DNA from: Streptomyces sp. NBC_00457
GTDB taxonomy: Bacteria > Actinomycetota > Actinomycetes > Streptomycetales > Streptomycetaceae
Assembly (NCBI RefSeq): GCF_036014015.1
Contig: NZ_CP107905.1
Location: forward strand, 10,540,001-10,604,000
Length of the DNA stretch: 64,000 nt
Reading direction: 5' to 3'
In this document: positions 1 through 64,000 of the stretch, piece after piece
Numbering within the stretch: position 1 is the first letter of the stretch
Layout of the letters: every line of letters starts with the position of its first letter
The notes under the pieces: generated by a model
Seen by the model: the letters and a program-made list of their open reading frames with translations, nothing else
Database searches by the model: none
Told to the model about the DNA's origin: nothing
Position numbers and translations under genes: made by a program

Positions 1-63
1 GATGGCGCCGACGATCCGGTCCGGCCCGTCGGCACCCGAACCGAGGTTCTTGACATCCCTCAT
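1..63 (-). CDS. 5' end of an unidentified gene, possibly a KAS III-like acetoacetyl-CoA synthase (NphT7 type)
   Basis: Only the first 21 codons are in the window. On the minus strand an ATG at 63-61 follows a good ribosome binding site (GGGAGG). The peptide starts MRDVKNLGSGADGPDRIVG and runs off the left edge. The pattern MxDV...G(S/T)GAxxP(D/E)RIV resembles the beginning of NphT7, the KAS III-type acetoacetyl-CoA synthase that, from memory, lies with the mevalonate genes of Streptomyces sp. CL190. Acetoacetyl-CoA is the HMG-CoA synthase substrate, so the position fits. The match is too short to be safe and may be coincidence. A hairpin lies between it and the HMG-CoA synthase gene. Confidence 0.35.
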   Translation of the reverse strand, partial: MRDVKNLGSGADGPDRIVGAI

Positions 64-145
64 GCGCGTGCCCTCCCTTCCATGGGTCTGTGAACACAAG
101 GTGTGAAAGGCCGGCGGGTAGGCGGCCATGACTGACCCGTCACGG

Positions 146-167
146 GGGCAGCCGACGCAGGCTGCCC
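146..167 (-). terminator. Hairpin after the HMG-CoA synthase gene
   Basis: GGGCAGCC, a six-base loop, then GGCTGCCC: perfect 8-bp arms 29 bp beyond the stop codon of the mevalonate operon on the minus strand. No T run follows, as is usual in Streptomyces. It may end or attenuate transcription into the gene at 63. Confidence 0.5.
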
Positions 168-195
168 ACGCAACGCACGGGTGCGGAAGACGCCG

Positions 196-1365
196 CTAGC
201 GCGTCTCGTAGAGGCGCTTGTGGCCGCTGAGCCCGGCCAGCCGGAAGGGTCCGGTGGTCTGCGCCTCGGTGGCGTGGTGGCCGCCGTCGGTCGGGAAGGA
301 CCGCTCGTGCAGCGCGCGGTAGCCGGTGTAGTCGACGGGCCTGCGCCGGGCGATCGTCTCGCGGTTGTGCTCGGTGCGCAGGTGCGTGCGGTAGCCGGCG
401 ACCACGGTGGCGGCGAAGAACTCGGCGACGCTGCCGGAGCCGTAGCTGAACATGCCGACGGACTTGCCGGTCAGGTCGCCGGCCTGGTCGAGCAGCGCGG
501 CCAGCGCGAGGTACACCGACGCGGTGTAGCTGTTGCCGATCACGGTGTTGTAGGCCGTGGTCTGTGCGATGGCGCGCGCGATGTCGTTCTTGTCGGTGTC
601 GTAGCCGCAGTAGTTCAGCAGGTGGCGGTGGGCCTTGTAGGCCATCTTGGTGAACGGCTGGTGGTAGCAGAACGCGGCGAACTCCTCCAGCGTGCGGCCG
701 CCCTGCTCCGTGTAGTCCTTCCAGGTGCCCTCCACCGCCTGGAGATAGGCGTTGATGGACTCGTGGCCGTCGACCAGTGCCTCGTTGCGGTAGTTGGGCC
801 GCCAGAAGTCCATGACGTCGGCGGTGAACAGGCCCGAGGGGTCCTCGATGCGCAGCAGGGCGGGATCCAGGCTGACCAGCATGGCCACCGCCGCCGCGCC
901 CTGGGTGGCCTCACCGGGGCTGTCCAGCTCGTACTTGGAGACGTCGCTGGCGATCACGAGGACCTGCTGGGCGGGGTCGCGCTGTACCAGGCCGATGGCG
1001 AACTGGAGGGCCGCCGTCGCCCCGTAGCAGGCCTGCTTCAGCTCGACGACGCGGGTGGCCGACGGCAGCTGGAGCAGGGAATGGACGTACACACCGGCCG
1101 ACTTCGCCTGGTCGATGGAGGACTCGGTGGCGAACACGACCGTGCGGATCCGGTCGCTGCCGTGCCGGGCGATGATGGGCGCGGCGGCCGCCGCCCCCAT
1201 GGTCACGATGTCCTCGTCGGCGGCCGGGATGCTCATCGACTCCTGGCCGATGCCCACATGGTATTTGCCGATCTCGGTGCCGTTGTAGGCGGCCAGTGCC
1301 GTGTGCGGCAGGACGAACTCGGCTGTCGCGAACGACAGGTCGTGTATTCCGATGGAGAGGGACAT
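196..1365 (-). CDS. mvaS: Hydroxymethylglutaryl-CoA synthase (mevalonate pathway)
   Basis: A protein of 389 residues that condenses acetyl-CoA with acetoacetyl-CoA to give HMG-CoA in the cytoplasm. The thiolase-fold catalytic residues are all visible: Glu81 in FATESSID, the nucleophile Cys112 in LKQACYGATAAL and His235 in CYHQPFTK. The length is normal for bacterial HMG-CoA synthase. It is the last gene of a six-gene mevalonate operon, with its start 2 bp beyond the HMGR stop codon, and a hairpin follows it. Gene order is the same as I recall for the CL190 (naphterpin producer) mevalonate cluster. The identification is firm. The role of feeding a dedicated meroterpenoid precursor pool is inferred from the neighbouring prenyltransferases. 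Confidence 0.96.
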   Translation of the reverse strand: MSLSIGIHDLSFATAEFVLPHTALAAYNGTEIGKYHVGIGQESMSIPAADEDIVTMGAAAAAPIIARHGSDRIRTVVFATESSIDQAKSAGVYVHSLLQLPSATRVVELKQACYGATAALQFAIGLVQRDPAQQVLVIASDVSKYELDSPGEATQGAAAVAMLVSLDPALLRIEDPSGLFTADVMDFWRPNYRNEALVDGHESINAYLQAVEGTWKDYTEQGGRTLEEFAAFCYHQPFTKMAYKAHRHLLNYCGYDTDKNDIARAIAQTTAYNTVIGNSYTASVYLALAALLDQAGDLTGKSVGMFSYGSGSVAEFFAATVVAGYRTHLRTEHNRETIARRRPVDYTGYRALHERSFPTDGGHHATEAQTTGPFRLAGLSGHKRLYETR

Positions 1366-1367
1366 GC

Positions 1368-2429
1368 CTATGCACCTACCTTTACGGTCGTGTTGTCGCG
1401 TTCCAGCGCCACGTGTGCGCGCATGAGTTCACCGGGGTTCGTCTGGGCCGCGAGCAGCGAGAGTTCACCGCACAGCACGGTGGCCGCGGCGAGGACGGCG
1501 AGCCGGCGGGCGTTCTCGCCGGGCGCGGCGTCGGCCCGGCAGCCGAGCCGGGTCAGGTTCGTCTCCACGAAGGCCAGGCCCTTGCCGTTGCCGACCGTGC
1601 CGACGATCAGGTTGGGCAGGGTGCAGGCGAAGTAGAGGTCGCCGTCGCGGTCCTCGGCCATGACGACGCCCTGGGAGCCTTCGATGATGTTGGCCGCGTC
1701 CTGGCCGGTGGCCAGGTAGAACGCGAGCAGCATGTTCGCGTAGTGGGCGTTGGCCGAGCGGATACCGCCGGCCAGCAGGGTCCCCAGCAGGTTCTTGCGG
1801 ATGTTCAGCTCGACGATCTTCGCGGCACTCGTGTGCAGGACGCCGGCCACCACCTGGCGCGGTACGAGCAGTTCGGTGACCACGTTCTTGCCGCGGCCGA
1901 GGATGCCGTTGATCGCGGTGGCTTTCTTGTCCGTGCAGTAGTTGCCGGAGATCGATCCGTAGGAGATGCCCGGGACGGTCTGCAGCAGGTGCGCCAGCAG
2001 CGCGTCGGAGGCGAGGGTGGCCATGTTGTGCCCGGAGGCGTCGCCGGTGGAGAACTCGAACCGGATGAACAGCAGGTGGGCGTTGATCTCGTGCCGGATG
2101 CCGATCAGCTGGGCGAACCGGCTGCACCCGCGCACCACGTCGCGCAGCTCGTCGATGCGGGCCTCGATCATCCGCGCGGCCGTCAGCGCGGTCTGCGCGT
2201 CACGCGCCTCGACCAGCACCGAACGCGTCATCCGCTCATCGACGAGGGTGGCGACGATGCCCTTCTCGGCCAGCCGGGACACCTTCGCCCCCCGGCCCAC
2301 CGACGGCCACAGCGGCGACTCGTAGGTGGCCAGCGGAACCTGGATCTCGGTGTCGGCGACGTTGCCCGAGACGCGAAGGGGCCCCACCCACCGCATCGGG
2401 ACCCCGGCGATCGCGTGTGCTTCAGTCAT
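1368..2429 (-). CDS. hmgr: Hydroxymethylglutaryl-CoA reductase
   Basis: A protein of 353 residues that reduces HMG-CoA to mevalonate, expected to use NADPH. Visible signatures are the substrate-binding segment GDASGHNMATLASDALL, the catalytic Lys region SGNYCTDKKATAIN, the dinucleotide-binding GTVGNGKGL region and the C-terminal catalytic His in LMRAHVALER. There is no membrane anchor, unlike the eukaryotic enzymes. The ATG (2429) overlaps the stop of the upstream IDI gene by 4 bp (ATGA), which indicates translational coupling. The reading frame stays open far upstream because of GC-rich codons. The coupled ATG before TEAHAIAGVPMRW was chosen as the start because homology begins there. Confidence 0.95.
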   Translation of the reverse strand: MTEAHAIAGVPMRWVGPLRVSGNVADTEIQVPLATYESPLWPSVGRGAKVSRLAEKGIVATLVDERMTRSVLVEARDAQTALTAARMIEARIDELRDVVRGCSRFAQLIGIRHEINAHLLFIRFEFSTGDASGHNMATLASDALLAHLLQTVPGISYGSISGNYCTDKKATAINGILGRGKNVVTELLVPRQVVAGVLHTSAAKIVELNIRKNLLGTLLAGGIRSANAHYANMLLAFYLATGQDAANIIEGSQGVVMAEDRDGDLYFACTLPNLIVGTVGNGKGLAFVETNLTRLGCRADAAPGENARRLAVLAAATVLCGELSLLAAQTNPGELMRAHVALERDNTTVKVGA

Positions 2430-3517
2430 GGTGTGCTTCCCGTCATCTCGGTAAGGGCGTCGATGGAGCTGGACCGCTGGGCGAGCCGCCGGGTGTCGAT
2501 GCCCCGGTCGAGGCAGAAGTTCCTCAGCTCGCCGCGGACCAGCAGATCGCAGCGGGACAGGTCGGCCGGCGTGCGCGCGCCGAGCATGGTCTGCAGGGCG
2601 GCGAGCTGGTCGAGCCAGGTCGAGATCTGCGTGACGAGCGCGGCGACGTCGCCGTCGATCAGGGTGCGCAGGAATCCGCCGGAGGAGCCGACGGCGCGGG
2701 CGCCCAGGGCCAGGGCGCGGGCCACGTCGAGCGGGTTGCGGACCCCGCCGGAGGCCAGCACGGGGAGACCGGCGTCCTGCGCGTCCAGCAGACAGGCGAC
2801 GGTGGACTGCCCCCAGTCGTGCAGGTAGGCGTAGTCGGCGAGTTCGCGCCGGCCGTTCTCGATGCGGGCGAAGTCCGTGCCGCCGCGGCCGCTGACATCC
2901 GCGACCCGCACGCCCAGGCCCGGCAGCGCGAGGACCGTCTCGCGGCTCAGGCCGTTGCCGACCTCCTTGACGATCACGGGGACGTCGACGTGTCCGGCGA
3001 TCTTCTCGATCTGCGCCGCCCAGGACCCGAACGACCGGTCGCCTTCCGGCATCGGTGTCTCCTGGGCGGTGTTGAGGTGGATCTGCAGGGCGTTCGCCTC
3101 GATCAGGTCGATGGCGCGCCGCGCGTTGTCGACCGAGCAGGTGGCGTTGACGTTGGCGATGACGAACCCGTGCGGGTTCTCCTTGCGCAGGACCCGGAAG
3201 GTGTCCGCGCAGGAGGGGTCCTTGAAGTAGGCGTGCATGGAACCGGACGCGATGGCCACGCCGGTCTCGCGGGCGGCGGTGGCCAGGTCCCGGTTGATGG
3301 CGCCGGTCTGGGCGCTGCCGCCGGTCATCGCGTTGATGTAGAGCGGCGCCTGCCAGGTGATGCCGGCGAAGGTCGTCGCCAACGACACGTCCGGCCGGTC
3401 GATGCCGGCCAGGGCGTGGTGGACGAACGACACCTCGTCGAACTGGTTGCGTCCGCTGTGCGCGTGCTGCTGCTCCATGGCGAGCCGGACGTGGTCGTCC
3501 TTGCGTGAAGCGCTCAT
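2426..3517 (-). CDS. fni: Type 2 isopentenyl-diphosphate delta-isomerase (FMN-dependent)
   Basis: A protein of about 363 residues that interconverts IPP and DMAPP using FMN and NADPH. The TIM-barrel FMN-binding segments of type 2 IDI are present: PLYINAMTGGS, ATAARETGVAIASGSM, VIVKEVGNGLSRETV and VSGRGGTDFARIENGRR, plus a glycine-rich phosphate site (LASGGVRNPLDVARALALGA). The start ATG at 3517 overlaps the PMK stop by 4 bp. The stop overlaps the HMGR start in the same way. The cluster needs both allylic and homoallylic C5 units for the prenyl donors used by the NphB-type enzymes, which this gene provides. Confidence 0.96.
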   Translation of the reverse strand: MSASRKDDHVRLAMEQQHAHSGRNQFDEVSFVHHALAGIDRPDVSLATTFAGITWQAPLYINAMTGGSAQTGAINRDLATAARETGVAIASGSMHAYFKDPSCADTFRVLRKENPHGFVIANVNATCSVDNARRAIDLIEANALQIHLNTAQETPMPEGDRSFGSWAAQIEKIAGHVDVPVIVKEVGNGLSRETVLALPGLGVRVADVSGRGGTDFARIENGRRELADYAYLHDWGQSTVACLLDAQDAGLPVLASGGVRNPLDVARALALGARAVGSSGGFLRTLIDGDVAALVTQISTWLDQLAALQTMLGARTPADLSRCDLLVRGELRNFCLDRGIDTRRLAQRSSSIDALTEMTGSTP

Positions 3518-4641
3518 TCCTCGTTCCCTTCCAGGGCGGGACGCACCGGCAGGGGCAGCACCCCGGCCGCGGCCCACCGCCTGTGTACGTGCGCGATGTC
3601 GTTGGGGGCGCCGGCGTCCAGCAGGGCGATGCCGCAGTCGCCGCCGCCTGCCCCTGAGGGCTTGGCCGCACCGCCGACGCCCTCGGCGGCGTCGCACAGT
3701 GCCGTCAGTTCGGTGGTGAAGATGCCGAGGCCGACCTCGTCGTCGAGGCGGGCCAGCTCGTGGCGGGCCCGCCGGATCTGGTGCAGCAGGCCCGCACCGT
3801 CGCCGGCCTCGAGCGCGCCGATCGCGGCGCGCACCAGGTCGGTGGTGGTCTGGATGAACGTGCGGTGCAAGGCGCTGCCCCGCCAGGTGAGCTGGTGCAG
3901 GCCGGACACCAGGGACGCGGTGGAGGCCGGTTTTCCGCTCCAGCCGACCTCCAGGCACAGGCCGCTGGGGGGCGGCAGCCGGCGGACGGCGAAATGCGGC
4001 CAGGGGGCGGCGAGCGCTTCCTCGATGCCCCGGCGGCGGGCCAGGTCGAGCACCGCGTCCCGGTCGGGTGCCTGATACGCGATCCAGCCGCCCCAGGTGC
4101 CGGCGGCGAGATCACCGCCGGAGCCCTTCGGGTCGAGCCGGGCCGTGGCGAGCAGGGCCAGCTTGAACCGGGCCTCGCGCGAGAGGGCAAGACCGCAGTA
4201 CGACGCCACGGCCGCCACACTCGCCACGGTCACCGCGCCGCTCGAGCCCAGGCCGTACTTCCGTCCCGCCTCGTGCAGGTCGCTGTGGACCGAGACGCTC
4301 AACGCGGGCATGGGCAGGCCGCGTTCGGCCAGCAGCGCGCCCACGGTCTCGATCGCGGACACCACATGGGCCAGCGCGCCACGCCCACGCCGGGCGTCGT
4401 CTTCTTTTTCTTCGCCGTGCACGTCGAGCCGGCCGGCGCGCCATTGCCAGCGCACCGCGCGCGGGCCGAGGTCGGAGGAGATCACGACGCCGGAGTGGGC
4501 CCGGCCGGACACGGTGACGGTCAGGTAGCGGTCGACCGCCACCAGGATCGCCGGGTTGCCGGGCTCCACCACCGCGTACTCGCCCGCGACGAACAGCTTG
4601 CCCGGCGCGCGCCGCACGACCGGTCGCCGGCCCGTCATCAT
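3514..4641 (-). CDS. mvaK2: Phosphomevalonate kinase (GHMP family)
   Basis: A protein of 375 residues that phosphorylates 5-phosphomevalonate to the diphosphate. The N-terminal GHMP segment (APGKLFVAGEYAVVEPGNP) and the ATP loop KYGLGSSGAVTVASVAAV are intact. A C-terminal glycine-rich segment, GAGGGDCGIALL, matches the third GHMP motif. The ATG at 4641 overlaps the preceding gene's stop by 4 bp. A second Met follows immediately, so the start could be one codon later. It belongs to the translationally coupled mevalonate operon. Length and motif order are ordinary. Confidence 0.95.
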   Translation of the reverse strand: MMTGRRPVVRRAPGKLFVAGEYAVVEPGNPAILVAVDRYLTVTVSGRAHSGVVISSDLGPRAVRWQWRAGRLDVHGEEKEDDARRGRGALAHVVSAIETVGALLAERGLPMPALSVSVHSDLHEAGRKYGLGSSGAVTVASVAAVASYCGLALSREARFKLALLATARLDPKGSGGDLAAGTWGGWIAYQAPDRDAVLDLARRRGIEEALAAPWPHFAVRRLPPPSGLCLEVGWSGKPASTASLVSGLHQLTWRGSALHRTFIQTTTDLVRAAIGALEAGDGAGLLHQIRRARHELARLDDEVGLGIFTTELTALCDAAEGVGGAAKPSGAGGGDCGIALLDAGAPNDIAHVHRRWAAAGVLPLPVRPALEGNEE

Positions 4642-5690
4642 CCGCCCTCGTTCAGCAGGCGGGCACCGGGCCCCGGCCCGGCGATGTGCACCGAACCTTG
4701 CGGGGCGGCGCCGCGCACCACCGCGGCCACCTTCTCCGCATCCGCGCGCCGGCACAGCACCTTGACGTTCGGCCCGGCGTCCATCGTCGCGTAGGCCGCG
4801 ACACCGTCCCGCCGGAGCTGCCCCACGCTGTCCAGCACGGTGAGCGTGGCAGGCGACAGGTAGCGCACCGCCGGGCGCGCCGCCAGCATGGTCGCGTGCA
4901 TCCCGAGCGCGTTGCGCTCCGCGATCTCCCCGACCGCCTCCAGGTCGCCGCGGCTCAGCGCCGCCCGCATGTCGGCCAGGTCGCCGGTGCTGGAGCGGGC
5001 CCACGGCTCGTACAGCGGGGAGGTGTCGACGGTCTGGCGCATCGCCGCACGGCTGGAGATGGCCTTGGGGCCGGCGTTGACCACCGCGATGACCAGCGCC
5101 GGGTCGAGGCCGGCGGCAGGCACCGGTTCGGCGTACGAGCTCAGGTCCGCCTCGGTGGCCGTGCCGGTGGCCGTCCCGGCGTGCCAGACGGCGAAGTCGC
5201 CGAAGATGGACCGCGAGGCCGACCCGGACCCGCGCCGGGCCAGGCGCGAGAGCGCGGTGGCGTCGAGGGTGAGCCCGTACGCGGCGGCGGCGGCGACGGC
5301 CAGAGCGGCGAACCCGCTGGCCGAGGAGGCGAGCCCGGCCCCGGTGGGGACGGTGTTCTCGGTGTCGACGACGGCCCGCCGGCTCAGCCCGGCGCGCTCG
5401 CGCACCAGGTCCAGGAACGCGACGATGCGCCGCTCGGCCTCACCCGTCGCGGGCCGGCCGCCGAGGGTGACCGCGTCCTGCTCCGCCTCGGGGGCGAGCC
5501 GGACGCGGGTGGTCGTGGGGAAGATGTCCAACGTCATCGACAGGCTGTCGGTTTGGGGCAGGAACAGCTGCTCGTCGCGCTTGCCCCAGTACTTGATCAG
5601 CGCGATGTTCGGGTGCGCGACGGCCGTGGCCGCCGGTGCGGCACCCTGTTCCTGCGGCGGCTTCAGCGTGGCCGGCTGTTCAGTGCGCAT
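4638..5690 (-). CDS. mvaD: Diphosphomevalonate decarboxylase
   Basis: A protein of 350 residues that converts mevalonate diphosphate to IPP by ATP-dependent decarboxylation. Diagnostic segments are AHPNIALIKYWGKRDE near residue 26, the loop VPTGAGLASSASGFAAL and the C-terminal TMDAGPNVKVL. The start at 5690 overlaps the end of the mevalonate kinase gene by 11 bp. Its stop overlaps the PMK start by 4 bp. The first 24 residues are Gln/Pro/Ala-rich and lie before the conserved domain, so a slightly later start is possible. Confidence 0.95.
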   Translation of the reverse strand: MRTEQPATLKPPQEQGAAPAATAVAHPNIALIKYWGKRDEQLFLPQTDSLSMTLDIFPTTTRVRLAPEAEQDAVTLGGRPATGEAERRIVAFLDLVRERAGLSRRAVVDTENTVPTGAGLASSASGFAALAVAAAAAYGLTLDATALSRLARRGSGSASRSIFGDFAVWHAGTATGTATEADLSSYAEPVPAAGLDPALVIAVVNAGPKAISSRAAMRQTVDTSPLYEPWARSSTGDLADMRAALSRGDLEAVGEIAERNALGMHATMLAARPAVRYLSPATLTVLDSVGQLRRDGVAAYATMDAGPNVKVLCRRADAEKVAAVVRGAAPQGSVHIAGPGPGARLLNEGG

Positions 5691-6717
5691 GGTCGGCGAG
5701 CCTCCTCAGCGGCACGACCCACGTCTGGACGGCGCCGGCGTCGTGCAGCTGCCGGGCGACCTGCCTGGCCTGCTCCGGCTGGGTCAGGGCCAGGACGCAG
5801 CCGCCCAGCCCGCCCCCGGTGATCTTGGCGCCGAGGCTGCCCGCGGTGAGCGCGGCCTTGACCATCGCGTCGATCCGGCCGGTGCTGAGGCCGGCCGCCC
5901 GCAGCAGCTCGTGGTAGCCGGTGAGCCGCAGGCCCAGTTCGGCCGCCTCGCCCGCGGCGAGAGCCTGCTCGGCCTCCTCGACGAGCTGCGCGGCGCGGCG
6001 CAGGAACCGCTCCCGCGCTCCTGCCCGGCGCTCGAATCCCGCCCGCAGCAGTTCGACCGCTTCCTTGGTGCTGCCCGCGGTGCCGCTGTCGGCGATGATG
6101 AACAGGCCGTCGCAGCCGATGCTCAACTCCCGTGCCCGGCCCGCCTGGAACCGCAGCGGGGCGGCGGCGCCGACGGTCATGGCATCGACGCCGCTGGCCC
6201 GGCCGTGCGTCACGTTCTCGGCCGTCTGCACCAGGTCGAACGCCGCGCTCTCGCTCACGCCCCGGCCGAAGAGATCGGCCAGGGCCAGGACGATCGCCCG
6301 CGAGTTCGCGGCGCTGGAGCCGAGCCCGCGGCCGGGCGGGATGGCGCCGTCGAGGATCACGTCGAGGTGGGGCCGGCCCGCCACGCCCATGCGGGCGGTG
6401 AAGGCGGCGGCCAGCCGCCGCAGCCCGTCGGAGGCCTGCGTCACCACCGCCCTTGACGCGGAGCCGGTCATCGTGAACGACAACTCGCCCCGCGCGCCAG
6501 AGGCGTGGGAGGACCAGCCGGCGCTCGCCGTGGCCGTGAGCTGCGGAACCGGCAGAGCGAGCGCCGCGGTCCCGTACACGACCGCGTGCTCACCCAAAAG
6601 GACGGCCTTGGCGTGGGCGCGGCCGGTGCCGACGGAGCGAGCCCGATGGTTTTCCGATACCCCCTCCACTGAGGTCGGTAGAGTCAACGCACTCAGCTCC
6701 CCTTGTTGTTTCTGCAT
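5680..6717 (-). CDS. mvaK1: Mevalonate kinase (GHMP family)
   Basis: A protein of 345 residues, first gene of the mevalonate operon, that phosphorylates mevalonate to 5-phosphomevalonate. It shows the family start GRAHAKAVLLGEHAVVYG, the ATP-binding loop PPGRGLGSSAANS and the C-terminal TGGGLGGCVLAL. The chosen ATG is 6717. The true start could be a little downstream, because the first ~25 residues are not conserved. The promoter module at about 6968-7061 predicts a leader of roughly 280 nt before this start, unusually long. That module is shared with the PKS operon and the third prenyltransferase, which ties precursor supply to product synthesis. Confidence 0.95.
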   Translation of the reverse strand: MQKQQGELSALTLPTSVEGVSENHRARSVGTGRAHAKAVLLGEHAVVYGTAALALPVPQLTATASAGWSSHASGARGELSFTMTGSASRAVVTQASDGLRRLAAAFTARMGVAGRPHLDVILDGAIPPGRGLGSSAANSRAIVLALADLFGRGVSESAAFDLVQTAENVTHGRASGVDAMTVGAAAPLRFQAGRARELSIGCDGLFIIADSGTAGSTKEAVELLRAGFERRAGARERFLRRAAQLVEEAEQALAAGEAAELGLRLTGYHELLRAAGLSTGRIDAMVKAALTAGSLGAKITGGGLGGCVLALTQPEQARQVARQLHDAGAVQTWVVPLRRLADHAH

Positions 6718-6967
6718 TGAGATCGCATCGTCCAGATTTCTCGGAAGGAATGCAGCGGGACGTCATTCCTTGCATCAGGAGTTGCAGGGATCAGCACGCT
6801 CACCGGGCCGCACGCGGAGGCAGCCGCGGCGCGCAGCACGGAACGTGGTGAGGTGAAACGTGGTGAGGTGAGGAGGCATCGACGGCTTTTTCGGAAGAAA
6901 GCCGGTGCCGTACGCTCAGGGGCCCGGTCCCGCTGGTGCTCACGCGCGGACACGTCACCCAATCCAC

Positions 6968-7061
6968 CGCCCCGTAACAGTTTTCGGGCAGGGGGGACGT
7001 GCGTTGATAGTGACACGGTGCCGCCCGCCCGCCAAGACCGCCAGAAAGTGACGTGGGTCAC
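6968..7061 (-). promoter_or_regulatory. Mevalonate operon promoter, copy A of the shared regulatory module
   Basis: Read on the minus strand the module holds GTGACCCACGTCAC (7061-7048), a -35-like TTGGCG (7035-7030), a 17-bp spacer and a -10-like CACTAT (7012-7007). Further down is a hairpin built on GCCCG...CGGGGC (about 6991-6968) and the words GTGGATTG. The same elements in the same order and spacing occur at 18630-18724 and 33760-33850. Transcription should start near 7000 and read to the mevalonate kinase gene at 6717. The 6718-6967 leader holds no convincing reading frame. Confidence 0.72.
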
Positions 7062-7283
7062 TTCGGGTGGGGTGGGCTCGCATGCGGGGGTTTCGCGGGG
7101 GATCACCGAAAAGAAGTCACTGCCCCGGCGGTGCTTTCGCCGGTGCCGGCTCCGGTCCATGCCCGGCCCTCTTTCGTTCGGATCGAGACCGCGGAAAGCG
7201 GGTGTGCTTTTGGCAGTTGCTGAATTCCGGCGGCCGGAAATACGCGGCTGCCCGGCCCGGTGGCGTCCGGGCCGGGGGTGTTT

Positions 7284-7514
7284 TCAGTGCCGAGCCGTCA
7301 CCGGGCGGCGCGCGCCCGCTGCGGCGGGCTCGGGGTGACGTCGCTGGGCGATCTGGGTGAGCTCCTCGATGTCGAACTCCGAGGGGCAGTGCGGTGCGCC
7401 GTAGCGAGTGATCTTCCCGCGGCTCACCCACTTCCGGATGGTCGCCTCGGACACCCCCACGGCGAGCGCTGCCACATTCGTGGGAACGAGCCGGTGACGC
7501 GGCGGTTTCCTCAT
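7284..7514 (-). CDS. Small helix-turn-helix DNA-binding protein (MerR/excisionase-like)
   Basis: A protein of 76 residues. The segment LVPTNVAALAVGVSEATIRKWVSRG is a clear winged-helix HTH of the helix_turn_helix_17/excisionase type, followed by a basic tail. The ATG at 7514 overlaps the stop of the upstream zinc-ribbon protein gene by 4 bp, so the two are co-translated. Such pairs are common in Streptomyces secondary-metabolite and mobile regions, and their function is unclear. It could regulate the cluster, but no target is evident. Confidence 0.7.
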   Translation of the reverse strand: MRKPPRHRLVPTNVAALAVGVSEATIRKWVSRGKITRYGAPHCPSEFDIEELTQIAQRRHPEPAAAGARRPVTARH

Positions 7515-8137
7515 GCGTCGGCACCCTTTCGCTGCTGCTCCATGAGCTTCCTCAGGTTCAGCCATTCATGCATTTCCCATGAATGCCCGGCGGAGCACTC
7601 GATGTTCCTGCTCCGCGCATTCCTGCTGCTCTTCGAAAGGGCGCTGATCGTCCCGCCGCAGTTCTCCATCACGCACGTGCGGATCAGTGTGTGGAGGCTG
7701 GTGGGGTCGGGGTCCACCGTGCTGCGTAATTCAGCGACGAGGCCCTCGATCTCGTCGGCGAAGTCGGCCGCGGGAGGCTGGGATGCGAGCCACTGAAGGT
7801 GCCGTGCCAGAAACCGGGCCAACTGGGGTGCGGAACGCTCCGGGGCGGCGGTCGAGAGTTTTTCGGCGACCATTTCCGACCAGGACTCGAGCGTGGCGAG
7901 GATGTTGTACCGGGCGTCGAGCACCGAGAAGTTCAGATGATCCCGCCTGCGGCTGCCCGACACTTTCGTGGGGTTGCCCCGCCGGGATGTCGTCGATACC
8001 TGGTGCAGGCACTCCTGGTGGAGCCCGGGGATGGTGCGCAGGTTGCGTTCCGTCTGGCTGATACACGGGGCGCAGAGAAAGTACCCGGTGGCGGCGCTGC
8101 TTTCATGGGTGTGTTTTCTGAGGCACGGGTGAACCAT
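7511..8137 (-). CDS. Cys-rich hypothetical protein coupled to a small HTH gene
   Basis: A protein of 208 residues starting at an ATG preceded by GAAGGAG. An N-terminal MVHPCLRKH...CAPC and a C-terminal MENCGGTIS...IECSAGHSW look like two metal-binding (zinc-ribbon) elements. They flank a helical middle resembling the uncharacterised Streptomyces proteins that accompany small HTH genes. No catalytic motif was recognised. The stop overlaps the start of the HTH gene (ATGA). It is divergent from the CreE-like gene at 8494, and the 356-bp gap between them should hold both promoters. Confidence 0.62.
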   Translation of the reverse strand: MVHPCLRKHTHESSAATGYFLCAPCISQTERNLRTIPGLHQECLHQVSTTSRRGNPTKVSGSRRRDHLNFSVLDARYNILATLESWSEMVAEKLSTAAPERSAPQLARFLARHLQWLASQPPAADFADEIEGLVAELRSTVDPDPTSLHTLIRTCVMENCGGTISALSKSSRNARSRNIECSAGHSWEMHEWLNLRKLMEQQRKGADA

Positions 8138-8493
8138 TGAATCTCCTTCAGGGGGCGGCTCGCCCTCCGTTTTCCGCCCTGCCGGAACGGCTTTCAGTGA
8201 TTCCGGCGTGTGTAGTCCCGCATGCGCAGCCGATCGCGGCCGCAAGGGAACTCAAGGTCCCTTCCCACGTCCCGATCACGTCGGCGTGACGGTGGCCCGA
8301 GGAAGGTCCGGTGATGCTTTTCGACGAACGTACAAACCGGTGCTGGAGTCCCGATACAGCCCCGTTCGCGGCCCGGCGGAGGTGGAATCGGGACCGCCCC
8401 CAGGACGCCGGCCCCGCTCCTCAAGCCGGTCTCCATCCGGGTCCAAGCCCTGGTTGAGCGCCTGCCTCCACCGTGGCGGAGGAAGGAGGCACT
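8138..8493. promoter_or_regulatory. Divergent intergenic region upstream of the CreE-like gene
   Basis: No gene is visible here. It contains TCACG-N4-CGTGA at 8276-8289, which has the same 5+4+5 layout as the GTGAC-N4-GTCAC element of the shared promoters but opposite arm polarity. An AAGGGA...TCCCTT inverted repeat lies at about 8246-8264. Either could be an operator. No confident -10/-35 pair was assigned. Confidence 0.35.
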
Positions 8494-10719
8494 GTGGACG
8501 GTACGCATGGAGGCGAACGCGCAGTCAGCGTCGGACGCACCTCAGGGCCGCCCGTGACGGCGGCCGGTCAGTATGCCCTGGACGATCCGGTATCGGCGCA
8601 CTTGGAGGTCTGCCTCGTCGGCGCAGGACCGCGGGGCCTTTCCGTACTGGAACGGCTCTGCGCGCAGGAACGCAAGTCGCCCCGCTGGGACACCGTCACC
8701 GTGCACGTCGTCGACCCGGATCCACCGGGTTCGGGACGGGTGTGGCGCCCTACGCAGTCCCGGCACCTGCTGATGAACACCGTGTCCTGCCAGGTCACGG
8801 TCTACACCGACGCCAGCGTCCGCATCGACGGCCCGCTGGACGAGGGGCCGAGCCTGTACGAGTGGGCCAAGGCCCTGGTCTCGCACACCCTGGAGGCCAC
8901 CCCGCAGGCCGGCTACGACGACGGCGTCCTTGCCGAGGCACGCCGGCTGAGCCCCGACACCTACCCCACCCGTGCCCTGTACGGCTGCTATCTGACCTGG
9001 GCGTTCCAGCAGGTCGTCGCGAACGCCGCCGCGCACGTGAGGGTGCGCACGCACCCGGTGCGCGCCGTCGCCCTCGAGGACGACGCCGCCCGCGGCGGGC
9101 GGGCGGGATGGCAGAGCGTCGTCCTCGAGGACGGCACCCGGCTGACCGGCCTGTCCGCGGTCGTCCTGGCCCAGGGCCACGTACCGGTGCAGCCCTCGGA
9201 CACCGAGCGGGAGCTGACCGAATACGCCGAAGCGAGCGGGCTGACCTACCTGGCCCCGTCCAACCCGGCCGACGCGGACCTGTCGGGCATCCGGCCCGGC
9301 GAGCCGGTGCTGCTGCGCGGACTCGGGCTCAACTTCTTCGACTACCTGGCCCTGTTCACCCACGGCCGGGGCGGCGTCTTCACCCGCACGGGCGGCCGGC
9401 TGGTCTACCGGCCCTCGGGCCGCGAGCCGCGCCTGTACGCGGGTTCGCGGCGCGGTGTGCCCTACCAGGCGCGCGGCGAGAACGAGAAGGGCGCCCACGG
9501 CCGCTACTACCCGCGGCTGCTGACCGCCGACTACATCAAGGCGCTGCGCGCCCGGACCCCCGACAGCGCGGCCATCGACTTCGCCGCCGACCTGTGGCCG
9601 CTCATCTCCAAGGAGGTGTGCGGTGTCTACTACGCGGCCCTGCTCGCGGCCCGCGGCGAACTGCCCGACCTCATCGACGACTTCACCGAGGACTACCTGG
9701 AGGCCGAACCGGGCCGGGAGGAGGACGCGCTCCTGGACGCGGCCGGGATCAAGGCCGCCGACCGCTGGGACTGGCAGCGCATCGCACGCCCCTACGGCAG
9801 CCGCGTCTTTAGTGACCAGGCCGCCTTCCGCGGCTGGCTGCGCGGCCATCTCGACGACGATGTCCGCCTGGCCCGCCAGGGCAACGTCAGCGGACCGGTC
9901 AAGGCCGCCCTCGACGTCCTGCGGGACCTGCGCAACGAGCTGCGGCTCGCCATCGACCACGCCGGCCTGACCGCCGCCTCCCACCGCGACGACCTCGACG
10001 GCTGGTACACACCGCTCAACGCCTATCTGTCCATCGGCCCCCCGGCCTTGCGCATCGAGGAGATGGCCGCGCTCATGGACGCCGGCATCCTCGACGTGAC
10101 CGGACCCGGCCTGCGCGTCACCGCCGACCCGCACGACCCGCTCGGCCCCTGCTTCACCGGGACGTCGAGCGAGATACCGGACGTGGCCGTGCGGGCCACC
10201 GTCCTCATCGAGGCCCGCCTGCCCGAGATCGACCTGCGGCGCACCGCGGACCCGCTGATGAGCGAGCTGCTGCGCACCGGGCAGTGCCGCCCGTACCGCA
10301 TCCCCGGCGCCGGCGCCGCGGGCGGCACGGACTACGAGACCGGTGGCCTGGCCGTGTCCGAGCGGCCCTACCACCTGATCGACGCCCGGGGCGTCCCGCA
10401 TCCGCGGCGCTTCGCCTACGGGGTGCCCACCGAGTCCGTGCACTGGGTGACCGCCGCGGGCATCAGGCCCGGCGTCGGCTCGGTCACCCTCGAGGACTCC
10501 GACGCCATCGCCGCGGCCGTCCTCGCCCTGCCCGGGCTTCCTGTCGTCTCCGAACAGCCACAACAGTCACAGCAGCCAGAGCAGCCACAACAGCCAGAGC
10601 AGCCAGAACAGGCAGAGCAGTCAGAACAGTCGGAGCAGCCAGAGCAGTTGGGCATCTCTCCTGCAGACCGTGCGGCCCTGGCCGCCATCGCGGCCCCGAG
10701 CGTGAAGGCAGGCGCATGA
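8494..10719 (+). CDS. creE: CreE-like FAD-dependent oxygenase (predicted L-aspartate to nitrosuccinate)
   Basis: A protein of 741 residues. An N-terminal FAD/NAD(P)-binding fold (LEVCLVGAGPRGLSVLERL, residues ~38-56) is followed by the rest of the FAD/NAD(P)-binding protein family seen in CreE of cremeomycin synthesis. CreE oxidises the amino group of aspartate to a nitro/nitroso level. The GTG at 8494 was chosen because GGAAGGAGG sits 5 bp upstream; an earlier in-frame GTG at 8473 lacks a site. The coding sequence overlaps the CreD-like gene by 4 bp, the standard arrangement of the nitrous-acid pathway. Residues ~686-722 are a low-complexity Gln/Glu/Pro/Ser repeat (SEQPQQ type), an unusual tail. 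Family assignment is from pattern memory; the context strengthens it. Confidence 0.76.
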   Translation: MDGTHGGERAVSVGRTSGPPVTAAGQYALDDPVSAHLEVCLVGAGPRGLSVLERLCAQERKSPRWDTVTVHVVDPDPPGSGRVWRPTQSRHLLMNTVSCQVTVYTDASVRIDGPLDEGPSLYEWAKALVSHTLEATPQAGYDDGVLAEARRLSPDTYPTRALYGCYLTWAFQQVVANAAAHVRVRTHPVRAVALEDDAARGGRAGWQSVVLEDGTRLTGLSAVVLAQGHVPVQPSDTERELTEYAEASGLTYLAPSNPADADLSGIRPGEPVLLRGLGLNFFDYLALFTHGRGGVFTRTGGRLVYRPSGREPRLYAGSRRGVPYQARGENEKGAHGRYYPRLLTADYIKALRARTPDSAAIDFAADLWPLISKEVCGVYYAALLAARGELPDLIDDFTEDYLEAEPGREEDALLDAAGIKAADRWDWQRIARPYGSRVFSDQAAFRGWLRGHLDDDVRLARQGNVSGPVKAALDVLRDLRNELRLAIDHAGLTAASHRDDLDGWYTPLNAYLSIGPPALRIEEMAALMDAGILDVTGPGLRVTADPHDPLGPCFTGTSSEIPDVAVRATVLIEARLPEIDLRRTADPLMSELLRTGQCRPYRIPGAGAAGGTDYETGGLAVSERPYHLIDARGVPHPRRFAYGVPTESVHWVTAAGIRPGVGSVTLEDSDAIAAAVLALPGLPVVSEQPQQSQQPEQPQQPEQPEQAEQSEQSEQPEQLGISPADRAALAAIAAPSVKAGA

Positions 10720-12155
10720 GCGTGGTGCACGCATCCGCGCGGACCGGAACGCTGTCCGCCCATCTGGACGCCGGGCTGCTCTCACCGGTGCGGGCGGGCA
10801 CCCCCGTCGAGGCGGCCGTGGGCGACAGCGCCTGGCTGCAGGCGATGCTCGACGCGGAGGCGGCCCTGGCCCGCGCCCAGGCCCGCTGCGGCACGGTGCC
10901 CGCCCACGCGGCCCGCGTCATCACGGCCGCCGCCCGCGCCGAGCTGCTGGACGTCCGCGAACTGGCGCTGGCCGCGCGGGAGACCGCGAACCCGGTGGTG
11001 GGCCTGGTCAAGGCGCTGACCGCGGTGGTCGCCGAGCGGTCCGAGCAGGCCGCCGAGTATGTGCACCGCGGCTCGACCAGCCAGGACGTCTTCGACACCG
11101 GGGCGATGCTGGTGGCCGCGCGGGCGCTGCGTCTGATCGTCGCGGACCTGCGGGCCGTGGCCGCCGCGCTGGCCGGCCTCGCGGCCGCGCACCGGGACAC
11201 CGTGATGGCGGGCCGCACCCTGGCCCTGCACGCCGTGCCCACCACCTTCGGCCTCAAGGCGGCCGGCTGGCACCGGCTGGTCCTGGACGCCGCCGAGCGC
11301 CTCGAACGCATCGCCCACGGCGGGCTACCGGTGGCGCTCGGCGGCGCGGCCGGAACCCTGGCCGGCTATCTGCAGTACGCGGGAGCGGACGCGGACCCCG
11401 CGGCCGTCCTCGACGACCTGGGCGCCGCCTTCGCCGACGAGACGGGCCTGGCCGCCCCCGTCCTGCCCTGGCACGCCCTGCGCACCCCCGTCGCCGACCT
11501 GGGGGCCGCACTCGCCCACACGGCCGGGGCTCTTGGCAAGATCGCCGCGGATGTGCTGGTGCTCACCCGTACCGAGGTCGGTGAGGTGGCCGAGCCCCAG
11601 GTCGCCGGACGGGGCGCCTCGTCGGCGATGCCGCACAAGCGCAACCCCGTGCTCGCGACCCTGATCCGCTCGGCCGGCCTGCAAGTGCCCGCCCTGGCCA
11701 CCGTACTGATGCAGTGTCTGCCCACCGAGGACGAGCGCTCGGCCGGGATGTGGCACGCCGAGTGGCAGCCGCTGCGCGAGGCCCTGCGGCTGACCGGCGG
11801 CGCCGCGCACACGGCCGTCGAACTCGCCCGGGGGCTCACCGTCCACCCGCAGCGGATGCGCGCCAACCTCGCGGCGACCGGCGGGCAGCTCGTCTCCGAG
11901 CGCGTCTCGGCCGTCCTGGCGCCGCGCCTGGGCAAGACGGCCGCCAGGGAACTGCTCACCCAGGCCTCGATGCTCGCCTCCCGCACCGGCCTGCCGCTGG
12001 CCGACGTGCTGGCCGGCCTGCCGCAGCTGGCCGGAGTGCTCAGCCGCGAGGAGGCGGCCGCCCTGCTCGACCCGGCCGGCTACACGGGCGCCGCCGGCCC
12101 GCTGGTGGACCGGGCACTGGGCGCACCGGGCACGGCCCGGCCCCCGGCGCCCTGA
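10716..12155 (+). CDS. creD: CreD-like nitrosuccinate lyase (fumarase/aspartase superfamily)
   Basis: A protein of 479 residues of the fumarase/adenylosuccinate lyase fold. The conserved HRGSTSQD (117-124) and the signature loop GASSAMPHKRNP (300-311), with the catalytic Ser region, are intact. Database annotation of such proteins is usually 3-carboxy-cis,cis-muconate cycloisomerase. Next to a CreE-like gene, with ATGA overlap, the likely reaction is beta-elimination of nitrosuccinate to nitrous acid and fumarate. No other protocatechuate-degradation gene is nearby, which argues against the muconate role. A very strong terminator hairpin follows. Confidence 0.8.
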   Translation: MSVVHASARTGTLSAHLDAGLLSPVRAGTPVEAAVGDSAWLQAMLDAEAALARAQARCGTVPAHAARVITAAARAELLDVRELALAARETANPVVGLVKALTAVVAERSEQAAEYVHRGSTSQDVFDTGAMLVAARALRLIVADLRAVAAALAGLAAAHRDTVMAGRTLALHAVPTTFGLKAAGWHRLVLDAAERLERIAHGGLPVALGGAAGTLAGYLQYAGADADPAAVLDDLGAAFADETGLAAPVLPWHALRTPVADLGAALAHTAGALGKIAADVLVLTRTEVGEVAEPQVAGRGASSAMPHKRNPVLATLIRSAGLQVPALATVLMQCLPTEDERSAGMWHAEWQPLREALRLTGGAAHTAVELARGLTVHPQRMRANLAATGGQLVSERVSAVLAPRLGKTAARELLTQASMLASRTGLPLADVLAGLPQLAGVLSREEAAALLDPAGYTGAAGPLVDRALGAPGTARPPAP

Positions 12156-12170
12156 CCGGCGGCCGGCCCG

Positions 12171-12220
12171 CAGGCGTCCGGCGTGCACCGGGCCGCCGGC
12201 CGGTGCACGCCGAACGCCTG
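12171..12220 (+). terminator. Strong bidirectional-looking hairpin after the CreE/CreD pair
   Basis: Arms of 21 bp beginning CAGGCGT and ending ACGCCTG, with a single mismatch, enclose an 8-base GC loop. It lies 15 bp after the CreD-like stop codon. The rest of the 12156-12528 gap is very GC-rich and holds no supported gene. Confidence 0.8.
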
Positions 12221-12528
12221 GGGGCGGGCGGGCTGTGAGGGCCCGCGGGCCGGCTGTGCCGAGGGCACCGGCCGCTGCCCACGGCGGCCGGCGTCGTACG
12301 CACCGGCCCGGCCGGTGCCTGCCCGACGTGGAGCACGGGCGGGCGCGGGCCCGTCCGCCCTGGTCGCCCGCCCCAAAGGCGCCCGCCCGTGCGGCACCGT
12401 GCCCGGCGCCCCCGCTCGAGTCCTCCTCGCGGCCGCCTCGAAGGCCGCTCGAGGCGCCGCCGAACCCGGCCGCGCGGACCGCCCCGCGCCGCATGATGCA
12501 ACCACAACACACAGGGGAGGCGGCCGAG

Positions 12529-14034
12529 TTGAAACGGGACGCACGTGTGGTCGGCGGGGGCGGCGGCCACGGCCACGCCGTGGTGATCGGCTCGAGCCTG
12601 GCGGGGCTCACCGCGGCGCGGGCCCTGGCCAACTTCATGGACCACGTCACCGTGATCGAGCGCGACTGGCTGCCCACCGGAGCGGGCCGCCGCCGCGGCG
12701 TACCCCAGGCACGGCACACCCACAGCCTCATGACCGCCGCCCACCAGGGCCTGGAGGAACTGTTCCCCGGCATCCGCGGTGACCTCACCCGCGCCGGAGC
12801 CGTCCACGTCCGCATCCCGAAGGACATGCTGCTGCTCGGCCCGGCCGGCTGGCTGCCCCGCTTCGACGCGGGCCTGTCGATGTACAGCGCCGGCCGCGAC
12901 CTCATCGACGCGGCCATACGCGCCCGGCTGCGCGCCGACCCCAGGGTGACCTTCCTGCCGCAGCACGAGGTCGTCGCCCTGCAGGGCGGCCGCCAGGACA
13001 CCGTCACCGGCGTCTGGGCACGCGGCCGGGACCGCACGGCCCCGGGCGGCTGGACGCCCCGGCGCCTGCTGCCGGCCGAGTTCGTGGTGGACGCCTCCGG
13101 ACAAGGCTCCCGCGCCCCGCAATGGCTCGCCGAGCTCGGCTACGACCCGCCCGCCGAATCCGTGGCCGGCGCCGGGACCGCGTACGCCACCACCCTGTTC
13201 GCGGCGCCGGTCGGCCACGTCGCCGACTTCACCAGCCTGGTGCTCATGGCCGCGCCCGGCGACCCGCGCCAGGGCATGCTGCACCCCGTCGAAGGCGGCC
13301 GCTGGTCGGTGTCGCTGAGCACCGGCGACGGCACACCGCCGCCCACCAGCCACGCGGCACTGGTGCGCGCCGCAGGCAACCTGCGCCACCCGCTGCTGCG
13401 CGACCTCATCGAGGCGGCCACCCCACTCGGCCCCGTCTACGGCTGCAGCCGCACCGGGCAGCGCTGGCGCCACTACGAGAAGCTGCGCCGCTGGCCCGAC
13501 CAGTTCCTCGTGGTCGGCGACGCCCTCGCCACCCTGGACCCGGCCCACGGCCACGGCATGACCCTCGCCGTGCAGGGCGCTCTCGTCCTGGACCACCTGC
13601 TCGCCGCGCACGGCACCGCGGTCGGCATCAGCCACCGCCTGCGCCGGGCCCTGGCCCACCGCCTCGCCCCCGCCTGGCAGGCGAGCGCCCGCACCCTGGG
13701 CCCGGCGGACACCGGCCAGGACCCGCCGGCCACCCTGCGCGCCCGGCTCGGCCGGCGCTACGCGTCCCGGCTCGCGGCCGCCGCGACCACCGACCCGCAC
13801 GCGGCGGCCCTGCTGCTCCACCTGCAGCAGAGCCTCGCCCCGCCCGCCGCCCTGCGCCCGCGCGCGCTGCGGGCGGCGCTGCGCCCCCGCCGTGACACGC
13901 CGCCCGCGACGCCGTCCAGCGTCACCCACGGCCCCCAGGCACGCCCGCGCCGTCCCGCCACCCCGGCCACGCCCGCCCCCGCCGCCGGCCGGCCGGCAGC
14001 GGCCGTGAGCACGCCGCGCGTACGCCGCTTTTGA
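12529..14034 (+). CDS. FAD-dependent monooxygenase/oxidoreductase
   Basis: A protein of about 500 residues. The Rossmann FAD motif VVIGSSLAGLTAARAL is near the N-terminus. The second FAD motif, GDALATLDPAHGHGMTLA (about residue 325), matches the flavin-binding GD motif of aromatic hydroxylase/geranylgeranyl-reductase-like enzymes. The C-terminal ~60 residues are Pro/Ala/Arg-rich and probably disordered. I chose TTG 12529 because AGGGGAGG sits 8 bp upstream; two in-frame ATGs (12493, 12496) lack a site. A plausible role is hydroxylation or oxidative rearrangement of the naphthoquinone or its prenyl chain. The exact reaction cannot be read from sequence. Confidence 0.78.
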   Translation: MKRDARVVGGGGGHGHAVVIGSSLAGLTAARALANFMDHVTVIERDWLPTGAGRRRGVPQARHTHSLMTAAHQGLEELFPGIRGDLTRAGAVHVRIPKDMLLLGPAGWLPRFDAGLSMYSAGRDLIDAAIRARLRADPRVTFLPQHEVVALQGGRQDTVTGVWARGRDRTAPGGWTPRRLLPAEFVVDASGQGSRAPQWLAELGYDPPAESVAGAGTAYATTLFAAPVGHVADFTSLVLMAAPGDPRQGMLHPVEGGRWSVSLSTGDGTPPPTSHAALVRAAGNLRHPLLRDLIEAATPLGPVYGCSRTGQRWRHYEKLRRWPDQFLVVGDALATLDPAHGHGMTLAVQGALVLDHLLAAHGTAVGISHRLRRALAHRLAPAWQASARTLGPADTGQDPPATLRARLGRRYASRLAAAATTDPHAAALLLHLQQSLAPPAALRPRALRAALRPRRDTPPATPSSVTHGPQARPRRPATPATPAPAAGRPAAAVSTPRVRRF

Positions 14035-14230
14035 GCCTGTGGCGCGTCGGCGCCGTCGCGGGCCGATAAAGCACGGTCATACGCTCGCCGCATGGCAGAG
14101 GTGAGGCAACTGTCCGACGCAGCAGCTCACTTGAGCGGCCACGAGCGATCGCCCACCACCCAACGGGCTGAAAAACCGGGCCTGTTGCCTACCGGGAAGG
14201 CCGACTCGTCCTCGCACGTCCCACAACTCG

Positions 14231-14415
14231 CTCAAGAATCACTTGAGTTGCCACTTGAGTATGACTTGAGCGCGGTTGTTCGGCCCGGTCGCCCGTGGAT
14301 AGCGTTTCACCCGCTCCAGGGCACGGGCCCGCTGACGCCGCGCAGGCCGCCCCCGCCCCCGGCCGTTCACCGGCCGGACGGGGTGTGCCTGTGACGGCCG
14401 AGCGGCGGGGGGAGG
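14231..14415 (+). promoter_or_regulatory. Promoter region of the cytochrome b gene with SARP-like heptamer repeats
   Basis: ACTTGAG occurs at 14241, 14253 and 14264, one helical turn apart (12 and 11 bp). An inverted CTCAAG lies at 14231, and a related palindrome, GCTCA-CT-TGAGC, at 14125-14136. A possible -35 TTGTTC and -10 TAGCGT with an 18-bp spacer follow. Tandem heptamers with an 11-bp period are the known footprint of SARP activators. No SARP gene is in the window. The remaining 14035-14425 sequence has no supported gene. Confidence 0.6.
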
Positions 14416-14425
14416 GCGCGCGGGT

Positions 14426-16183
14426 ATGAGCACGACCGAAAGGGCGCCGCACACGGGGCGCACCACACCGCCGGCGGGCGAGCGCATCGCCGACTGGACG
14501 GACTCGCGGCTCGGGATCTACAACTTCCGGTTCCTGATCCGCAAGGTCTTTCCCGACCACTGGTCGTTCATGTTCGGCGAGATAGCGCTCTACAGCTTCA
14601 TCGTCCTGCTTCTCACCGGTACCTGGCTCACCATGTTCTTCGACCCGAGCATGACCGAGACCGTCTACCACGGGTCACACGAAGCGCTGCACGGCATCCC
14701 GATGTCCCAGGCCTACGCCTCCACCCTGCGCATCAGCTTCGACGTGCGCGGCGGCCTGTTCATCCGCCAGCTGCACCACTGGTCGGCGCTGGTCATGATC
14801 GGTGCGCTGTGCATCCACACGCTGCGGCACTTCCTGACCGGATCGTTCCGCAGGCCGCGCGAGGCCAACTGGCTGATCGGCTTCACGCTGCTCGTGCTGG
14901 TCACCCTGGAGGGCTTCGTCGGGTACTCGCTCCCCGACGACCTGCTCTCGGGCACCGGTCTGCGCATCGCCGAAGGCGTCACGCTCGCCATCCCGGTGGT
15001 CGGGACCTATCTGACGCTGTTCCTGTTCGGCGGCGAATACCCGGGACACGACATCATTCCCCGGTTCTACAGCTTCCACATCCTGCTGATCCCGGGCATC
15101 ATCGTCGCCCTGGTCACCGTCCACCTGATCTACGTCTTCTACCACAAGCACACCCAGTTCCGGGGACCGGGCCGCACCGAGAAGAACGTCGTCGGCCAGC
15201 CCCTGATGCCGGTGTACGCGGGCAAGGCCGGCGGGTTCTTCTTCCTCGTGTTCGGCGTGCTCGCGCTGATGGCCGGCATCGCCCAGATCAACCCCGTGTG
15301 GACCTACGGCCCCTACCGCGCCGACCAGATCTCCCAGGGCTCCCAGCCCGACTGGTACATGGGCTTCCTCGAGGGCGCCCTGCGGGCCATGCCCGCCTGG
15401 GAGTTCGTCGTCCCGGGCGGCTACACCGTCAACATGGGCGTCCTGCTGCCGGCCGTCATCCTGCCCACCGTCATGATGGCGGTGATCGCCCTGTGGCCGT
15501 TCCTGGAAGCCTGGGTCACCGGCGACAGACGCGAACACCACCTCCTGGACCGCCCCCGCGACCACCCCACCCGCACCGCGTTCGGCTGCGCCTTCGTCGC
15601 CCTCTACCTGGTGCTGTTCTTCGGCGGCGCCAACGACGTCCTGGCCGAACGCTTCCATCTGTCCCTGAACCAGATCACCTGGGCGGTGCGGATCGGATTC
15701 TTCGTCGTCCCGGCACTGACCTACGTCCTCACCCGGCGGATCTGCCTCGGCCTGCAACGCCGCGACCGCGACAAGCTCCTGCACGGCCGCGAGACCGGAA
15801 AGATCAGAAGGCTGCCGCACGGCGAGTTCGTCGAGGTCCACGCGCCCCTCGACCGCCCCCAGGCCTACACCCTGCTGTCCAAGGAGGTGCGCGAGACAGT
15901 GCCGGCCCCCGCACCGGAGAACGGCGGCGTGCCCAACCCGCAGGCCCGCAAGGAGATGCTGCGCCACCGGCTCAGCCGCTGGCTGTACGGCAACCAGATC
16001 CCGCAGCCGACACCGCAGGACATGCGGCACGCCCTGGAACACTCCGGCCACTCGCCGGGCGGACATGGCCCGTCCAACGGACACGGCTCGTCCAACGGAC
16101 ACGGCCCGTCGGCAGGCGGGCCCCTGGACACCGGCAGGCAGGCCGCCGGCGAGGAGCGGGAGCCGGACCAGGAACCGCACTGA
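14426..16183 (+). CDS. qcrB: Cytochrome bc1 complex cytochrome b subunit (QcrB), probable extra copy
   Basis: A protein of 585 residues closely resembling actinobacterial QcrB. It has cytoplasmic N-terminal residues, about eight or nine membrane segments, haem-ligand His pairs (HHWSALVMIGALCIHTLRHF and FHILLIPGIIVALVTVHLIY regions) and the QPDWYMGFLEGALRAMPAWE segment around the quinol-oxidation site. The C-terminal ~60 residues are low-complexity Gly/His/Ser. No qcrA or qcrC accompanies it, so it is not the housekeeping operon. Inside a naphthoquinone cluster, an extra quinol-binding subunit is a reasonable self-resistance target (inference). It has its own promoter with SARP-like repeats. 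A GGGGGGAGGG site precedes the ATG. Confidence 0.93.
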   Translation: MSTTERAPHTGRTTPPAGERIADWTDSRLGIYNFRFLIRKVFPDHWSFMFGEIALYSFIVLLLTGTWLTMFFDPSMTETVYHGSHEALHGIPMSQAYASTLRISFDVRGGLFIRQLHHWSALVMIGALCIHTLRHFLTGSFRRPREANWLIGFTLLVLVTLEGFVGYSLPDDLLSGTGLRIAEGVTLAIPVVGTYLTLFLFGGEYPGHDIIPRFYSFHILLIPGIIVALVTVHLIYVFYHKHTQFRGPGRTEKNVVGQPLMPVYAGKAGGFFFLVFGVLALMAGIAQINPVWTYGPYRADQISQGSQPDWYMGFLEGALRAMPAWEFVVPGGYTVNMGVLLPAVILPTVMMAVIALWPFLEAWVTGDRREHHLLDRPRDHPTRTAFGCAFVALYLVLFFGGANDVLAERFHLSLNQITWAVRIGFFVVPALTYVLTRRICLGLQRRDRDKLLHGRETGKIRRLPHGEFVEVHAPLDRPQAYTLLSKEVRETVPAPAPENGGVPNPQARKEMLRHRLSRWLYGNQIPQPTPQDMRHALEHSGHSPGGHGPSNGHGSSNGHGPSAGGPLDTGRQAAGEEREPDQEPH

Positions 16184-16327
16184 CCCGGTCTGCGACGCAC
16201 AGGACCGGGCCGGATACGGCGGCGCGGGTGATCAGGGGACGGTCACCCGCGCCGCCGTCGTTTCACCGCCGGCCCCGCCGGTTGCCCTCGTCCCGGCGGC
16301 CCATGCCCCAGCATCCACGGAGGCCCG

Positions 16328-16684
16328 ATGAGCCCCACCCCATGGCGCCGGGACGGACCCCGCGCCGCATCCATCACCCGGGCACGCACCGGCCTGACGC
16401 AGGATCTGCGCGTGCGCCAGCGCCGCTACATCGTGGCGATGCTGGTGCGCACCGCCTGTGTGGTCCTGATGGCCCTCACCTGGAACCGCTGGCCCGCCGT
16501 CGGCGTCTGCGCCCTCGTCGGCGGGGTCGTCATCCCCTACGTCGCCGTGGTGGCCGCCCAGGCCGGGTGGCGCCAGCAGCGCGGCGTGAGGCCCGCGCTG
16601 ACGCCGGCCGGCGACGAGCCCGCCACCCGCGTCGTCCTGGAACCCACCCTGATCCTGCCACCGGAACGCAACACGGCGGGCTGA
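16328..16684 (+). CDS. DUF3099-like small membrane protein
   Basis: A protein of 118 residues with a basic N-terminus (ITRARTGLTQDLRVRQRRY) and two hydrophobic segments (about 35-55 and 58-78), as in Streptomyces DUF3099 proteins. Function is unknown. It follows the cytochrome b gene by 144 bp in the same direction and may be co-transcribed. The next 500 bp to the MFS gene hold no supported gene, only a strong palindrome. Confidence 0.7.
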   Translation: MSPTPWRRDGPRAASITRARTGLTQDLRVRQRRYIVAMLVRTACVVLMALTWNRWPAVGVCALVGGVVIPYVAVVAAQAGWRQQRGVRPALTPAGDEPATRVVLEPTLILPPERNTAG

Positions 16685-17129
16685 CCGGGCACACGCGTGG
16701 GCGCGCGCCGGGGCGCCGGAAGGGGCCGGGGGCTGGGGCGTCGGGGGTGGTGCCTAGGGCTTGCGGCGGCGGATCCGGTGCCGTGCGACCCTCCACCGCA
16801 CCCGGCTGCCACCGCGGCGCCCCGTGCGGGGCCGGCCGCACCGTCCCGCCCAAGCTGCGGGCATGCGTGCCGCCTGGGGCGGCACGGGTGGGCGCAGGCG
16901 GCACCCCGTCAGCGCCGGGCTGCGCGACCCACCCCCGGGGCAGCCACCCCACGCACAGCTGCACCCCGCCCAGCGCAGCCAACGCCCGCCGGCCTCGGCG
17001 ACGCCGTCGTCCAGGCGCACCCGCCGTCCCGCACTGCCGCCCTGCGTCGCCGGGGCCGCGGCCGGCGGACACGACAGGGCGCCGGGCCGTGCGGCATCCG
17101 CGGTCACCGTGCCCGGTCCCGTCACAAGG

Positions 17130-17163
17130 CCGCCTGCCGGAGCACCCGTGCTCCGGCAGGCGG
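17130..17163. terminator. Perfect hairpin between convergent units
   Basis: A 16-bp arm CCGCCTGCCGGAGCAC, a two-base loop and its exact complement. It stands between the plus-strand DUF3099 gene and the minus-strand MFS gene, so it can stop transcription from both sides. Confidence 0.8.
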
Positions 17164-17189
17164 TCAAGGTCACGCCCGCGCAGCGGCGG

Positions 17190-18506
17190 TCAGTGCGGTG
17201 CCTTCACCGCGGCCCGGTTCTGCCAGGGGCGGCACACCGCCAGGAAGCAGACCAACGCGGCCAGTGCGCTGCCCAGTTGGACCAAGGCCATCGGCACCGC
17301 CGTCTGCTTGCCCGCGATCCCCACGAGTGAGGAGGCGATCGCTCCCATGAGGAAGCACGACGTGCCGACCAGCGCGGAGGCGGACCCCGCGGCGTGCGGG
17401 GTGCGCATCAGCGCGAGCGCGTTGGTGTTGGGCAGGATCAGGCCCAGCGAGGAGATCATGACGAAGAGGCAGGCGGCGATCGGCACCGCCCCCGCGGTGC
17501 CGAAGGCGCCCTGCGTCACCAGCAGCAGCGCCGCCCCGGCGAGGGTGAGCAGCGCCAGTCCGCACCCGAGCGTCTTGTCCAGGCGGACCCGGCCGACGAG
17601 GATCTTGCCGTTGATCTGGCCGACGATCATCAGGCCGAGCGAGTTGAGGCCGAAGAGCAGCGAGAAGGTCTGCGGGGACGCCCCGTAGATGTCCTGGATC
17701 ACGAACGGTGAGGCGGCGATGTAGGAGAACAGCGCTCCGTAGGCGAAGCCGTTGGTCAGCAGGTACCCGGTGAAGATCCGGTCGGCGCACAGCCCGTGCA
17801 TGATCCACAGGGCCGCGCGTACCCCGCCGCTCTGCCGCCGCTCCGCGGGCAGGGTCTCCGGCAGCCGGCGCCAGACGAGCAGGGTGAGCGCGATGCCGAT
17901 CACGGCGAGGACGAGGAAGATGCCGCGCCAGTTGGTGACGTGCAGGACCTGTCCGCCGATGACGGGCGCGACGATCGGGGCGATGCTGGATATCAGCAGC
18001 AGCGTGGAGAAGAACCGGGCCATGGCCAGGCCGTCGTAGAGGTCGCGTACGACGGCCCGGGCGATGACGATCCCGGCCGCCCCCGCCAGGCCCTGCAGCA
18101 GCCTGAAGGCGATGAGCACCTCGGCGGTGGGCGCGAAGGCGCACATCGTGGCGGCGACGATATAGACGAGCAGTCCGGCCAGCAAAGGCCTGCGCCGTCC
18201 CCACCTGTCGCTCATCGGGCCGACCACCAGCTGCCCGAGCGCCATGCCGGCCAGGCACGCGGTGAGGGTCAGCTGGACGGTCGTGGCGGTCGAGCCCAGG
18301 GTGCGGGTGACCTCCGGGAGGGCCGGGAGGTACATGTCCATCGACATCGGCGGCACCGCGGCGAGGGCGCCGAGGATGAACGTGACGAGGAGACCGGTCC
18401 GGCGCAGCGCCGGGCCCCCGCCGGCCGTATCGCGTCCCGTCGCCGGGGACGGCGCCCCGGGGGATCGCTTACGTCCGGCGGCGGCTTCCTCGGCTTGCTG
18501 AGACAT
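17190..18506 (-). CDS. Bcr/CflA-type MFS drug efflux transporter
   Basis: A protein of 438 residues with 12 predicted membrane segments. Motifs typical of the Bcr/CflA branch are the TM1 segment PPMSMDMYLPALPEV and the loop 2-3 motif GPMSDRWGRRRPLLAG. An Arg-containing TM4 region (FRLLQGLAGAAGIVIARAVVRDLYDG) is also present. It should act as a proton-driven exporter. Location between the cytochrome b and PKS genes suggests export of the meroterpenoid or an intermediate. Transcription is divergent from the PKS operon, and the 18507-18600 segment would hold its promoter. Confidence 0.92.
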   Translation of the reverse strand: MSQQAEEAAAGRKRSPGAPSPATGRDTAGGGPALRRTGLLVTFILGALAAVPPMSMDMYLPALPEVTRTLGSTATTVQLTLTACLAGMALGQLVVGPMSDRWGRRRPLLAGLLVYIVAATMCAFAPTAEVLIAFRLLQGLAGAAGIVIARAVVRDLYDGLAMARFFSTLLLISSIAPIVAPVIGGQVLHVTNWRGIFLVLAVIGIALTLLVWRRLPETLPAERRQSGGVRAALWIMHGLCADRIFTGYLLTNGFAYGALFSYIAASPFVIQDIYGASPQTFSLLFGLNSLGLMIVGQINGKILVGRVRLDKTLGCGLALLTLAGAALLLVTQGAFGTAGAVPIAACLFVMISSLGLILPNTNALALMRTPHAAGSASALVGTSCFLMGAIASSLVGIAGKQTAVPMALVQLGSALAALVCFLAVCRPWQNRAAVKAPH

Positions 18507-18600
18507 GCGCCCTCCGCGTCCAGTCGTTGCATGGCTAACGGCGATGCTCTCAACCGGGCGCTACAGAACCGGCAGGGCACCGGTGGCGCAGGAGAAATCG

Positions 18601-18860
18601 ACTTGTGCGCCACTTGAGCCCAACTCGGCGTGACCCACGTCACTTTGGGGCGGTCTTGGCGCGGAGAGTGCGCCCGTGTCACTATTCCAGCACGCCCTCC
18701 CTGCCCAAAAACTGTTCTGGGGCAGTGGATTGAGCATCGTAGTCACCGTTTCGTACGGGTGAGACCGACGTCCGTGCCAGGTGGCGGCACAGGTTCCCTC
18801 TCGCATCACATCCTCAACGCGCCGTGGCGCTTTGCGCCCTGCGGCTTTGCCTCAGTGCGC
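18601..18860 (+). promoter_or_regulatory. PKS operon promoter and leader, copy B of the shared module with SARP-like heptamers
   Basis: Heptamers ACTTGTG (18601), ACTTGAG (18612) and ACTCGGC (18623) are exactly 11 bp apart. They abut GTGACCCACGTCAC (18630-18643). Then follow TTGGCG (18656-18661), an 18-bp spacer and CACTAT (18680-18685). A TGCCC...GGGCA hairpin (18702-18724) and GTGGATTGAG come next. Leader similarity to the copy at 33745-33960 continues for about 120 bp, including GAGACCGA, GGCACAG and a small GGCGC-TTT-GCGCC hairpin. The start would be near 18692, leaving a ~375-nt leader. Confidence 0.74.
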
Positions 18861-19067
18861 AAGCGCCGCCGGCGCTGATCCGGCATGCCCTGTGCCGCGC
18901 CTGTTGCCCAAGTGATCGCGGTGGTCGGCACGTTCTGTGCGGTGCGGCCTGCCCGCGGCCGCCCCGCACCCGCCTCCGCCGTAACGACCTGACGAGAACC
19001 GCTTCGGAAGCTGTGCGCGGATTCTGCACGCACAGAAGGCAGACTCTCGAGAAATGAGACCCCAGAT

Positions 19068-20135
19068 ATGCCAAGGCTATGCAAGCCCGCGGTGAGCGCG
19101 CCGGAACACGTCATCACGATGGAAGAGACGCTGGAGTTCGCCCAACAAGCTCATGCAGGAAAGCCGCAGCTTCCTCTGGCGCTCCGGCTGATCCGGAACA
19201 CGGGGGTGCTGAAGCGGCATATCGTGCAGCCCATCGAGCAGACACTGCGCCACCCGGGGCTGACCGAACGCAACCGCATCTACGAGGCCGAATCCAAGAA
19301 GTGGTGCCCCCCGGTCATCGAACAGGCCCTTGAGAACGCCGATGTGGCGGCCCGTGACATCGACGCCATCATCTACGTGTCGTGCACCGGGTTCCTGATG
19401 CCGTCGCTGACCGCATGGCTGATCAACAGGATGGGACTGCGCTACGACACCCGGCAGATACCCATCGCCCAGCTGGGGTGCGCGGCAGGCGGCGCGGCGG
19501 TCAACCGCGCCCACGACTTCTGCGCGGCCCACCCGGGAAGCAACGTCCTGATCGTCAGTTGCGAGCTGTGCTCGCTGTGCTACCAGCCCGACGCCGACGA
19601 CATCGGCTCGCTGCTGTCCGACGGGCTGTTCGGCGACGCGGTCGCGGCCGCCGTGGTGCGCGGCAGCGGCGGCGTCGGCATCGAACTGGAGCGCAACGCC
19701 TCCTACCTCATTCCCAACACCGAGGACTGGATCTCCTACGCGGTGCGCGACACCGGCTTCCACTTCCAGCTGGACCGGCGGGTGCCCGGCACGATGGAGC
19801 CGCTGGCCCCGGTGCTGCGGGAGTTCGCCAAGGACCACAGCTGGGACGCCGGCAACCTCGACTTCTACATCGTCCACGCCGGCGGCCCGCGGATCCTGGA
19901 CGACCTCGCCAAGTTCCTCGAGGTCGACCGCACGGTGTTCCGTCACAGCTGGTCGACCCTGACCGAATACGGCAACATCGCCAGCGCGGTCGTGTTCGAC
20001 GCGGCACGCAGGCTGTTCGAAGAGGACCCCCCGGCCCCCGACGCCACCGGTCTGATCGCGGGTTTCGGTCCCGGCATCACCGCCGAGATGGCGCTGGGCC
20101 GCTGGAGCGTCGACGCACCGGGCGAATTGGACTGA
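19068..20135 (+). CDS. rppA: 1,3,6,8-Tetrahydroxynaphthalene synthase (type III PKS)
   Basis: A protein of 355 residues that condenses five malonyl-CoA units to tetrahydroxynaphthalene. The catalytic triad Cys138 (AQLGCAAGG), His270 (IVHAGGP) and Asn303 (EYGNIASAV) is in the positions described for Streptomyces THNS. Cys106 in YVSCTGFLMPSL is also kept. It starts a tight operon: 7 bp to the cupin gene, which in turn overlaps the aminotransferase gene. Its promoter copy (B) also drives the mevalonate operon, linking aromatic core and isoprenoid supply. It is the core-building gene of the cluster. Confidence 0.97.
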   Translation: MPRLCKPAVSAPEHVITMEETLEFAQQAHAGKPQLPLALRLIRNTGVLKRHIVQPIEQTLRHPGLTERNRIYEAESKKWCPPVIEQALENADVAARDIDAIIYVSCTGFLMPSLTAWLINRMGLRYDTRQIPIAQLGCAAGGAAVNRAHDFCAAHPGSNVLIVSCELCSLCYQPDADDIGSLLSDGLFGDAVAAAVVRGSGGVGIELERNASYLIPNTEDWISYAVRDTGFHFQLDRRVPGTMEPLAPVLREFAKDHSWDAGNLDFYIVHAGGPRILDDLAKFLEVDRTVFRHSWSTLTEYGNIASAVVFDAARRLFEEDPPAPDATGLIAGFGPGITAEMALGRWSVDAPGELD

Positions 20136-20142
20136 GCCCTGT

Positions 20143-20709
20143 ATGACTGGTCTCATTCTCCCGCCCGGTCAGGGGCGAAAGCTGATCACCAAGGCGCAGG
20201 AAGTGACCTTCAAGGCCACCGAGGCGCACGGCTCCTCCATATCGATCTTCGAGGTGGTGGTGCCGCCCGGGTTCGATGTCGGGGCCCATGTCCACAGCGA
20301 TGCGCAGGAGTTCTTCTACGTCCTTGAGGGGGAGCTGCAACTGCTGGCCTTCGAGCCCATCACGCGCACGCAGGAGAGCTGGCACGAGTGGGAGTCGCCC
20401 GAGGGGGACCGGGTCGTCCGGGCCACCGAGGGGGCCAGCATGTTCGTTCCCCCGGGAACGCCGCACGCGTTCAGGAACGCCTCGGACCAGCCGGCGCGCA
20501 TGCTGTTCCAGTGCTTCCCCTCACCCATTCACGAGCTCTACTTCGACGAGATCGCCGAGATCTGGTCGGCCGGCGGGCCGCCGGACGCAGAGGCCATCGA
20601 GGAGATGCGCCGGCGCTATGACGTCAGTCAGATCACGCCGCTGCGCTTCGACCCGCCCCCTCTTCTCGATTCCCCGTCGGCAACGGAGCGCGGAGCGCAA
20701 CGGAGATGA
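20143..20709 (+). CDS. MomA-like cupin quinone-forming oxygenase
   Basis: A protein of 188 residues with one double-stranded beta-helix domain. Cupin motif 1 is HVHSDAQEFFYVLEGE, with His49, His51 and Glu56 as likely metal ligands. Motif 2 is FVPPGTPHAF, with His108. Genes of this kind beside THN synthases encode the anchor-type monooxygenase that turns tetrahydroxynaphthalene into flaviolin. That is the most likely reaction here. The C-terminal ~30 residues are Pro/Ser-rich. The stop codon overlaps the aminotransferase start by 4 bp. Confidence 0.87.
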   Translation: MTGLILPPGQGRKLITKAQEVTFKATEAHGSSISIFEVVVPPGFDVGAHVHSDAQEFFYVLEGELQLLAFEPITRTQESWHEWESPEGDRVVRATEGASMFVPPGTPHAFRNASDQPARMLFQCFPSPIHELYFDEIAEIWSAGGPPDAEAIEEMRRRYDVSQITPLRFDPPPLLDSPSATERGAQRR

Positions 20710-21863
20710 GCGACATGGACAAGATTTCCCTGGTGCACGCAAGCCTGGGGGAGCAGGAACTGGCCGCCGTCGCCGAGGTGTTCGCCTCCGGCTGGCCGGC
20801 CGGCCAGGGCCCCAAGGGCAAGGCTCTCGAGGCCCGGCTGAAGGAACGTTACGGTGCCGGTGACGCGGTCGCGGTCAGCAACTGCGGCGCCGCACTGCAC
20901 CTGGCGATGCTCGCGTTCGGCGTCAAGCCGGGCGACGAAGTGATCGTCGCCGACTACACGTTCCCGGCACCCGCCCATGCGGTGCGGTACGTGGGCGCCA
21001 CGCCGGTCTTCGCCGACGTACGCGCCGACACCGGCACCGTGGACCCCGAGGCGGTCGCGGATCTGGTCTCGGCGCGCACGGTGGGCATCATCGCCGTCGA
21101 CACGGTGGGACTGCCCGCGGACTACACGCAGCTGCAGGCGATCGCCGACCGCCACGGGCTGTTCCTCGTCGAGGACGCCGCCTGCGCGGTGGGCGCCACC
21201 TACCAGGGGCGTGAGGCGGGCGCGCTGGCCGAGGTGGCCTGCCTGTCCTTCCACGGACGCAAGGGAGCCACCAGCGGGGAGGGCGGCGCCCTGATCGCCA
21301 CCGACCCGGCCATCGGGGCGCACACGCGGCAGCTCTCCTCCTTCGGCATCGGCAGCATCTACGACCAGGCGCAGGTCATCGGCCTGCCGATCCCTCAGTT
21401 CACCGAGATCGGCTACAACTTCAAGCTGTCCGACATCGCCGCGGCGATCCTTGAGGTGCAGCTCGGCCGGATCGAGGAACTGCTGGAGCGCCGGCGCGCC
21501 GTCGCCGCGCGCTACGCCGAACTCTTCGCCGGCGAGGAACTCCTGACGGTGCCGCACGTACCGGCGGACCGTACCCACGCCTGGCAGTCCTACCTGGTGA
21601 CGCTGGATCCGGGCGTGGACCGCGCGGCGGTCGCCACCGACCTGCGGGCCCAGGGAATCGGCTGCCTGCACGGCACCTGGGCCAGCCACCTGCAGCCCGC
21701 GTTCGGGGCCCAGCAGGTGTGCCCGGTCTCGGCGGATCTCTTCCGGCGCAATCTCGGCATACCCATGCACGCCGAGCTGACCATGGACCAGGTCGAACGG
21801 GTCGTGGAGGTGCTGCGTACCGCGGTGCGCACCCACGCACGGCCCGTCGGCCGCGCCGCCTAG
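20706..21863 (+). CDS. DegT/DnrJ/EryC1-type PLP aminotransferase (predicted flaviolin/mompain amination)
   Basis: A protein of 385 residues. PLP Lys186 lies in SFHGRKGATSGEGG and the pyridine-binding Asp157 in LVEDAACAVGA. The fold-type I DegT/StrS layout is complete. No sugar-nucleotide genes are present, so a sugar substrate is unlikely. In furaquinocin, naphterpin and napyradiomycin clusters a homologue aminates the naphthoquinone to an 8-aminoflaviolin-type intermediate. That family-level knowledge is the basis for the role given. The gene is coupled to the cupin gene by a 4-bp overlap, and a small hairpin begins right after its stop. Confidence 0.88.
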   Translation: MSDMDKISLVHASLGEQELAAVAEVFASGWPAGQGPKGKALEARLKERYGAGDAVAVSNCGAALHLAMLAFGVKPGDEVIVADYTFPAPAHAVRYVGATPVFADVRADTGTVDPEAVADLVSARTVGIIAVDTVGLPADYTQLQAIADRHGLFLVEDAACAVGATYQGREAGALAEVACLSFHGRKGATSGEGGALIATDPAIGAHTRQLSSFGIGSIYDQAQVIGLPIPQFTEIGYNFKLSDIAAAILEVQLGRIEELLERRRAVAARYAELFAGEELLTVPHVPADRTHAWQSYLVTLDPGVDRAAVATDLRAQGIGCLHGTWASHLQPAFGAQQVCPVSADLFRRNLGIPMHAELTMDQVERVVEVLRTAVRTHARPVGRAA

Positions 21864-21882
21864 GCCCCTGCGGCACAGGGGC
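21864..21882 (+). terminator. Small hairpin immediately after the aminotransferase gene
   Basis: GCCCCTG-CGGCA-CAGGGGC, perfect 7-bp arms, starting one base after the stop codon. It is short and may only attenuate read-through into the ligase-like gene at 21993. Confidence 0.45.
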
Positions 21883-21992
21883 GGGCCGTTGTTCCAGGCA
21901 GTTTTGACGAGCCGTCCGTACGCCCCCCTTGCCCCGCATCGAGCACCGTGCGCCGTTGACCTCGCGACGTGCCCCCGAAGGAGACAGTCCCC

Positions 21993-23579
21993 ATGAAGGG
22001 CTCCACAGCCTACAAATCGATACAGAAGCGCGGTCTGCACATCGGCCTGCTGCCGGAGATGGCCGCGGCCGTGAACCCCTCGACACCGATCAGCCTGGAC
22101 CACGACCTGGACGTCCTGCCCGAGGCGGGGCGGCGCCTGACGGTGGCTCAGTACGCCGAGCACGTGGACGACCTGGCGGGCCGCCTGTGGGCGGCCGGTG
22201 TCCGGCCCGACGAGCGCGTCGTGCTCTACAAGAGGGCCAATGCCGACCACTGGATGCTCGCCGCCGCGGTGTCCCGCATCGGCGCGGTCGTGGTGAACCT
22301 GTCGCCGGCCCTGGACGCCGCGACCGTCGCCGTCCTGCTCGAGCGGGTCGGCCGGCCGACCCTGCTCACCGACGCGGCCAAGCTCGACGTCCTCGCCGAG
22401 GTGCCGCTGGAGGAGATCACCCAGCGGGTGATCTCCTCCAGCGGCCACCGGCCGGGGGCCCTGCCGCTCGCCGAGCTCGCCGGGGCGCCGCGGGTCAGGC
22501 CGGTGGTCCGGCCGATCGACGAGGCCGCCGTGATCACCCACACCTCCGGCACCACCGGGATTCCCAAGCTCGTGGTGCACACGCCCCGCACCCAGGGCAT
22601 CCGCCTGGTACCGCAGTGGCGGCTGCTGTCCCTGATGCGGAAGAAGGAGACCGTCGCGATCCACGTGCCCTTCGTGCACTCGCGGATGGTCGCGGCGATG
22701 TCCCTGGCCCTGCTCAAGCAGTACCCGGTCCTGCTCATGCGGGAGTCGGACCCCGCCGACGTCGCCGAGCAGCTCATCGAGCACCGGCCGGCCTTCATCG
22801 AGGCGCTGCCCAACTCGCTGATGGAGTGGGAGGGGCTGGCCGAGGACCCGCGAGCGCCGTTCGGGTCGGTGAAGGTCTTCAGCAGCACCTTCGACGCGAT
22901 CCACCCCGGGACGATGAGCCGGCTGCTGAAGGCCTCCGACCGGCGCGGGGCGCTGTTCTTCCAGATCTACGGGCAGAGCGAGGTCGGTCCGGCCGTCGGC
23001 CGCGCCTACTTCCGCCACTCCGCCCACAAGGCCAACGGGCGCTGCGTCGGCTGGGCCATGCCGCACGGCGCCGCGAGGATCCGCGTGGTGAGCCGGGACG
23101 GCAGGGCGCCGTCCGAGCAGAGCCCCGGCTTCATCGAGGTCGCCTGGGACGGCATCGCCAAGACCTACTTCGCCGAGCAGGACCGCTACGACGCCAACCG
23201 CAACGGCCAGTGGTGGCGCACCGGCGACGTCGGCTACCGCACCCGGTTCGGCTGTCTGCACATGCTCGACCGGGAGGTCGACATGATCCCCGGGGTGCGC
23301 AGCTCCCTGGAGATCGAGGACGTGGTGCTGGGCGAGCTGAGCGAACTGAGCGAGCTGGTCGTGGTGCAGGGCCCGGGCGGCGAGGCGGTCCCGGTGATCT
23401 GCACCGTCGACGACCAGCCGCTGGACCGGGGCCGCTGGCGCGCGGCCGTCGCCGGTTTCCCCCAGCTGGCCGACCCCGTCCAGATCCCGCAGGCCGAACT
23501 GCCGCGGACCGCCACCTTGAAGGTGCAGCGGCTCGCCCTGGCCCGCCGGCTCGAACAGGAGCGGGAGCGGCGGGCGTGA
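21993..23579 (+). CDS. AMP-forming acyl-CoA ligase-like enzyme, candidate ATP-dependent diazotase
   Basis: A protein of 528 residues of the ANL superfamily. The phosphate loop THTSGTTGIPKLVV (~182-195), the A5 motif YGQSEVGPAV and the A7/A8 motifs RTGDVGYRT and LDREVDMIPG are intact. The C-terminal PRTATLKVQR keeps Lys510, but the preceding Gly of the usual GK pair is Leu. No carrier protein or free-acid substrate gene is nearby. CreM of cremeomycin shows that this fold can activate nitrite and diazotise an aromatic amine. With CreE/CreD homologues and an aminotransferase in the same cluster, that is the favoured role (inference). ATG 21993 follows GAAGGAG; a GTG 24 bp upstream is the alternative start. 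Confidence 0.8.
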   Translation: MKGSTAYKSIQKRGLHIGLLPEMAAAVNPSTPISLDHDLDVLPEAGRRLTVAQYAEHVDDLAGRLWAAGVRPDERVVLYKRANADHWMLAAAVSRIGAVVVNLSPALDAATVAVLLERVGRPTLLTDAAKLDVLAEVPLEEITQRVISSSGHRPGALPLAELAGAPRVRPVVRPIDEAAVITHTSGTTGIPKLVVHTPRTQGIRLVPQWRLLSLMRKKETVAIHVPFVHSRMVAAMSLALLKQYPVLLMRESDPADVAEQLIEHRPAFIEALPNSLMEWEGLAEDPRAPFGSVKVFSSTFDAIHPGTMSRLLKASDRRGALFFQIYGQSEVGPAVGRAYFRHSAHKANGRCVGWAMPHGAARIRVVSRDGRAPSEQSPGFIEVAWDGIAKTYFAEQDRYDANRNGQWWRTGDVGYRTRFGCLHMLDREVDMIPGVRSSLEIEDVVLGELSELSELVVVQGPGGEAVPVICTVDDQPLDRGRWRAAVAGFPQLADPVQIPQAELPRTATLKVQRLALARRLEQERERRA

Positions 23580-23783
23580 CCCGCCACGCAGCCACCTGCC
23601 GGTCCGAGGCGGCGTAGGCGGACACCCAAGGACGCCGCCGGATTCTGCTGCCGGGCCGGCCTCGGGACCGCCGGCGTGCTGCTGAGCGGTGTTCCCAGGC
23701 CGGCCATCCGGCCCGGCTGCCGCTGCCATGGGGGAGGGAGGGCCCGGTGCAACGACGGTGTGCAAAGGGCACGGAACCGGACC

Positions 23784-23805
23784 CGCGCGGGTGCGCACCC
23801 GCGCG
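23784..23805. promoter_or_regulatory. Perfect 22-bp palindrome in the gap before the polyprenyl synthase gene
   Basis: CGCGCGGGTGC followed directly by its complement, with no loop. It lies within the 468-bp gene-free gap 23580-24047. Such loop-less symmetry suits a dimeric regulator's operator better than a terminator. The gap also holds a longer imperfect repeat (GAGCCCGG...CCGGGCTC, about 23938-23983) that may terminate the upstream operon. No gene was supported in the gap. Confidence 0.4.
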
Positions 23806-24047
23806 ACCCGTGCGCCGACCCGGCCGGCCGCGGCGGCGTCGCGGACACGGCGCAGCCGGCCGGCCGGTGCGCCACTGCCGGCTCGCTGCCGATCGTTGCT
23901 CACCCCGCTGAAGCCGGCGTGAGCCGGGCCGCGGTGCAGAGCCCGGGGCCTGCCCGGCCGGCACGTCCTGCCCGGCCGGGCTCACTCATGCGCCGCACTC
24001 CGCACTCCGCCTCACGTGCTCATTCCTCCTGCCCAAGGAGATATTCA

Positions 24048-25118
24048 GTGACCGAGGTGACCTCCTGGCCCGGCACCGGTCAGGAGCCGGCTGCCTGCGT
24101 GCGCAGCATCACCGATGACCTGCTGCAGCGGGTGGAGCAGCGGCTGAGCTCGTTTCTCTCCGCCGAGCGCGCCCGCTACGCCGAGGTGGATGAACGGGCG
24201 GTGGTCGCGGTCGACGCGCTGTCCGATCTGGTCGCCGCGGGCGGCAAGCGGATCAGGCCCGCCTTCTGCATCACCGGCCATCTCGCCGCCGGCGGTGATC
24301 CGGGCGATCCCGGGATCGTGGCGGCGGCCGCGGGCCTGGAGATGCTGCACGTCTCCGCCCTCGTCCACGACGACGTCCTGGACGACTCCGGCCGGCGGCG
24401 CGGAAAGCCGACCGTGCACACGGTCTTCTCCCAGCGGCACCAGAGCCGGGGCTGGCAGGGCGAGTCACGCCGGTTCGGCGAGGGCGTGGCCATCCTCGTC
24501 GGCGACCTCGCGCTCGTCTACTCGGACGAGCTGGTGTCCCAGGCGCCGCCGGCACTGCTCGCGCAGTGGCACCGGCTGCGCTCCGACGTGACCATCGGCC
24601 AGTACCTGGACATCGCCGCGGCCGCCGAGTTCTCGGTCGATCCCCGGCTCTCCCGGCTGATCGCCCTGATCAAGACCGGCCGTTACACCATTCACCGGCC
24701 GCTGGTCATGGGGGCGAGCGCGGCGGGCCGGCCCGACCTCGCTGCCGCCTTCGCCGCGTACGGCGAGGCGGTGGGCGAAGCATTCCAGCTCCGTGACGAC
24801 CTGCTGGACGCCTTCGGGGACGCCGCGCAGACCGGCAAGCCCGCCGGCCTCGACTTCCGCCGGCACAAGATGACGCTGCTGCTGGGGTGGGCCATGCAGC
24901 GCGACGAGCGCATCCGCTGTCTGATCACGCAAGGGGGACACAGCCCCGACGAGGTGCGCCGCCGCCTGCTGGACACCGGTGTTCCCGAGCACGTCGAGAA
25001 GCACATCGCCGGCCTCGTCGAGCGGGGCTGCGCGGCCCTCGCCGACGCGCCCGTCGCCCCGGTGTGGCGCCACGAACTGACAGACATGGCCGTGCGCGGC
25101 GCCTACCGGAACACCTGA
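24048..25118 (+). CDS. Polyprenyl (GPP/FPP/GGPP-type) diphosphate synthase
   Basis: A protein of 356 residues of the trans-isoprenyl diphosphate synthase family. The first Asp-rich motif DDVLDD is at 108-113 and the second DDLLD at 250-254. GGKRIRPAF (65-73) binds IPP. The GTG start at 24048 has AAGGAG 7 bp upstream. The enzyme supplies the allylic diphosphate used by the neighbouring NphB-type prenyltransferases. Chain length cannot be fixed by eye: residues before the first motif are small (HVSALVHDD), which does not suggest a GPP-only enzyme. It is followed 38 bp later by a prenyltransferase gene. Confidence 0.93.
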   Translation: MTEVTSWPGTGQEPAACVRSITDDLLQRVEQRLSSFLSAERARYAEVDERAVVAVDALSDLVAAGGKRIRPAFCITGHLAAGGDPGDPGIVAAAAGLEMLHVSALVHDDVLDDSGRRRGKPTVHTVFSQRHQSRGWQGESRRFGEGVAILVGDLALVYSDELVSQAPPALLAQWHRLRSDVTIGQYLDIAAAAEFSVDPRLSRLIALIKTGRYTIHRPLVMGASAAGRPDLAAAFAAYGEAVGEAFQLRDDLLDAFGDAAQTGKPAGLDFRRHKMTLLLGWAMQRDERIRCLITQGGHSPDEVRRRLLDTGVPEHVEKHIAGLVERGCAALADAPVAPVWRHELTDMAVRGAYRNT

Positions 25119-25156
25119 GCCTGCACCAGACGCCGAGATCGACGCTTGGAGGAAGA

Positions 25157-26071
25157 ATGTCGGGAACCGCGCAACTGGCAGATCTCTATGCGGACGTCGA
25201 AGAATCGGCCGGGCTCCTCGGCGTGACGTGCTCGCGTGACAAGATCTGGCCCGTCCTGACCGCGTACGAGGATGTACTCCCGCAGGCTCTGATTGCTTTC
25301 CGGGTGGCGACCGACAAGCGCCATGAAGGAGAGTTCGACTGCCGTTTCACGGTGCCCACGCACGTCGATCCGTATGTCCGCGCCCGGTCGTGCGGCCTGA
25401 TCACCGAGACCGGGCATCCCGTGGAGCTGCTGGTCTCGGACATCGAGCAGCGATGCCCTGTCGACCTCTACGGCGTCGACTTCGGGGTCGTGGGCGGATT
25501 CAGGAAAATCTGGGTGTACTTCCCGGAGAGCGAGTATCAGAGCCTTCCGAAGCTCTGCGGCATTCCGTCGATGCCCCGCAGCCTGGCCGACAATGCCGGC
25601 TTCTTCGCCGACCGCGGCCTGGACGACAGGGTCGACGTGATAGGGATCGACTACCACAGCAGGACAGTCAATCTGTACTTCACCGAGTTCCCGGGCGAAC
25701 TCCGCGAACCGCAGGCCCTCCTGTCGATGCACCGGGACATAGGAATCCCGGATCCGAGCGAACAGATGCTCACGTTCTGCGAGAAGGCATTCGGGTTCTA
25801 TGCCACGCTGAACTGGGACACTTCAAAGATCGAGCGGATCGCCTTCAGCGTGAAGACCCAGGATCCGCTGTCGCTGCCCGCCCGGCTCGGCCCGAAGATC
25901 GAACGATTCGTGAAGAGCGTCCCGTACGGCGTGGACCACCCCAAGATGGTCTACGCGGCCATGACGAAGTCCGGCGAGGAGTACTACAAACTCCAGTCGT
26001 ACTACCGGTTCCAGCCGCGCAGCCGACTGGATCTGATGCCGTCGGCCGACCCTGCCGCAGACGCCGCGTAG
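25157..26071 (+). CDS. ABBA aromatic prenyltransferase 1 (NphB/CloQ family)
   Basis: A protein of 304 residues of the NphB fold (five alpha-beta-beta-alpha repeats). It aligns with NphB through DKIWPVLTAYED, TGHPVELL, VGGFRKIWVYFP, IPSMPRSL, TVNLYFTEF, LNWDTSKIERI and EEYYKLQSYY. The residue matching NphB Asp62, the Mg2+ ligand, is Asp61. It should attach a C10/C15 chain to a dihydroxynaphthalene or quinone. The start has a strong TTGGAGGAAGA site. That leader and the words around it are nearly repeated before the other two prenyltransferase genes. The P450 gene starts 13 bp downstream, so they share a transcript. Confidence 0.94.
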   Translation: MSGTAQLADLYADVEESAGLLGVTCSRDKIWPVLTAYEDVLPQALIAFRVATDKRHEGEFDCRFTVPTHVDPYVRARSCGLITETGHPVELLVSDIEQRCPVDLYGVDFGVVGGFRKIWVYFPESEYQSLPKLCGIPSMPRSLADNAGFFADRGLDDRVDVIGIDYHSRTVNLYFTEFPGELREPQALLSMHRDIGIPDPSEQMLTFCEKAFGFYATLNWDTSKIERIAFSVKTQDPLSLPARLGPKIERFVKSVPYGVDHPKMVYAAMTKSGEEYYKLQSYYRFQPRSRLDLMPSADPAADAA

Positions 26072-26084
26072 CCCGGGCCGTCAC

Positions 26085-27356
26085 ATGGAATCGGCAGTCT
26101 TTCACTTCAGCCGGCTGGAGCATCTCCTGCGGGGCCACTCGATCCGCACGGTGACGGTGGACGGCGCCCGCGCGGAGTTCGTCACGGACCCGGCCCTGGT
26201 CCACCGCATCCTGGTCAAGGACAGCAAGAACTACGGAAAGGGCGAACTCTTCCAGAAGGCCAGGAACCTCAGCAGGGCGGGGCTCCTCGCGCAGGACGAG
26301 TCCGTCCACCGGCACTACCGGCGACTGGCCCATCCGCACCTGCGGACCGCGGCGGTCGCCGACTACGCCCCGGTCATGCGGGAGATCGCCCGTGCCGCGG
26401 TGACCTCGTGGCGTCCCGGGCAGGCCGTGAACATCCAGGCCGAGATGTGCCGGGTTTCCGCCGGAATCGCCCTGAGCACTCTTCTCCACGGCCTGCCGCC
26501 GGACAGGTCGGCGGTTCTCGGTGAGCGTCTTGCCGCGCTGTCCTGGGAAATGATCAGGAGGCCGCTCCATGGAAAGGCGGCCGCGCGGGCACAGCGGCAG
26601 AGGTCGTCCGAGCGGCTTGGGCGGGCACGGGAGGACGTCCGCGCACTGCTCGCCTCCTGCATAGCCGGCCCGCTGCGCTCGCCGGGCTCCGGGACGGACT
26701 ATCTGTCGGCACTTGTGTCGGACTCCGCAAAGGACGGCACCCCCCCGCTGACCGCGGAGCAGGTCTGCGCCGAGGCGGTCATGCTGCTGACGGCGGCCAC
26801 GGTCACCACGGCATCGGTGATGTCCTGGGCGCTGTATGTGATGTCCGAGGAACCCCTGATCGAGGAGAAGGTCCTCAAGGACATGGCGCAGGCGGGAGGC
26901 GGAGGCGTCGCACCGGCTCATGGGCGGGGGCCGGCCAGTTACACCCTCCGGTTCCTGATGGAGGTGCTGCGGCTCTACCCGCCGGTGTGGATCACCTGCC
27001 GGCGGGCCCTTACGGCGGTCAGGCTGGGTGAGCGTTCATTCCCCGAGGGCACCCACGTGCTGTTCAGTTCGTATCTGCTGCACAGAGATCCCGTCCGTTA
27101 CCCGGACCCGCACCGGTTCGATCCCGACCGGTGGCTCTCGACGCGGCCGGCCGCGGACGAAGCCTCGTACATCCCTTTCGGGACGGGTGCGAAAGGGTGC
27201 ATCGGGGAATCGTTCGCCTGGAAAGAACTTGAAATCCTCCTGGGTGCGGTGGTGCAGGAATGGCAGCTGACCGTCGAGGCCGGCAGCCGGATCCGTAAAG
27301 CGGCGGAGACCACGCTTCATCCCCGCCGGCTTCTCATGGTCCCTCAGCCGCGGTAG
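26085..27356 (+). CDS. Cytochrome P450 with an atypical I-helix
   Basis: A protein of 423 residues. ExxR is Glu293-Arg296 (EVLR) and the haem-binding loop FGTGAKGCIGESFAWKE places Cys372. The I-helix reads AATVTTA (237-243), so Thr241 is kept but the acidic residue of the usual (A/G)Gx(D/E)T motif is Val240. This may alter proton delivery. The segment YPDPHRFDPDRWL is also standard. It is co-transcribed with prenyltransferase 1, so oxidation of the prenyl chain or ring of the prenylated product is likely. No ferredoxin gene lies beside it. Confidence 0.93.
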   Translation: MESAVFHFSRLEHLLRGHSIRTVTVDGARAEFVTDPALVHRILVKDSKNYGKGELFQKARNLSRAGLLAQDESVHRHYRRLAHPHLRTAAVADYAPVMREIARAAVTSWRPGQAVNIQAEMCRVSAGIALSTLLHGLPPDRSAVLGERLAALSWEMIRRPLHGKAAARAQRQRSSERLGRAREDVRALLASCIAGPLRSPGSGTDYLSALVSDSAKDGTPPLTAEQVCAEAVMLLTAATVTTASVMSWALYVMSEEPLIEEKVLKDMAQAGGGGVAPAHGRGPASYTLRFLMEVLRLYPPVWITCRRALTAVRLGERSFPEGTHVLFSSYLLHRDPVRYPDPHRFDPDRWLSTRPAADEASYIPFGTGAKGCIGESFAWKELEILLGAVVQEWQLTVEAGSRIRKAAETTLHPRRLLMVPQPR

Positions 27357-27418
27357 TTCTCCAGGACACCGAAAAGGGACCGCCCACGGCTTTCGCCTCG
27401 GCCGCAGCGCGGGGTATG

Positions 27419-27440
27419 CCGCCCGGCAGGAGCCGGGCGG
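27419..27440 (+). terminator. Hairpin after the P450 gene
   Basis: CCGCCCGGC-AGGA-GCCGGGCGG: perfect 9-bp arms, 63 bp after the stop codon, followed by ATTG. It probably ends the polyprenyl synthase, prenyltransferase 1 and P450 transcript. Confidence 0.65.
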
Positions 27441-27502
27441 ATTGCCGCTGGAGGCGGGCTCGACGTTCCCTCGCGCGTGAAGGGGCCGCACCTCCGGTGC
27501 CC

Positions 27503-27531
27503 TTGGCGCGAGATGGCCACCGTGTCACTGT
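27503..27531 (+). promoter_or_regulatory. Prenyltransferase 2 promoter, reduced copy D of the shared module
   Basis: CTTGGCG, a 17-bp spacer ending ACCGTGT, then CACTGTTTC. This matches the -35/spacer-end/-10 layout of copies A, B and C. The upstream GTGAC-N4-GTCAC element and the downstream TGCCC hairpin are missing or degenerate. Predicted leader to the prenyltransferase at 27824 is about 285 nt, similar in length to the other copies. No gene was supported in 27441-27823. Confidence 0.5.
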
Positions 27532-27823
27532 TTCCGCACGCCTGGCCCGACCCGAGACCGCCGTGCGGCAGCCCAATGAGCGCCCCCGGACCAGCGCTGG
27601 GGCATCGCCGGCGGACACCGCGTCCGGCGGCGTCTGCGGTGGGCCGCCGGCCGGCCCCGACGCATCAGCCGGCGCGGACCGTTCACCCACCCGTCGTCGA
27701 TGACCGGCGACGCGGCCTCACCCCTGCCGGGCCCCGCCGGAACCCGCGGTCACACGGCACGTGCGAAGGCCCTGTGCCGGCTGAGTTCAGCAGCAGAGCG
27801 TTGGATCGACACTTGGAGGACGA

Positions 27824-28747
27824 ATGTCTGCAGTCACCGTGGTCGACGAGGTGTACTCGGCCATCGAGGAATCAGCCCGGCTGGTGGGGGCCGCCTGCTC
27901 ACGGGAGAAGGTCGTGCCGATCCTGACCGCGTACTTTCCTGACGGGGAGGCACTGGCGCAGGCCGGGGTGGCGCTCACCGTGCAGACCGGCGAGCGCCAC
28001 GCAGGGGAGCTCGACTACACCATCAACGTGCCTGCAGAGGTCGGCGATCCGTACGCCCTCGCTCTGGCGAAGGGCTTTGTCGCGGAGACCGGCCATCCCG
28101 TGGGGGCCCTGCTCTCGGAAGTCCAGCAGCGGTGCCCTGTCAACGAGTTCATGATCGACTGTGGAGTCGCCGGCGGCTTCAAGAAGATCTATGCGCACTT
28201 TCCTCATGACCTGCAGGCGGTGTCAAAACTTGCCGACATCCCGTCCATGCCGCCCGCCGTGGCCGGCAATCTCGGTTTCTTCGCCCGTCATGGACTGAAT
28301 GACGTGGCGATGATCGCGTTCGACTACCGGCGCAACACCATCAATCTGTACTTCACCCGGCTCTCGGATGAATGCCGCGGACCGCAGAACATCCTGTCGA
28401 TGCTTCGTGAAACCGGCCTGCCGGATCCGGACGAACGGATGCTGGAGTTCGCTCGGGGTGCGTTCAGGGTCAATGTGACCCTCGGCTGGGATTCTTCGAG
28501 GATCGTGCGGTTCTGCTTCGCCCCGCCGCCGGCCCGCGGCGTGGACCCGTCGACACTTCCCGTGCACGTCGAGCCGGGAATCCAGAAGTTCGCAAAGAAC
28601 GCCCCGTATACCTACCCGGGCGGTCGGGTGAACCTCCTGGGTGTCAAATGGACGCCCGATGGAGAATGCCTTGATGTCGCGTCGTACTACCAGCTCTCGC
28701 CACTGCACCGGAAGGTTCTGTCGGCGATCCACAAGCAGGAGTTCTAG
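27824..28747 (+). CDS. ABBA aromatic prenyltransferase 2 (closest to NphB by eye)
   Basis: A protein of 307 residues, the copy most like NphB: VYSAIEESARLVGAACSREK, RHAGELDYTINVP, GDPYALALAKG, IPSMPPAVAGN and NTINLYFTRLS align readily. The residue at the Mg2+-ligand position is Asp64. It starts with the same GGATCGACACTTGGAGGACGA-like leader as the other two copies. It is a single-gene unit with its own promoter and terminator. A distinct substrate or regiochemistry from copies 1 and 3 is expected, but cannot be read from sequence. Confidence 0.94.
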   Translation: MSAVTVVDEVYSAIEESARLVGAACSREKVVPILTAYFPDGEALAQAGVALTVQTGERHAGELDYTINVPAEVGDPYALALAKGFVAETGHPVGALLSEVQQRCPVNEFMIDCGVAGGFKKIYAHFPHDLQAVSKLADIPSMPPAVAGNLGFFARHGLNDVAMIAFDYRRNTINLYFTRLSDECRGPQNILSMLRETGLPDPDERMLEFARGAFRVNVTLGWDSSRIVRFCFAPPPARGVDPSTLPVHVEPGIQKFAKNAPYTYPGGRVNLLGVKWTPDGECLDVASYYQLSPLHRKVLSAIHKQEF

Positions 28748-28774
28748 AGGGCTCGCCGGCCGATGAGTGTCTGA

Positions 28775-28795
28775 GTCCGGGGCGGCACCCCGGAC
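28775..28795 (+). terminator. Hairpin after prenyltransferase 2
   Basis: GTCCGGGG-CGGCA-CCCCGGAC, perfect 8-bp arms, 27 bp after the stop codon. Confidence 0.6.
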
Positions 28796-29069
28796 CTTCT
28801 CGGGGTCCCGGACCGTTGGGGCGGACCGGGATCCGGCGGCGCGGCCGCCCCCGGACCTGCCGGCACGGCCCGGGGCGGATGGCGGGCGGGCCCGAATTAA
28901 AACCGACCGAGGCCCTGTTTATTGACCCCTGCGCGACGGCATTACTGCCTCTCGCCCGGTCCCGGGATCTGTGGAGGACGGCTCCGGGAACGCTCGAATA
29001 TTGCTGGGAGCGCGGGGTGTGGGGGGCCGGTGGCCTGGTGTTGTGCCTGGTTTCCACGGCGGAGAAATA

Positions 29070-29720
29070 CGGGGCGCGCGGTTTTGTATTGACAGACCGC
29101 TTGCGCTGTTTTTAGTGTTGTCGCCGCCGGACTGGCATCCGCTGATGTGCCGCGGAATGACCGGGCCAACTCGGATACAGGGCAGGGGAGTTCGCGTGGA
29201 CGTCGGGGCACTGGGCACCTTGGACGGCAGGGGGAGCGTCGTCTCCGTGGCGTCTGTTGTGCCGTGTGCAGGTCGTTCGCCGCGTGCGTCGCGTTGTCCT
29301 GCGGGGGGTGCGGGAGTGAGCGGCCCGGCCGGGGGTTTCCAATTCCCGGCCGGTACGGGACGCGGGCATGACGCCGTGGATCAGTACGCCGCGGGGAGCT
29401 AGCCGGTCCGGGGCCCGTGTGCAGCGGGCCTGATCAACGTGTGTGGCGCACGAGCGGCCACAGCGCCGACCACCGCTTCGAGGCCGCGTGTCTCGACGCG
29501 GTGACCGGTGCCCGGGGCAGCAAGGACCCGGCTCGATCTCCAAGGCATGTCCTGCCTCAGCGGCGTCGCCTTGGACGTGCAGACCGCCCCTTCTTGAAGA
29601 CAAGGACACAACGCATGACGACGTCCGGACGTTCTTCCGTCTCAGGCTTCTCGCCGCAGCGCAGGTCGCTGCTGATCGGTGGTGCCTCGGTCGCGGCGCT
29701 GGCCACCGTGGGTTCCACCG
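29070..29720 (+). repeat. Duplicated block, copy 1 (promoter, leader and start of a haloperoxidase gene)
   Basis: This stretch is clearly related to 37440-38095. Shared words include ATACGGGGCG, GTATTGACAGACCG, GTTTTTAGTGTTGT, CCGCCGGACTGGCATCCG, GGACGGCAGGGGGAGCGTCGT and the whole signal-peptide coding region. Small indels separate the copies. The similarity continues at protein level through both genes, so the unit duplicated was promoter plus gene. Confidence 0.75.
29089..29116 (+). promoter_or_regulatory. Haloperoxidase 1 promoter
   Basis: TTGACA (29089-29094), a 16-bp spacer, then TTTAGT (29111-29116). It sits in a block that is repeated upstream of the second haloperoxidase gene with the same spacing. 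ACAG...CTGT inside the spacer region gives it dyad symmetry. The leader to the start codon is about 490 nt and holds no supported gene. The rest of 28796-29088 shows nothing recognisable. Confidence 0.62.
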
Positions 29721-31171
29721 CAACGGCAGCCGCCGGCGCGTCCGCCGCCTCGGCAGCGGCGCCCATCGACTTCGACCTCGAGTCCGGCAACTTCATCCGG
29801 GACCTGATCGCCAGGTCCGACCGGAACACCTTCGAGGAACTCGTCGCCCCCATGGACGTGACCCTGCTGATGCGGTTCACCCATGCGACGTCGGTCGGGT
29901 GGTTCGACGCGGTGGCGCCGTACCACCCGACCGCGGTGGGTTTCTACTCCCGGCTCGGCCGCCGTCCTGCCGGCGAGGCCGCCACCAACAGGAACAAGAA
30001 CATCGCCGGCCTGCACGCCACCTACCAGGTGGTCAAGGGCCTGATCCCGGACCGGCTTCCGGAGTTCCAGACCCTGTTCGAGGCGGTCGGCCTGAACCCC
30101 GGCGACGAGTCGCAGGACAAGACCAGCCCGGTCGGCATCGGCAACCTCGCCGGCAAGGCCGTCGTCGCGCACTTCCAGCGCGACGGCATGAACATGCTCG
30201 GCGACGAGGGCCGCGAGTACCACGGCCGGCCCTACGAGGACTACACCGGCTACGCGCCCGTGAACTCTGCCTACAAGCTGGTCCACCCCTCCCGCTGGCA
30301 GCCGCAGAGCGGGCCCCACCGCCGCCGCAACCTGCGCGAGGGCGCGGGCGACAAGGGCGTGTTCATCGTCCAGCAGTTCGTCACCCCGCAGATGAGACTG
30401 GTCAAGCCCCACTCCTACCAGGACCCGGGCAAGTACCGGCTCGCCCCGCCCAACCACATCGACCACACCAACATGCGCGCCTACAAGCGCTCGGTGGACG
30501 AGGTCGTGGAGGCGCAGGCCAATCTCACCGACGAGCAGAAGGTGAAGGCGGAGTTCTTCGACAACAAGCTGCTGGGCATCGGCCAGTCGGGGAAGGCGGC
30601 GGCCAGCGCGCACGAGCTGGACCTGGACGGCTGGGTCCACCTGTTCGCGACGAACTCGACGGCGATCTACGACGCGCTGATCGCCGCGTGGTACCAGAAG
30701 AACAAGTACGACGTCGTGCGGCCGTCCAGCGCGGTCCGGCACGTGTACGGCCGCAGCAAGCTGACCGCCTGGGGCGGACCCGGTGTGGGAACGGTCCGCA
30801 ACATGCCCGGCAGCGAGTGGATGCCCTACCTGAACGTGGGGGACCACCCCGAGTACCCGTCCGGCTCCACGACGCTCTGCTCCGCCGAGGCGCAGGCGAC
30901 ACGGCGCTTCTTCGACGACGACGTCCTGGACTGGAGGCATGTCGCTCCCGCCGGCTCGACGGAGGTGGAGCGGGGGATCTCCCCGGCCAAGGACGTGGAG
31001 CTGTACTGGTCCACCTGGACCGATTTCGTCAAGGACTGTGCCATCAGCCGGGTGTGGGGCGGCGTGCACTTCAAGAAGACGATCGAGAGGTCCGTCGTCT
31101 TCGGCGAGCAGTTCGGCGATCTGGCCTACGAGTTCGTGCAGAAGCAGATCAAGGGCGACGTCAAGCACTGA
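29615..31171 (+). CDS. Vanadium-dependent haloperoxidase 1 (TAT-exported)
   Basis: A protein of 518 residues. The N-terminus holds a twin-arginine signal (SPQRRSLLIGGASVAAL) and an Ala-rich cleavage region. Vanadate-site residues are Lys362 and Arg369 (KNKYDVVRP, 7 apart), Ser416-Gly417 in YPSGST, and Arg479 and His485 in SRVWGGVH. The position of the active-site His of fungal PSGH (His404) is Ser418, a feature I associate with Streptomyces meroterpenoid VHPOs. In napyradiomycin, merochlorin and naphterpin pathways such enzymes chlorinate, cyclise or oxidatively rearrange prenylated THN products. Halogenation or halogen-mediated rearrangement is therefore likely here. ATG 29615 was chosen because it begins the signal peptide. 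Confidence 0.93.
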   Translation: MTTSGRSSVSGFSPQRRSLLIGGASVAALATVGSTATAAAGASAASAAAPIDFDLESGNFIRDLIARSDRNTFEELVAPMDVTLLMRFTHATSVGWFDAVAPYHPTAVGFYSRLGRRPAGEAATNRNKNIAGLHATYQVVKGLIPDRLPEFQTLFEAVGLNPGDESQDKTSPVGIGNLAGKAVVAHFQRDGMNMLGDEGREYHGRPYEDYTGYAPVNSAYKLVHPSRWQPQSGPHRRRNLREGAGDKGVFIVQQFVTPQMRLVKPHSYQDPGKYRLAPPNHIDHTNMRAYKRSVDEVVEAQANLTDEQKVKAEFFDNKLLGIGQSGKAAASAHELDLDGWVHLFATNSTAIYDALIAAWYQKNKYDVVRPSSAVRHVYGRSKLTAWGGPGVGTVRNMPGSEWMPYLNVGDHPEYPSGSTTLCSAEAQATRRFFDDDVLDWRHVAPAGSTEVERGISPAKDVELYWSTWTDFVKDCAISRVWGGVHFKKTIERSVVFGEQFGDLAYEFVQKQIKGDVKH

Positions 31172-31181
31172 GGCTCCTTGT

Positions 31182-31218
31182 CGGGGCGGCGGGTGCCGGT
31201 ATACGGCCCGCCGCCCCG
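31182..31218 (+). terminator. Hairpin after haloperoxidase 1
   Basis: CGGGGCGGCGGG, a 13-base loop, then CCCGCCGCCCCG: perfect 12-bp arms, 10 bp after the stop codon. Confidence 0.8.
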
Positions 31219-31391
31219 TCGCGTGCTTGGGGACCGGCGTGCGGCCGGCGACGCTCCGCGAGGCACGCCCTTCGAGCACCGCACCCCGTACCGGCTGCCG
31301 CCAGCCGCGTTGCACACAGCGTGCCGGAGCCCTCGGACCTTGGCCGCGAAGAGGTGACGAAGGGTGGCGCCCGGGTGCCGCAGCCGCTATT

Positions 31392-31471
31392 GTGACAGTC
31401 ACTACCGAAAGAGTGCCGCCTATCTAAAAGTAGGCGACTCCCTAAAGATAGACACTCTCTCTGGAGGGGTG
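31392..31471 (+). promoter_or_regulatory. Operator/promoter region of the MFS-TetR operon
   Basis: GTGAC-A-GTCAC (31392-31402) is a perfect dyad. CTATCT (about 31420) and AGATAG (about 31446) form a wider inverted repeat. The stretch is noticeably AT-richer than its surroundings. This is a suitable site for the TetR-family product of the downstream gene to repress its own operon (inference). Confidence 0.5.
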
Positions 31472-33016
31472 ATGGTGGATTCGCAGAAGGCGAAGCGGTG
31501 GGCCCTCGTCGGCATCGTCGTCAGCGTGCTCGTCCTGGGGTTCGATCTGACGATCATGAACGTCGCGCTGCCGACGATGGCGGCGGACCTCGGGGCGAGC
31601 ACGGGTGAACTGCAGTGGATCGTGGATTCGTACGCGGTGGTCTTTGCCGCCTGCATGCTTCCCGCGGGCCTGTTAGGCGACCGTTTCGGCCGGCGCAAGC
31701 TGCTGGTCACCGGACTGGTGATCTTCATGATCGGCAGTTGCATGGGCGTGTTCGCCGACAGCTCGGCCATGGTCATCGCTGCCCGTACGGTGATGGGCGC
31801 CGGCGGTGCGCTGATCATGCCGCTGTCGCTCGCCGTCATTCCCTCGCTCTTTGAGGGCGCGGAGCGGACGAAGGCGATCGGCGCGGTCACGGCGGGGGCG
31901 TCGATCGGCATGCCGCTCGGTCCGCTGCTGGGCGGCTGGCTGCTCGACAACTTCTGGTGGGGCTCGATCTTCGTGCTCAACATCCCGCTGGTCGCCATCG
32001 GTATCGCGGTCTGCATGCTGATCCCCGACACCCGGGATCCGTCGGCCCCGCGCGTCGACGTGTTCAGCACGGCGCTGGGTGTCCTCGGCCTCGGCGCGCT
32101 GGTGTTCGGCGTCATCGAGGCACCCTCCCGGGGCTGGGGTGACGCGCTGGTCGTGGCGACGCTGGTCGGCTCCGTGGTGCTCCTCGTCGGGCTGGTGCTG
32201 CGCGAGCGCCGGGCCGAGCGCCCGATGCTCGACCTTCGTCTGCTGGGCGACCGCGCCTTCGGCTGGAACACGCTCGTGGCCGTCCTGGCCACCCTCGTGG
32301 TCACCGGCCTGCTGTTCGTGACGCCGCAGTACCTGCAGGCGGTGATGGGCAACGACCCGTTCGGCACCGGGCTGCGGATCGCCCCGCTGATGATCGGGCT
32401 GATCGTGGTCGGGAAGCAGGCGCCGAAGCTGATGGAGCGGTTCGGCTCCCGGCCCTTGATCACCCTGGGCATGGTGCTGTTCGCCGTCGCCATGCTGCTC
32501 GGCAGCCGCACCGACGTCTCCGACGGCTACGGCTACACCGCCCTGTGGCTCACCATCACCGGCTTCGGCTTCGGCTTCGCGATGGTGCCGGCCATGGACG
32601 GCGCGATCGGCGCGCTGCCCCAGGACCGTGCGGGCAGCGGCACCGGGCTGCTCTCCACCCTGCGCCAGGTCGGCGGTGCCATCGGTGTCGCGGTCCTCGG
32701 CAGCGTGCTGAGCACCAGGTTCATCGACGGGATCGACACCGACGGGCTGCCCGCGGCGGCCGCCGACCGGGCCGAAGAGTCGGTGGTCGCCGCGCACGGT
32801 GTCGCCGACCAGCTGAGCCTGCCCCAGCTGACGGAGTCGGCGAACGAGGCCTACGTCTCCGGGATGAACACGGTGCTGCTCATCTGCGGCATCGCAGCGC
32901 TGCTGATCGCCGTGCTCGTCGCGGCCCGGCTCCCGGAACACAAGCAGCCGCAGCAGAAGAAGGAGGACGAGATGCCGGACGCCGCGGAGTTGGCCCCCGC
33001 GGACAGCAGTGGATGA
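31472..33016 (+). CDS. DHA2-type (EmrB/QacA) MFS multidrug exporter
   Basis: A protein of 514 residues with 14 predicted membrane segments. The family TM1 motif LVLGFDLTIMNVALPTM, the loop motif GDRFGRRKLLV and the antiporter motif GPLLGGWLL are present. The end is a charged, Lys/Gln-rich cytoplasmic tail. ATG 31472 follows GGAGGGG. The stop overlaps the TetR gene start (ATGA). It probably exports the cluster product. Confidence 0.93.
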   Translation: MVDSQKAKRWALVGIVVSVLVLGFDLTIMNVALPTMAADLGASTGELQWIVDSYAVVFAACMLPAGLLGDRFGRRKLLVTGLVIFMIGSCMGVFADSSAMVIAARTVMGAGGALIMPLSLAVIPSLFEGAERTKAIGAVTAGASIGMPLGPLLGGWLLDNFWWGSIFVLNIPLVAIGIAVCMLIPDTRDPSAPRVDVFSTALGVLGLGALVFGVIEAPSRGWGDALVVATLVGSVVLLVGLVLRERRAERPMLDLRLLGDRAFGWNTLVAVLATLVVTGLLFVTPQYLQAVMGNDPFGTGLRIAPLMIGLIVVGKQAPKLMERFGSRPLITLGMVLFAVAMLLGSRTDVSDGYGYTALWLTITGFGFGFAMVPAMDGAIGALPQDRAGSGTGLLSTLRQVGGAIGVAVLGSVLSTRFIDGIDTDGLPAAAADRAEESVVAAHGVADQLSLPQLTESANEAYVSGMNTVLLICGIAALLIAVLVAARLPEHKQPQQKKEDEMPDAAELAPADSSG

Positions 33017-33696
33017 CAATGGCGCCCATGTCCTCCCCAGCAACTCGCCGCGCCGCCCGGTCCCCGAAGAATCCCGCCCCCGGCCAGGGGCGGGGAGCCG
33101 CAGCCGACGAGGCCGGCCTCGGCCTGCGCGAACGCAAGAAGGTGCGCACGCGCCAGGCCATCCGCGAGTCGGCCTACCGGCTCATCGCGGAGCAGGGCTA
33201 CGACAGCACCACCGTCGAGCAGATCGCGGAGGGCGCGGAGGTCTCCCCGAGTACCGTCTTCCGGTACTTCGCCACCAAGGAGGACATCGTCCTCATGGCC
33301 GACGCCCTGGTGCTGGACCAGACCCTTCGTGAGCGCCCGGCGGCGGAGCCGCCCCTGGTCTCCCTGCGGGAGGCGATCGTCGGCTCGATGCGCATGCTGT
33401 CCCAGGAACTCACCGATGAGCTGCTGCTGCGGCGGCTGCAGCTCATCGGCCAGGTTCCGGCGCTGCGGGCGCAGATGCACGAGGGCATGGACCACAACGT
33501 CGAGCGTCTTTGCCGGGCGCTGGCGGAGCGGACCGGGCGGTCGGAGGACGACCTGGAGCTCAGGGTCGTGGTCGGCGCGATGGTCGGCGCACTCGCCCAA
33601 GTGATGCTGGACTGGGTCAACCGGGGCCAGGAGGGAGACCTGCTGGAGACCGTCGAACGGGCACTGGCAGTGCTGGAGCGCGGCATGACGCTGTGA
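33013..33696 (+). CDS. TetR-family transcriptional regulator of the exporter operon
   Basis: A protein of 227 residues. An N-terminal HTH (RQAIRESAYRLIAEQGYDSTTVEQIAEG...SPSTVFRYFATKEDIV) is followed by a C-terminal ligand-binding helical domain of the MftR-like type (EGMDHNVERLCRALAERTGR). The first ~40 residues are Pro/Arg-rich, so an internal Met (33028) could be the real start. It is coupled to the upstream exporter gene by a 4-bp overlap. It likely represses the pair and is released by the exported compound. Confidence 0.92.
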   Translation: MTMAPMSSPATRRAARSPKNPAPGQGRGAAADEAGLGLRERKKVRTRQAIRESAYRLIAEQGYDSTTVEQIAEGAEVSPSTVFRYFATKEDIVLMADALVLDQTLRERPAAEPPLVSLREAIVGSMRMLSQELTDELLLRRLQLIGQVPALRAQMHEGMDHNVERLCRALAERTGRSEDDLELRVVVGAMVGALAQVMLDWVNRGQEGDLLETVERALAVLERGMTL

Positions 33697-33744
33697 CGTG
33701 CCGAACCGCCGTGGTCCGGCGGAGTCGCTCTCAGGCGCCTCCCT

Positions 33745-33970
33745 GCTTGAGCTTGACGAGTGACCCAGGTCACTTTGAGGGCTCTTGGCATGGAGGCGTC
33801 ACCCATGTCACTATTTCAGCAAGTTCTCCCTGCCCAAATTCTGTGCGGCATGGATTGAGCCCGTAGCCGCCGGCTTGTACCGGCGAGACCGAAGCCGTGC
33901 CGCGTATGGCACAGATTCTCTTCCTTGTTCAACATCCTCGTGCGGTGGCGTTTTCGCCCAGACCGCCCGG
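33745..33970 (+). promoter_or_regulatory. Prenyltransferase 3 promoter and leader, copy C of the shared module
   Basis: GCTTGAG (33745) and ACGAGTG (33756) are 11 bp apart. The second overlaps GTGACCCAGGTCAC (33760-33773). TTGGCA (33785-33790), an 18-bp spacer and CACTAT (33809-33814) follow, then a TGCC...GGCA hairpin (33831-33850) and ATGGATTGAGC. Downstream, GAGACCGA, CCGTGCC...GGCACAG, ACATCCTC and GGCG-TTTT-CGCC match copy B in order. In copy B the last hairpin reads GGCGC-TTT-GCGCC, so pairing is kept while sequence changes. Leader to the gene at 34261 is about 440 nt. The rest of the gap holds no supported gene. Confidence 0.72.
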
Positions 33971-34260
33971 GAGCCGCGGCATGTGGCACTGTCCCGCCCG
34001 GCCGTGCCATGAGCAGGAACTGGTGAAAAACCCTTCCCGTAACCCGGTGCGCCGTACCCGGCCCAAATCGGGTCCAGCCGCAGCGGACCAGGACACCGGC
34101 GAAGGCCCCGGATACCGGCTGCGCCCGCGCAGGCCTCAATCCGCGCCCCCCGGCCTCAGGCCGGGGGCGCCGTCGGCACGGCTCGGGTGCCCGCAGGAAT
34201 CGGCCCCGGCCCGAGAGAACACCATTCAAAAACAGGCGTCGGATCGATAGTGGAGGACGA

Positions 34261-35196
34261 ATGTCGGAATCCGCCGAGTTGGCAGACCTTTACTCGGTCA
34301 TCGAGGAATCAGCTCGATTGGCGAACGTAACCTGCTCGAGCGACAAGGTCTGGCCCATCATGACCGCGTACGGGGATATGCTCGCGCAGTCCGTGATTGC
34401 TTTCAGGGTAGCGACCGGCGCACGCAATGCAGGAGATTTCGAGTGCCGCTTCACGATGCTCCCCAAGGAGCTCGACCCGTATGCGGTCGCCCTGTCGAAC
34501 GGTCTCATCGCGGAGACGGGCCACCCCGTAGGATCTCTCCTGGGAGAAATCCACCGGAACTTCCCCATCGGCAGCTGCGGTATTGACTTCGGTGTCGTCG
34601 GCGGATTCAAGAAGACGTGGTCCTTCTTCCCTACGGGTGGCGTTCAGTCGCTGTCCGAGCTTGCCGGCCTCCCGTCGATGCCGCGCAGCCTGTCCGAGAA
34701 CCTCGACTTCTTCACGAGGCACGGCCTGGCCGACATCGTCACCTTGATCGGGATCGACTACTCGCACCGATCGGTGAATCTGTACTTCGGCAGGATACCC
34801 GCTGAATGCTTCGAGCCGGACGGGATGCGGTCGATTCTCCGCGAGATCGGAATGCCGGATCCGAGCGAGCGGATGCTGCAGCTCGGCGGGCAGGGGTTCG
34901 GAATCTACACCACTCTGAGCTGGGATTCCCCGAAGATCGAACGGATCACGTACGCCGCCATGACGACGGATCCGATGACACTCCCCGTTCAGATCGAACC
35001 AGAAATCAAGCAGTTCGTGGAAAAGGCCCCGTACAGCACCGCCGACCGTCAGTTCGTCTACGCCATCACGGCGTCGCCGAACGGCGAGTACCACAAACTG
35101 CAGTCGTACTACCAGTGGCAGCCCGGCGTACAGCATTTCCTGCTCGCATCCGACCCCGGAGCGGACGCCGGGGCACCCGCCGGCACCACCGGATAG
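34261..35196 (+). CDS. ABBA aromatic prenyltransferase 3 (NphB/CloQ family, Glu at the Mg2+-ligand position)
   Basis: A protein of 311 residues, more like copy 1 than copy 2: LADLY, EESARLANVTCSSDKVWP, VIAFRVATGARNAG, IDFGVVGGFKKTW and EYHKLQSYYQWQP. At the position of NphB Asp62 it has Glu61 (DFECRF), where copies 1 and 2 have Asp. Metal dependence may therefore differ. It is a single-gene unit under promoter copy C with a very strong terminator. A short Gly/Ala-rich tail ends the protein. Confidence 0.93.
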   Translation: MSESAELADLYSVIEESARLANVTCSSDKVWPIMTAYGDMLAQSVIAFRVATGARNAGDFECRFTMLPKELDPYAVALSNGLIAETGHPVGSLLGEIHRNFPIGSCGIDFGVVGGFKKTWSFFPTGGVQSLSELAGLPSMPRSLSENLDFFTRHGLADIVTLIGIDYSHRSVNLYFGRIPAECFEPDGMRSILREIGMPDPSERMLQLGGQGFGIYTTLSWDSPKIERITYAAMTTDPMTLPVQIEPEIKQFVEKAPYSTADRQFVYAITASPNGEYHKLQSYYQWQPGVQHFLLASDPGADAGAPAGTTG

Positions 35197-35199
35197 GGC

Positions 35200-35251
35200 G
35201 CACGGCAGGACGCGCCACGCCCCAGCGGGCGCGTGGCGCGTCCTGCCGTGC
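35200..35251 (+). terminator. Very strong hairpin after prenyltransferase 3
   Basis: Perfect 21-bp arms beginning GCACGGCAGG and ending CCTGCCGTGC enclose a 10-base loop, 3 bp after the stop codon. Confidence 0.85.
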
Positions 35252-35368
35252 CACAGCGCAGACGTTGCGCAGATTCTCCCCAGAAGAAATCCAGCATCTT
35301 CGACCGAACAGTTCAGATCACGCCCAGGGGGCGTCAATCAGAATACATGCGAAAGGAGGCCTGGTGTT

Positions 35369-35962
35369 ATGCGCATCTATGGAATTATTGTATGCTCTCT
35401 CGAGAGGTTTGGCGCCTCGTTCGGGATCGCTGCATTGCGGATCTCCATAGGGGTTATCTTCCTTTGGTTCGGAGCTCCTAAGCTTTTCCCGGGAATGAGT
35501 CCAGCGGAATCACTGGTCGAGGAGACCGTAGAGCGGCTGACGTTCGGAATCATCGAAGGAGGAGCCGCTTCCCTTCTGACCGGCGGGCTGGAATCGATTA
35601 TCGGGATACTGCTCATAAGCGGGAAGGCGCTCAGGCCGACGATCGTGGTGCTGCTCGGGCATATGGCGGGAACATTCACTCCGCTGTTCATCTTCCCGGA
35701 ACATACCTGGAAGGGGTATGCCATCGGCACGGTTGAGGGGCAGTACATTCTGAAGAACCTGGTGCTCATCGCGGCTGCGCTTGTGGTTATCGGCCACTCG
35801 AAGTCACGGATCGGCAAGGCGTCTGGGCCGGAAAGTCCGCTCCTGGGGGTGGCCGCCCCCCGCGCCACCGGCATGTTGCCGGCCGGCCGGCAGCTTCAGC
35901 CGGTGCCCGTCCACCGGGCCGAGTCACGCCGCCCGCTGGATGTGGGGCAGGTGGAGAAATAG
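35369..35962 (+). CDS. DoxX-like membrane protein
   Basis: A protein of 197 residues with about four membrane segments (around 20-33, 65-80, 88-105 and 128-145). The DoxX/DoxD-like pattern ALRISIGVIFLWFGAPKLFPG is followed by GGLESIIGILLISGKALRP. The last 40 residues are Pro/Arg-rich. The ATG has AAAGGAGG upstream. Function in the cluster is unknown; DoxX-like proteins are linked to membrane redox/quinone or sulfur chemistry. Codon use is less GC-biased than that of its neighbours. Confidence 0.72.
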   Translation: MRIYGIIVCSLERFGASFGIAALRISIGVIFLWFGAPKLFPGMSPAESLVEETVERLTFGIIEGGAASLLTGGLESIIGILLISGKALRPTIVVLLGHMAGTFTPLFIFPEHTWKGYAIGTVEGQYILKNLVLIAAALVVIGHSKSRIGKASGPESPLLGVAAPRATGMLPAGRQLQPVPVHRAESRRPLDVGQVEK

Positions 35963-36233
35963 CCGTACCTGATCGCCGTGAACCCGGCCAGACCGTCACG
36001 GCGGACGGCCACCACCCCTTCGCCGTTGTCCCGGCGCGCCGGCGCCCGGTCCCCGACGAGCAGGCCCGCAGACGCAGGGCCTTGCGTCAGACACCGGCGC
36101 TGATCCCTTCCGTCCGCAGCCGGTCCCCTTCGTCAGCGCCGATTAACCGCTTCCCCGGTGTGAGGCGGCACTGCCGCACACGGCACCGCCTGCACCACTG
36201 CCGCACCAGGAAATCACCGGAGCCGACCGGGCG

Positions 36234-36545
36234 ATGAAGCCGAGGAGTCCCGCCGTGCCGAACCCGAAGCTGCCCGTGTGCAACGCCGAGATGGCCTCCG
36301 CGGCCTGGGCCGAGGCCCTTGCCATGACCTGCGCCGATCCAGGCCACTGCCACAGCCCGGCCGGCGAGTTGGCCGCTGCCGCGCTGCGCACGCACGGCGC
36401 GCTGTCGACGGGGTGGGGGCGCAGTGTCCCGGTCACCGGGTGGGGGCCGGGCGGTGGCGGGGTGCGGGGGCTGGCCGTCTTCCTCGCGGTGTACGCCGCC
36501 CAGCAGGAACAGCAGGACGTGCAAAGCCCCGGTGCGGCGGTGTGA
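36234..36545 (+). CDS. Small hypothetical protein
   Basis: A protein of 103 residues with Streptomyces-like codon use. A Cys/His-containing N-terminal half (PVCNAEMASAAWAEALAMTCADPGHCH) is followed by a Gly-rich stretch and a short helix. No family was recognised and no good ribosome binding site is visible. It lies in a 2-kb stretch (35963-37986) that is otherwise gene-poor. Confidence 0.4.
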   Translation: MKPRSPAVPNPKLPVCNAEMASAAWAEALAMTCADPGHCHSPAGELAAAALRTHGALSTGWGRSVPVTGWGPGGGGVRGLAVFLAVYAAQQEQQDVQSPGAAV

Positions 36546-36864
36546 GCTGGACCGCGACTGCCCGGCGGCCACAAGTCCCCTGGCCCGTACGGGACATGTG
36601 GCTCACCCCTGCCGGGGATGGAGCCTTCGGGTGTCCTCTCCGCGTCCGCATCCGCACCCGCCCGCCCTCATCCCCCGGGGTGCGTCGACGTGTGCGGGCC
36701 GTCGGGGTGGTTGCCGTGGTCCGGCTGTGTGCGCCGGGCAGCGGCCGATGCGGGTGCCCCCGTGACCTGGCGGGACTGGAGGAGTCCGGCGGGGAACTGC
36801 GTGGCTTCGTTGCGGCACCGGGATGCACCGGGATGCACCGGGATGTCAAGGGAGGAGAGCCGGT

Positions 36865-37020
36865 GTGAGCCGGGCCGGGGAGTCCGGGGAACTGCGTCCG
36901 CCGCTGATCGCGAGCGTCCACCGGATACCGGGCAGCGAGAGCGAGGCGCAGGAAGCGGTCCGGGAGGCCTGGCTGTGCTGGGCGGCTTCCCCGGCGTATC
37001 CCTCCCTCGCCCAGGGCTTG
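36865..37020 (+). pseudogene. Remnant of a SigJ-like ECF sigma factor gene (N-terminal part only)
   Basis: A GTG start after GTCAAGGGAGGAGAGCC leads to SRAGESGELRPPLIASVHRIPGSESEAQEAVREAWLCWAA. This matches the starts of the intact genes at 44671 and 47035 (EFKELRPLLFSIAHRILGSQAAADDAVHEAWLR type). The similarity stops near 37020. Downstream to about 37250 only scattered out-of-frame resemblance is seen. It is a decayed paralogue. Confidence 0.6.
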
Positions 37021-37439
37021 CCCGGCCGCCGTGGTCACCCTCCACGCAGCCGGACGCGCCGGGGGGACGGTGGGAGGAGCAGCTGGCCTGGTGGGCCAAG
37101 GCGTCGAGGGCCGTGGCTGGGGCCTGGGCGTGCCGGATGCCCGGTCCAGGGGGCGGCAGGGCCGGCCGATGTGATCGCTGGACGTGTGCTCGAGGACGCC
37201 GGGGGCGGCGTCATCGTGGCGGCGGGGCCCGTGAGGGCGAGGCCGTGAAGCCGGGCGAGGCGAGCGGGCACGGGTGGACAGTGCCGCCCCGGACCCGGCA
37301 AGCCGGTACCTGCCCGGCAGCCCCGGTGCCCCCCGGTCTCGTTCCGTGCAGGACGTCTTCCGACTGACTTGAACTCTGCTGGAAGGCAAGGGGTGTTGGT
37401 GCCCGGTGGCCGGTGATGCTCCCGGCCTCTGGGGCGATA

Positions 37440-38095
37440 AATACGGGGCGTGCGGTTTGGTATTGACAGACCGGCTGTCCTGTTTTTAGTGTTGTGGCCG
37501 CCGGACTGGCATCCGTTGACGCCTGCGGAGTGACCGGACCGCTCGGGCACGAGACAGGGGGAGTTCGCGTGAACGTCGAGGTGCTGGCCATCTCGGACGG
37601 CAGGGGGAGCGTCGTCTGTGTGGCGCCCGCGGTGCCGTGTGCTGGTCGTTCATCGCGTGGTTCGTATGGTCTTGCGAGTGGTGCGGGAGCACGTGGCCGG
37701 CTGGTGGGTTTCGGTTCACCGGCCGGTTCAGGAAGAGCGCAGAACGCCGTGGATCAGTACGTCGCAGGGAGCTAGTCGGTCCGGGGTCCGCGTGCAGCGG
37801 GCCTGATCAACGCTGTGTGGTGCAAGACGCAGTGCTCTCAGCCGCTTCGGGGCCGCCTTGTCTCGATGTGGTGAGGGGTGCCCGGGACAGCAAGGGGCCC
37901 GGCTTGATCTCCAGGGCATGGTCCGTTCTCAGCGGCCTCGCCTTGGACGTGTAGACCTCTCCTTCTTGAAGAAAAGGACACAACGCATGACGACGTCCGG
38001 ACGTTCTTCCGTCCCCGGCTTCTCGCCGCAGCGCAGGTCGCTGCTGATCGGTGGTGCCTCGGTCGCGGCGCTGGCCACCGTGGGTTCCACCGCAT
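37440..38095 (+). repeat. Duplicated block, copy 2 (promoter, leader and start of a haloperoxidase gene)
   Basis: Counterpart of 29070-29720. The region coding for the first ~37 residues of the two haloperoxidases is almost identical, while the mature proteins differ clearly. That suggests selection or gene conversion holding the signal peptide and leader alike. Confidence 0.75.
37463..37490 (+). promoter_or_regulatory. Haloperoxidase 2 promoter
   Basis: TTGACA (37463-37468), a 16-bp spacer, then TTTAGT (37485-37490), the same layout as at 29089-29116. It lies in the duplicated upstream block. The leader to the ATG at 37987 is nearly 500 nt, as in the first copy. Confidence 0.62.
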
Positions 38096-39555
38096 CGGCA
38101 GCCGCCGGCTCGTCCACCGCGGCGGCGGCGCCCGTCGACTTCGACTTCGATACCGGCAACTACATCGAATTCTTCCAGCCCAGCGACGAGAACGCCGGCC
38201 AGTCGCCCGCAGCGGCCGTGTTCGCCCCGATGGACGTGACCATGTTCCTCTGGGTCAACCACCTGACGACGATCGCCTGGTTCGACGCGGTGGCGCCGTA
38301 CCACCCGACCGCCGTCGGCGTGTACACCCGGGTCGGCCGCCGTCCCTCCAGCGAGTCCGCCACCAACCGGAACATGAACATCGCCCTCATCCACGCCACG
38401 TACCAAGTGGCCAAAGCCGTGGTGGCGGAGCGGGTGCCGGCCATCCGGCAGCTGATGACCACGCTCGGCCTGAACCCCGACGACGAGTCGGAGAACCCGA
38501 CCAGTCCGGTCGGCATCGGCAACCTCGCCGGCAAGGGCGTCATCGCGGCCCGTAAGCGGGACGGCATGAACATGCTGGGCACCGAGGGCGGCCGCCGGTA
38601 CAACCCCAGGCCCTACGCGGACTACACCGGCTACCGGCCCGTGAACACCGCCTTCGAACTGGTCAACCCCTCACGCTGGCAGCCGCAGGTGACCACTCAT
38701 CGCCGCCGCCTCGGTGCGGGCTTGGGTGACATGGGCATCTTCACCGTCCAGAACTTCATCACCCCGCAGATACGCAAGGTCAAGCCCTACTCCTTCAAGG
38801 ACCCGAGCCGGTTCGAGCTCGCCCCGCCGCTGCACATCGACCACACCCGGCCCCGCGCCTACAAGCAGTCGGTGGACGAGATCCTGGAGGCCTCCGCCAA
38901 TCTCACCGACGAGCAGAAGGTGATGGCGGAGATCATGGACAACAAGGTGTGGGGCATCGGCCACTCGACGATCTTCATAGCGCGGCGCCACAACCGCGAG
39001 CTGGGCGTGCACGGCTGGGCTCACTTCTTCCTCACCCACCTGCTGTCGACGTTCGAACCGCTGATCGTCGCCTGGCACCAGAAGATCAAGTACGACGCCG
39101 TGCGGCCGATCAGCGCGGTCCGGCACGTGTACGGCAACCGCCGGGTGACGGCCTGGGGCGGCCCCGGCCAGGGGACGGTCAACGACATTCCCGCCAACGA
39201 GTGGATGCCCTACCTGAACGTGGGGGACCACGCCGAGTACCCGTCCGGCTCCACGACCATCTGCTCCGCCGAGGCGCAGGCGGCGCGGCGCTTCTTCGGC
39301 GATGACGAGCTGGACTGGCGATTCACCGTCAAGGCCGGCTCGACGCTGGTGGAGCCGGGGCTCTCTCCCGCCCGCGACCTCGAAATCTACTGGCCCACCT
39401 GGACCGAGTTCGTCAAGGACTGCGCCGCGAGCCGGGTGTGGGGCGGAGTGCACTTCCGCAAGACGGTCGAGCGGTCCGTCGAATTCGGTGAGCAGTTCGG
39501 CGACCTGGCCTACGAATTCGTGCAGCGGCACGTCAAGGGCGAGGTCAAGAACTGA
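37987..39555 (+). CDS. Vanadium-dependent haloperoxidase 2 (TAT-exported)
   Basis: A protein of 522 residues with the same twin-arginine signal (SPQRRSLLIGG). The vanadate-site residues are Lys366, Arg373 (KIKYDAVRP), Ser420-Gly421 in YPSGST, Arg483 and His489 (SRVWGGVH). Ser422 replaces the PSGH histidine, as in copy 1. The mature protein differs from copy 1 most in the N-terminal ~60 residues and around 315-345 (GHSTIFIARRHNRELGVHGW). Related clusters use several VHPOs for successive steps, so separate functions for the two copies are likely. A strong terminator follows. Confidence 0.93.
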   Translation: MTTSGRSSVPGFSPQRRSLLIGGASVAALATVGSTASAAAGSSTAAAAPVDFDFDTGNYIEFFQPSDENAGQSPAAAVFAPMDVTMFLWVNHLTTIAWFDAVAPYHPTAVGVYTRVGRRPSSESATNRNMNIALIHATYQVAKAVVAERVPAIRQLMTTLGLNPDDESENPTSPVGIGNLAGKGVIAARKRDGMNMLGTEGGRRYNPRPYADYTGYRPVNTAFELVNPSRWQPQVTTHRRRLGAGLGDMGIFTVQNFITPQIRKVKPYSFKDPSRFELAPPLHIDHTRPRAYKQSVDEILEASANLTDEQKVMAEIMDNKVWGIGHSTIFIARRHNRELGVHGWAHFFLTHLLSTFEPLIVAWHQKIKYDAVRPISAVRHVYGNRRVTAWGGPGQGTVNDIPANEWMPYLNVGDHAEYPSGSTTICSAEAQAARRFFGDDELDWRFTVKAGSTLVEPGLSPARDLEIYWPTWTEFVKDCAASRVWGGVHFRKTVERSVEFGEQFGDLAYEFVQRHVKGEVKN

Positions 39556-39560
39556 CCGTA

Positions 39561-39601
39561 CTGCGGCGGGCGGGCGCCGGCACACGGCCCGCCCGCCGCA
39601 G
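39561..39601 (+). terminator. Hairpin after haloperoxidase 2
   Basis: Perfect 15-bp arms (CTGCGGCGGGCGGGC and its complement) with an 11-base loop, 5 bp after the stop codon. The following gap to 40019 holds no supported gene. Confidence 0.85.
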
Positions 39602-40019
39602 CGGCGGACACCCCCGGTCACCGTCCGCGCCCTGCTCCCGGCCGGCGCCGGGCCGGGAGCGAAGGGGCAGGCACCGCCTGTTGGTGAGCGGGGCAGCGCT
39701 CGCCATACGGCCGGCCGCCTAGCCGGCCGCAACAGCACCCCGGGGCGCCGCGAAACCGGGCCCGGGGTGTGCGCTGCCGCAGGTGCGGGCCGGAGCCTGG
39801 CGGGCCCGGGCTCTCCCGGTCCGGTCGCCGGCCGGCGGTTGCCGGGTCCGAAACGACGGTCGCGGACGGCCGTTCCCGGTGGCCGGACCGTGGCCGGATC
39901 CGCGCCGGATCATCGGTGTGTGTGCAGGTCGAAGACCTGGTTCGGATGTCCGCTTCACCGTGCGGGTGATGCCGCTGCCTGTTTCCGGACGGCTCAGGCG
40001 CGCCCGCGGGGGACCGTTC

Positions 40020-41846
40020 CTAAAGACTGAGTGGGAGTGAGTCCTGGTGCCAGGACTCATGCTCAGCCGGGTGCCCCGAACGGTGCTGGGCACCCTGGTT
40101 CCCCGCTTTCGCTCCACCGCCGGGCGGCGCGCATCCGGTGGGTGGTCCGGGCAGGTGGGGGCGGGGTTCCTCACGCCTTCGGGTCTCCGGTCGGGCCTGG
40201 ACGGTCCGATGCCCACCGCGATCACTCCGGTCGGGGTGGGGCGGTGCCGTCCGTCGCCGGATCGGATGCCCGAGGGCGCGTCGCCCGACCGCGATGCTTG
40301 CCGCATCGTGCCGGGAAATCTGTCGCGTTGGAGTGGTCAGGGGTTTCTGCCAGTGCTGGGCACCCCACCGACTGGTGTACGCCGGATCCACCGCGACGAC
40401 GGCGATGTCCTGTTCGGCGGCCATCGAGATCAGCCGGGCCTTGAGTCTGGCGGTGGGGAGGCGGGAGAGCAGGCGGCGGAAGCGCTTGTTGCGGCCGTGC
40501 TTCTCCCGGCCCTTCTCCGTCGCGAAGTCGAGGTCCTCGATGGCGATCGCGGTGGCCCCGCAGCGTTGGGTGTGGTGCAGCAGCCGGGTCAGCGCATGCC
40601 GGATCTGGGCGTCCCGGTGGTCCGCGCTGCCCGAGAGGTCGTAGAAGAAGCGCTGTGGCTCCCCGACCGGGTTGCCGTGCCCATCGAGGTGCCAGGCGGC
40701 CAGGTGGTCGTCGTTCATGTCCACTCCCACCACCCCGCGGGCCAGCGCCGCCTGCAGCGGCAGGACCGGGGTGGCGGCGCGCTGCCAGGAGGCGGTCACA
40801 TACCAGCGGCCACGGAGAACGTCGTGGTGGAGGCGGTAGGCCACCGCCCGGTTCGCGGTGATCCGGTCGCGCCACTCCTGCCCGCGATGCTGGAACCGTA
40901 CGGTCGCGTCGAGCACGTACCGGCCGTGCGGGGCGTTGGCCCGGTGGGCCAGCTCGACTGGGAGCTTGAGGGAGAGCTGTCCGGTGTCGGTGACGCGGAT
41001 TGTTTCGTTGCCGAACCGCTTGCCGGACTCCCCGTCCGCGGCCAGGAACATCCGCGCCGCCTGCCAGCGTGCCCGCCAGTCCTGTTCGCTCAGCCCCGCC
41101 GCCTGCAGGTGGTGACGGGTGTTCGCGAGTTGCTTGCCGCCGCGCACCACGCGCACCCGGCTCGCCGCCCAGTCCCCTTCCGCTACCGCCAGCCGGTCCT
41201 GCAAAGCGTGCAGGCGGCGGGACTTGGCATGCCACTCGGCACGGGAGGCATACCCGCGGGCCAGCCCTTCCCGCTTGTCCGCCTTGGCGCCCAGCGGGCG
41301 GGCCAGCCGGGCCTCGATGGCGGCGATCTGCCCGCGCAGCCAGGTCAGGTGGGCGGCCTGGCCGCGCCTCGCCAGCGCCCACTGGTCGTGGCTGGCCCTG
41401 GTGATGCTGCCCGCCCAGCGCGCCGATGACTTCCCCGTCAGCTCCCGCTTGCGCACCGCCCACCCGGCCGCATCGTGCGCCAGCCCCTGCCGGGACCGCT
41501 CCGCGAGATCACCCGCAGCCAGCGAACCAAGGAAGACACCGACCTCGGCCAGCACCGCCGCATCCGACTCGCTCACCCGCAGCCGGTCCCGGATGGCCAC
41601 CCCGGCCGGACCGGGCGCCACGAACGACGCCGCCAGCTCCCGCAGCCCGCCCACCCGTTCACCCCTGCCCGGTCGAAGATCCGTCACGGCAGTCAACGAG
41701 CACCACCCGCAAAGGTCACCCATTCGACCCAGGAACTCCAGTTCCCCTCCCGACGAACGGAGACCGAGAACGCACCCCGAGGCAAGGAAGACCGTCCCCG
41801 CGCAGGCGCCGGGCGGCAGCCAGCCACATCCGGCCCCGGCACTCAC
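40020..41846 (-). CDS. TnpB/IS605 OrfB-like RuvC-fold protein lacking the zinc ribbon
   Basis: A protein of 608 residues from the first ATG. An alternative GTG at 41687 (before TDLRPGRGERV) may be the true start. The split RuvC catalytic acids are visible: Asp376 (VGVDMNDDHLAAW), Glu437 (AIAIEDLDF) and Asp514 (SRHDAASIAVG). The arginine-rich stretch RFRRLLSRLPTARLKARL precedes the last one. The CxxC...CxxC zinc ribbon normally found between motifs II and III is absent: that stretch reads AYTSRWGAQHWQ. No tnpA-like gene is adjacent. The tail of ~80 residues is Arg/Pro-rich. It may be a degenerate transposon accessory or a domesticated RNA-guided-type protein. Confidence 0.75.
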   Translation of the reverse strand: MSAGAGCGWLPPGACAGTVFLASGCVLGLRSSGGELEFLGRMGDLCGWCSLTAVTDLRPGRGERVGGLRELAASFVAPGPAGVAIRDRLRVSESDAAVLAEVGVFLGSLAAGDLAERSRQGLAHDAAGWAVRKRELTGKSSARWAGSITRASHDQWALARRGQAAHLTWLRGQIAAIEARLARPLGAKADKREGLARGYASRAEWHAKSRRLHALQDRLAVAEGDWAASRVRVVRGGKQLANTRHHLQAAGLSEQDWRARWQAARMFLAADGESGKRFGNETIRVTDTGQLSLKLPVELAHRANAPHGRYVLDATVRFQHRGQEWRDRITANRAVAYRLHHDVLRGRWYVTASWQRAATPVLPLQAALARGVVGVDMNDDHLAAWHLDGHGNPVGEPQRFFYDLSGSADHRDAQIRHALTRLLHHTQRCGATAIAIEDLDFATEKGREKHGRNKRFRRLLSRLPTARLKARLISMAAEQDIAVVAVDPAYTSRWGAQHWQKPLTTPTRQISRHDAASIAVGRRALGHPIRRRTAPPHPDRSDRGGHRTVQARPETRRREEPRPHLPGPPTGCAPPGGGAKAGNQGAQHRSGHPAEHESWHQDSLPLSL

Positions 41847-41935
41847 TCACATTCACCAAAAGTCACTCCCGCTCAGTACACCGGCAGCAGTTCCCAACCC
41901 CACCCGCACCGGCCCGTGTGACCCACCTCATACCC

Positions 41936-41997
41936 GGCTCCTGTCAGGAATCGCTGCGCTGTCCCGCTCAAGGGGGCAAGCGATTCAGACAGGAGCC
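41936..41997 (+). promoter_or_regulatory. Long hairpin covering the ribosome binding site of the NDH-2-like gene
   Basis: GGCTCCTGTC-AGGAATCGCT (41936-41955) pairs with AGCGATTC-AGACAGGAGCC (41979-41997), interrupted by one small asymmetry. The second arm contains AGGAG, the binding site for the ATG at 42003. Folding would hide the site, so translation may depend on an unfolding signal. Alternatively it could be a subterminal palindrome of the TnpB-like element. Confidence 0.55.
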
Positions 41998-42002
41998 TCA
42001 CC

Positions 42003-43217
42003 ATGAAGCACCGCATCCTCGTCCTCGGCGCCGGCTACGCCGGGGCTTTCGCCGCCGGGAGCCTGGCCCGCCGCCTCTCGCCGGCCGACACGGAGATCAC
42101 CGTCGTCAACGCTGCGCCGGTCTTCGTCGAGCGGATGCGCCTGCACCAGCTCGCGGCGGGCCGGGACCATGCGACCGTGCCGCTCGCCGACGTGTTCGCG
42201 GGCACCGGGGTACGGCTGCGCGTGGCGCGCGTCAGGGCGGTGGACCCGCAGCGCAGGACCGTCGCCGTGACCGGCGAGGACGGTGACGGCGAGCTCGGCT
42301 ACGACACGCTGCTGTACACGCTCGGCAGCCGGGTCGCCGACCACGGTGTCCCCGGGGTGGCCGAGCACGCCTTCGACGTCGCGGGACGGGCCTCCGCGCT
42401 GCGGCTGCGGGCCCGCCTGGACAGTCTGGGCCCCGGCGGCACCGTGCTGGTCGTCGGCGAGGGCCTGACCGGCATCGAGACCGCCACCGAGATCGCCGAG
42501 TCGCGTCCCGGTCTGTGCGTGGCGCTCGCCGCCCGTGGCGAGCCGGGAGCCTGGCTCTGCCCGGGGGCCCGGCGCCACCTGCACGAAGCCTTCGACCGCC
42601 TCGGCATCACCGTCCACGAGCACACCACCATCGAAGCCGTCCAGGCGCGGTACGCGGTCGGCGGCGACGGCACCTCCTTCCCGGCCGACGCGACCGTGTG
42701 GACGGCCGGGTTCGCCGTCGACCCCCTCGCGGCCGCCGCCGGTCTTGAGGTCACCGAGGACGGCCGGATCATCGTCGACGACACCATGCGCTCGCTGTCG
42801 CACCCGGACGTCTACGCCGCGGGCGACAGCGCGTACGCGATCGGCGCGAACGGCCGGCCGCTGCCGATGTCCTGCGCCTCGGCGGGACATACCAACATGC
42901 AGGCGACGGACGCGATCGTGGCACGGCTGACCGGACGCCGGGTTCCGAGCGTCAAGAAGACCTACATCGGCAACCAGATCAGCCTCGGCCGGCACGACGC
43001 GATTTTCCAGATGGTCGACGGCGACGTACGGGCGAAGTCCTGGTTCATGGGCGGCCGCAAGGCCGCGCGGTTCAAGACGGGCGTCCTCAAGGCCAGCCTG
43101 TGGGGCGTTGCGCACCCGACCTTCGGCATGCCCAAGCGCAAGCGCCGCCTGACCGCCGCCACGACGGCCGCCGCCACCCCGGCCGCTGCCGCCGCGCCCG
43201 GGAATGCCGCCGCATAA
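42003..43217 (+). CDS. NDH-2-like NAD(P)/FAD-dependent oxidoreductase
   Basis: A protein of 404 residues. The FAD motif ILVLGAGYAGAFAAG is at the start. A second dinucleotide motif, VLVVGEGLTGIETATEIAE, lies near 155, and the second FAD segment HPDVYAAGDSA near 270. This layout is that of pyridine nucleotide-disulfide/NADH dehydrogenase 2 type enzymes, probably a membrane-associated quinone reductase. An Ala-rich tail ends it. In Streptomyces this gene often neighbours a SigJ-type sigma factor, and a broken one lies directly downstream. Its ribosome binding site is inside a long hairpin. Confidence 0.9.
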   Translation: MKHRILVLGAGYAGAFAAGSLARRLSPADTEITVVNAAPVFVERMRLHQLAAGRDHATVPLADVFAGTGVRLRVARVRAVDPQRRTVAVTGEDGDGELGYDTLLYTLGSRVADHGVPGVAEHAFDVAGRASALRLRARLDSLGPGGTVLVVGEGLTGIETATEIAESRPGLCVALAARGEPGAWLCPGARRHLHEAFDRLGITVHEHTTIEAVQARYAVGGDGTSFPADATVWTAGFAVDPLAAAAGLEVTEDGRIIVDDTMRSLSHPDVYAAGDSAYAIGANGRPLPMSCASAGHTNMQATDAIVARLTGRRVPSVKKTYIGNQISLGRHDAIFQMVDGDVRAKSWFMGGRKAARFKTGVLKASLWGVAHPTFGMPKRKRRLTAATTAAATPAAAAAPGNAAA

Positions 43218-43348
43218 GGCCGTCCGCAGGGACAGCGCCGTCGCTGACCGCTTCGAGGCCGGCCGCGGCCGGCCTCGCTCGCGTCCCGTCTGCCCGGCTC
43301 GGCGGCCGACGCCGTCGAGCCGGGCAGACGGGACGCGTCCCTGCACCG

Positions 43349-44113
43349 GCACGCCGCCGACCGGGAACGGATCAAGGTGCCGCAGGCGTGGCTGCCCCAA
43401 GCCGTCACCACCCTGTGCCTGGACCGGCTCCGCTCGGCGCCGGTGCGCCGGGAACGCGCGGCCGGCGCCTGGATGCCGAGCCGCTTGTCGACGGCGATCC
43501 GATGCCCGGCCCGGCCGACACCTTCGAGTAGCGCGCATCGGTGACGCTCGCGGCCTCGACCCTGGTGGAGCGGCTCTCCCCGGTGGAACGGGCAATCCTC
43601 GACATCTCGCAGTGGGCGAGCCGGCCGTACGTCCCCCGGGCCCGGCGCCGGATCGCCGCCGCGCGCCGCGGCGGCGGTGAGGTGGACCCGGCGTCCGCGC
43701 GCACGGTCCTCGAGGAGTTCCTTGCCGCCGCGTCCTCGGGGCGTACCGAACCTCTGGTGGCGCTCCTCACCGACGACGGGACCGCGGTCTTTGACGGCGC
43801 GGGCCTGTCCAGGACGCTGTGGCGCTACGAGAGCTCCGAGCGGGCCGCCACCATGATGCGGTCCGCTTTTAGGCCTACGCCCGCGAAGCGGCGCCTGGCC
43901 GGCGGCTCGCCCGCGATCCGCCTCGGGCAGGTCAACGGCCGGCCCGCCGTGCTCGTCGTGCCCGGGGGCCGGATCGTGGGCGCCACGGCGTTCGAGATCA
44001 GCGACGGCAAGGGTGGCGGCGCTGCACGGCTTCGCCGTCGCGCAGCGGCTTGCCCGCCTCACCGGGATGTGGCGGCAGCACGAGACAGGCGCGCCGGCCA
44101 TCGGCCAGTGGTG
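43349..44113 (+). pseudogene. Decayed SigJ-like (ECF41-type) sigma factor gene
   Basis: Similarity to SigJ proteins is split over frames. ADRERIKVPQAWLPQAVTTL with CLDRLRSAPVRRERAAGAWM is in one frame. PLVDGDPMPGPADTFE then a stop (TAG) is in a second. LVERLSPVERAI and the SnoaL-like part (ARTVLEEFLAAASSGRTEPL, LLTDDGTAVFDGAG) are in a third. A further one-base slip (GGG at about 44012) restores ALHGFAVAQRLARL. The sigma region 2 start and much of region 4 are missing. It follows the NDH-2-like gene as its intact counterparts usually do. Confidence 0.75.
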
Positions 44114-44286
44114 AGCGGCTTTTTGCCGCGTCATGCGCGGTCTTTGCGGATGCGGAGACCGATCTGTACGCAGCCCTTTCTCCCCTCGCAAGCCGCCCGC
44201 CGTCTTTCACCGGCTCCCACACGGTCGGGCCACGCCGCGTTGACGGGGCCGTTGAGGATGCGGACGAACAAACCGTCGGCGGCGTG

Positions 44287-44362
44287 AACTCGAGTTCCGC
44301 TCCGAGGGAACTCGAGGTTCCGTAGGAGCTGCGGGAGGGGGTGTGGTGCCGCCCCTAGGGTG
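44287..44362 (+). promoter_or_regulatory. Promoter region of the SigJ-like gene, shared type
   Basis: CTCGAGTTCCG (44289) and CTCGAGGTTCCG (44311) repeat 22 bp apart. CCTAGGGTGG follows, with TAGGGT at 44356. The same CTCGA(A/G)GTTCCG to TAGGGT distance, 45 bp, is found at 46704-46754 before the second sigma gene. A common regulator or autoregulation is suggested. The stretch between here and 44670 holds no supported gene. Confidence 0.5.
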
Positions 44363-44670
44363 GTTCTGCACGATGCTGCGCTCGCTCGCCCCACACCCCC
44401 TCCGGGAGACGGGCGGGCGTCATTGCCTGCCCATGCCTAAGTTCCCGTCCTGTCGGGCTTCGCTCCCGTACGCCGCGCGCCGGCCGCGCGAAGCCGTGGC
44501 CGGCTGGTGCATGCGTGGGCGGGGGAGTGGTGGCCGAGGCGGATACCCCGCGGCGGGCCGGACAGGCCCTGGTGCGGCCGGCCGCGGGCGGCGGCGTGCA
44601 CGGCGGACCGGAGCGCTTGCCGGGAGGTGCGGTGTCCGTCGCGGCGGCCTGGATTCAAGGAGGGGCGTGG

Positions 44671-45420
44671 GTGAGCCGGAATGAGGAGTTCAAGGAGCTG
44701 CGGCCCCTGCTGTTCTCGATCGCCCACCGGATCCTGGGCAGCCAGGCCGCGGCCGACGACGCGGTGCACGAGGCCTGGCTGCGCTACGAGGCTGCCCTCA
44801 CGCTGCCCGTGCCGGGCAAGGCGTTCCTGTCGGGCGAGGTCACCCGGATCTCGGCCGGCTTGCTGGGCTCGGCCCGCGTCCAGCGGGACACGTCCGCCGG
44901 GCCGCGGCCGTTCGAGCCGCTGATGAGCGGCGCCGGCCAGGACCCGGATCAGCCGGTGGAGCCGGCCCAGTCGCTGTCGGCGGTGGCCGTGCTGCTGCTG
45001 GAACGTCTGCCCCCGCTCGAGCGGGCGGTCTTCGTCCTGCGGGAAGTCTTCGGGTGCGACCTGTCGCAGATCGCATCAGCCCTGGGGTGCTCGGAGGCGG
45101 CCTGCGACCAGCTCGCCGCCACCGTGTCGCGGGCGGGCGACGGCGGCGGCAGGGCTCTGCGCTGGCCGGGGCTCATCGTCGGCGCGGAGTATGTGGCCCG
45201 GGTGCTGGCCGCGATGACCCCCGCGCTGGTCCGTATCGGCGTCACCATGGAGCCGCAGCAGGTGCACCACGGCCCCGGCGCAGTCTTCCGCGACCGCCAC
45301 GGCACGGTCCTCAGCGCCCTGGCGTTCGACTTCCTCGACGGCCAGATCCAGACGATCCGCTGGGTGAGCCGCCCCCGCGCTCCCCGCGGTCCGGCGGCAC
45401 ACGCCCCCGGCGCCATCTGA
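44671..45420 (+). CDS. SigJ-like ECF sigma factor with C-terminal SnoaL-like domain (copy 1)
   Basis: A protein of 249 residues. Sigma region 2 (FKELRPLLFSIAHRILGSQAAADDAVHEAWLRYEAA) and region 4 (LLLERLPPLERAVFVLREVFGCDLSQIASALGCSEAACDQL) are intact. A reduced SnoaL-like domain (VGVTMEPQ-like, GAVFRDRHGTVLSALAFDF) follows. No anti-sigma gene is adjacent, as expected for ECF41-type factors regulated by their own C-terminal domain. GTG 44671 has AAGGAGGGG upstream. The DNA-recognition helix ends in SEAACDQLAA rather than the common AVRQLA. Confidence 0.85.
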   Translation: MSRNEEFKELRPLLFSIAHRILGSQAAADDAVHEAWLRYEAALTLPVPGKAFLSGEVTRISAGLLGSARVQRDTSAGPRPFEPLMSGAGQDPDQPVEPAQSLSAVAVLLLERLPPLERAVFVLREVFGCDLSQIASALGCSEAACDQLAATVSRAGDGGGRALRWPGLIVGAEYVARVLAAMTPALVRIGVTMEPQQVHHGPGAVFRDRHGTVLSALAFDFLDGQIQTIRWVSRPRAPRGPAAHAPGAI

Positions 45421-45538
45421 CCCCCGGCACCACTGCGCACCACTGCCCGTCCGGGCGGCCCGCCGCATGTGCGTCGGACAGGGCCACCGCACTGGGGGCC
45501 CAGGAGCCGGCCACATCAACGACGGAAGGTGAAGCAGC

Positions 45539-45958
45539 ATGACGACCAGTGCCCCCGCGGCGCACAGCGCTGCCCCTGGACGCCAGGTCCGGACGGCCGC
45601 CCAGGCCGGGACGACGATCAGTCGACTCCGCCGCGAACACGGCCGGCTGAACGTCAGGGCGATCGCCGAACGGGCGGTGTTCACCGCGTTCCCCTGCCAG
45701 GACAGCGACACCCGCGCACGGGTGACGGACGCGGTCGCAGGCAGCCACGGCCATCACGACGCCGAAGAGCAGCGGCACGACCTGCTCGAAGCGACCGGGC
45801 GCGAGCAAAAAGCCGGGCAGGAACTCAGACGCACCCGGCATGACCTCGAGCAGCGGCCGGGGACAGCCCGCTGCGGCCTTCGGTGTGCGGGCGAGCGCAT
45901 CACCGGCCTCGAGGCCGAACTGCTCCGGGCCCGACTGCCTCTGGACTGCGCGGCATGA
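45539..45958 (+). CDS. Hypothetical protein coupled to a NarL-type regulator (hemerythrin-like?)
   Basis: A protein of 139 residues. The segment RLRREHGRLNVRAIAERAVFTA and then GSHGHHDAEEQRHDLLEA recalls hemerythrin-like His/Glu helices, but the metal-ligand pattern is incomplete. A Gln/Arg/Glu-rich coiled segment ends it. It starts after GGAAGGTGAAGCAGC and its stop overlaps the response regulator ATG (ATGA), so it is likely translated. A sensor kinase would be expected at this place, and none is present. Confidence 0.45.
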   Translation: MTTSAPAAHSAAPGRQVRTAAQAGTTISRLRREHGRLNVRAIAERAVFTAFPCQDSDTRARVTDAVAGSHGHHDAEEQRHDLLEATGREQKAGQELRRTRHDLEQRPGTARCGLRCAGERITGLEAELLRARLPLDCAA

Positions 45959-46617
45959 TCCGCATCCTGCTCGCCGACGATCAGCCGCTCCTGCGCAGCG
46001 GATTGGGCGCGCTCCTGGACGCCGAGGACGACATCGAGGTGGTGGCCGAGGCCACCCACGGGCAGCAGACCCTGGAACTCGCACGCAGGCACCTGCCCGA
46101 CATCGTCCTCACCGACATCCAGATGCCCGTCCTCGACGGCATCGAGGCGGCCCGCCGCATCGCCGCCGACCCGGCCCTGGCCCGGGTCCGTGTCGTCATC
46201 CTGACCAGCTACGGCCTCGACGACGACGTCTTCGACGCGCTGAGCGCCGGCGCCGCCGGATTCCTCGTCAAGGACATCGCGCCCGACGACCTCGTGCACG
46301 CCGTACGCGTCATCGCGCGCGGCGACGCCCTGCTCGCCCCCTGCGTCACCCGCACAGTGATCAACCGGCTCTTCGCCCAGCCGCACCGCATCCCCGCCGC
46401 AACCGGCCTGGCCGAGTTGACCGGGCGGGAACGCGAGGCCGTCACCCTGGTCGCGCAGGGGCTTTCCACCCGCCAGATCGCCGACCACATGGTGATCAGC
46501 CCGCTGACCGCGAAGTCCCATATCGAACGGGCCAAGTCCAAACTCCGCGCCCGCGGCCGCACCCAACTCGTGGCCCACGCCTACGAATCCGGCCTGGTCG
46601 CCCCACGCAGCCACTGA
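45955..46617 (+). CDS. NarL/FixJ-family response regulator without a partner kinase
   Basis: A protein of 220 residues. The receiver domain (MIRILLADDQPLLRSGLGALL, phospho-acceptor Asp in LPDIVLTDIQMPVLDG, Lys in GFLVKDIAPDD) is complete. So is the LuxR-type HTH (LTGREREAVTLVAQGLSTRQIADHMVISPLTAKSH). No histidine kinase is found in the window, so it is an orphan or has lost its kinase. It is coupled to the small gene upstream. Confidence 0.92.
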   Translation: MIRILLADDQPLLRSGLGALLDAEDDIEVVAEATHGQQTLELARRHLPDIVLTDIQMPVLDGIEAARRIAADPALARVRVVILTSYGLDDDVFDALSAGAAGFLVKDIAPDDLVHAVRVIARGDALLAPCVTRTVINRLFAQPHRIPAATGLAELTGREREAVTLVAQGLSTRQIADHMVISPLTAKSHIERAKSKLRARGRTQLVAHAYESGLVAPRSH

Positions 46618-46703
46618 CCCCGCACGCAGTCGGCCCAGCCTGCCCGCACACCCTGCTCACCCAGGTACGCGGCCGCCCGGTCTGGAACCGTGCCGCAACT
46701 GAG

Positions 46704-46754
46704 CTCGAAGTTCCGCAGCACGTACGGGACTTGCCGGCCTGCCGCTCCTAGGGT
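46704..46754 (+). promoter_or_regulatory. Promoter region of SigJ-like copy 2
   Basis: CTCGAAGTTCCG at 46704 and TAGGGT at 46749, the same 45-bp spacing as at 44311/44356, with CCTAGGGTGG identical in both. The 46755-47034 leader holds no supported gene. Confidence 0.5.
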
Positions 46755-47034
46755 GGAGCCCGCAAGTCCCCCCTGGGCGTGCCCGTCGCTCTCATCCCCC
46801 GACGGCGGGCACGCCCGCCTTGAGCACCGGGGCGACGGCCGTCCACGACCCGTTTCCCCACTGCCTGCGCACCGCGTGGGACAGCCGTCCGGACCGCCTC
46901 CCCCCGGGGGCGGGCGCGATGCCCGGGCGACGGCGCAGCCCCTTCCGCGCGGCCGGCACAGACCGGATGACTGCGGCCGCCAGCGGCGGCCGGGAGCGAG
47001 CGGGAGCCCGCAGGAATGTCAAGGAGGAGCCGGT

Positions 47035-47811
47035 GTGAGACGGACCGAGGAGTTCGAGGAGCTGCGGCCGCTGCTGTTCGCGATCGCCCACCGGATCCTG
47101 GGCAGTGCGCGCGAGGCGGACGACGCCGTCCAGGCGACCTGGCTGCGCTGGGCCGCCACCCCGACGCGGCCCGCGTCGACCGAGGGCCATCTCGCGGCCG
47201 AGGTCACCCGGATCTGTACCGATGCCCTGCGCTCGGCCCGCCTGCGCCGGGAGGGGCACGGCGGGCCATGGCCCGCCGAGCCGCTGCCGGGTGGCTTTCG
47301 CCAGGACCCCGAGCGGCCGGTGGAGCTGGCCGACTCGTTGCTGACGGCGGCCCTGCTGGTGCTCGAGCGGCTCTCCCCGCTCGAGCGCGCGGTCTTCGTG
47401 CTGCGGGAGGCGTTCGGGTGCAGCATCCGCGAGATCGCATCGGCCCTAGGGTGCTCGCAGGCCGCCTGCCGCCAGCTCGTCGCCGCGATCGCCCTGGCCA
47501 GCGACGGTGGCCGCGAGCCACTGCCCTGGCCCACCTGCACCGCCGGCGCCCACAACGTGGCCCGGCTGCTCGCGGCGATCGTTCCTGCGCTGCTGCACGT
47601 CGGCGTCACGCTGGAAGAGCGCCTGGTCAACGGCCGGCCCGGTGCGGTCTTCCGCGACCGCAACGGCAAGATCCTCAACGCCCTGGCACTCGACGTCTTC
47701 GAAGGACGGGTCAAAGAGATCCACTTCGTCGTCAATCCCGACGAGCCCGGGCGCCCGGATCCCGTGGCCGAGGCCTACGCGATCATCCGCGAGGCGAACC
47801 AGGCCCGCTGA
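47035..47811 (+). CDS. SigJ-like ECF sigma factor with SnoaL-like domain (copy 2)
   Basis: A protein of 258 residues, a paralogue of the product of 44671. Regions 2 (FEELRPLLFAIAHRILGSAREADDAVQATWLRW) and 4 (ERLSPLERAVFVLREAFGCSIREIASALGCSQAACRQLVAA) are intact. The C-terminal domain ends KEIHFVVNPDEPGR, the usual SigJ finish. GTG 47035 follows AAGGAGGAGCC. The leader word GTCAAGGAGGAG is also seen before the decayed copy at 36865, showing common descent. Confidence 0.88.
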   Translation: MRRTEEFEELRPLLFAIAHRILGSAREADDAVQATWLRWAATPTRPASTEGHLAAEVTRICTDALRSARLRREGHGGPWPAEPLPGGFRQDPERPVELADSLLTAALLVLERLSPLERAVFVLREAFGCSIREIASALGCSQAACRQLVAAIALASDGGREPLPWPTCTAGAHNVARLLAAIVPALLHVGVTLEERLVNGRPGAVFRDRNGKILNALALDVFEGRVKEIHFVVNPDEPGRPDPVAEAYAIIREANQAR

Positions 47812-47961
47812 GCCGCCGCACGTCCCCCCGCGTCCGCTGAGGACACCGCAATCCAGCCGACGGCTCCTGACGCCCGCTTCGAACGCGGACCGCTCGCCGA
47901 GCGAAGCGAGGGGCGCCGACGGATGCGGCGTCAGGCTGCGGGCCGCCTGCTGGTGGGGAAG

Positions 47962-48663
47962 CTAGTGCCTGCGGCTCGTGGCGGAGGCGAAGCCCAGCCA
48001 GGTGTGGCGGTTGCCCCACCAGCACCAGCCGACCTTCGGGGCGTTACGCCGCTTCGATCCGTCCCGCCCTGTGCCGTTGCTGATCCAGATCGCCGGGGTG
48101 CGGGCGTCCAGGGTGCCGTTCGCCTTGCGCAGCCGGGAGCCGATGGTCATGAAGCAGCGGTTGCGTTCGAGGACGGCCGGCTGCTGGAGCACCCAGTGGA
48201 TGCCTTCGGTGAGCAGCAGCGGGGTGCGGTCCTCCTTGGACAGGGCGGGCAGGGCCTCGTCGGGGCTCCAGTTGGCCAGGTGGTCGCCGCGGTCGAGGCC
48301 GGTGACGAGGTAGAGGGGAGCGTCGGGCAGCTCGACGGCGTGGGGGGCGAAGCGGTCGACGTCGGGCATGTCGGTGACGACGAAGCCGGGCTTGCCGTCG
48401 TGGCGGAGCAGCGGTGCGAGGACGGAGGCGGGGGCGCGGTCCGGGTGGACGGCGAGCAGGGCATCGCTGCCGGCACTGCCGGCGTCCTTGGTGAACGTAC
48501 GCAGTGCGTCGGCGGGTATCCCCGCGAGCTCGTGCACCCCGAGCTCGATCAGGTGCTCTGCCTGGGCGGTGAGCGGCGGGAGAGGGGACACGGCGGCGGT
48601 GGATGACGTGTCGGGCAAGGCACTCCTCGGTTCGCGGTCTTCAGCAGCGGGACCTGAGATCAA
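47962..48663 (-). CDS. DUF5701-like hypothetical protein
   Basis: A protein of 233 residues resembling an uncharacterised Streptomyces family (GVHELAGIPADALR, DVDRFAPHAVELPDAPLYLV, GIHWVLQQPAVLE, APKVGWCWWGNRHTWLGFASA). No catalytic motif was recognised. It is a single gene. The following 48664-49050 interval shows no supported gene. Confidence 0.68.
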   Translation of the reverse strand: MISGPAAEDREPRSALPDTSSTAAVSPLPPLTAQAEHLIELGVHELAGIPADALRTFTKDAGSAGSDALLAVHPDRAPASVLAPLLRHDGKPGFVVTDMPDVDRFAPHAVELPDAPLYLVTGLDRGDHLANWSPDEALPALSKEDRTPLLLTEGIHWVLQQPAVLERNRCFMTIGSRLRKANGTLDARTPAIWISNGTGRDGSKRRNAPKVGWCWWGNRHTWLGFASATSRRH

Positions 48664-49050
48664 CGACTCTGACCTGCCGGCATGTTCCCAGCGCGGTGTG
48701 ACGTCGCGCCAGACGCAGCTTTCAGCCGTCGGCGATGCCTGTACGGCCGGTGAGCCGGGGCCGGTGGCCCAGTTCCCGAGGGCAGCCCATGGCCCGCACC
48801 GGCGCGCGGCTGCGGCCGCTCTCCCGGACTGCGGACCCGCCTCTCACGGACCGGTGAGCCGGGTGAACTCACGCTGTGCGGCCCGTGGTTGCCTCCCGCG
48901 CAGATCCCGCTCGGCTCCGGGCGGACGGCGAGCCCGCCGGCGCGCGCTGGATCATGGCCAGGGCCGCCAGTGTTCTCAACTCGCTGCAGTGGGCGGTTCG
49001 ATCGGCCTGGCGGCTTGTGTCACCGTCTTGTCGCACACCGGGGGGACGGC

Positions 49051-49554
49051 CTATGCCGCGAGGACGGGCGCGGCCACCGGCCCCTGCCGCGTCAGGGGCC
49101 GCCGCGTGGTCCGGCCGCGGCGGGCGGCGAAGACGTACAGGCGCAGGACGGCGAAGCGGGCCGTGCCGGCCAGGCCCGAGGCGCCGAGGTAGACGATCTG
49201 CTCGGTCAGCAGGCCGGGGGAGGGCTGCACCAGATGCAGGACGTACACGGCCATGCTGGTCGCCAGGTAGGCGGCGGCGGCCGAGCCCGCCGACTGCCCG
49301 TGCTCCCGCCAGCCGGCGCCGCGCCCTTGGGCGAAGGTGTAGCGGGCGTGGAGTTCGGTGCACAGCAGGGTGGAGGCGGCGGTGATGACCGCGTTCGAGA
49401 CCGCCCAGGGCATAGCCAGGGCCAGCAGCGGTACCGCGAAGCTGCAGAGGACTCCGACGCCGCCCCCGAAGAGCGTGAACCGCAGGAACGAGGCGAGGGG
49501 TCCGGGACCGGCCGGCGTCGCCGGCCCGGGCCGGCGCGCGCGTGGCGACGTCAT
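49051..49554 (-). CDS. GtrA-like four-helix membrane protein
   Basis: A protein of 167 residues with four predicted membrane segments (FLRFTLFGGGVGVLCSFAVPL start, then about 45-65, 95-112 and 125-140). The spacing is that of GtrA-like polyprenol-linked sugar flippase proteins. The ATG follows GGAAAGGAGC. It lies 34 bp downstream of a broken DUF4097 gene and probably shared its promoter. Confidence 0.6.
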   Translation of the reverse strand: MTSPRARRPGPATPAGPGPLASFLRFTLFGGGVGVLCSFAVPLLALAMPWAVSNAVITAASTLLCTELHARYTFAQGRGAGWREHGQSAGSAAAAYLATSMAVYVLHLVQPSPGLLTEQIVYLGASGLAGTARFAVLRLYVFAARRGRTTRRPLTRQGPVAAPVLAA

Positions 49555-49588
49555 GGGCGTGCTCCTTTCCGGCGGGGCGTCAGGGGCC

Positions 49589-49956
49589 TTACAGGCTGCG
49601 GGCCGTGATGTCGCCGTGCTGGGTGGTGGCGTGGAGGGTGAAGCCGGCGCCGACGGTGATGCCGCCGGCTTGGAGGGTGAGGCGAGCGCCCTCGAAGGCG
49701 ACGTCGCCGAGGCGTCCGGCGCCGCGGAACTCGGCGCCGGACGCCTTCGCCTCGCCGTGGGAGCCGGCGGGCAGCGGATGGTCACCTCGAGGGAGCCGGA
49801 CGGTCCGAGGAGGCGGTTCTTCGCCGCCGCGGCCTTGACCCGCAGGACGCCGTCGCCGTAGCCGACCTCGGTCCGCTCCGCCGCGACGAGGCGGATGTGC
49901 CCGGCGGGGATGTCGAGGACAACGGAGACGGGGCCGGAGGTGGCGTACTGCTTCAT
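49589..49956 (-). pseudogene. Frameshifted, shortened DUF4097-like gene
   Basis: The N-terminal half (MKQYATSGPVSVVLDIPAG, VLRVKAAAAKNRLLGPSG, LEVTI) is in one frame. The rest (PAGSHGEAKASGAEFRGAG, LGDVAFEGARLTLQAGG, TTQHGDITARSL, stop) continues in another. A single missing base at about 49778 explains it. Segments between the repeats are also shorter than in intact relatives. These proteins form beta-repeat adhesin-like folds of unknown role. Confidence 0.72.
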
Positions 49957-50110
49957 GGAGTGATCCTTCGGCTCGCAGTTTCTGACGAAGGAAACGCTAC
50001 GTTGCATTCAATAATCAGGCAACATAATAGTTGCGCACATTCGCAATCAGTGCAGGTAAAAGCCTAGAAATCGTTGCAACAACTCTGAACCTAATGCAAC
50101 AGCGCCTGCT
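49957..50110. promoter_or_regulatory. AT-rich regulatory region with TTGCA repeats
   Basis: The lowest-GC stretch in this part of the window. The word GTTGCA/TTGCAA and its complement recur six or more times (for example CGTTGCATTC, AGTTGCGC, CGTTGCAACAAC, AATGCAACAG, ATTGCAATGAA), partly as TTGCAA dyads. It probably holds the promoter of the DUF4097/GtrA pair and its operators. No confident gene was found between here and 50533. Confidence 0.5.
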
Positions 50111-50533
50111 TCATTCATTGCAATGAATGGAAGTGAACGCTATGCCGGACCCCCGGGGCCGACCCCGGCAGCGCCCGCGTCCCGTCAGGACGCGGGCGAG
50201 GGGGCGGACGCGCTGCTCGCCCTCGGCGCGACCGCGGGCGCCCTGACACAGTTCGAGCATGCGCTGCTCACGGCGCACCCCGGTTCCGCACCGCCATCGA
50301 CCTGGAATGCGTCGGCACCCCCATGCCATGCCTTGTGCGGCCCCCTCCTGGAGCGCCCCACCGAACGGGCCCACGCCATGGCGCGCCGCCTCAAGGGCTC
50401 CACGAGAAAGGTGTGATTGGCGGCCAGTGAGGTTGCCAAACCGAGTGAGAACAACCACCGACCACCACCTGGTCGGGAGCCGGTTCCACCTGATCCACCT
50501 GCTCTGCTGTACAACTTGCTGTACGCTCAGCGT

Positions 50534-50791
50534 ATGTCGAAGTCAGTGACAATCCGGGTCCCTGAAGAGCTCCACGCCCAGCTGCAAGAACAGGCCGAAG
50601 CCGAGGGAACCACCGTAACCGCCCTCATCACCGAGGCCGCGCGAAACGCAGTCCGCGACCCCCGCCTGGACCGCGCCGCAGCGGTGTTCCGCACCTTCGT
50701 CGCCGCCAACGCGGACGCATTCGACGCCGCCTTCCCCGACGACACCCCAGCCCGGCTGGACGCCTCCGGACACCAGGAGCGGGCCGCCTGA
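50534..50791 (+). CDS. Ribbon-helix-helix antitoxin
   Basis: A protein of 85 residues. KSVTIRVPEELHAQLQEQAEAEG followed by TVTALITEAARNAV is a CopG/RHH DNA-binding fold. The C-terminal half (AAVFRTFVAANADAFDAAFPDD) is the toxin-neutralising part. A direct repeat TGCTGTAC spaced 14 bp lies just upstream (about 50508-50530), a likely autoregulatory operator. The toxin-like gene starts 1 bp after its stop codon. Confidence 0.85.
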   Translation: MSKSVTIRVPEELHAQLQEQAEAEGTTVTALITEAARNAVRDPRLDRAAAVFRTFVAANADAFDAAFPDDTPARLDASGHQERAA

Positions 50792-50792
50792 C

Positions 50793-51164
50793 GTGGAACT
50801 CCACATCGACATCCGCTGGCTCCTGGAACGCCAGGCGGAAGTGCTGCCCAAGCACCCCGAGGTCCACGATTTCTCCAACCTCGTGGCCGCCAGCGCCCGC
50901 CACCGCGTCAACACCCCACAAGTCGGCGTCACCGTGGACAACGCCTGGCGCGCAGCCGCCCTCATGCACGCCATCATCCGGCTGCGCCCGCTCCCCGCCC
51001 GCAACGCCCTGTACGGCGCCGCGATCGTCGTGGCGTATATGGACGCCGCTGCCGAAGCCATCGATGCGCCCTACGGCGCCCTGATCGACCTCGCCCGCGA
51101 CATCGACGCCGGCCGCGCCGACGGGTACGATGCCGCCGACCGCATCCGCTCCTGGCGGATCTGA
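50793..51164 (+). CDS. Doc/Fic-like toxin with a degenerate catalytic motif
   Basis: A protein of 123 residues from a GTG start. Length and fold match Doc toxins: N-terminal HIDIRWLLERQAEVLPKHPEVHDFSNLVAASARH and a C-terminal helical segment. The catalytic loop, normally HxFx(D/E)(G/A)N(K/R)R, reads RPLPARNALYGAA, so the histidine is not evident. It may be inactive or use different chemistry. It pairs with the RHH antitoxin gene just upstream. Confidence 0.75.
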   Translation: MELHIDIRWLLERQAEVLPKHPEVHDFSNLVAASARHRVNTPQVGVTVDNAWRAAALMHAIIRLRPLPARNALYGAAIVVAYMDAAAEAIDAPYGALIDLARDIDAGRADGYDAADRIRSWRI

Positions 51165-51519
51165 CCGGCACGACGCAGCAGCGGCAACGTCGCCAGATCG
51201 GGGGACACACCCTGCGCAAGGCATAGGGGGATTCGGCTGCCGCCCGAACCCCGTTGCCGGTGCCAGCCTCGGCGTCGGTGACGTACGCGCGCATCCGCGT
51301 GACGCAGACCTGCCGCCCGCGAACTGTCCGGCATTGCGCCGGACCGGACGGTGGCCGGGCCTTTGATCAGCGTCTGCGACGGCACCTCCTGGGGCCGGAG
51401 GCCCGGTGACGTGATGTCGGGGTGCTCGTTGGTCACGGCGGCGCTCTCCCCGCCCACCGCCCAACGCAAAGAAGGCGCATGCCTGCCGGCCAGGCCGCTG
51501 CGCAGGAGGAAACCCCGTT

Positions 51520-51975
51520 ATGCCAACGCCCCGTACTCATGACGAACGCCTCGCTGCCGCCCGCCTGCGGCTTCAGCAGGAGTCCCAGATGTGGCTGTCA
51601 ACATGTGGGCGCCGCAGACCGCATCTGATCCCGGTGGCGTTCGTCGGCGACAACGACGCCATTGTCACGGCAACCGGCGCGAGCAGCAAAACCGTCCGAA
51701 ACCTCCGGGAGACCGGGTGGGCACGCATGGCAGTGGGCACCACGTCCGATGTGGTGATGGTCGATACCGTTCTCGATGGTCTCGTGCCGGTTCCAGAGGT
51801 CGACACGGACGTCGCCGACCGCTACGCCGCTGTCTCTCATGACCCACGGAAGATGCCGGGCTACCTCTACATCCGGCTGCTCCCTCGCCGCATTCAGGTA
51901 TGGAACGGATTTCACGAGTTTCCTGGCCGCACGGTGATGCGCAAAGGTGAGTGGCTGCCGGACCCGGTCGACTGA
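51520..51975 (+). CDS. Pyridoxamine 5'-phosphate oxidase/F420-type split-barrel protein
   Basis: A protein of 151 residues with the split-barrel pattern [37 protein letters not shown] and [19 protein letters not shown]. It is probably a flavin- or F420-binding oxidoreductase. A GGAGGAAACC site precedes the ATG. The preceding 51165-51519 interval shows no supported gene. Confidence 0.78.
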
Positions 51976-52044
51976 ACTCGGCTGCGCATGCCGGCAACGC
52001 CCGGCAGACGGCTACAAGGGACCGCGGCGGCGCGTGCCTTCTGC

Positions 52045-52703
52045 AGGCCGTGCCGAAGAACGTCATCGGTACGGTGTAGGCGCGGTCCCTGGCACGCAGA
52101 CTGCCCGCCGCAGCGCTGCGCGGGTTGGAGAACACCAGGCCGCCGTGCGCGGTACGAACCTCATTGGCGTGCTCGAACTGGGCGGTGGTCATCAAGACTT
52201 CGCCGCGCACCTCTACCGTGACCGAATCCGCCAGCTCCTGCGGCAGGCCGACGATCGTGCCGATGGCGTGTGAGACGTCCTCCCCGGCCATCCCGTCGCC
52301 GGCCGTGGGTGTAGCGGGCGGCGATCGCGAGCCCGTCCAGCTTCGGCTCGACACTGAACTGCGCCACGTCATGGCCGATCCGGCGGGCCAGCGAGGCGGT
52401 CCAGGCGGTGAACTCCTCCCGGGAGAACACGTTGTCCAGGCTCAGCATAGCCACCGTGTGCGGGACATCGCCCTCCACGGCGCCGCCAGCGACCTTCCCG
52501 ATCGGCGAGCCGGGCAGCACCTGGTCGGCATGGTCGGCCTCCCAGGCGGCGATGCCGCGTACCAGCCGGTCGTAGGCGTCGTCGTCCAGCACCGAGGTAC
52601 CGCCCAGGTAGTAGGCGGCCGACGCTTTCACCGCGTCCTCGACCGCCTGCGCGTAAGCGGCGGCATCCACGATCACTGCAGCTGGTGTCGTCATGCCGGT
52701 CAT
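52045..52703 (-). pseudogene. ligA: Truncated, frameshifted NAD+-dependent DNA ligase (LigA) gene
   Basis: The N-terminal domain and the adenylation motif [13 protein letters not shown] (Lys in KLDG) are readable from the ATG at 52703. At about 52320 the frame shifts and continues as [41 protein letters not shown] and [11 protein letters not shown]. The match ends near MTFFGTA. The OB, zinc, helix-hairpin-helix and BRCT parts are missing. It is a remnant of an accessory ligase gene. Confidence 0.82.
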
Positions 52704-52844
52704 CCTGCCTGCCACCACTGACAACACCCCCCGCAAACCGTCCGGCACCTGCGACTCCGCAGCCCCTGTCCAGGCGGCGATGCAGCACCCGGTGGGTCCG
52801 AGGATGTCTCTGGTCGCCCCGGACCCTCGACTGAGGGCCATGCG

Positions 52845-54242
52845 CTACCTGGGTTCGGTCTTCTCAAGTACAACGTGCGTCTTGATCCCGCCAAGACCCA
52901 TGGCGGAAACTCCCGCTCGCAACGGTGCCTTGGCAGGCCAAGCCTCGGCTCCGTGCAGCGCCCTCAAATTGGCCCGCTTGCCGGTGAGCAGCTCGCCCGG
53001 ATTCGTAAAACCCATGGCCGGTGGAAGTATTTGTGCGTCCAGTGCCATGGCCGCCTTGATCAGACCAGCGATCCCGGCCGCAGCCTTGGTGTGGCCGATC
53101 GTTCCCTTGATGGAGCTGATGGCGGCGGACGGCGTGTGTGCTCCCGCGGCGGCCCGCGACTGCGACAGCGCCGTCAACTCGGTGCTGTCGCCGACACTGG
53201 TCCCGGTGCCGTCGACCTCGAAGAGAGGCACGGTTTCGATGCCGAACCCCGCCTGCTCATAGGCATGTTGCAATGTGCGGTGGTGACCGCTGACCTCGGG
53301 TCGGGTGATGTCGCCTTGGTCGTCGTAAGAAATCCCCCAGCCCGCGATGCTCGCGTAGATTCGGTTGCCGGCGGCGATCGCGTCCTCCTCACGCATGAGG
53401 ACTACCATGCCGCAGCCTTCGCCCCGCCACAGCCCGTTTGAGTAGCGGTCGTACAGGCGCATCTCGTTCTTGACGAGCGCCCCAGCCCTGGCGAACTCGA
53501 TGATCTCCAAAGGGTCGATGGACAGATTGATACCGCCCGCAACGACCACGTCGGCGACCCCGCTCAGCAGGACGGACCCAGCTGTGGTGACGGGAATCAG
53601 GGACGGGGAGCAGGCCTCACCGACGCTGTAGTCGCCGCCGTTGAAGTTGTAGTAGCTACAGATGCGTCCGGCGACGGCGTTGGACAGGCCGCTGGCCACG
53701 GTGTCCTGGCCGGTGGGCGGGAAGCGCCTGTGGTAGTGCGCCTCCAGGCGCGCTGTGAATTCCGCGATGCGAACGTTGTCCCAGCCCATCTCCTCGAGGG
53801 CGCCGACCACTAGCCGTCGCGCGTAGGGCCAAGGATGCCGCACTTCGTTGGCGCGGGAAGGTTCGCCGTTGTGCGTGCTGCCGATCACCACGCTGATGGT
53901 CTTGCGCGCGAGCGCCTCGCCCGCTGGGAGGTCCGCATCGAGAAACGCGCGGCCCAGGGCGTCGCGGGCGAGCCAGAAGGCGGAGTCGGGTGACCGGTAC
54001 GCGGTGGTTGCCGGCGTGTGGGGGGTGCGGTTGGACGCGAAACCTTCGAGAGCGGCCGCATCGTGGGCGTAGAAGGGGTCTGGCAGTGCCGGATCGGAGC
54101 TGATGCAGTCCCAATGGCCCATACGCACATCGGGGAGCCAGCGGGAGGCACGAGGTCCGTCGACGGCAATCTCCCACAGCTCCTGGGGAGATGCCGCATC
54201 CGGATAGCGGCAGGCCATGCCAACGATGGCAATTCTGTTCAT
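52845..54242 (-). CDS. Stand-alone beta-ketoacyl synthase with Asp in place of the first catalytic His
   Basis: A protein of 465 residues, a type I PKS-like ketosynthase (IAIVGMACRYPDAASPQELWE at the start). The nucleophile is Cys211 (GEACSPSL instead of TACSSSL). The motif HGTGT reads DGTGT, with Asp344. The second His is present as His384 in GTIGHTKAAAG. No AT, ACP or other PKS domain is attached. ATG 54242 follows AGAAGGAGAGGG. Downstream neighbours on the same strand order (SDR, mycothiol-isomerase-like) suggest a small pathway. Decarboxylative condensation would be affected by the Asp, so the activity may be altered. Confidence 0.88.
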   Translation of the reverse strand: MNRIAIVGMACRYPDAASPQELWEIAVDGPRASRWLPDVRMGHWDCISSDPALPDPFYAHDAAALEGFASNRTPHTPATTAYRSPDSAFWLARDALGRAFLDADLPAGEALARKTISVVIGSTHNGEPSRANEVRHPWPYARRLVVGALEEMGWDNVRIAEFTARLEAHYHRRFPPTGQDTVASGLSNAVAGRICSYYNFNGGDYSVGEACSPSLIPVTTAGSVLLSGVADVVVAGGINLSIDPLEIIEFARAGALVKNEMRLYDRYSNGLWRGEGCGMVVLMREEDAIAAGNRIYASIAGWGISYDDQGDITRPEVSGHHRTLQHAYEQAGFGIETVPLFEVDGTGTSVGDSTELTALSQSRAAAGAHTPSAAISSIKGTIGHTKAAAGIAGLIKAAMALDAQILPPAMGFTNPGELLTGKRANLRALHGAEAWPAKAPLRAGVSAMGLGGIKTHVVLEKTEPR

Positions 54243-54590
54243 GCCAGCACCCTCTCCTTCTGCTAGCCGGGCAATTGCCCCTCTGGAGCAAGGCTTCCAG
54301 CGAAGAGACAAGAGGATCGGCGGGCATCTGCGGTCTAGCCGGGGCATGTTGTCGCCGCGCAGGGTGTACGTCTCGACCCGTGGGTACTGCCTGATCCTGC
54401 GCTCTCCTCATAAGCACGGTGATTCGGCTCCGGATCCCGCCCTGCGCATGGCGCACGTTCTTATGACCGGCCACGATGCTGCTCACGTCCCCAGCGTTGC
54501 CTATGTGGACGGTGCTAGGGGGCGTGAGCGGCACTTCGGCCGGAATGCGGTGGCAAAGCAATCTGGTGCATCCGGGGGCCTCGCTGCACG

Positions 54591-55340
54591 CTAGAGAACG
54601 CCTCTTAGGCTCAGGGACGGCGGCAGGAACCAAGGCCCTTGCTCCACTGCTCCCGCACTGGCCTCGATCGGTTGAGTCGGTGGAGTGAAGGGACCCCATG
54701 TGAAGGCAGGCAGCCAGGATTCGGGCGCCGAGCTCCAGGAAAGACCGCGGATCTGCGGGATGGTGCGCCTCCCGGTAAGGGAACGGAACACCTCCAGGCT
54801 CTCTCCGCGCACAGTCGCGGCAGGGTCGCCCGCGCCGACGAGCCATCTCTGGTCGGGCGTCTCGATGCGCAGCGCCGGGAGGCGATGCGCATTCACCGAC
54901 ATCGTGAAGCCCATCGTGGCCAGTTCCAGTGCGTCAGCCAAAGCGGGATGGTCGTCAGGCACGGGTATGCCCAGGGCGCCGCGGATGTCGAGCTCATGAG
55001 AGAACGCATCCAGCAGCAGCATGCCGCGGCGTAGCCAGGGGGTGCGCTCCAGTACCTGGGCCAGTACCCCGTCCAACTCCTCCCAGGCGGTGAGCAGGTG
55101 CACGAGAGGAGTGTTCGGCTGCGGAGCCACAGGTGGACTGATGTCACCGGGCACTTCTGCGACGACCCTCCGGCAGTTCTGGAGCAGGTGTGCGACCACG
55201 TCCCGCACGCTCCAGTCGGGGCAGGCGGGCACCGGCCATTCCGATTTCTCGGGATGTGCTCGTGCCAGCCGGGCTATGTTCTCGCGGCAGGAGCGGTAGG
55301 CGAGGCTGAAGAAGGGGTCGGGATGCTGATTCGCCGTCAT
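54591..55340 (-). CDS. Maleylpyruvate isomerase-family (DinB-like, mycothiol-dependent) protein
   Basis: A protein of 249 residues. The N-terminal four-helix part (WPVPACPDWSVRDVVAHLLQN, ending FSHELDIRGALGIPV with the metal-binding His) is typical of actinobacterial TIGR03083 proteins. The C-terminal part resembles the SCP2-like domain. The start has GAGGAGCCC upstream and lies 2 bp after the stop of the SDR gene, so they are co-translated. The 54243-54590 interval before the ketosynthase gene shows no supported gene and probably holds its promoter. Confidence 0.8.
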   Translation of the reverse strand: MTANQHPDPFFSLAYRSCRENIARLARAHPEKSEWPVPACPDWSVRDVVAHLLQNCRRVVAEVPGDISPPVAPQPNTPLVHLLTAWEELDGVLAQVLERTPWLRRGMLLLDAFSHELDIRGALGIPVPDDHPALADALELATMGFTMSVNAHRLPALRIETPDQRWLVGAGDPAATVRGESLEVFRSLTGRRTIPQIRGLSWSSAPESWLPAFTWGPFTPPTQPIEASAGAVEQGPWFLPPSLSLRGVL

Positions 55341-55342
55341 GC

Positions 55343-56377
55343 CTAGGGCTCCTCAAGGATTTTGCTCGCCAGGCCGGCCTGTCGGGCCGACACATGCCCC
55401 GACTCGTACAGCCAGCGAACGCTGTCGGCTACGGTGTCGGCGATCGGCCGTGGGGCGATGCCGTACGTGGATGCATTCGCGTCAACGGGCGTGGCGTGTG
55501 CACAGGTATAGAGGGCGCCGTACTCAGCAGGGATGTGCCAGGGCCAGATTCGCTGCAGCAGGTCGGTGAGCATCCCGAACGGCAGCATCGGGCGAGCCGG
55601 CAGGAACTTCGCCGGGAGTGCACGGCCCGTTGCCTGCCGGAGAGCCTGAACATATTGACGGGTGGTCACATAGCGGTTTGGGCCGAAGTGCCGCTCCCGC
55701 ACCCCGGCCGGCTTGGCAAGCAGGGCAGCAAGAACTTCGGCGGTGTCCCGGACATCGCCCACGGGAAAGCCGCCGCCTGGCCAGATGGGCAGCAAGCCGC
55801 GCAGGGCGTTTTGCAGCCGGGTGTTCTGGTCGCCCAGGCGCGGATCGTGTGGGCCGAGCAGCGCTGGCGGGTAGGTGATCACCACTGGTGCTCCCTCTTC
55901 CTGGTGCAGGCGGGCGATTGCCTCGGCAACCGACTTGCTTGCGAGGTATGCCTCGCGTGGCATGCCGAGCGGGGAGTCTGCCCGGATCACGCTGTCGGCG
56001 GTGGGGAACATTGCGCCGACGGTGGACACATAGACGATCGGGTCCACCCCGGCGCGCTGGGCGGAGCCCAGCACTAGCTGCGTGCCACGCACATTGGTCC
56101 TGCGTATCTCGGCACGCCGCCTGCTGTCGAAGGAGTACACCGCTGCCGCATGCAGCACCGCGTCAACTCCGTCCACTGCCTTGGCGACAGCGATCCGGTC
56201 GGTGACGTCACCGACCACCACCTCCAGGCTGGCTGGGGTCACGCCCAGCGGGCGCAGCGCCTGGTCCACTGTGGACGGGTTGCGGACCAGCAGCCGCATC
56301 CGTGCGCCGGTGCGGGCAATGGCCGCGACGGAGTGGGCGCCGACGAAGCCGGTGCCACCAGTTACGCAGATCAGCAT
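55343..56377 (-). CDS. NAD-dependent epimerase/dehydratase (extended SDR)
   Basis: A protein of 344 residues. The NAD motif VTGGTGFVGAHSVAAIA is at residues 5-21 and the catalytic YxxxK is YLASK, with YVSTVGA carrying the Ser. The layout is that of dihydroflavonol-reductase-like SDRs, so reduction of a ketone or aldehyde is possible. It heads the two-gene unit with the mycothiol-isomerase-like gene. Confidence 0.88.
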   Translation of the reverse strand: MLICVTGGTGFVGAHSVAAIARTGARMRLLVRNPSTVDQALRPLGVTPASLEVVVGDVTDRIAVAKAVDGVDAVLHAAAVYSFDSRRRAEIRRTNVRGTQLVLGSAQRAGVDPIVYVSTVGAMFPTADSVIRADSPLGMPREAYLASKSVAEAIARLHQEEGAPVVITYPPALLGPHDPRLGDQNTRLQNALRGLLPIWPGGGFPVGDVRDTAEVLAALLAKPAGVRERHFGPNRYVTTRQYVQALRQATGRALPAKFLPARPMLPFGMLTDLLQRIWPWHIPAEYGALYTCAHATPVDANASTYGIAPRPIADTVADSVRWLYESGHVSARQAGLASKILEEP

Positions 56378-56380
56378 CGA

Positions 56381-56800
56381 TCACCCCTTCGTGGAACCGA
56401 GCGTGGGTCGTGTTGGCGTCGCAGCCGAGGACCGGCTGGCCCTCAAGTCGTGGCTGATGTCCTCGAGGCGACGCGCCTTGGTCTCCGAGCCGGCACACAG
56501 GAGTGCTACTGCCGCCAACGGCAGCGGGGCTGCGGCGATGGCCGCGGAGACGGCAGTCGACGGGACAGCCGTCGACCCGGCGGTGATCTCTTTGCTCCCG
56601 CGCGGGCACAAGGCAGTACAGCAGCACGAGCAGACCTGCGCCGATCAGTACCGTGCCGAGGGTCATCGGCAGGTCCGGCTCCATGCCGTCGAGGTAGTAC
56701 CTCATTGCCGCGCCGGCCGGGTGCATCGGCAGATGTACCGGCACGCCGAAGGTGCACGTGAACGCACTGCCCGAGAAGGCCAGCGGGTGCTCGAATCCCA
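56381..56800 (-). pseudogene. C-terminal remnant of an MFS transporter gene
   Basis: Hydrophobic segments in two frames fit the end of a sugar/shikimate-type MFS protein: LPMTLGTVLIGAGLLVLLYCL then, after a shift at about 56600, AAIAAAPLPLAAVALLCAG and SETKARRLEDISHDL. The last resembles the ETKGRxLEEI tail of the family. No start or N-terminal half is present. The following 56801-57603 stretch is poorly coding: a minus-strand frame at 57126-57400 looks protein-like, but no family was recognised. Confidence 0.5.
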
Positions 56801-57603
56801 GTGGGCACCGGTGCTGGCCCGGTCTTCTGCAACGGCCATGATTTCCCCTGCTTCACACAAGTGGGCTCGCCGACCGCGGCTCACATTGGCTCCCACAGTG
56901 GTGGGCGGTGCCCTATTCGCACTTCTCGCGTGTTGCCCCATAGGATTCCTGGAAAGTCTTCTTCCGAACCAGGACTCCCTGCGGCCGCTGGCCGTCATCT
57001 ATCTGCTTCGGGAGGTATCCTGGGAGCCGCCTATTCCGCTAGAACTATAGATTCCATTACTGACACGGTCTGTCTCTGCATTATGACAACCATGCGACCC
57101 GATGCCTTCTCCTGCCTTGCCAGGCTTAAGGCGCCGCCTCTGGCCGCCCACGGGGATGGGCAAGGAAAGAGAAGACGGTGCGCTGGTGGCTAACGCGCGC
57201 TCGAAAGGCGTTCAGCGCGTGCGTTATCGAGCCGCTGGTCTTCGGCACCAGGCTGGGTAACACTAGGTGAGTGCCCTCAGGAGGCCAGCGCGGGACCTCA
57301 CCTCGATGCACGCCAGGTTCTAGGTAATCGCGGTGCACGGCAATATCGAAGAAGCCGTATCTCGATGAAGCGCCTAGGCTTCCGTTAGCGAAGAGACCGG
57401 CCTGAGGGGGCGCAACCTGCGCGGTGGGCCAGGACCTTCGGCACATCCGGCCGGGCGTGACCACGCCCAGCCGGCGCGCCCACCGCGTCGCGGTATTCGG
57501 CGCGGTAGCTGGCGTCTGGAGGAGCAATGGCGACACCGCCCGGAACAGCGCGAACGCATGCCCTACGCCGAGCCATCGAATGTGTCGCCGGCGCGGAGCG
57601 CTC

Positions 57604-58332
57604 ATGAAACCGCCTCTCGATCGAGACCACGAAAAATTGCCAGCTCGACTAAGCGAGTTTCCAGGCGGGCGGCAGGCCATGTCGGATGATGCCTCATGGC
57701 TTGAGTGCTTAAGTCGAGAGGGGGAGGGGTCGAATGGGCAAGTATTTGGATTCGCATTCAAGGATCAGATTGATGAGCCGATTGGGCGAGCACTTGTTGT
57801 GATTCGGCAGCGTTATGGAGAGAAACTCTCACTCGCATATCTCGCAGAAATCGCCGGGTTGAGCAGTTATCATTTCTGTCGCGTATTCCAGCGTCAAGTA
57901 GGGATGTCTCCCATAAAATTTCTGTCCCTTGTGCGTATGCAGCGGGCCAAATATCTGCTTGAGTCCTCAACGCTGAGTGTCACAGAAATAACTCACCAGG
58001 TGGGGTATGGTAGCGTAACTACGTTTACGACCCGATTCTCGGCAATGTTCGGCGTCGCACCTAACCGGCTCCGGCGACAGCATGCACGCAAGTTGCAACG
58101 GATGACCGGATCCGCAGTAGGGGAGTCGCAGGGTGAAATTACCGGCGGCGAGATGCTGGATGTAGCAGGAGGTTGGATTCGGAAATGTTCCGACCCGCCT
58201 CAAGACATGGCCAACGATCATCACGCGCCGCGGTTAGCCGCCCTGTCCCACCGCGCGGATGAATTCATGGAGCAGGCGCAGGAAGCGGGCGCGAGCGGCG
58301 GCAGTCAGAGCGAAGCCACATGGTCAGGATGA
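57604..58332 (+). CDS. AraC-family transcriptional regulator
   Basis: A protein of 242 residues with a double HTH: LSLAYLAEIAGLSSYHFCRVFQRQVGMSPIKFL, then SVTEITHQVGYGSVTTFTTRFSAMFGVAPNRLRR. The N-terminal part is short (~50 residues), so no full cupin sensor is present. The C-terminal ~75 residues are unrelated to the family. ATG 57604 is a choice; ATG 57679 is also possible. GC is lower than in neighbouring genes. Its end overlaps the remnant TetR gene. Confidence 0.82.
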   Translation: MKPPLDRDHEKLPARLSEFPGGRQAMSDDASWLECLSREGEGSNGQVFGFAFKDQIDEPIGRALVVIRQRYGEKLSLAYLAEIAGLSSYHFCRVFQRQVGMSPIKFLSLVRMQRAKYLLESSTLSVTEITHQVGYGSVTTFTTRFSAMFGVAPNRLRRQHARKLQRMTGSAVGESQGEITGGEMLDVAGGWIRKCSDPPQDMANDHHAPRLAALSHRADEFMEQAQEAGASGGSQSEATWSG

Positions 58333-58779
58333 GTGCAGAGGAGAGGCGCGAAAGTGTCATCCGCGAAGGCAATCTTTCTGGCGGCCGCCAAGCGGTGCAT
58401 GGAGGACACCATCCGCACGCTCGAGGAGGCCGCCGGAGGGCTGGAGGGAGAAGAGGCCCTGCACGCCATGGCAAACGCGTACACCACGGTCATCGCGGAG
58501 CAGCCCGAGCGGCTGCTGGTGCAGATGCAGACGTACGTCACCGTGGCCGCTGCTGAGCAGGCCGGAGATCGCGAGCTCGGCGAGGCGGTGCGCAGCGGAT
58601 GGATGCGGCTGTGGCACACGGTGCATCTGCCGCTCGGCGCCGACATCGACGAGACGACGACGTTCATGGCGCACGGGATGCTCATCAACTGCCTGGTGGC
58701 CATGGGGTTTACCTCCGAACACCAGGTCTGGGAGGGCATCTATCCGTCGGCGCAGCTTAAGGGCCGGCTGGATGCGTAG
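58320..58779 (+). pseudogene. TetR-family regulator gene with its HTH deleted
   Basis: The start MVRMSAEERRESVIREG (58320, one frame) is a typical TetR beginning. It is followed at once, in another frame from about 58360, by AIFLAAAKRCMEDTIRTLEE and the complete C-terminal ligand-binding domain to 58779. About 35 residues, the HTH, are missing together with a frame change. If translated from an internal start, it would be a ligand-binding domain without DNA binding. Confidence 0.75.
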
Positions 58780-58839
58780 AAGGAGAGATGGGTGTCACAG
58801 GCGTCAAATCGTGCCCAGTGCTGATGCCCCCCGGCGGTC

Positions 58840-59160
58840 ACGGTAGACACCTGCAGGGTGGCCAGGTGGGGCGCGCCGTCCTCATCACGTACCTAGGCGG
58901 CGGCGAGCGCAGGCTGCCCGTTGACGGCGCCGTGGACAGGGGCGCCGGGGTCGTCGCTGAGGGCGACAGGCCGGATGGGAACGGCGTGGGGCCGCGTGTG
59001 CCGAGCGCGTTGAGGCAGATGCTCGTCGCGATCCGGTAGAGCCGAGTCTGCAAGTCGGCCGCCTGCTCCTCGTACCGGTCGTCAAGGCCCGCCACGCCCG
59101 CAGCAGCGTCTCCTGCAACAGGTCCTTGCATCGTGGACCGAGCCGAGCATGCGGTGATGG
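58840..59160 (-). pseudogene. Remnant of an ECF sigma factor gene (SigG/RpoE-like)
   Basis: On the minus strand CKDLLQETLLRAWRA is a region 2 helix in one frame. The continuation LQTRLYRIATSICLNALG and PFPSGLSPSATTPAPL is in another. This matches the region 2 and linker of SigG-type factors, and the rest is absent. Confidence 0.6.
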
Positions 59161-59205
59161 TCTTGCACCGTCGGTGGGCGGGCCAATGAGAATGGAGTGG
59201 GTGCC

Positions 59206-59715
59206 ATGAGGCTGGCCGAGCTCAGTCGGCGAAGCACGGTATCCATCGCGACCATCAAGTACTACCTGCGCAGCGGACTCCTCCTTCCCGGCGAACGGAT
59301 CACAGCCACCTGGGCCGACTACGGCGAACACCATCTGCACCGGCTCCGGTTGATCCGTGCGCTCATTGGCGTTGGTCGCCTATCTGTCAGTGCCACCAAG
59401 GAGATCCTTGACGCCATTACCGTGGAGCAGAATGACCCCGATCACGTCATCGCGAAGGTGCTGAACGCAGGTTCCGCTGTCCAGGAGCACAAACAGGCGG
59501 AGGGGGCCGCGACGCCCGCGAAGCGGGACACAAACGGTCTCACAGACGCCCGAAGCCTCATCGCGGAGATGGGGTGGTGCGTGCCGCGCGCTGCACCGGC
59601 CGCCAAGGATCTCGGCGACATCCTGGACGCCCTGGCTGAGCTGGGCGTGGATATCGAGTGGCAGACCCTGCTGTCCTACGCACGACTCGCGGACGAGATC
59701 TCTAAGCTAGACAGC
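59206..59715 (+). pseudogene. MerR-family regulator gene cut off by an insertion element
   Basis: A complete N-terminal MerR HTH (MRLAELSRRSTVSIATIKYYLRSG) with the dimer helix and most of the C-terminal domain (YARLADEISKLD). At about 59716 the reading enters insertion-sequence DNA and continues with unrelated residues to 59799. It may still make a slightly altered protein. ATG 59206 was preferred to a GTG nine bases upstream. Confidence 0.7.
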
Positions 59716-59719
59716 CATC

Positions 59720-60000
59720 AGATACACGGTGGGGCTGGCGCTTCGCTGCAGGCCCAGCGGGCGGCTCTGTCTTGTAGAGGCCGATCTGGGATTCCATGAG
59801 CGCGTTGTCCAGAGCATCGCCGACGGTGCCGATCGAGGCGTCGATGCCGGCCTCCAGGAGATGCGCGGTGAACGCGAAAGACGTGTACTGGCTGCCCGCG
59901 TCCGAATGATGAACCAGCCCCGGTCCAGCGGGGGTTCAGGCCCGGTCGCCGCGCCACAGCGCCATGTCGAGGGCGTCGAGGACGAGCTTGGCCCGCTTGC
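59720..60000 (-). pseudogene. IS3-family transposase orfB fragment
   Basis: Integrase-core residues LVHHSDAGSQYTSFAFTAHL (second catalytic Asp) and DNALMESQIGLYKTE (catalytic Glu) are readable. They are preceded by LDALDMALWRGDRA and an in-frame stop. The N-terminal half is absent. Confidence 0.78.
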
Positions 60001-60094
60001 TAGTGCTGTGACCGCGTTGGTTCGCCGGGTTGGTGGTCGTGGCGGTTGGATGTGCGGGGATGTCGGATCCGACTGCTGGAGGCGCGGTGGCCGA

Positions 60095-60385
60095 GTCTGT
60101 CTGTGTGCGCAGACTGACCGACCAGGAGGGGCAGAAGCTGCAGTAGACAGTGCGCCGGGGCAGTACCAACTCGGTGCGCTACCGACGGGCGATGATGCTG
60201 CTGGCTTCGGCCGGCGGGAACCGGGGGCCGGTGATCGCCCAGCTGGTGCAGGCCGATGAAGACACCGTCCGCGATGTGATCCACCGGTTCAACGAGATCG
60301 GCCTGACCTGTCTGGACCCTAGTGGGCGGGCGGCCGTCCCCGCCTGCTCAAGCCTGACGACGAGGACTTTGTCATCCGACGGCCA
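60095..60385 (+). pseudogene. IS630-family transposase N-terminal fragment
   Basis: The HTH part reads TVRRGSTNSVRYRRAMMLLAS, then ADEDTVRDVIHRFNEIGLTCLD. An in-frame TAG lies just before TVRRGS, and the DDE domain is missing. Confidence 0.65.
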
Positions 60386-60403
60386 CCACCCGCCCAGCCA
60401 ATG

Positions 60404-60691
60404 TCAACCAGCCACAGCAGCGGGCTCAGGAGGCGTGGCCAGGAGTGCGGCGTTCTCGGCCCGCAGCCGCTTGATCTCCGCGGCCTCCTCGGACGTGACG
60501 CCAGGCCGCTGCCCGGCGTCGACTTCGGCCTTGCGGACCCATGTCCGCACCGTCTCAGCCGCACCGATCCCCAGCTTGGTTGCGACTGCTTTCATCGCGG
60601 CCCACTCGGTGGGGTAGCTCGGGCGGATCTCCGCGACCATGCGCACTGCGCGCTCACGAAGCTCGGGCGGGTAGGGGGACGGACGTGCCAT
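60404..60691 (-). CDS. IS3-family transposase orfA (HTH protein)
   Basis: A protein of 95 residues. SPYPPELRERAVRMVAEIRPSYP, then AAMKAVATKLGIGAAETVRTWVRKAEVDAG is the IS3 orfA HTH. The normal leucine-zipper end (ENAELRRANEILK type) is replaced after RAENAALLA by TPPEPAAVAG, where the inserted IS630 DNA begins. It is probably not functional alone. Confidence 0.8.
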   Translation of the reverse strand: MARPSPYPPELRERAVRMVAEIRPSYPTEWAAMKAVATKLGIGAAETVRTWVRKAEVDAGQRPGVTSEEAAEIKRLRAENAALLATPPEPAAVAG

Positions 60692-60973
60692 CGATCCTCT
60701 CAGGGAATCGAGCCTCCAACAGACCCGGAGCGGTTCAGTGCCAGCGAGCCCGCCATGGGCGGGTGAGCCTCACGGACGATTACTCAACGCAGCCATGGCA
60801 ATGAGCCTTAACCATCGCTCCGGGAAGCGACGCAGTTGGCACGTGCTGCCAGCCACGACCGATGTATGCACATCAACAAAAGTTACAGAGAGTGACTGTC
60901 AGTGATTGGCGATAGTGTTCTTTGCACGGGGCGAAGGGCGGCAGTCCTGCTGCTCTCGCTGTGTGATCGCAAG

Positions 60974-61001
60974 ACATCTGCCACACTGGGTAGTGGTAGA
61001 T
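60974..61001 (+). promoter_or_regulatory. Operator-like inverted repeat upstream of the ImmA/IrrE-type gene
   Basis: CATCTGCCAC (60974-60983) and GTGGTAGATG (60992-61001) are 10-bp arms with one mismatch, 8 bp apart. The site lies 55 bp before the ATG at 61056. A self-binding site for the encoded XRE-type protein is likely. Confidence 0.5.
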
Positions 61002-61055
61002 GGGCCATGTCTGAGCCTTGCGCAGGGAGTTGCCAGCACATGAGAAGGGGCGGTG

Positions 61056-62219
61056 ATGAAAGTGGGTGAGACGCTCGAACAGCGCTTCGCCGCGACTTTT
61101 CAGTCCCTAATTTCCGAAGCGAAGGCACCTCTTGCGCAACTGATCGAGCTTCTCGGATCGAAGGCTGATTTGGACGACCTCGTAACAGGTTCGCGGTTGC
61201 CTTCCCTGTACGAGGCAACCGCTCTTGGTGCGTTCTTCAAAGTGCCGCCCAGCACGTTGCTGCAAGCAAAGTCTCCTTCCATGGGAGTTAGCTTCAGATT
61301 GGGTCAACTAGAGGGAATTCGCGATGTCAGCAGCGATGTTGCACATGCCGCGAAGCTCCTTTCCGTCGATCGTCTGACACGTGATTGGGGCCACGAAGAA
61401 CCTGTTATACCTCTACCTAAGTTCGCTCCGTCGAAATCTTGGAGCTATCGAGAAGCTGGTGAAAAAACCGCATCTCGCCTGCGGGCTTTCCTCGATATAG
61501 ACGACCTGGAGCCGGTCGAGGACCTTACGGCCCTCGTTGAGAGCTTGGGTTATCCCGTGGAGTATCGTCCTCTCCCGACAGACGTGCATGGCATCTCAGT
61601 TCCTGAGGATTGGGATGGTTTCTCGGCATGGGTTGTCCTCATCAACTGCGAGGATAATTGGGCGCGGCAGCGATTCACTCTCGCTCACGAGCTGAGCCAC
61701 ATTCTGCAAAGGGACTCGGGGCACATCGTCATTGACCGTGCCGTTCTAGATGACGATAGGCGCGCTGAGCGCATTGCTGATTCCTTCGCGCGAAACTTCC
61801 TGCTCCCTGAAGAAGCGGTGCAGTGCGCTTACAGCAGAAGTGGAAAAGTCTCCCAATTTGAGCAGATGGCTTCACTCGTAACCAATCTTATGCTTACATA
61901 CGGCGTCAGTCGCGATGCCTCGATGTATGCATTGCAGGAGACCATTAAGGACATTTCAATCAGTCCTGCTTTTGTGGCCTGCAGGGAAGCTAGAGTCTCC
62001 GATCTAATGCGCATCTCTGGTAACGAGAAAAACTGGTTCGAGGTCAAAGGTAACCAGGGAAATCCTTTCCCGTCTGACCGTCTTACACAGCAAGCCCTGA
62101 ATGCTTATGCTGCGGGGTTGATCCCCCTGAGGGCAGTAGCCGATGTGATTGCTGATGGGGACCAGGCAGCGGCGATGGATCAGCTGCGATCAGCCGGATG
62201 GGACTTGGTCGGCACCTAA
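61056..62219 (+). CDS. XRE-ImmA/IrrE-type zinc metallopeptidase regulator
   Basis: A protein of 387 residues. The N-terminal ~70 residues look like a helical XRE-type DNA-binding part (LVTGSRLPSLYEATALGAFFKVPPSTLL). The peptidase domain has the zinc motif AHELSH (His211, Glu212, His215) and the downstream RRAERIADSFARNFLLP with its Glu. Such proteins cleave repressors in response to damage or infection. GC content is visibly lower than in the left part of the window, indicating transfer. It is convergent with the PIN-like gene and their stops overlap by 4 bp. Confidence 0.9.
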   Translation: MKVGETLEQRFAATFQSLISEAKAPLAQLIELLGSKADLDDLVTGSRLPSLYEATALGAFFKVPPSTLLQAKSPSMGVSFRLGQLEGIRDVSSDVAHAAKLLSVDRLTRDWGHEEPVIPLPKFAPSKSWSYREAGEKTASRLRAFLDIDDLEPVEDLTALVESLGYPVEYRPLPTDVHGISVPEDWDGFSAWVVLINCEDNWARQRFTLAHELSHILQRDSGHIVIDRAVLDDDRRAERIADSFARNFLLPEEAVQCAYSRSGKVSQFEQMASLVTNLMLTYGVSRDASMYALQETIKDISISPAFVACREARVSDLMRISGNEKNWFEVKGNQGNPFPSDRLTQQALNAYAAGLIPLRAVADVIADGDQAAAMDQLRSAGWDLVGT

Positions 62220-63106
62220 GGCTGGACGTCGCAGCGAGGGCACCTGTCGCCATCTCGGTGACAGGTGAAGAACTCGGCGTTGCTCGGTCGCACCTCTGCG
62301 GGAACAGTCGCGAAGCTTGACGTCATGTAGTTGAAGTCCGCAAGCAGTTCTCCGGGTGTCAAGAGCGGGTCTTGACACCCGAGTTCCGCAAGTAGCTGGC
62401 CCGTGTGCTTCCAAGCAACGTTATTTTGCTCCGCCACGCGCATCGCGCCGTTGTCGTTCGTGAGAAGGACGGTGCTTGCGCCGTGGCCGACCGTGAGCAT
62501 GGCACTCACGATGCTGTGCGCCTCGCCAGTATGTTTCTGAGAAGAACGCACCGCGTCGTCGGTTCGGCCGAAGATGGAGTTCTGTCGCTCCTCGAATGCG
62601 TCCAGCTGGCCGAGCACGCGGTCGATCATCCGGACGGTCTCCTCGGTGAGGAGGAGGGGGTGCTCCGGGATGTCTCCGGCGTCCAGCATCGCGGCGATCG
62701 AGTCGGCGCTCTCGCACCGCTCACGGTTCTCATGGGTTCGCCGGGCACCACGAATATTCGCCATGGCCCGAATCTCCCGGGCCACGGCGTAGGTGACGAC
62801 CAGCGTGGAACCGTAGAGCCCTCGCACCTTGTTGAGCGTGTCTGGCTGCCGGCCAAGAGACAGCAGGGTGCCGGTGTCGCACCAGGCCAGGGTCACGGGA
62901 GCGTAGCGCTTCGGACGGTTTTCTATCGCCTCGCGGCGCGACGGCTGAACCTTCGACCGCGGCTGGAGGTTCGGTCGACGATGGGCCATCGCCTTGGGGG
63001 AGGGGCGCTCCAGATCGTCCAACTCCCCCTCCTCGCTGTCCCGTTGCGTCCCGCACATGCACGGGAGTATCCGGACAAGCGTAGCCTCGCCAGGCAGCCT
63101 TCGCAC
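62216..63106 (-). CDS. PIN-like domain protein (putative ribonuclease)
   Basis: A protein of 296 residues from the first ATG. Internal Mets before CGTQRDSEEG or AHRRPNLQP are other possible starts. PIN-type acidic positions are visible: LAWCDTGTLLSLG (first Asp), GEAHSIVSAM (Glu) and VLLTNDNGAMRVAE (Asp). A C-terminal cluster CHRDGDRCPRC may bind zinc. In convergent pairing with an ImmA/IrrE-type gene it resembles a toxin or effector controlled by proteolysis. Confidence 0.72.
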   Translation of the reverse strand: MRRLPGEATLVRILPCMCGTQRDSEEGELDDLERPSPKAMAHRRPNLQPRSKVQPSRREAIENRPKRYAPVTLAWCDTGTLLSLGRQPDTLNKVRGLYGSTLVVTYAVAREIRAMANIRGARRTHENRERCESADSIAAMLDAGDIPEHPLLLTEETVRMIDRVLGQLDAFEERQNSIFGRTDDAVRSSQKHTGEAHSIVSAMLTVGHGASTVLLTNDNGAMRVAEQNNVAWKHTGQLLAELGCQDPLLTPGELLADFNYMTSSFATVPAEVRPSNAEFFTCHRDGDRCPRCDVQP

Positions 63107-63153
63107 CCGTCTCCGTGGAGGTGCCCAACACGGAGTGCCTCACTTTATGGTAC

Positions 63154-64000
63154 TCACTCCAATGTATCGGCTTCCTCCACGTTTTCGCTGTCGGCTTCTG
63201 GGCACCAGCGCTTAACTGGGCACCAGGCGCAGTGCTTTCCCGGAGTGGCTTCCCAAGTGGTGTCTCTGTGCCAATCCTTGGCCCGTTGGCGAACCTCCTT
63301 CTTGGCCATGCGGAGAACACCTGAATCGTTCAGGTCCCACGTGAAGACTTTGCCATCATCTGCTGAGATCACCTCTAGTTCGAGGCGGGCCGAGGTGCTC
63401 TGGTAAGGCCCTCTATATCCACTGGCGAAAAGGTTAAGAAGCCAAGCAGATGCGAAAAATCGATCAAATGCTTCGGCGTCGTCCTCGGGAATATCTCGGT
63501 TAGTCGTCTTACTTTCCCGAATTACCAGAGAGCCGTCAGCGTCGACGAACACCATGTCAGGTGTGCTGGCGATCACTACATCGGCTGAAGCGTCATACCC
63601 GTATAGCGGTGCCTCGATCGAGATGATTTGACTCCCCGTTTCGACGGGACAGTTCTGTACATGTTGCGCGAGGAAGGGCTGAATTTCCCCGTACTCCTCC
63701 TCTGACATGCTGCCAGTGAAAGTGTTGGAGTCGCGGAACTCTCCAGCTTCTTCGGGGGTGCACTTTTTTGCTCTAGAGTGCGCGCTCGCGATCCATTCAT
63801 GAACAAGTCGTCCGCGATTTGATGCGGGGCCGGAAGTGGGCTCCCGTGGCAAGAATTGCGAATGTGTAAGGAACCATTGGGTGGGGCAAGTTTCGTAGAC
63901 CTCAATATCCCTAGCACTTACGGATCGAGTCGCTGCTCCGGGGGTCGCTTGCCCCAAAAAGCCGTCCCACTTATCTAGCGCTCCGCAGCAGCCAGCAATT
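63154..64000 (-). CDS. Cas4/RecB-like PD-(D/E)XK nuclease with four-Cys cluster, 5' end outside the window
   Basis: At least 282 residues. The frame is open to the right edge (ALDKWDGFLGQATPG is in frame before the first TTG), so the gene probably begins beyond 64000. The nuclease core shows VIASTPDMVFVDADG (Asp) and LVIRESKTTN (ExK). Cysteines in YETCPTQWFL and HCAWCPVKRWC match the Fe-S cluster pattern of Cas4/AddB-type nucleases. It may be a stand-alone nuclease or the C-terminal nuclease domain of a helicase. It follows 47 bp upstream of the PIN-like gene on the same strand. Confidence 0.85.
   Translation of the reverse strand, partial: IAGCCGALDKWDGFLGQATPGAATRSVSARDIEVYETCPTQWFLTHSQFLPREPTSGPASNRGRLVHEWIASAHSRAKKCTPEEAGEFRDSNTFTGSMSEEEYGEIQPFLAQHVQNCPVETGSQIISIEAPLYGYDASADVVIASTPDMVFVDADGSLVIRESKTTNRDIPEDDAEAFDRFFASAWLLNLFASGYRGPYQSTSARLELEVISADDGKVFTWDLNDSGVLRMAKKEVRQRAKDWHRDTTWEATPGKHCAWCPVKRWCPEADSENVEEADTLE

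Follow-up and report, generated by a model that had tools for sequence, protein, structure and literature searches.

Predicted nitrite formation and a candidate diazotase in a tetrahydroxynaphthalene meroterpenoid gene cluster of Streptomyces sp. NBC_00457

INTRODUCTION

Amination-diazotisation is known chemistry, having been published for furaquinocin and discussed for napyradiomycin and azamerone. Papers that cite the furaquinocin (fur) work describe, in part, a 1,3,6,8-tetrahydroxynaphthalene (THN) synthase, an oxidation, an aminotransferase, a diazo-forming enzyme and a reductive deamination to 1,2,4,5,7-pentahydroxynaphthalene, and it is through these descriptions that we liken fur to the locus reported here. 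For the napyradiomycin (nap) cluster, a passage in PMC11705231 gives NapB4 as 43% identical to CreM, a proven diazotase. Cremeomycin biosynthesis joins CreM to the CreE/CreD nitrite pathway, and the pathway to avenalumic and p-coumaric acids (ava, cma) combines CreE/CreD nitrite with an ANL-superfamily diazotase and loss of N2.

We analysed 64,000 nucleotides of the genome of Streptomyces sp. NBC_00457, hereafter the window. Locus L020 of S. aculeolatus DSM 41644, which we took as the nap/azamerone cluster from its species and gene content, encodes a THN synthase, cupin, aminotransferase and ANL enzyme that are 91, 81, 82 and 83 to 84% identical to those of the window, and mevalonate, vanadium-dependent haloperoxidase (VHPO) and DoxX genes are common to both loci. 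Unlike the window, L020 is without CreE/CreD, the monooxygenase and QcrB in the 33.4 kb examined of its 35.8-kb contig, and the sole S. aculeolatus CreD above the cut-off lies on a different contig. The window shares with cremeomycin a nitrite pathway and a CreM-like ANL enzyme (CreM likened by description), but its aromatic amine would derive from THN and transamination. It differs from ava/cma in its ANL enzyme (∼25% identical), in having no AvaA7 match, and in a THN synthase that replaces the ava polyketide system; the same genome also has an ava-type cluster at 3.08 Mb (AvaA6, 1000.8 bits; AvaA7, 532.8 bits).

RESULTS

Gene content of the cluster

The features of the window are listed in Table 1. 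The gene set described in an earlier note on this DNA, namely CreE-like and CreD-like genes together with a THN synthase, an aminotransferase and an AMP-forming ligase-like enzyme, was recovered at the coordinates given there. Between CreD and the THN synthase we additionally found a monooxygenase-like gene, QcrB, a DUF3099 gene and a Bcr/CflA exporter, which that note had passed over. The THN synthase, cupin, DegT aminotransferase and ANL genes are contiguous at 19068-23579, forming an 8-aminoflaviolin module of the fur/nap type. The cluster is situated in a terminal inverted repeat and has a second copy in the same genome; the repeats, compared by BLAST, differ by small indels.

Table 1. Predicted genes of the window, with the match on which each label is based
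Feature	Coordinates	Strand	Basis
Mevalonate pathway genes (HMG-CoA synthase and reductase, diphosphomevalonate decarboxylase, GHMP kinase)	196..6717	-	Pfam matches
CreE-type FAD monooxygenase (predicted, aspartate to nitrosuccinate)	8494..10719	+	8cp2, NAD_binding_9, overlap with CreD
CreD-type nitrosuccinate lyase (predicted nitrite release)	10716..12155	+	NF052556, 5xny
FAD-dependent monooxygenase-like protein, start not settled	12550..14034	+	PF01494 33.2 bits (ORF 12235-14034)
QcrB, cytochrome b of bc1/bcc complex, cluster-specific type	14426..16183	+	NF050120 745.5 bits, cut-off 500
DUF3099 protein	16328..16684	+	PF11298 65.9 bits
Bcr/CflA-type MFS exporter	17190..18506	-	TIGR00710 327 bits, cut-off 200.9
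Type III PKS, THN synthase	19068..20135	+	1u0m; Pfam chalcone/stilbene synthase domains
Cupin oxygenase (THN oxidation, by analogy)	20143..20709	+	Cupin_2 64 bits
DegT/DnrJ/EryC1/StrS aminotransferase (8-aminoflaviolin, by analogy)	20706..21863	+	PF01041 321.6 bits
ANL-superfamily enzyme, CreM-like diazotase candidate	21993..23579	+	PF00501 137.1 bits; tree
Polyprenyl diphosphate synthase	23676..25118	+	PF00348 150.4 bits
ABBA aromatic prenyltransferase, domain from ~25175	24887..26071	+	PF11468 256.6 bits
Cytochrome P450	26085..27356	+	PF00067 172.5 bits
ABBA aromatic prenyltransferase	27824..28747	+	PF11468 151.4 bits
VHPO-like protein	29417..31171	+	PF22778 249.8 bits
ABBA aromatic prenyltransferase	34261..35196	+	PF11468 234.8 bits
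DoxX-family membrane protein	35369..35962	+	PF07681 28.8 bits, cut-off 23.6
VHPO-like protein	37858..39555	+	PF22778 247.4 bits

CreE and CreD probably form a nitrite pathway

Codon-position GC and homology both mark the two nitrite genes as coding. CreE has a GTG start preceded by GGAAGGAGG, and its stop is overlapped by the ATG of CreD, so that the two genes share 4 bases. CreD scored 813.3 bits against the NF052556 nitrosuccinate lyase model, whose curated cut-off is 650, and 589.9 bits against the CreD structure 5xny, with an identical SSAMPHKRNP loop. For CreE, which has a C-terminal tail rich in Q, P and E, the NCBIfam search matched no family, and a single PDB entry, 8cp2, deposited simply as "FAD-binding protein", matched at E ≤ 0.001 (673 bits, divided between residues 37-127 and 152-681). 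We labelled it CreE on the basis of this match, of NAD_binding_9 (134 bits on ORF 8473-10719) and of its adjacency to CreD. Taken together, these matches suggest that the two enzymes probably constitute the ANS nitrous-acid pathway from aspartate, an assignment made earlier that has passed these sequence tests. Two other CreD genes were detected in the genome, at 3.08 Mb (677.8 bits) and at 1.85 Mb (532.5 bits).

The ANL enzyme groups with diazotases and CreD-linked relatives

The sole PDB match of the THN synthase at E ≤ 1e-40 was 1u0m (557.7 bits), which we take to be the S. coelicolor THN synthase. For the ANL gene the ORF call gives a start at 21969, but the ATG at 21993, as in the earlier note, has a better ribosome site. 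TSGTTG, Glu338 in YGQSEVG and Lys518 (numbered from 21969) are invariant in all 14 aligned sequences and correspond to ATP-site motifs of the ANL fold. An AlphaFold2 model built from 14 close sequences reached a mean pLDDT of 53.8, and because this quality was too poor it was left unused for a fold search.

Phylogenetic placement was based on a tree of 38 rows that included Tri17 and AvaA6-type rows, with CreM, Aha11 and Pzm18 absent. The tree was split with support of 100/100 into 29 rows and 9 acyl-ligase-like rows, the larger side consisting of a 22-row clade with the window enzyme (100/100) and a 7-row clade (100/99) that holds Tri17 and three AvaA6-type rows. Of the 13 non-orthologous rows in the 22-row clade, 11 sit in stretches with both CreD and CreE; most comparison rows were drawn from CreD stretches, so this nearness is partly by choice. 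Some ANL enzymes from CreD stretches (the AvaA1 type, L151 and L155) were placed among the ligases. The window enzyme is just 24 to 26% identical to Tri17 and the AvaA6-type rows, and it fell below the AvaA6 diazotase equivalog model NF058622 (95.9 versus 975 bits). The grouping with AvaA6/Tri17 diazotases and CreD/CreE-linked enzymes, apart from the acyl-ligase-like rows of a tree without CreM, agrees with the diazotase-like reading of the earlier note, and the enzyme is probably an ATP-dependent diazotase of the CreM-like kind.

The module recurs, often with its own CreD

Gene neighbourhoods were counted in 33 sources selected by similarity to the ANL enzyme. The aminotransferase was present in all 33, and the THN synthase, the cupin and the ANL gene in 32 each; all four were within reach in 31. 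In 15 of 26 genomes CreD and the ANL gene shared a contig, no more than 30 kb apart, and in one genome (G100, L149) CreE-CreD is located between the aminotransferase and the THN synthase. Cluster-borne nitrite is not obligatory, since CreD was on a different contig in 9 of the 26, including S. aculeolatus, and lay ∼372 kb from the ANL gene in G023. The monooxygenase-like gene recurred with CreD and QcrB in other sources, and the DUF3099 gene beside QcrB. DoxX was considered as a universal partner of the module and rejected, the window type being found in only 4 of the 33 sources and a DoxX_2 type in 7.

In a set of 199 genus genomes, a CreD exceeding the cut-off was found in 6 of the 8 with an ANL orthologue versus 46 of the 191 without (Fisher p = 0.0045), and in 5 of 7 when the genome under study was left out (p = 0.013). 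The ANL-bearing genomes include G076, whose CreD is slightly below the cut-off (647 bits), G182, with no CreD match at E ≤ 1e-190, and G131, in which CreD is 6.2 Mb away from the ANL gene. The co-occurrence of CreD and the ANL enzyme exceeds chance.

A second, diverged QcrB lies in the cluster

The housekeeping QcrB, encoded in the operon, is 60% identical to the QcrB of the cluster, which is thus a second, diverged copy. The cluster type was found in 4 of the 199 genus genomes, and all four carry this ANL enzyme. All 17 of the cluster QcrB copies compared have leucine at the position aligned with T313 of M. tuberculosis (Leu315 in the window). We found no report of a cluster-type QcrB as a lead in the literature searched. 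From its sequence and location, this QcrB may be a target copy that serves in self-resistance.

DISCUSSION

Judged by its genes, the cluster is likely to make a prenylated, probably halogenated THN meroterpenoid by amination and nitrite-dependent diazotisation, with the diazo group most likely lost afterwards. Every reaction of this route is inferred, whereas the presence of the genes, the families they belong to and the way they recur in linkage were observed directly. CreE and CreD would convert aspartate to nitrite, while the THN synthase, cupin and DegT aminotransferase would supply 8-aminoflaviolin; the ANL enzyme would activate nitrite with ATP and diazotise this amine. The diazo group would most likely leave as N2 upon reduction, giving the reduced core 1,2,4,5,7-pentahydroxynaphthalene, which would then be prenylated and tailored. 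The tree split, the recurrence of the module and the CreD/ANL linkage make the chemistry of the earlier note probably right. Its cryptic sequence of amination, diazotisation and loss fits the gene set but is not new, being the furaquinocin route as outlined in passages of PMC9323291, which cites Noguchi 2022 (JACS), and of PMC12670698 and PMC12814520, which cite Noguchi 2025 (Chem Sci). The earlier note has flaviolin aminated, but flaviolin is not clearly the acceptor, because in the order set out in a passage of PMC12670698 oxidation of THN first gives mompain and transamination follows. A passage of PMC12814520 describes flaviolin as more likely a shunt product.

The diazo group might instead be retained, the product being a diazo or pyridazine meroterpenoid comparable to the diazo napyradiomycins and azamerone. 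With the AvaA7 denitrifying reductase as query, tblastn at E ≤ 1 matched neither the window nor the THN loci supplied, and an epimerase-family protein at 55343-56377, considered as an AvaA7-like reductase, matched other families and not AvaA7. A convincing WrbA-type reductase is likewise absent from the window, where two short WrbA-like matches had E values of 0.32 and 0.76, and matches in the whole genome were weak or partial (best E 8.7e-10 across 59 residues). Retention is also favoured by the DoxX type (65 to 69% identity) and VHPO genes that the window has in common with S. aculeolatus (G012), G009 and G131, and by the diazo napyradiomycins of MAR4 strains, as stated in part of a review (PMC10897937). 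We nonetheless consider retention unlikely: reduction could be carried out by an enzyme encoded elsewhere or could proceed without one, and nitrogen is lost in the furaquinocin route as published. A WrbA-type gene lies between the aminotransferase and the ANL gene in 9 of the 33 sources. Such a reductase was rejected as a universal partner, reaching at least 70% identity in only 10 of the 33 (the query's own included) and having no convincing match in the window. Comparing WrbA-bearing with WrbA-lacking clusters offers a test of loss against retention.

Nitrite could also serve nitration, nitrosation or signalling, with the ANL enzyme acting as an acyl-CoA or acyl-AMP ligase on another substrate. 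Such a use would accord with the 9 genomes in which CreD and the ANL gene are on separate contigs, and the best NCBIfam match of the enzyme is a generic acyl-CoA ligase model, but its 147.5 bits compare with a cut-off of 476 for that model, the tree separates the enzyme from the ligase rows with full support, and the module recurs adjoining an aminotransferase, making this reading quite improbable. It is scarcely credible that the amine is the end point, with 8-amino meroterpenoids of the flaviogeranin B type as products and the diazo genes idle: flaviogeranins bearing amino groups are known (PMC7463872, in part), but ANL and CreD are full length and free of stops in both copies in the genome, and the CreE frame is open in the window.

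The preferred route, in which nitrite diazotises an amine and nitrogen is then most likely lost, supports the view that the cryptic amination-diazotisation module known from furaquinocin and napyradiomycin is common in THN clusters, often with its own nitrite supply. We propose, tentatively and at somewhat less than even chances, that the nitrite-diazo THN meroterpenoids inhibit cytochrome bcc at the quinol site and that the QcrB bearing leucine at the T313 column serves as a resistant copy dedicated to protecting that target. In that case, the block of CreE, CreD, monooxygenase, QcrB and DUF3099 genes would be a joint supply-and-immunity unit, and cluster QcrB copies would be a genome-mining flag for bcc inhibitors. 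The modes of action of this class of antibiotics are called poorly understood in a passage of PMC12814520, and a QcrB that serves in self-resistance would give the class a concrete respiratory target.

Gene content of the cluster and the predicted nitrite pathway

The window occupies bases 10,540,001-10,604,000 of a one-contig, 10.80-Mb genome. Selected ORFs were scanned against Pfam and NCBIfam, which identified the gene families listed in the table below; by these, the window is predicted to be a THN meroterpenoid cluster. These scans bore out the coordinates and family calls of the earlier note, including its CreE/CreD nitrite gene pair: CreD scored 813.3 bits against the curated nitrosuccinate lyase cut-off of 650 and 589.9 bits against a solved CreD structure, and CreE matched a single solved chain, 8cp2, with 673 bits. 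CreE and CreD share a 4-base overlap. Past its 8cp2-matching part, CreE carries a repetitive tail rich in Q, P, and E.

Features of the window and of the other loci discussed
Feature	Location	Strand	Remarks
Mevalonate genes	196-6717	minus	Pfam/NCBIfam scans
CreE	8494-10719	plus	Pfam/NCBIfam scans
CreE C-terminal tail	10500-10719	plus	Q/P/E-rich
CreD	10716-12155	plus	Pfam/NCBIfam scans
QcrB	14426-16183		between CreD and THNS; complete cytochrome b of bcc complex, 745.5 bits (cut-off 500)
THN synthase (THNS)	19068-20135		Pfam/NCBIfam scans
Cupin	20143-20709	plus	Pfam/NCBIfam scans
DegT aminotransferase (AT)	20706-21863		Pfam/NCBIfam scans
ANL enzyme	21993-23579		Pfam/NCBIfam scans; diazotase candidate
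DoxX protein	35369-35962		
Monooxygenase-like protein, DUF3099, Bcr/CflA exporter	window		Pfam/NCBIfam scans
Polyprenyl synthase	window		Pfam/NCBIfam scans
ABBA prenyltransferases (three)	window		Pfam/NCBIfam scans
P450 (one)	window		Pfam/NCBIfam scans
Vanadium-haloperoxidase-like proteins (two)	window		Pfam/NCBIfam scans
ava-type cluster (L128)	G000:C1:3079568-3091439		own genome
CreD-like gene (L129)	G000:C1:1848038-1849318		own genome
WrbA-type gene	L024:9301-9921		other locus
DoxX-family gene	L011:9455-9931		other locus

A separate ava-type (avenalumic acid) diazotization-deamination cluster, L128, lies at 3.08 Mb in the same genome, with AvaA6 at 1000.8 bits (cut-off 975) and AvaA7 at 532.8 bits (cut-off 400); its CreE and CreD are 56% and 62% identical to those of the window. 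Together with the window module, one strain therefore encodes two diazotization systems. A further CreD-like gene, L129, scored 532.5 bits, under the cut-off, and no CreE match was found in the surrounding 19 kb.

Placement of the ANL enzyme and proposed chemistry

We placed the window ANL in a tree of 38 rows, CreM not being among them. The tree split with support 100/100 into 29 rows and 9 acyl-ligase-like rows. The 29-row side consists of a 22-row clade that includes the window ANL (100/100) and a 7-row clade (100/99) holding Tri17, three AvaA6-type rows, 8ztz, 9xb8, and one row from locus L150; some long branches are still present. Thirteen rows of the 22-row clade are non-orthologues of the window ANL, and 11 of these come from stretches with both CreD and CreE; neither gene was found in the stretches of the other two, L130 and L131. 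Since most rows used for comparison had been taken from CreD stretches, the nearness of this clade to CreD is partly a selection effect. Other ANLs from CreD stretches (AvaA1 type, L151, and L155) were placed among the acyl-ligase-like rows. The window ANL scored 95.9 bits against the AvaA6 equivalog model, under its cut-off of 975, and a review gives 43% identity between NapB4 and CreM (PMC11705231).

The phylogenetic check proposed in the earlier note, diazotase versus acyl-CoA ligase, thus puts the window ANL on the Tri17/AvaA6-type side. The furaquinocin route, as cited in PMC12670698 and PMC12814520, proceeds through oxidation of THN to mompain, amination, diazotization, and reductive loss of N2. 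On this precedent, the best reading of the reaction order in the window cluster is that the cupin would oxidize THN (to mompain in the published scheme), the DegT enzyme would aminate the oxidized THN to 8-aminoflaviolin, the ANL enzyme would diazotize this amine with nitrite and ATP, and reduction of the diazo compound with loss of N2 would yield 1,2,4,5,7-pentahydroxynaphthalene. The cryptic amination-diazotization suggested earlier is a sound interpretation, already published for close relatives.

Linkage of the THNS-cupin-AT-ANL module to CreE/CreD

We compared 33 sources selected by ANL, comprising 27 loci, five further genus genomes, and the window. Twenty-five of the 27 loci are named Streptomyces, the closest being Streptomyces sp. 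GESEQ-4 (99% in ANL). THNS, cupin, and ANL were each present in 32/33 sources and AT in 33/33, with all four in 31; the G020 source is a contig of 8 kb, and no intact ANL match was found in G026. The THN cluster of G026 (L035), with no ANL match at E ≤ 1e-100 in a genome where CreD occurs only as pieces, may be a decayed copy.

CreE and CreD both lay within the fetched stretch in 16/33 sources. Across 26 genomes (that of L025 left out), CreD was above the cut-off in 22 and within 30 kb of ANL on one contig in 15. The two genes were ∼372 kb apart in G023 and on separate contigs in nine genomes, three of these with CreD under the cut-off; G026 was not scorable for distance. In G100 (L149 and L160), CreE/CreD are flanked by AT and THNS, all on the same strand, and an ANL of 66% identity follows at some distance. 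Among 199 genus genomes, CreD was above the cut-off in 6/8 with an ANL orthologue versus 46/191 without (Fisher p 0.0045). The coupling of CreD to ANL is good, yet not absolute, and nitrite could be supplied from another place in the genome.

A candidate enzyme for reductive N2 loss

AvaA7 is described as the reductive enzyme of the avenalumic acid pathway (PMC10777205); a search of the window and of the THN loci covered gave no AvaA7-like match. Eight of the first 27 loci carry an NADPH/FMN-type gene upstream of ANL, separated from it in some cases by a DoxX_2 gene. The one such gene run against the WrbA NAD(P)H:quinone oxidoreductase models, from L024, exceeded both cut-offs (182.7 versus 141 and 174.2 versus 132.5 bits). 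At ≥70% identity, the WrbA-type gene was found in 10/33 sources, between AT and ANL in nine of the 33; in G182 it lies there on the opposite strand. A WrbA-type enzyme is a candidate for the N2-loss step in clusters having such a gene. The window yielded only two short WrbA-like matches (E 0.32 and 0.76), and its genome as a whole only weak or partial ones. In this strain the diazo group may be lost as N2 or may be kept. DoxX-family membrane proteins are a recurrent feature of THN clusters and in some of them are encoded immediately ahead of ANL; the window DoxX protein is 65-69% identical to those of Streptomyces aculeolatus and two other sources.

A cluster-associated QcrB copy

The operon QcrB of the same genome, beside cytochrome c and QcrA genes, is 60% identical to the cluster copy, and three more copies are present. 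Cluster-type QcrB (E ≤ 1e-240) occurred in 4/199 genus genomes, all within the eight carrying an ANL orthologue (Fisher 1.1e-6; 2.7e-5 with the own genome excluded). Seventeen of the 33 sources have it. Among the 16 whose CreE/CreD lie in range it is present in 14, the exceptions being G018 and G167; it was also not found in range in the S. aculeolatus cluster.

The residue following PDWYMGF is leucine in all 17 cluster copies and S or A in the four other copies of the genome. This column aligns with Mycobacterium smegmatis T308; applying the offset of 5 residues seen for chain 7e1v in the same alignment gives M. tuberculosis T313. T313A is described as conferring imidazopyridine inhibitor resistance in M. 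bovis BCG (PMC3534098) and as weakening calculated Q203 binding (PMC8616580). The cluster QcrB is a candidate for self-resistance by target duplication. Against this reading count the many positions that differ between cluster and operon copies, the resistance residue alanine at the T313 column in two other copies, and the further paralogues themselves. A literature search on QcrB with meroterpenoids, self-resistance, or biosynthetic gene clusters, with most subscription papers outside its coverage, found no such cluster.

Duplication of the cluster at the chromosome ends

In inverted orientation, the window aligns to the left chromosome end as part of two blocks, one of 51 kb (99.93%) and one of 42 kb (99.998%). 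The last 20 kb at either end of the chromosome agree at 99.985%. The terminal inverted repeat holding the cluster would span ∼290 kb if the uncompared stretch between is also repeated. The ANL, CreD, and QcrB genes of the cluster each occur in two copies in this genome; in G094 these genes are likewise doubled, near both chromosome ends. With the cluster doubled, knock-outs would be effective only with both copies removed. The WrbA-type reductase and the QcrB copy are two leads worth testing.
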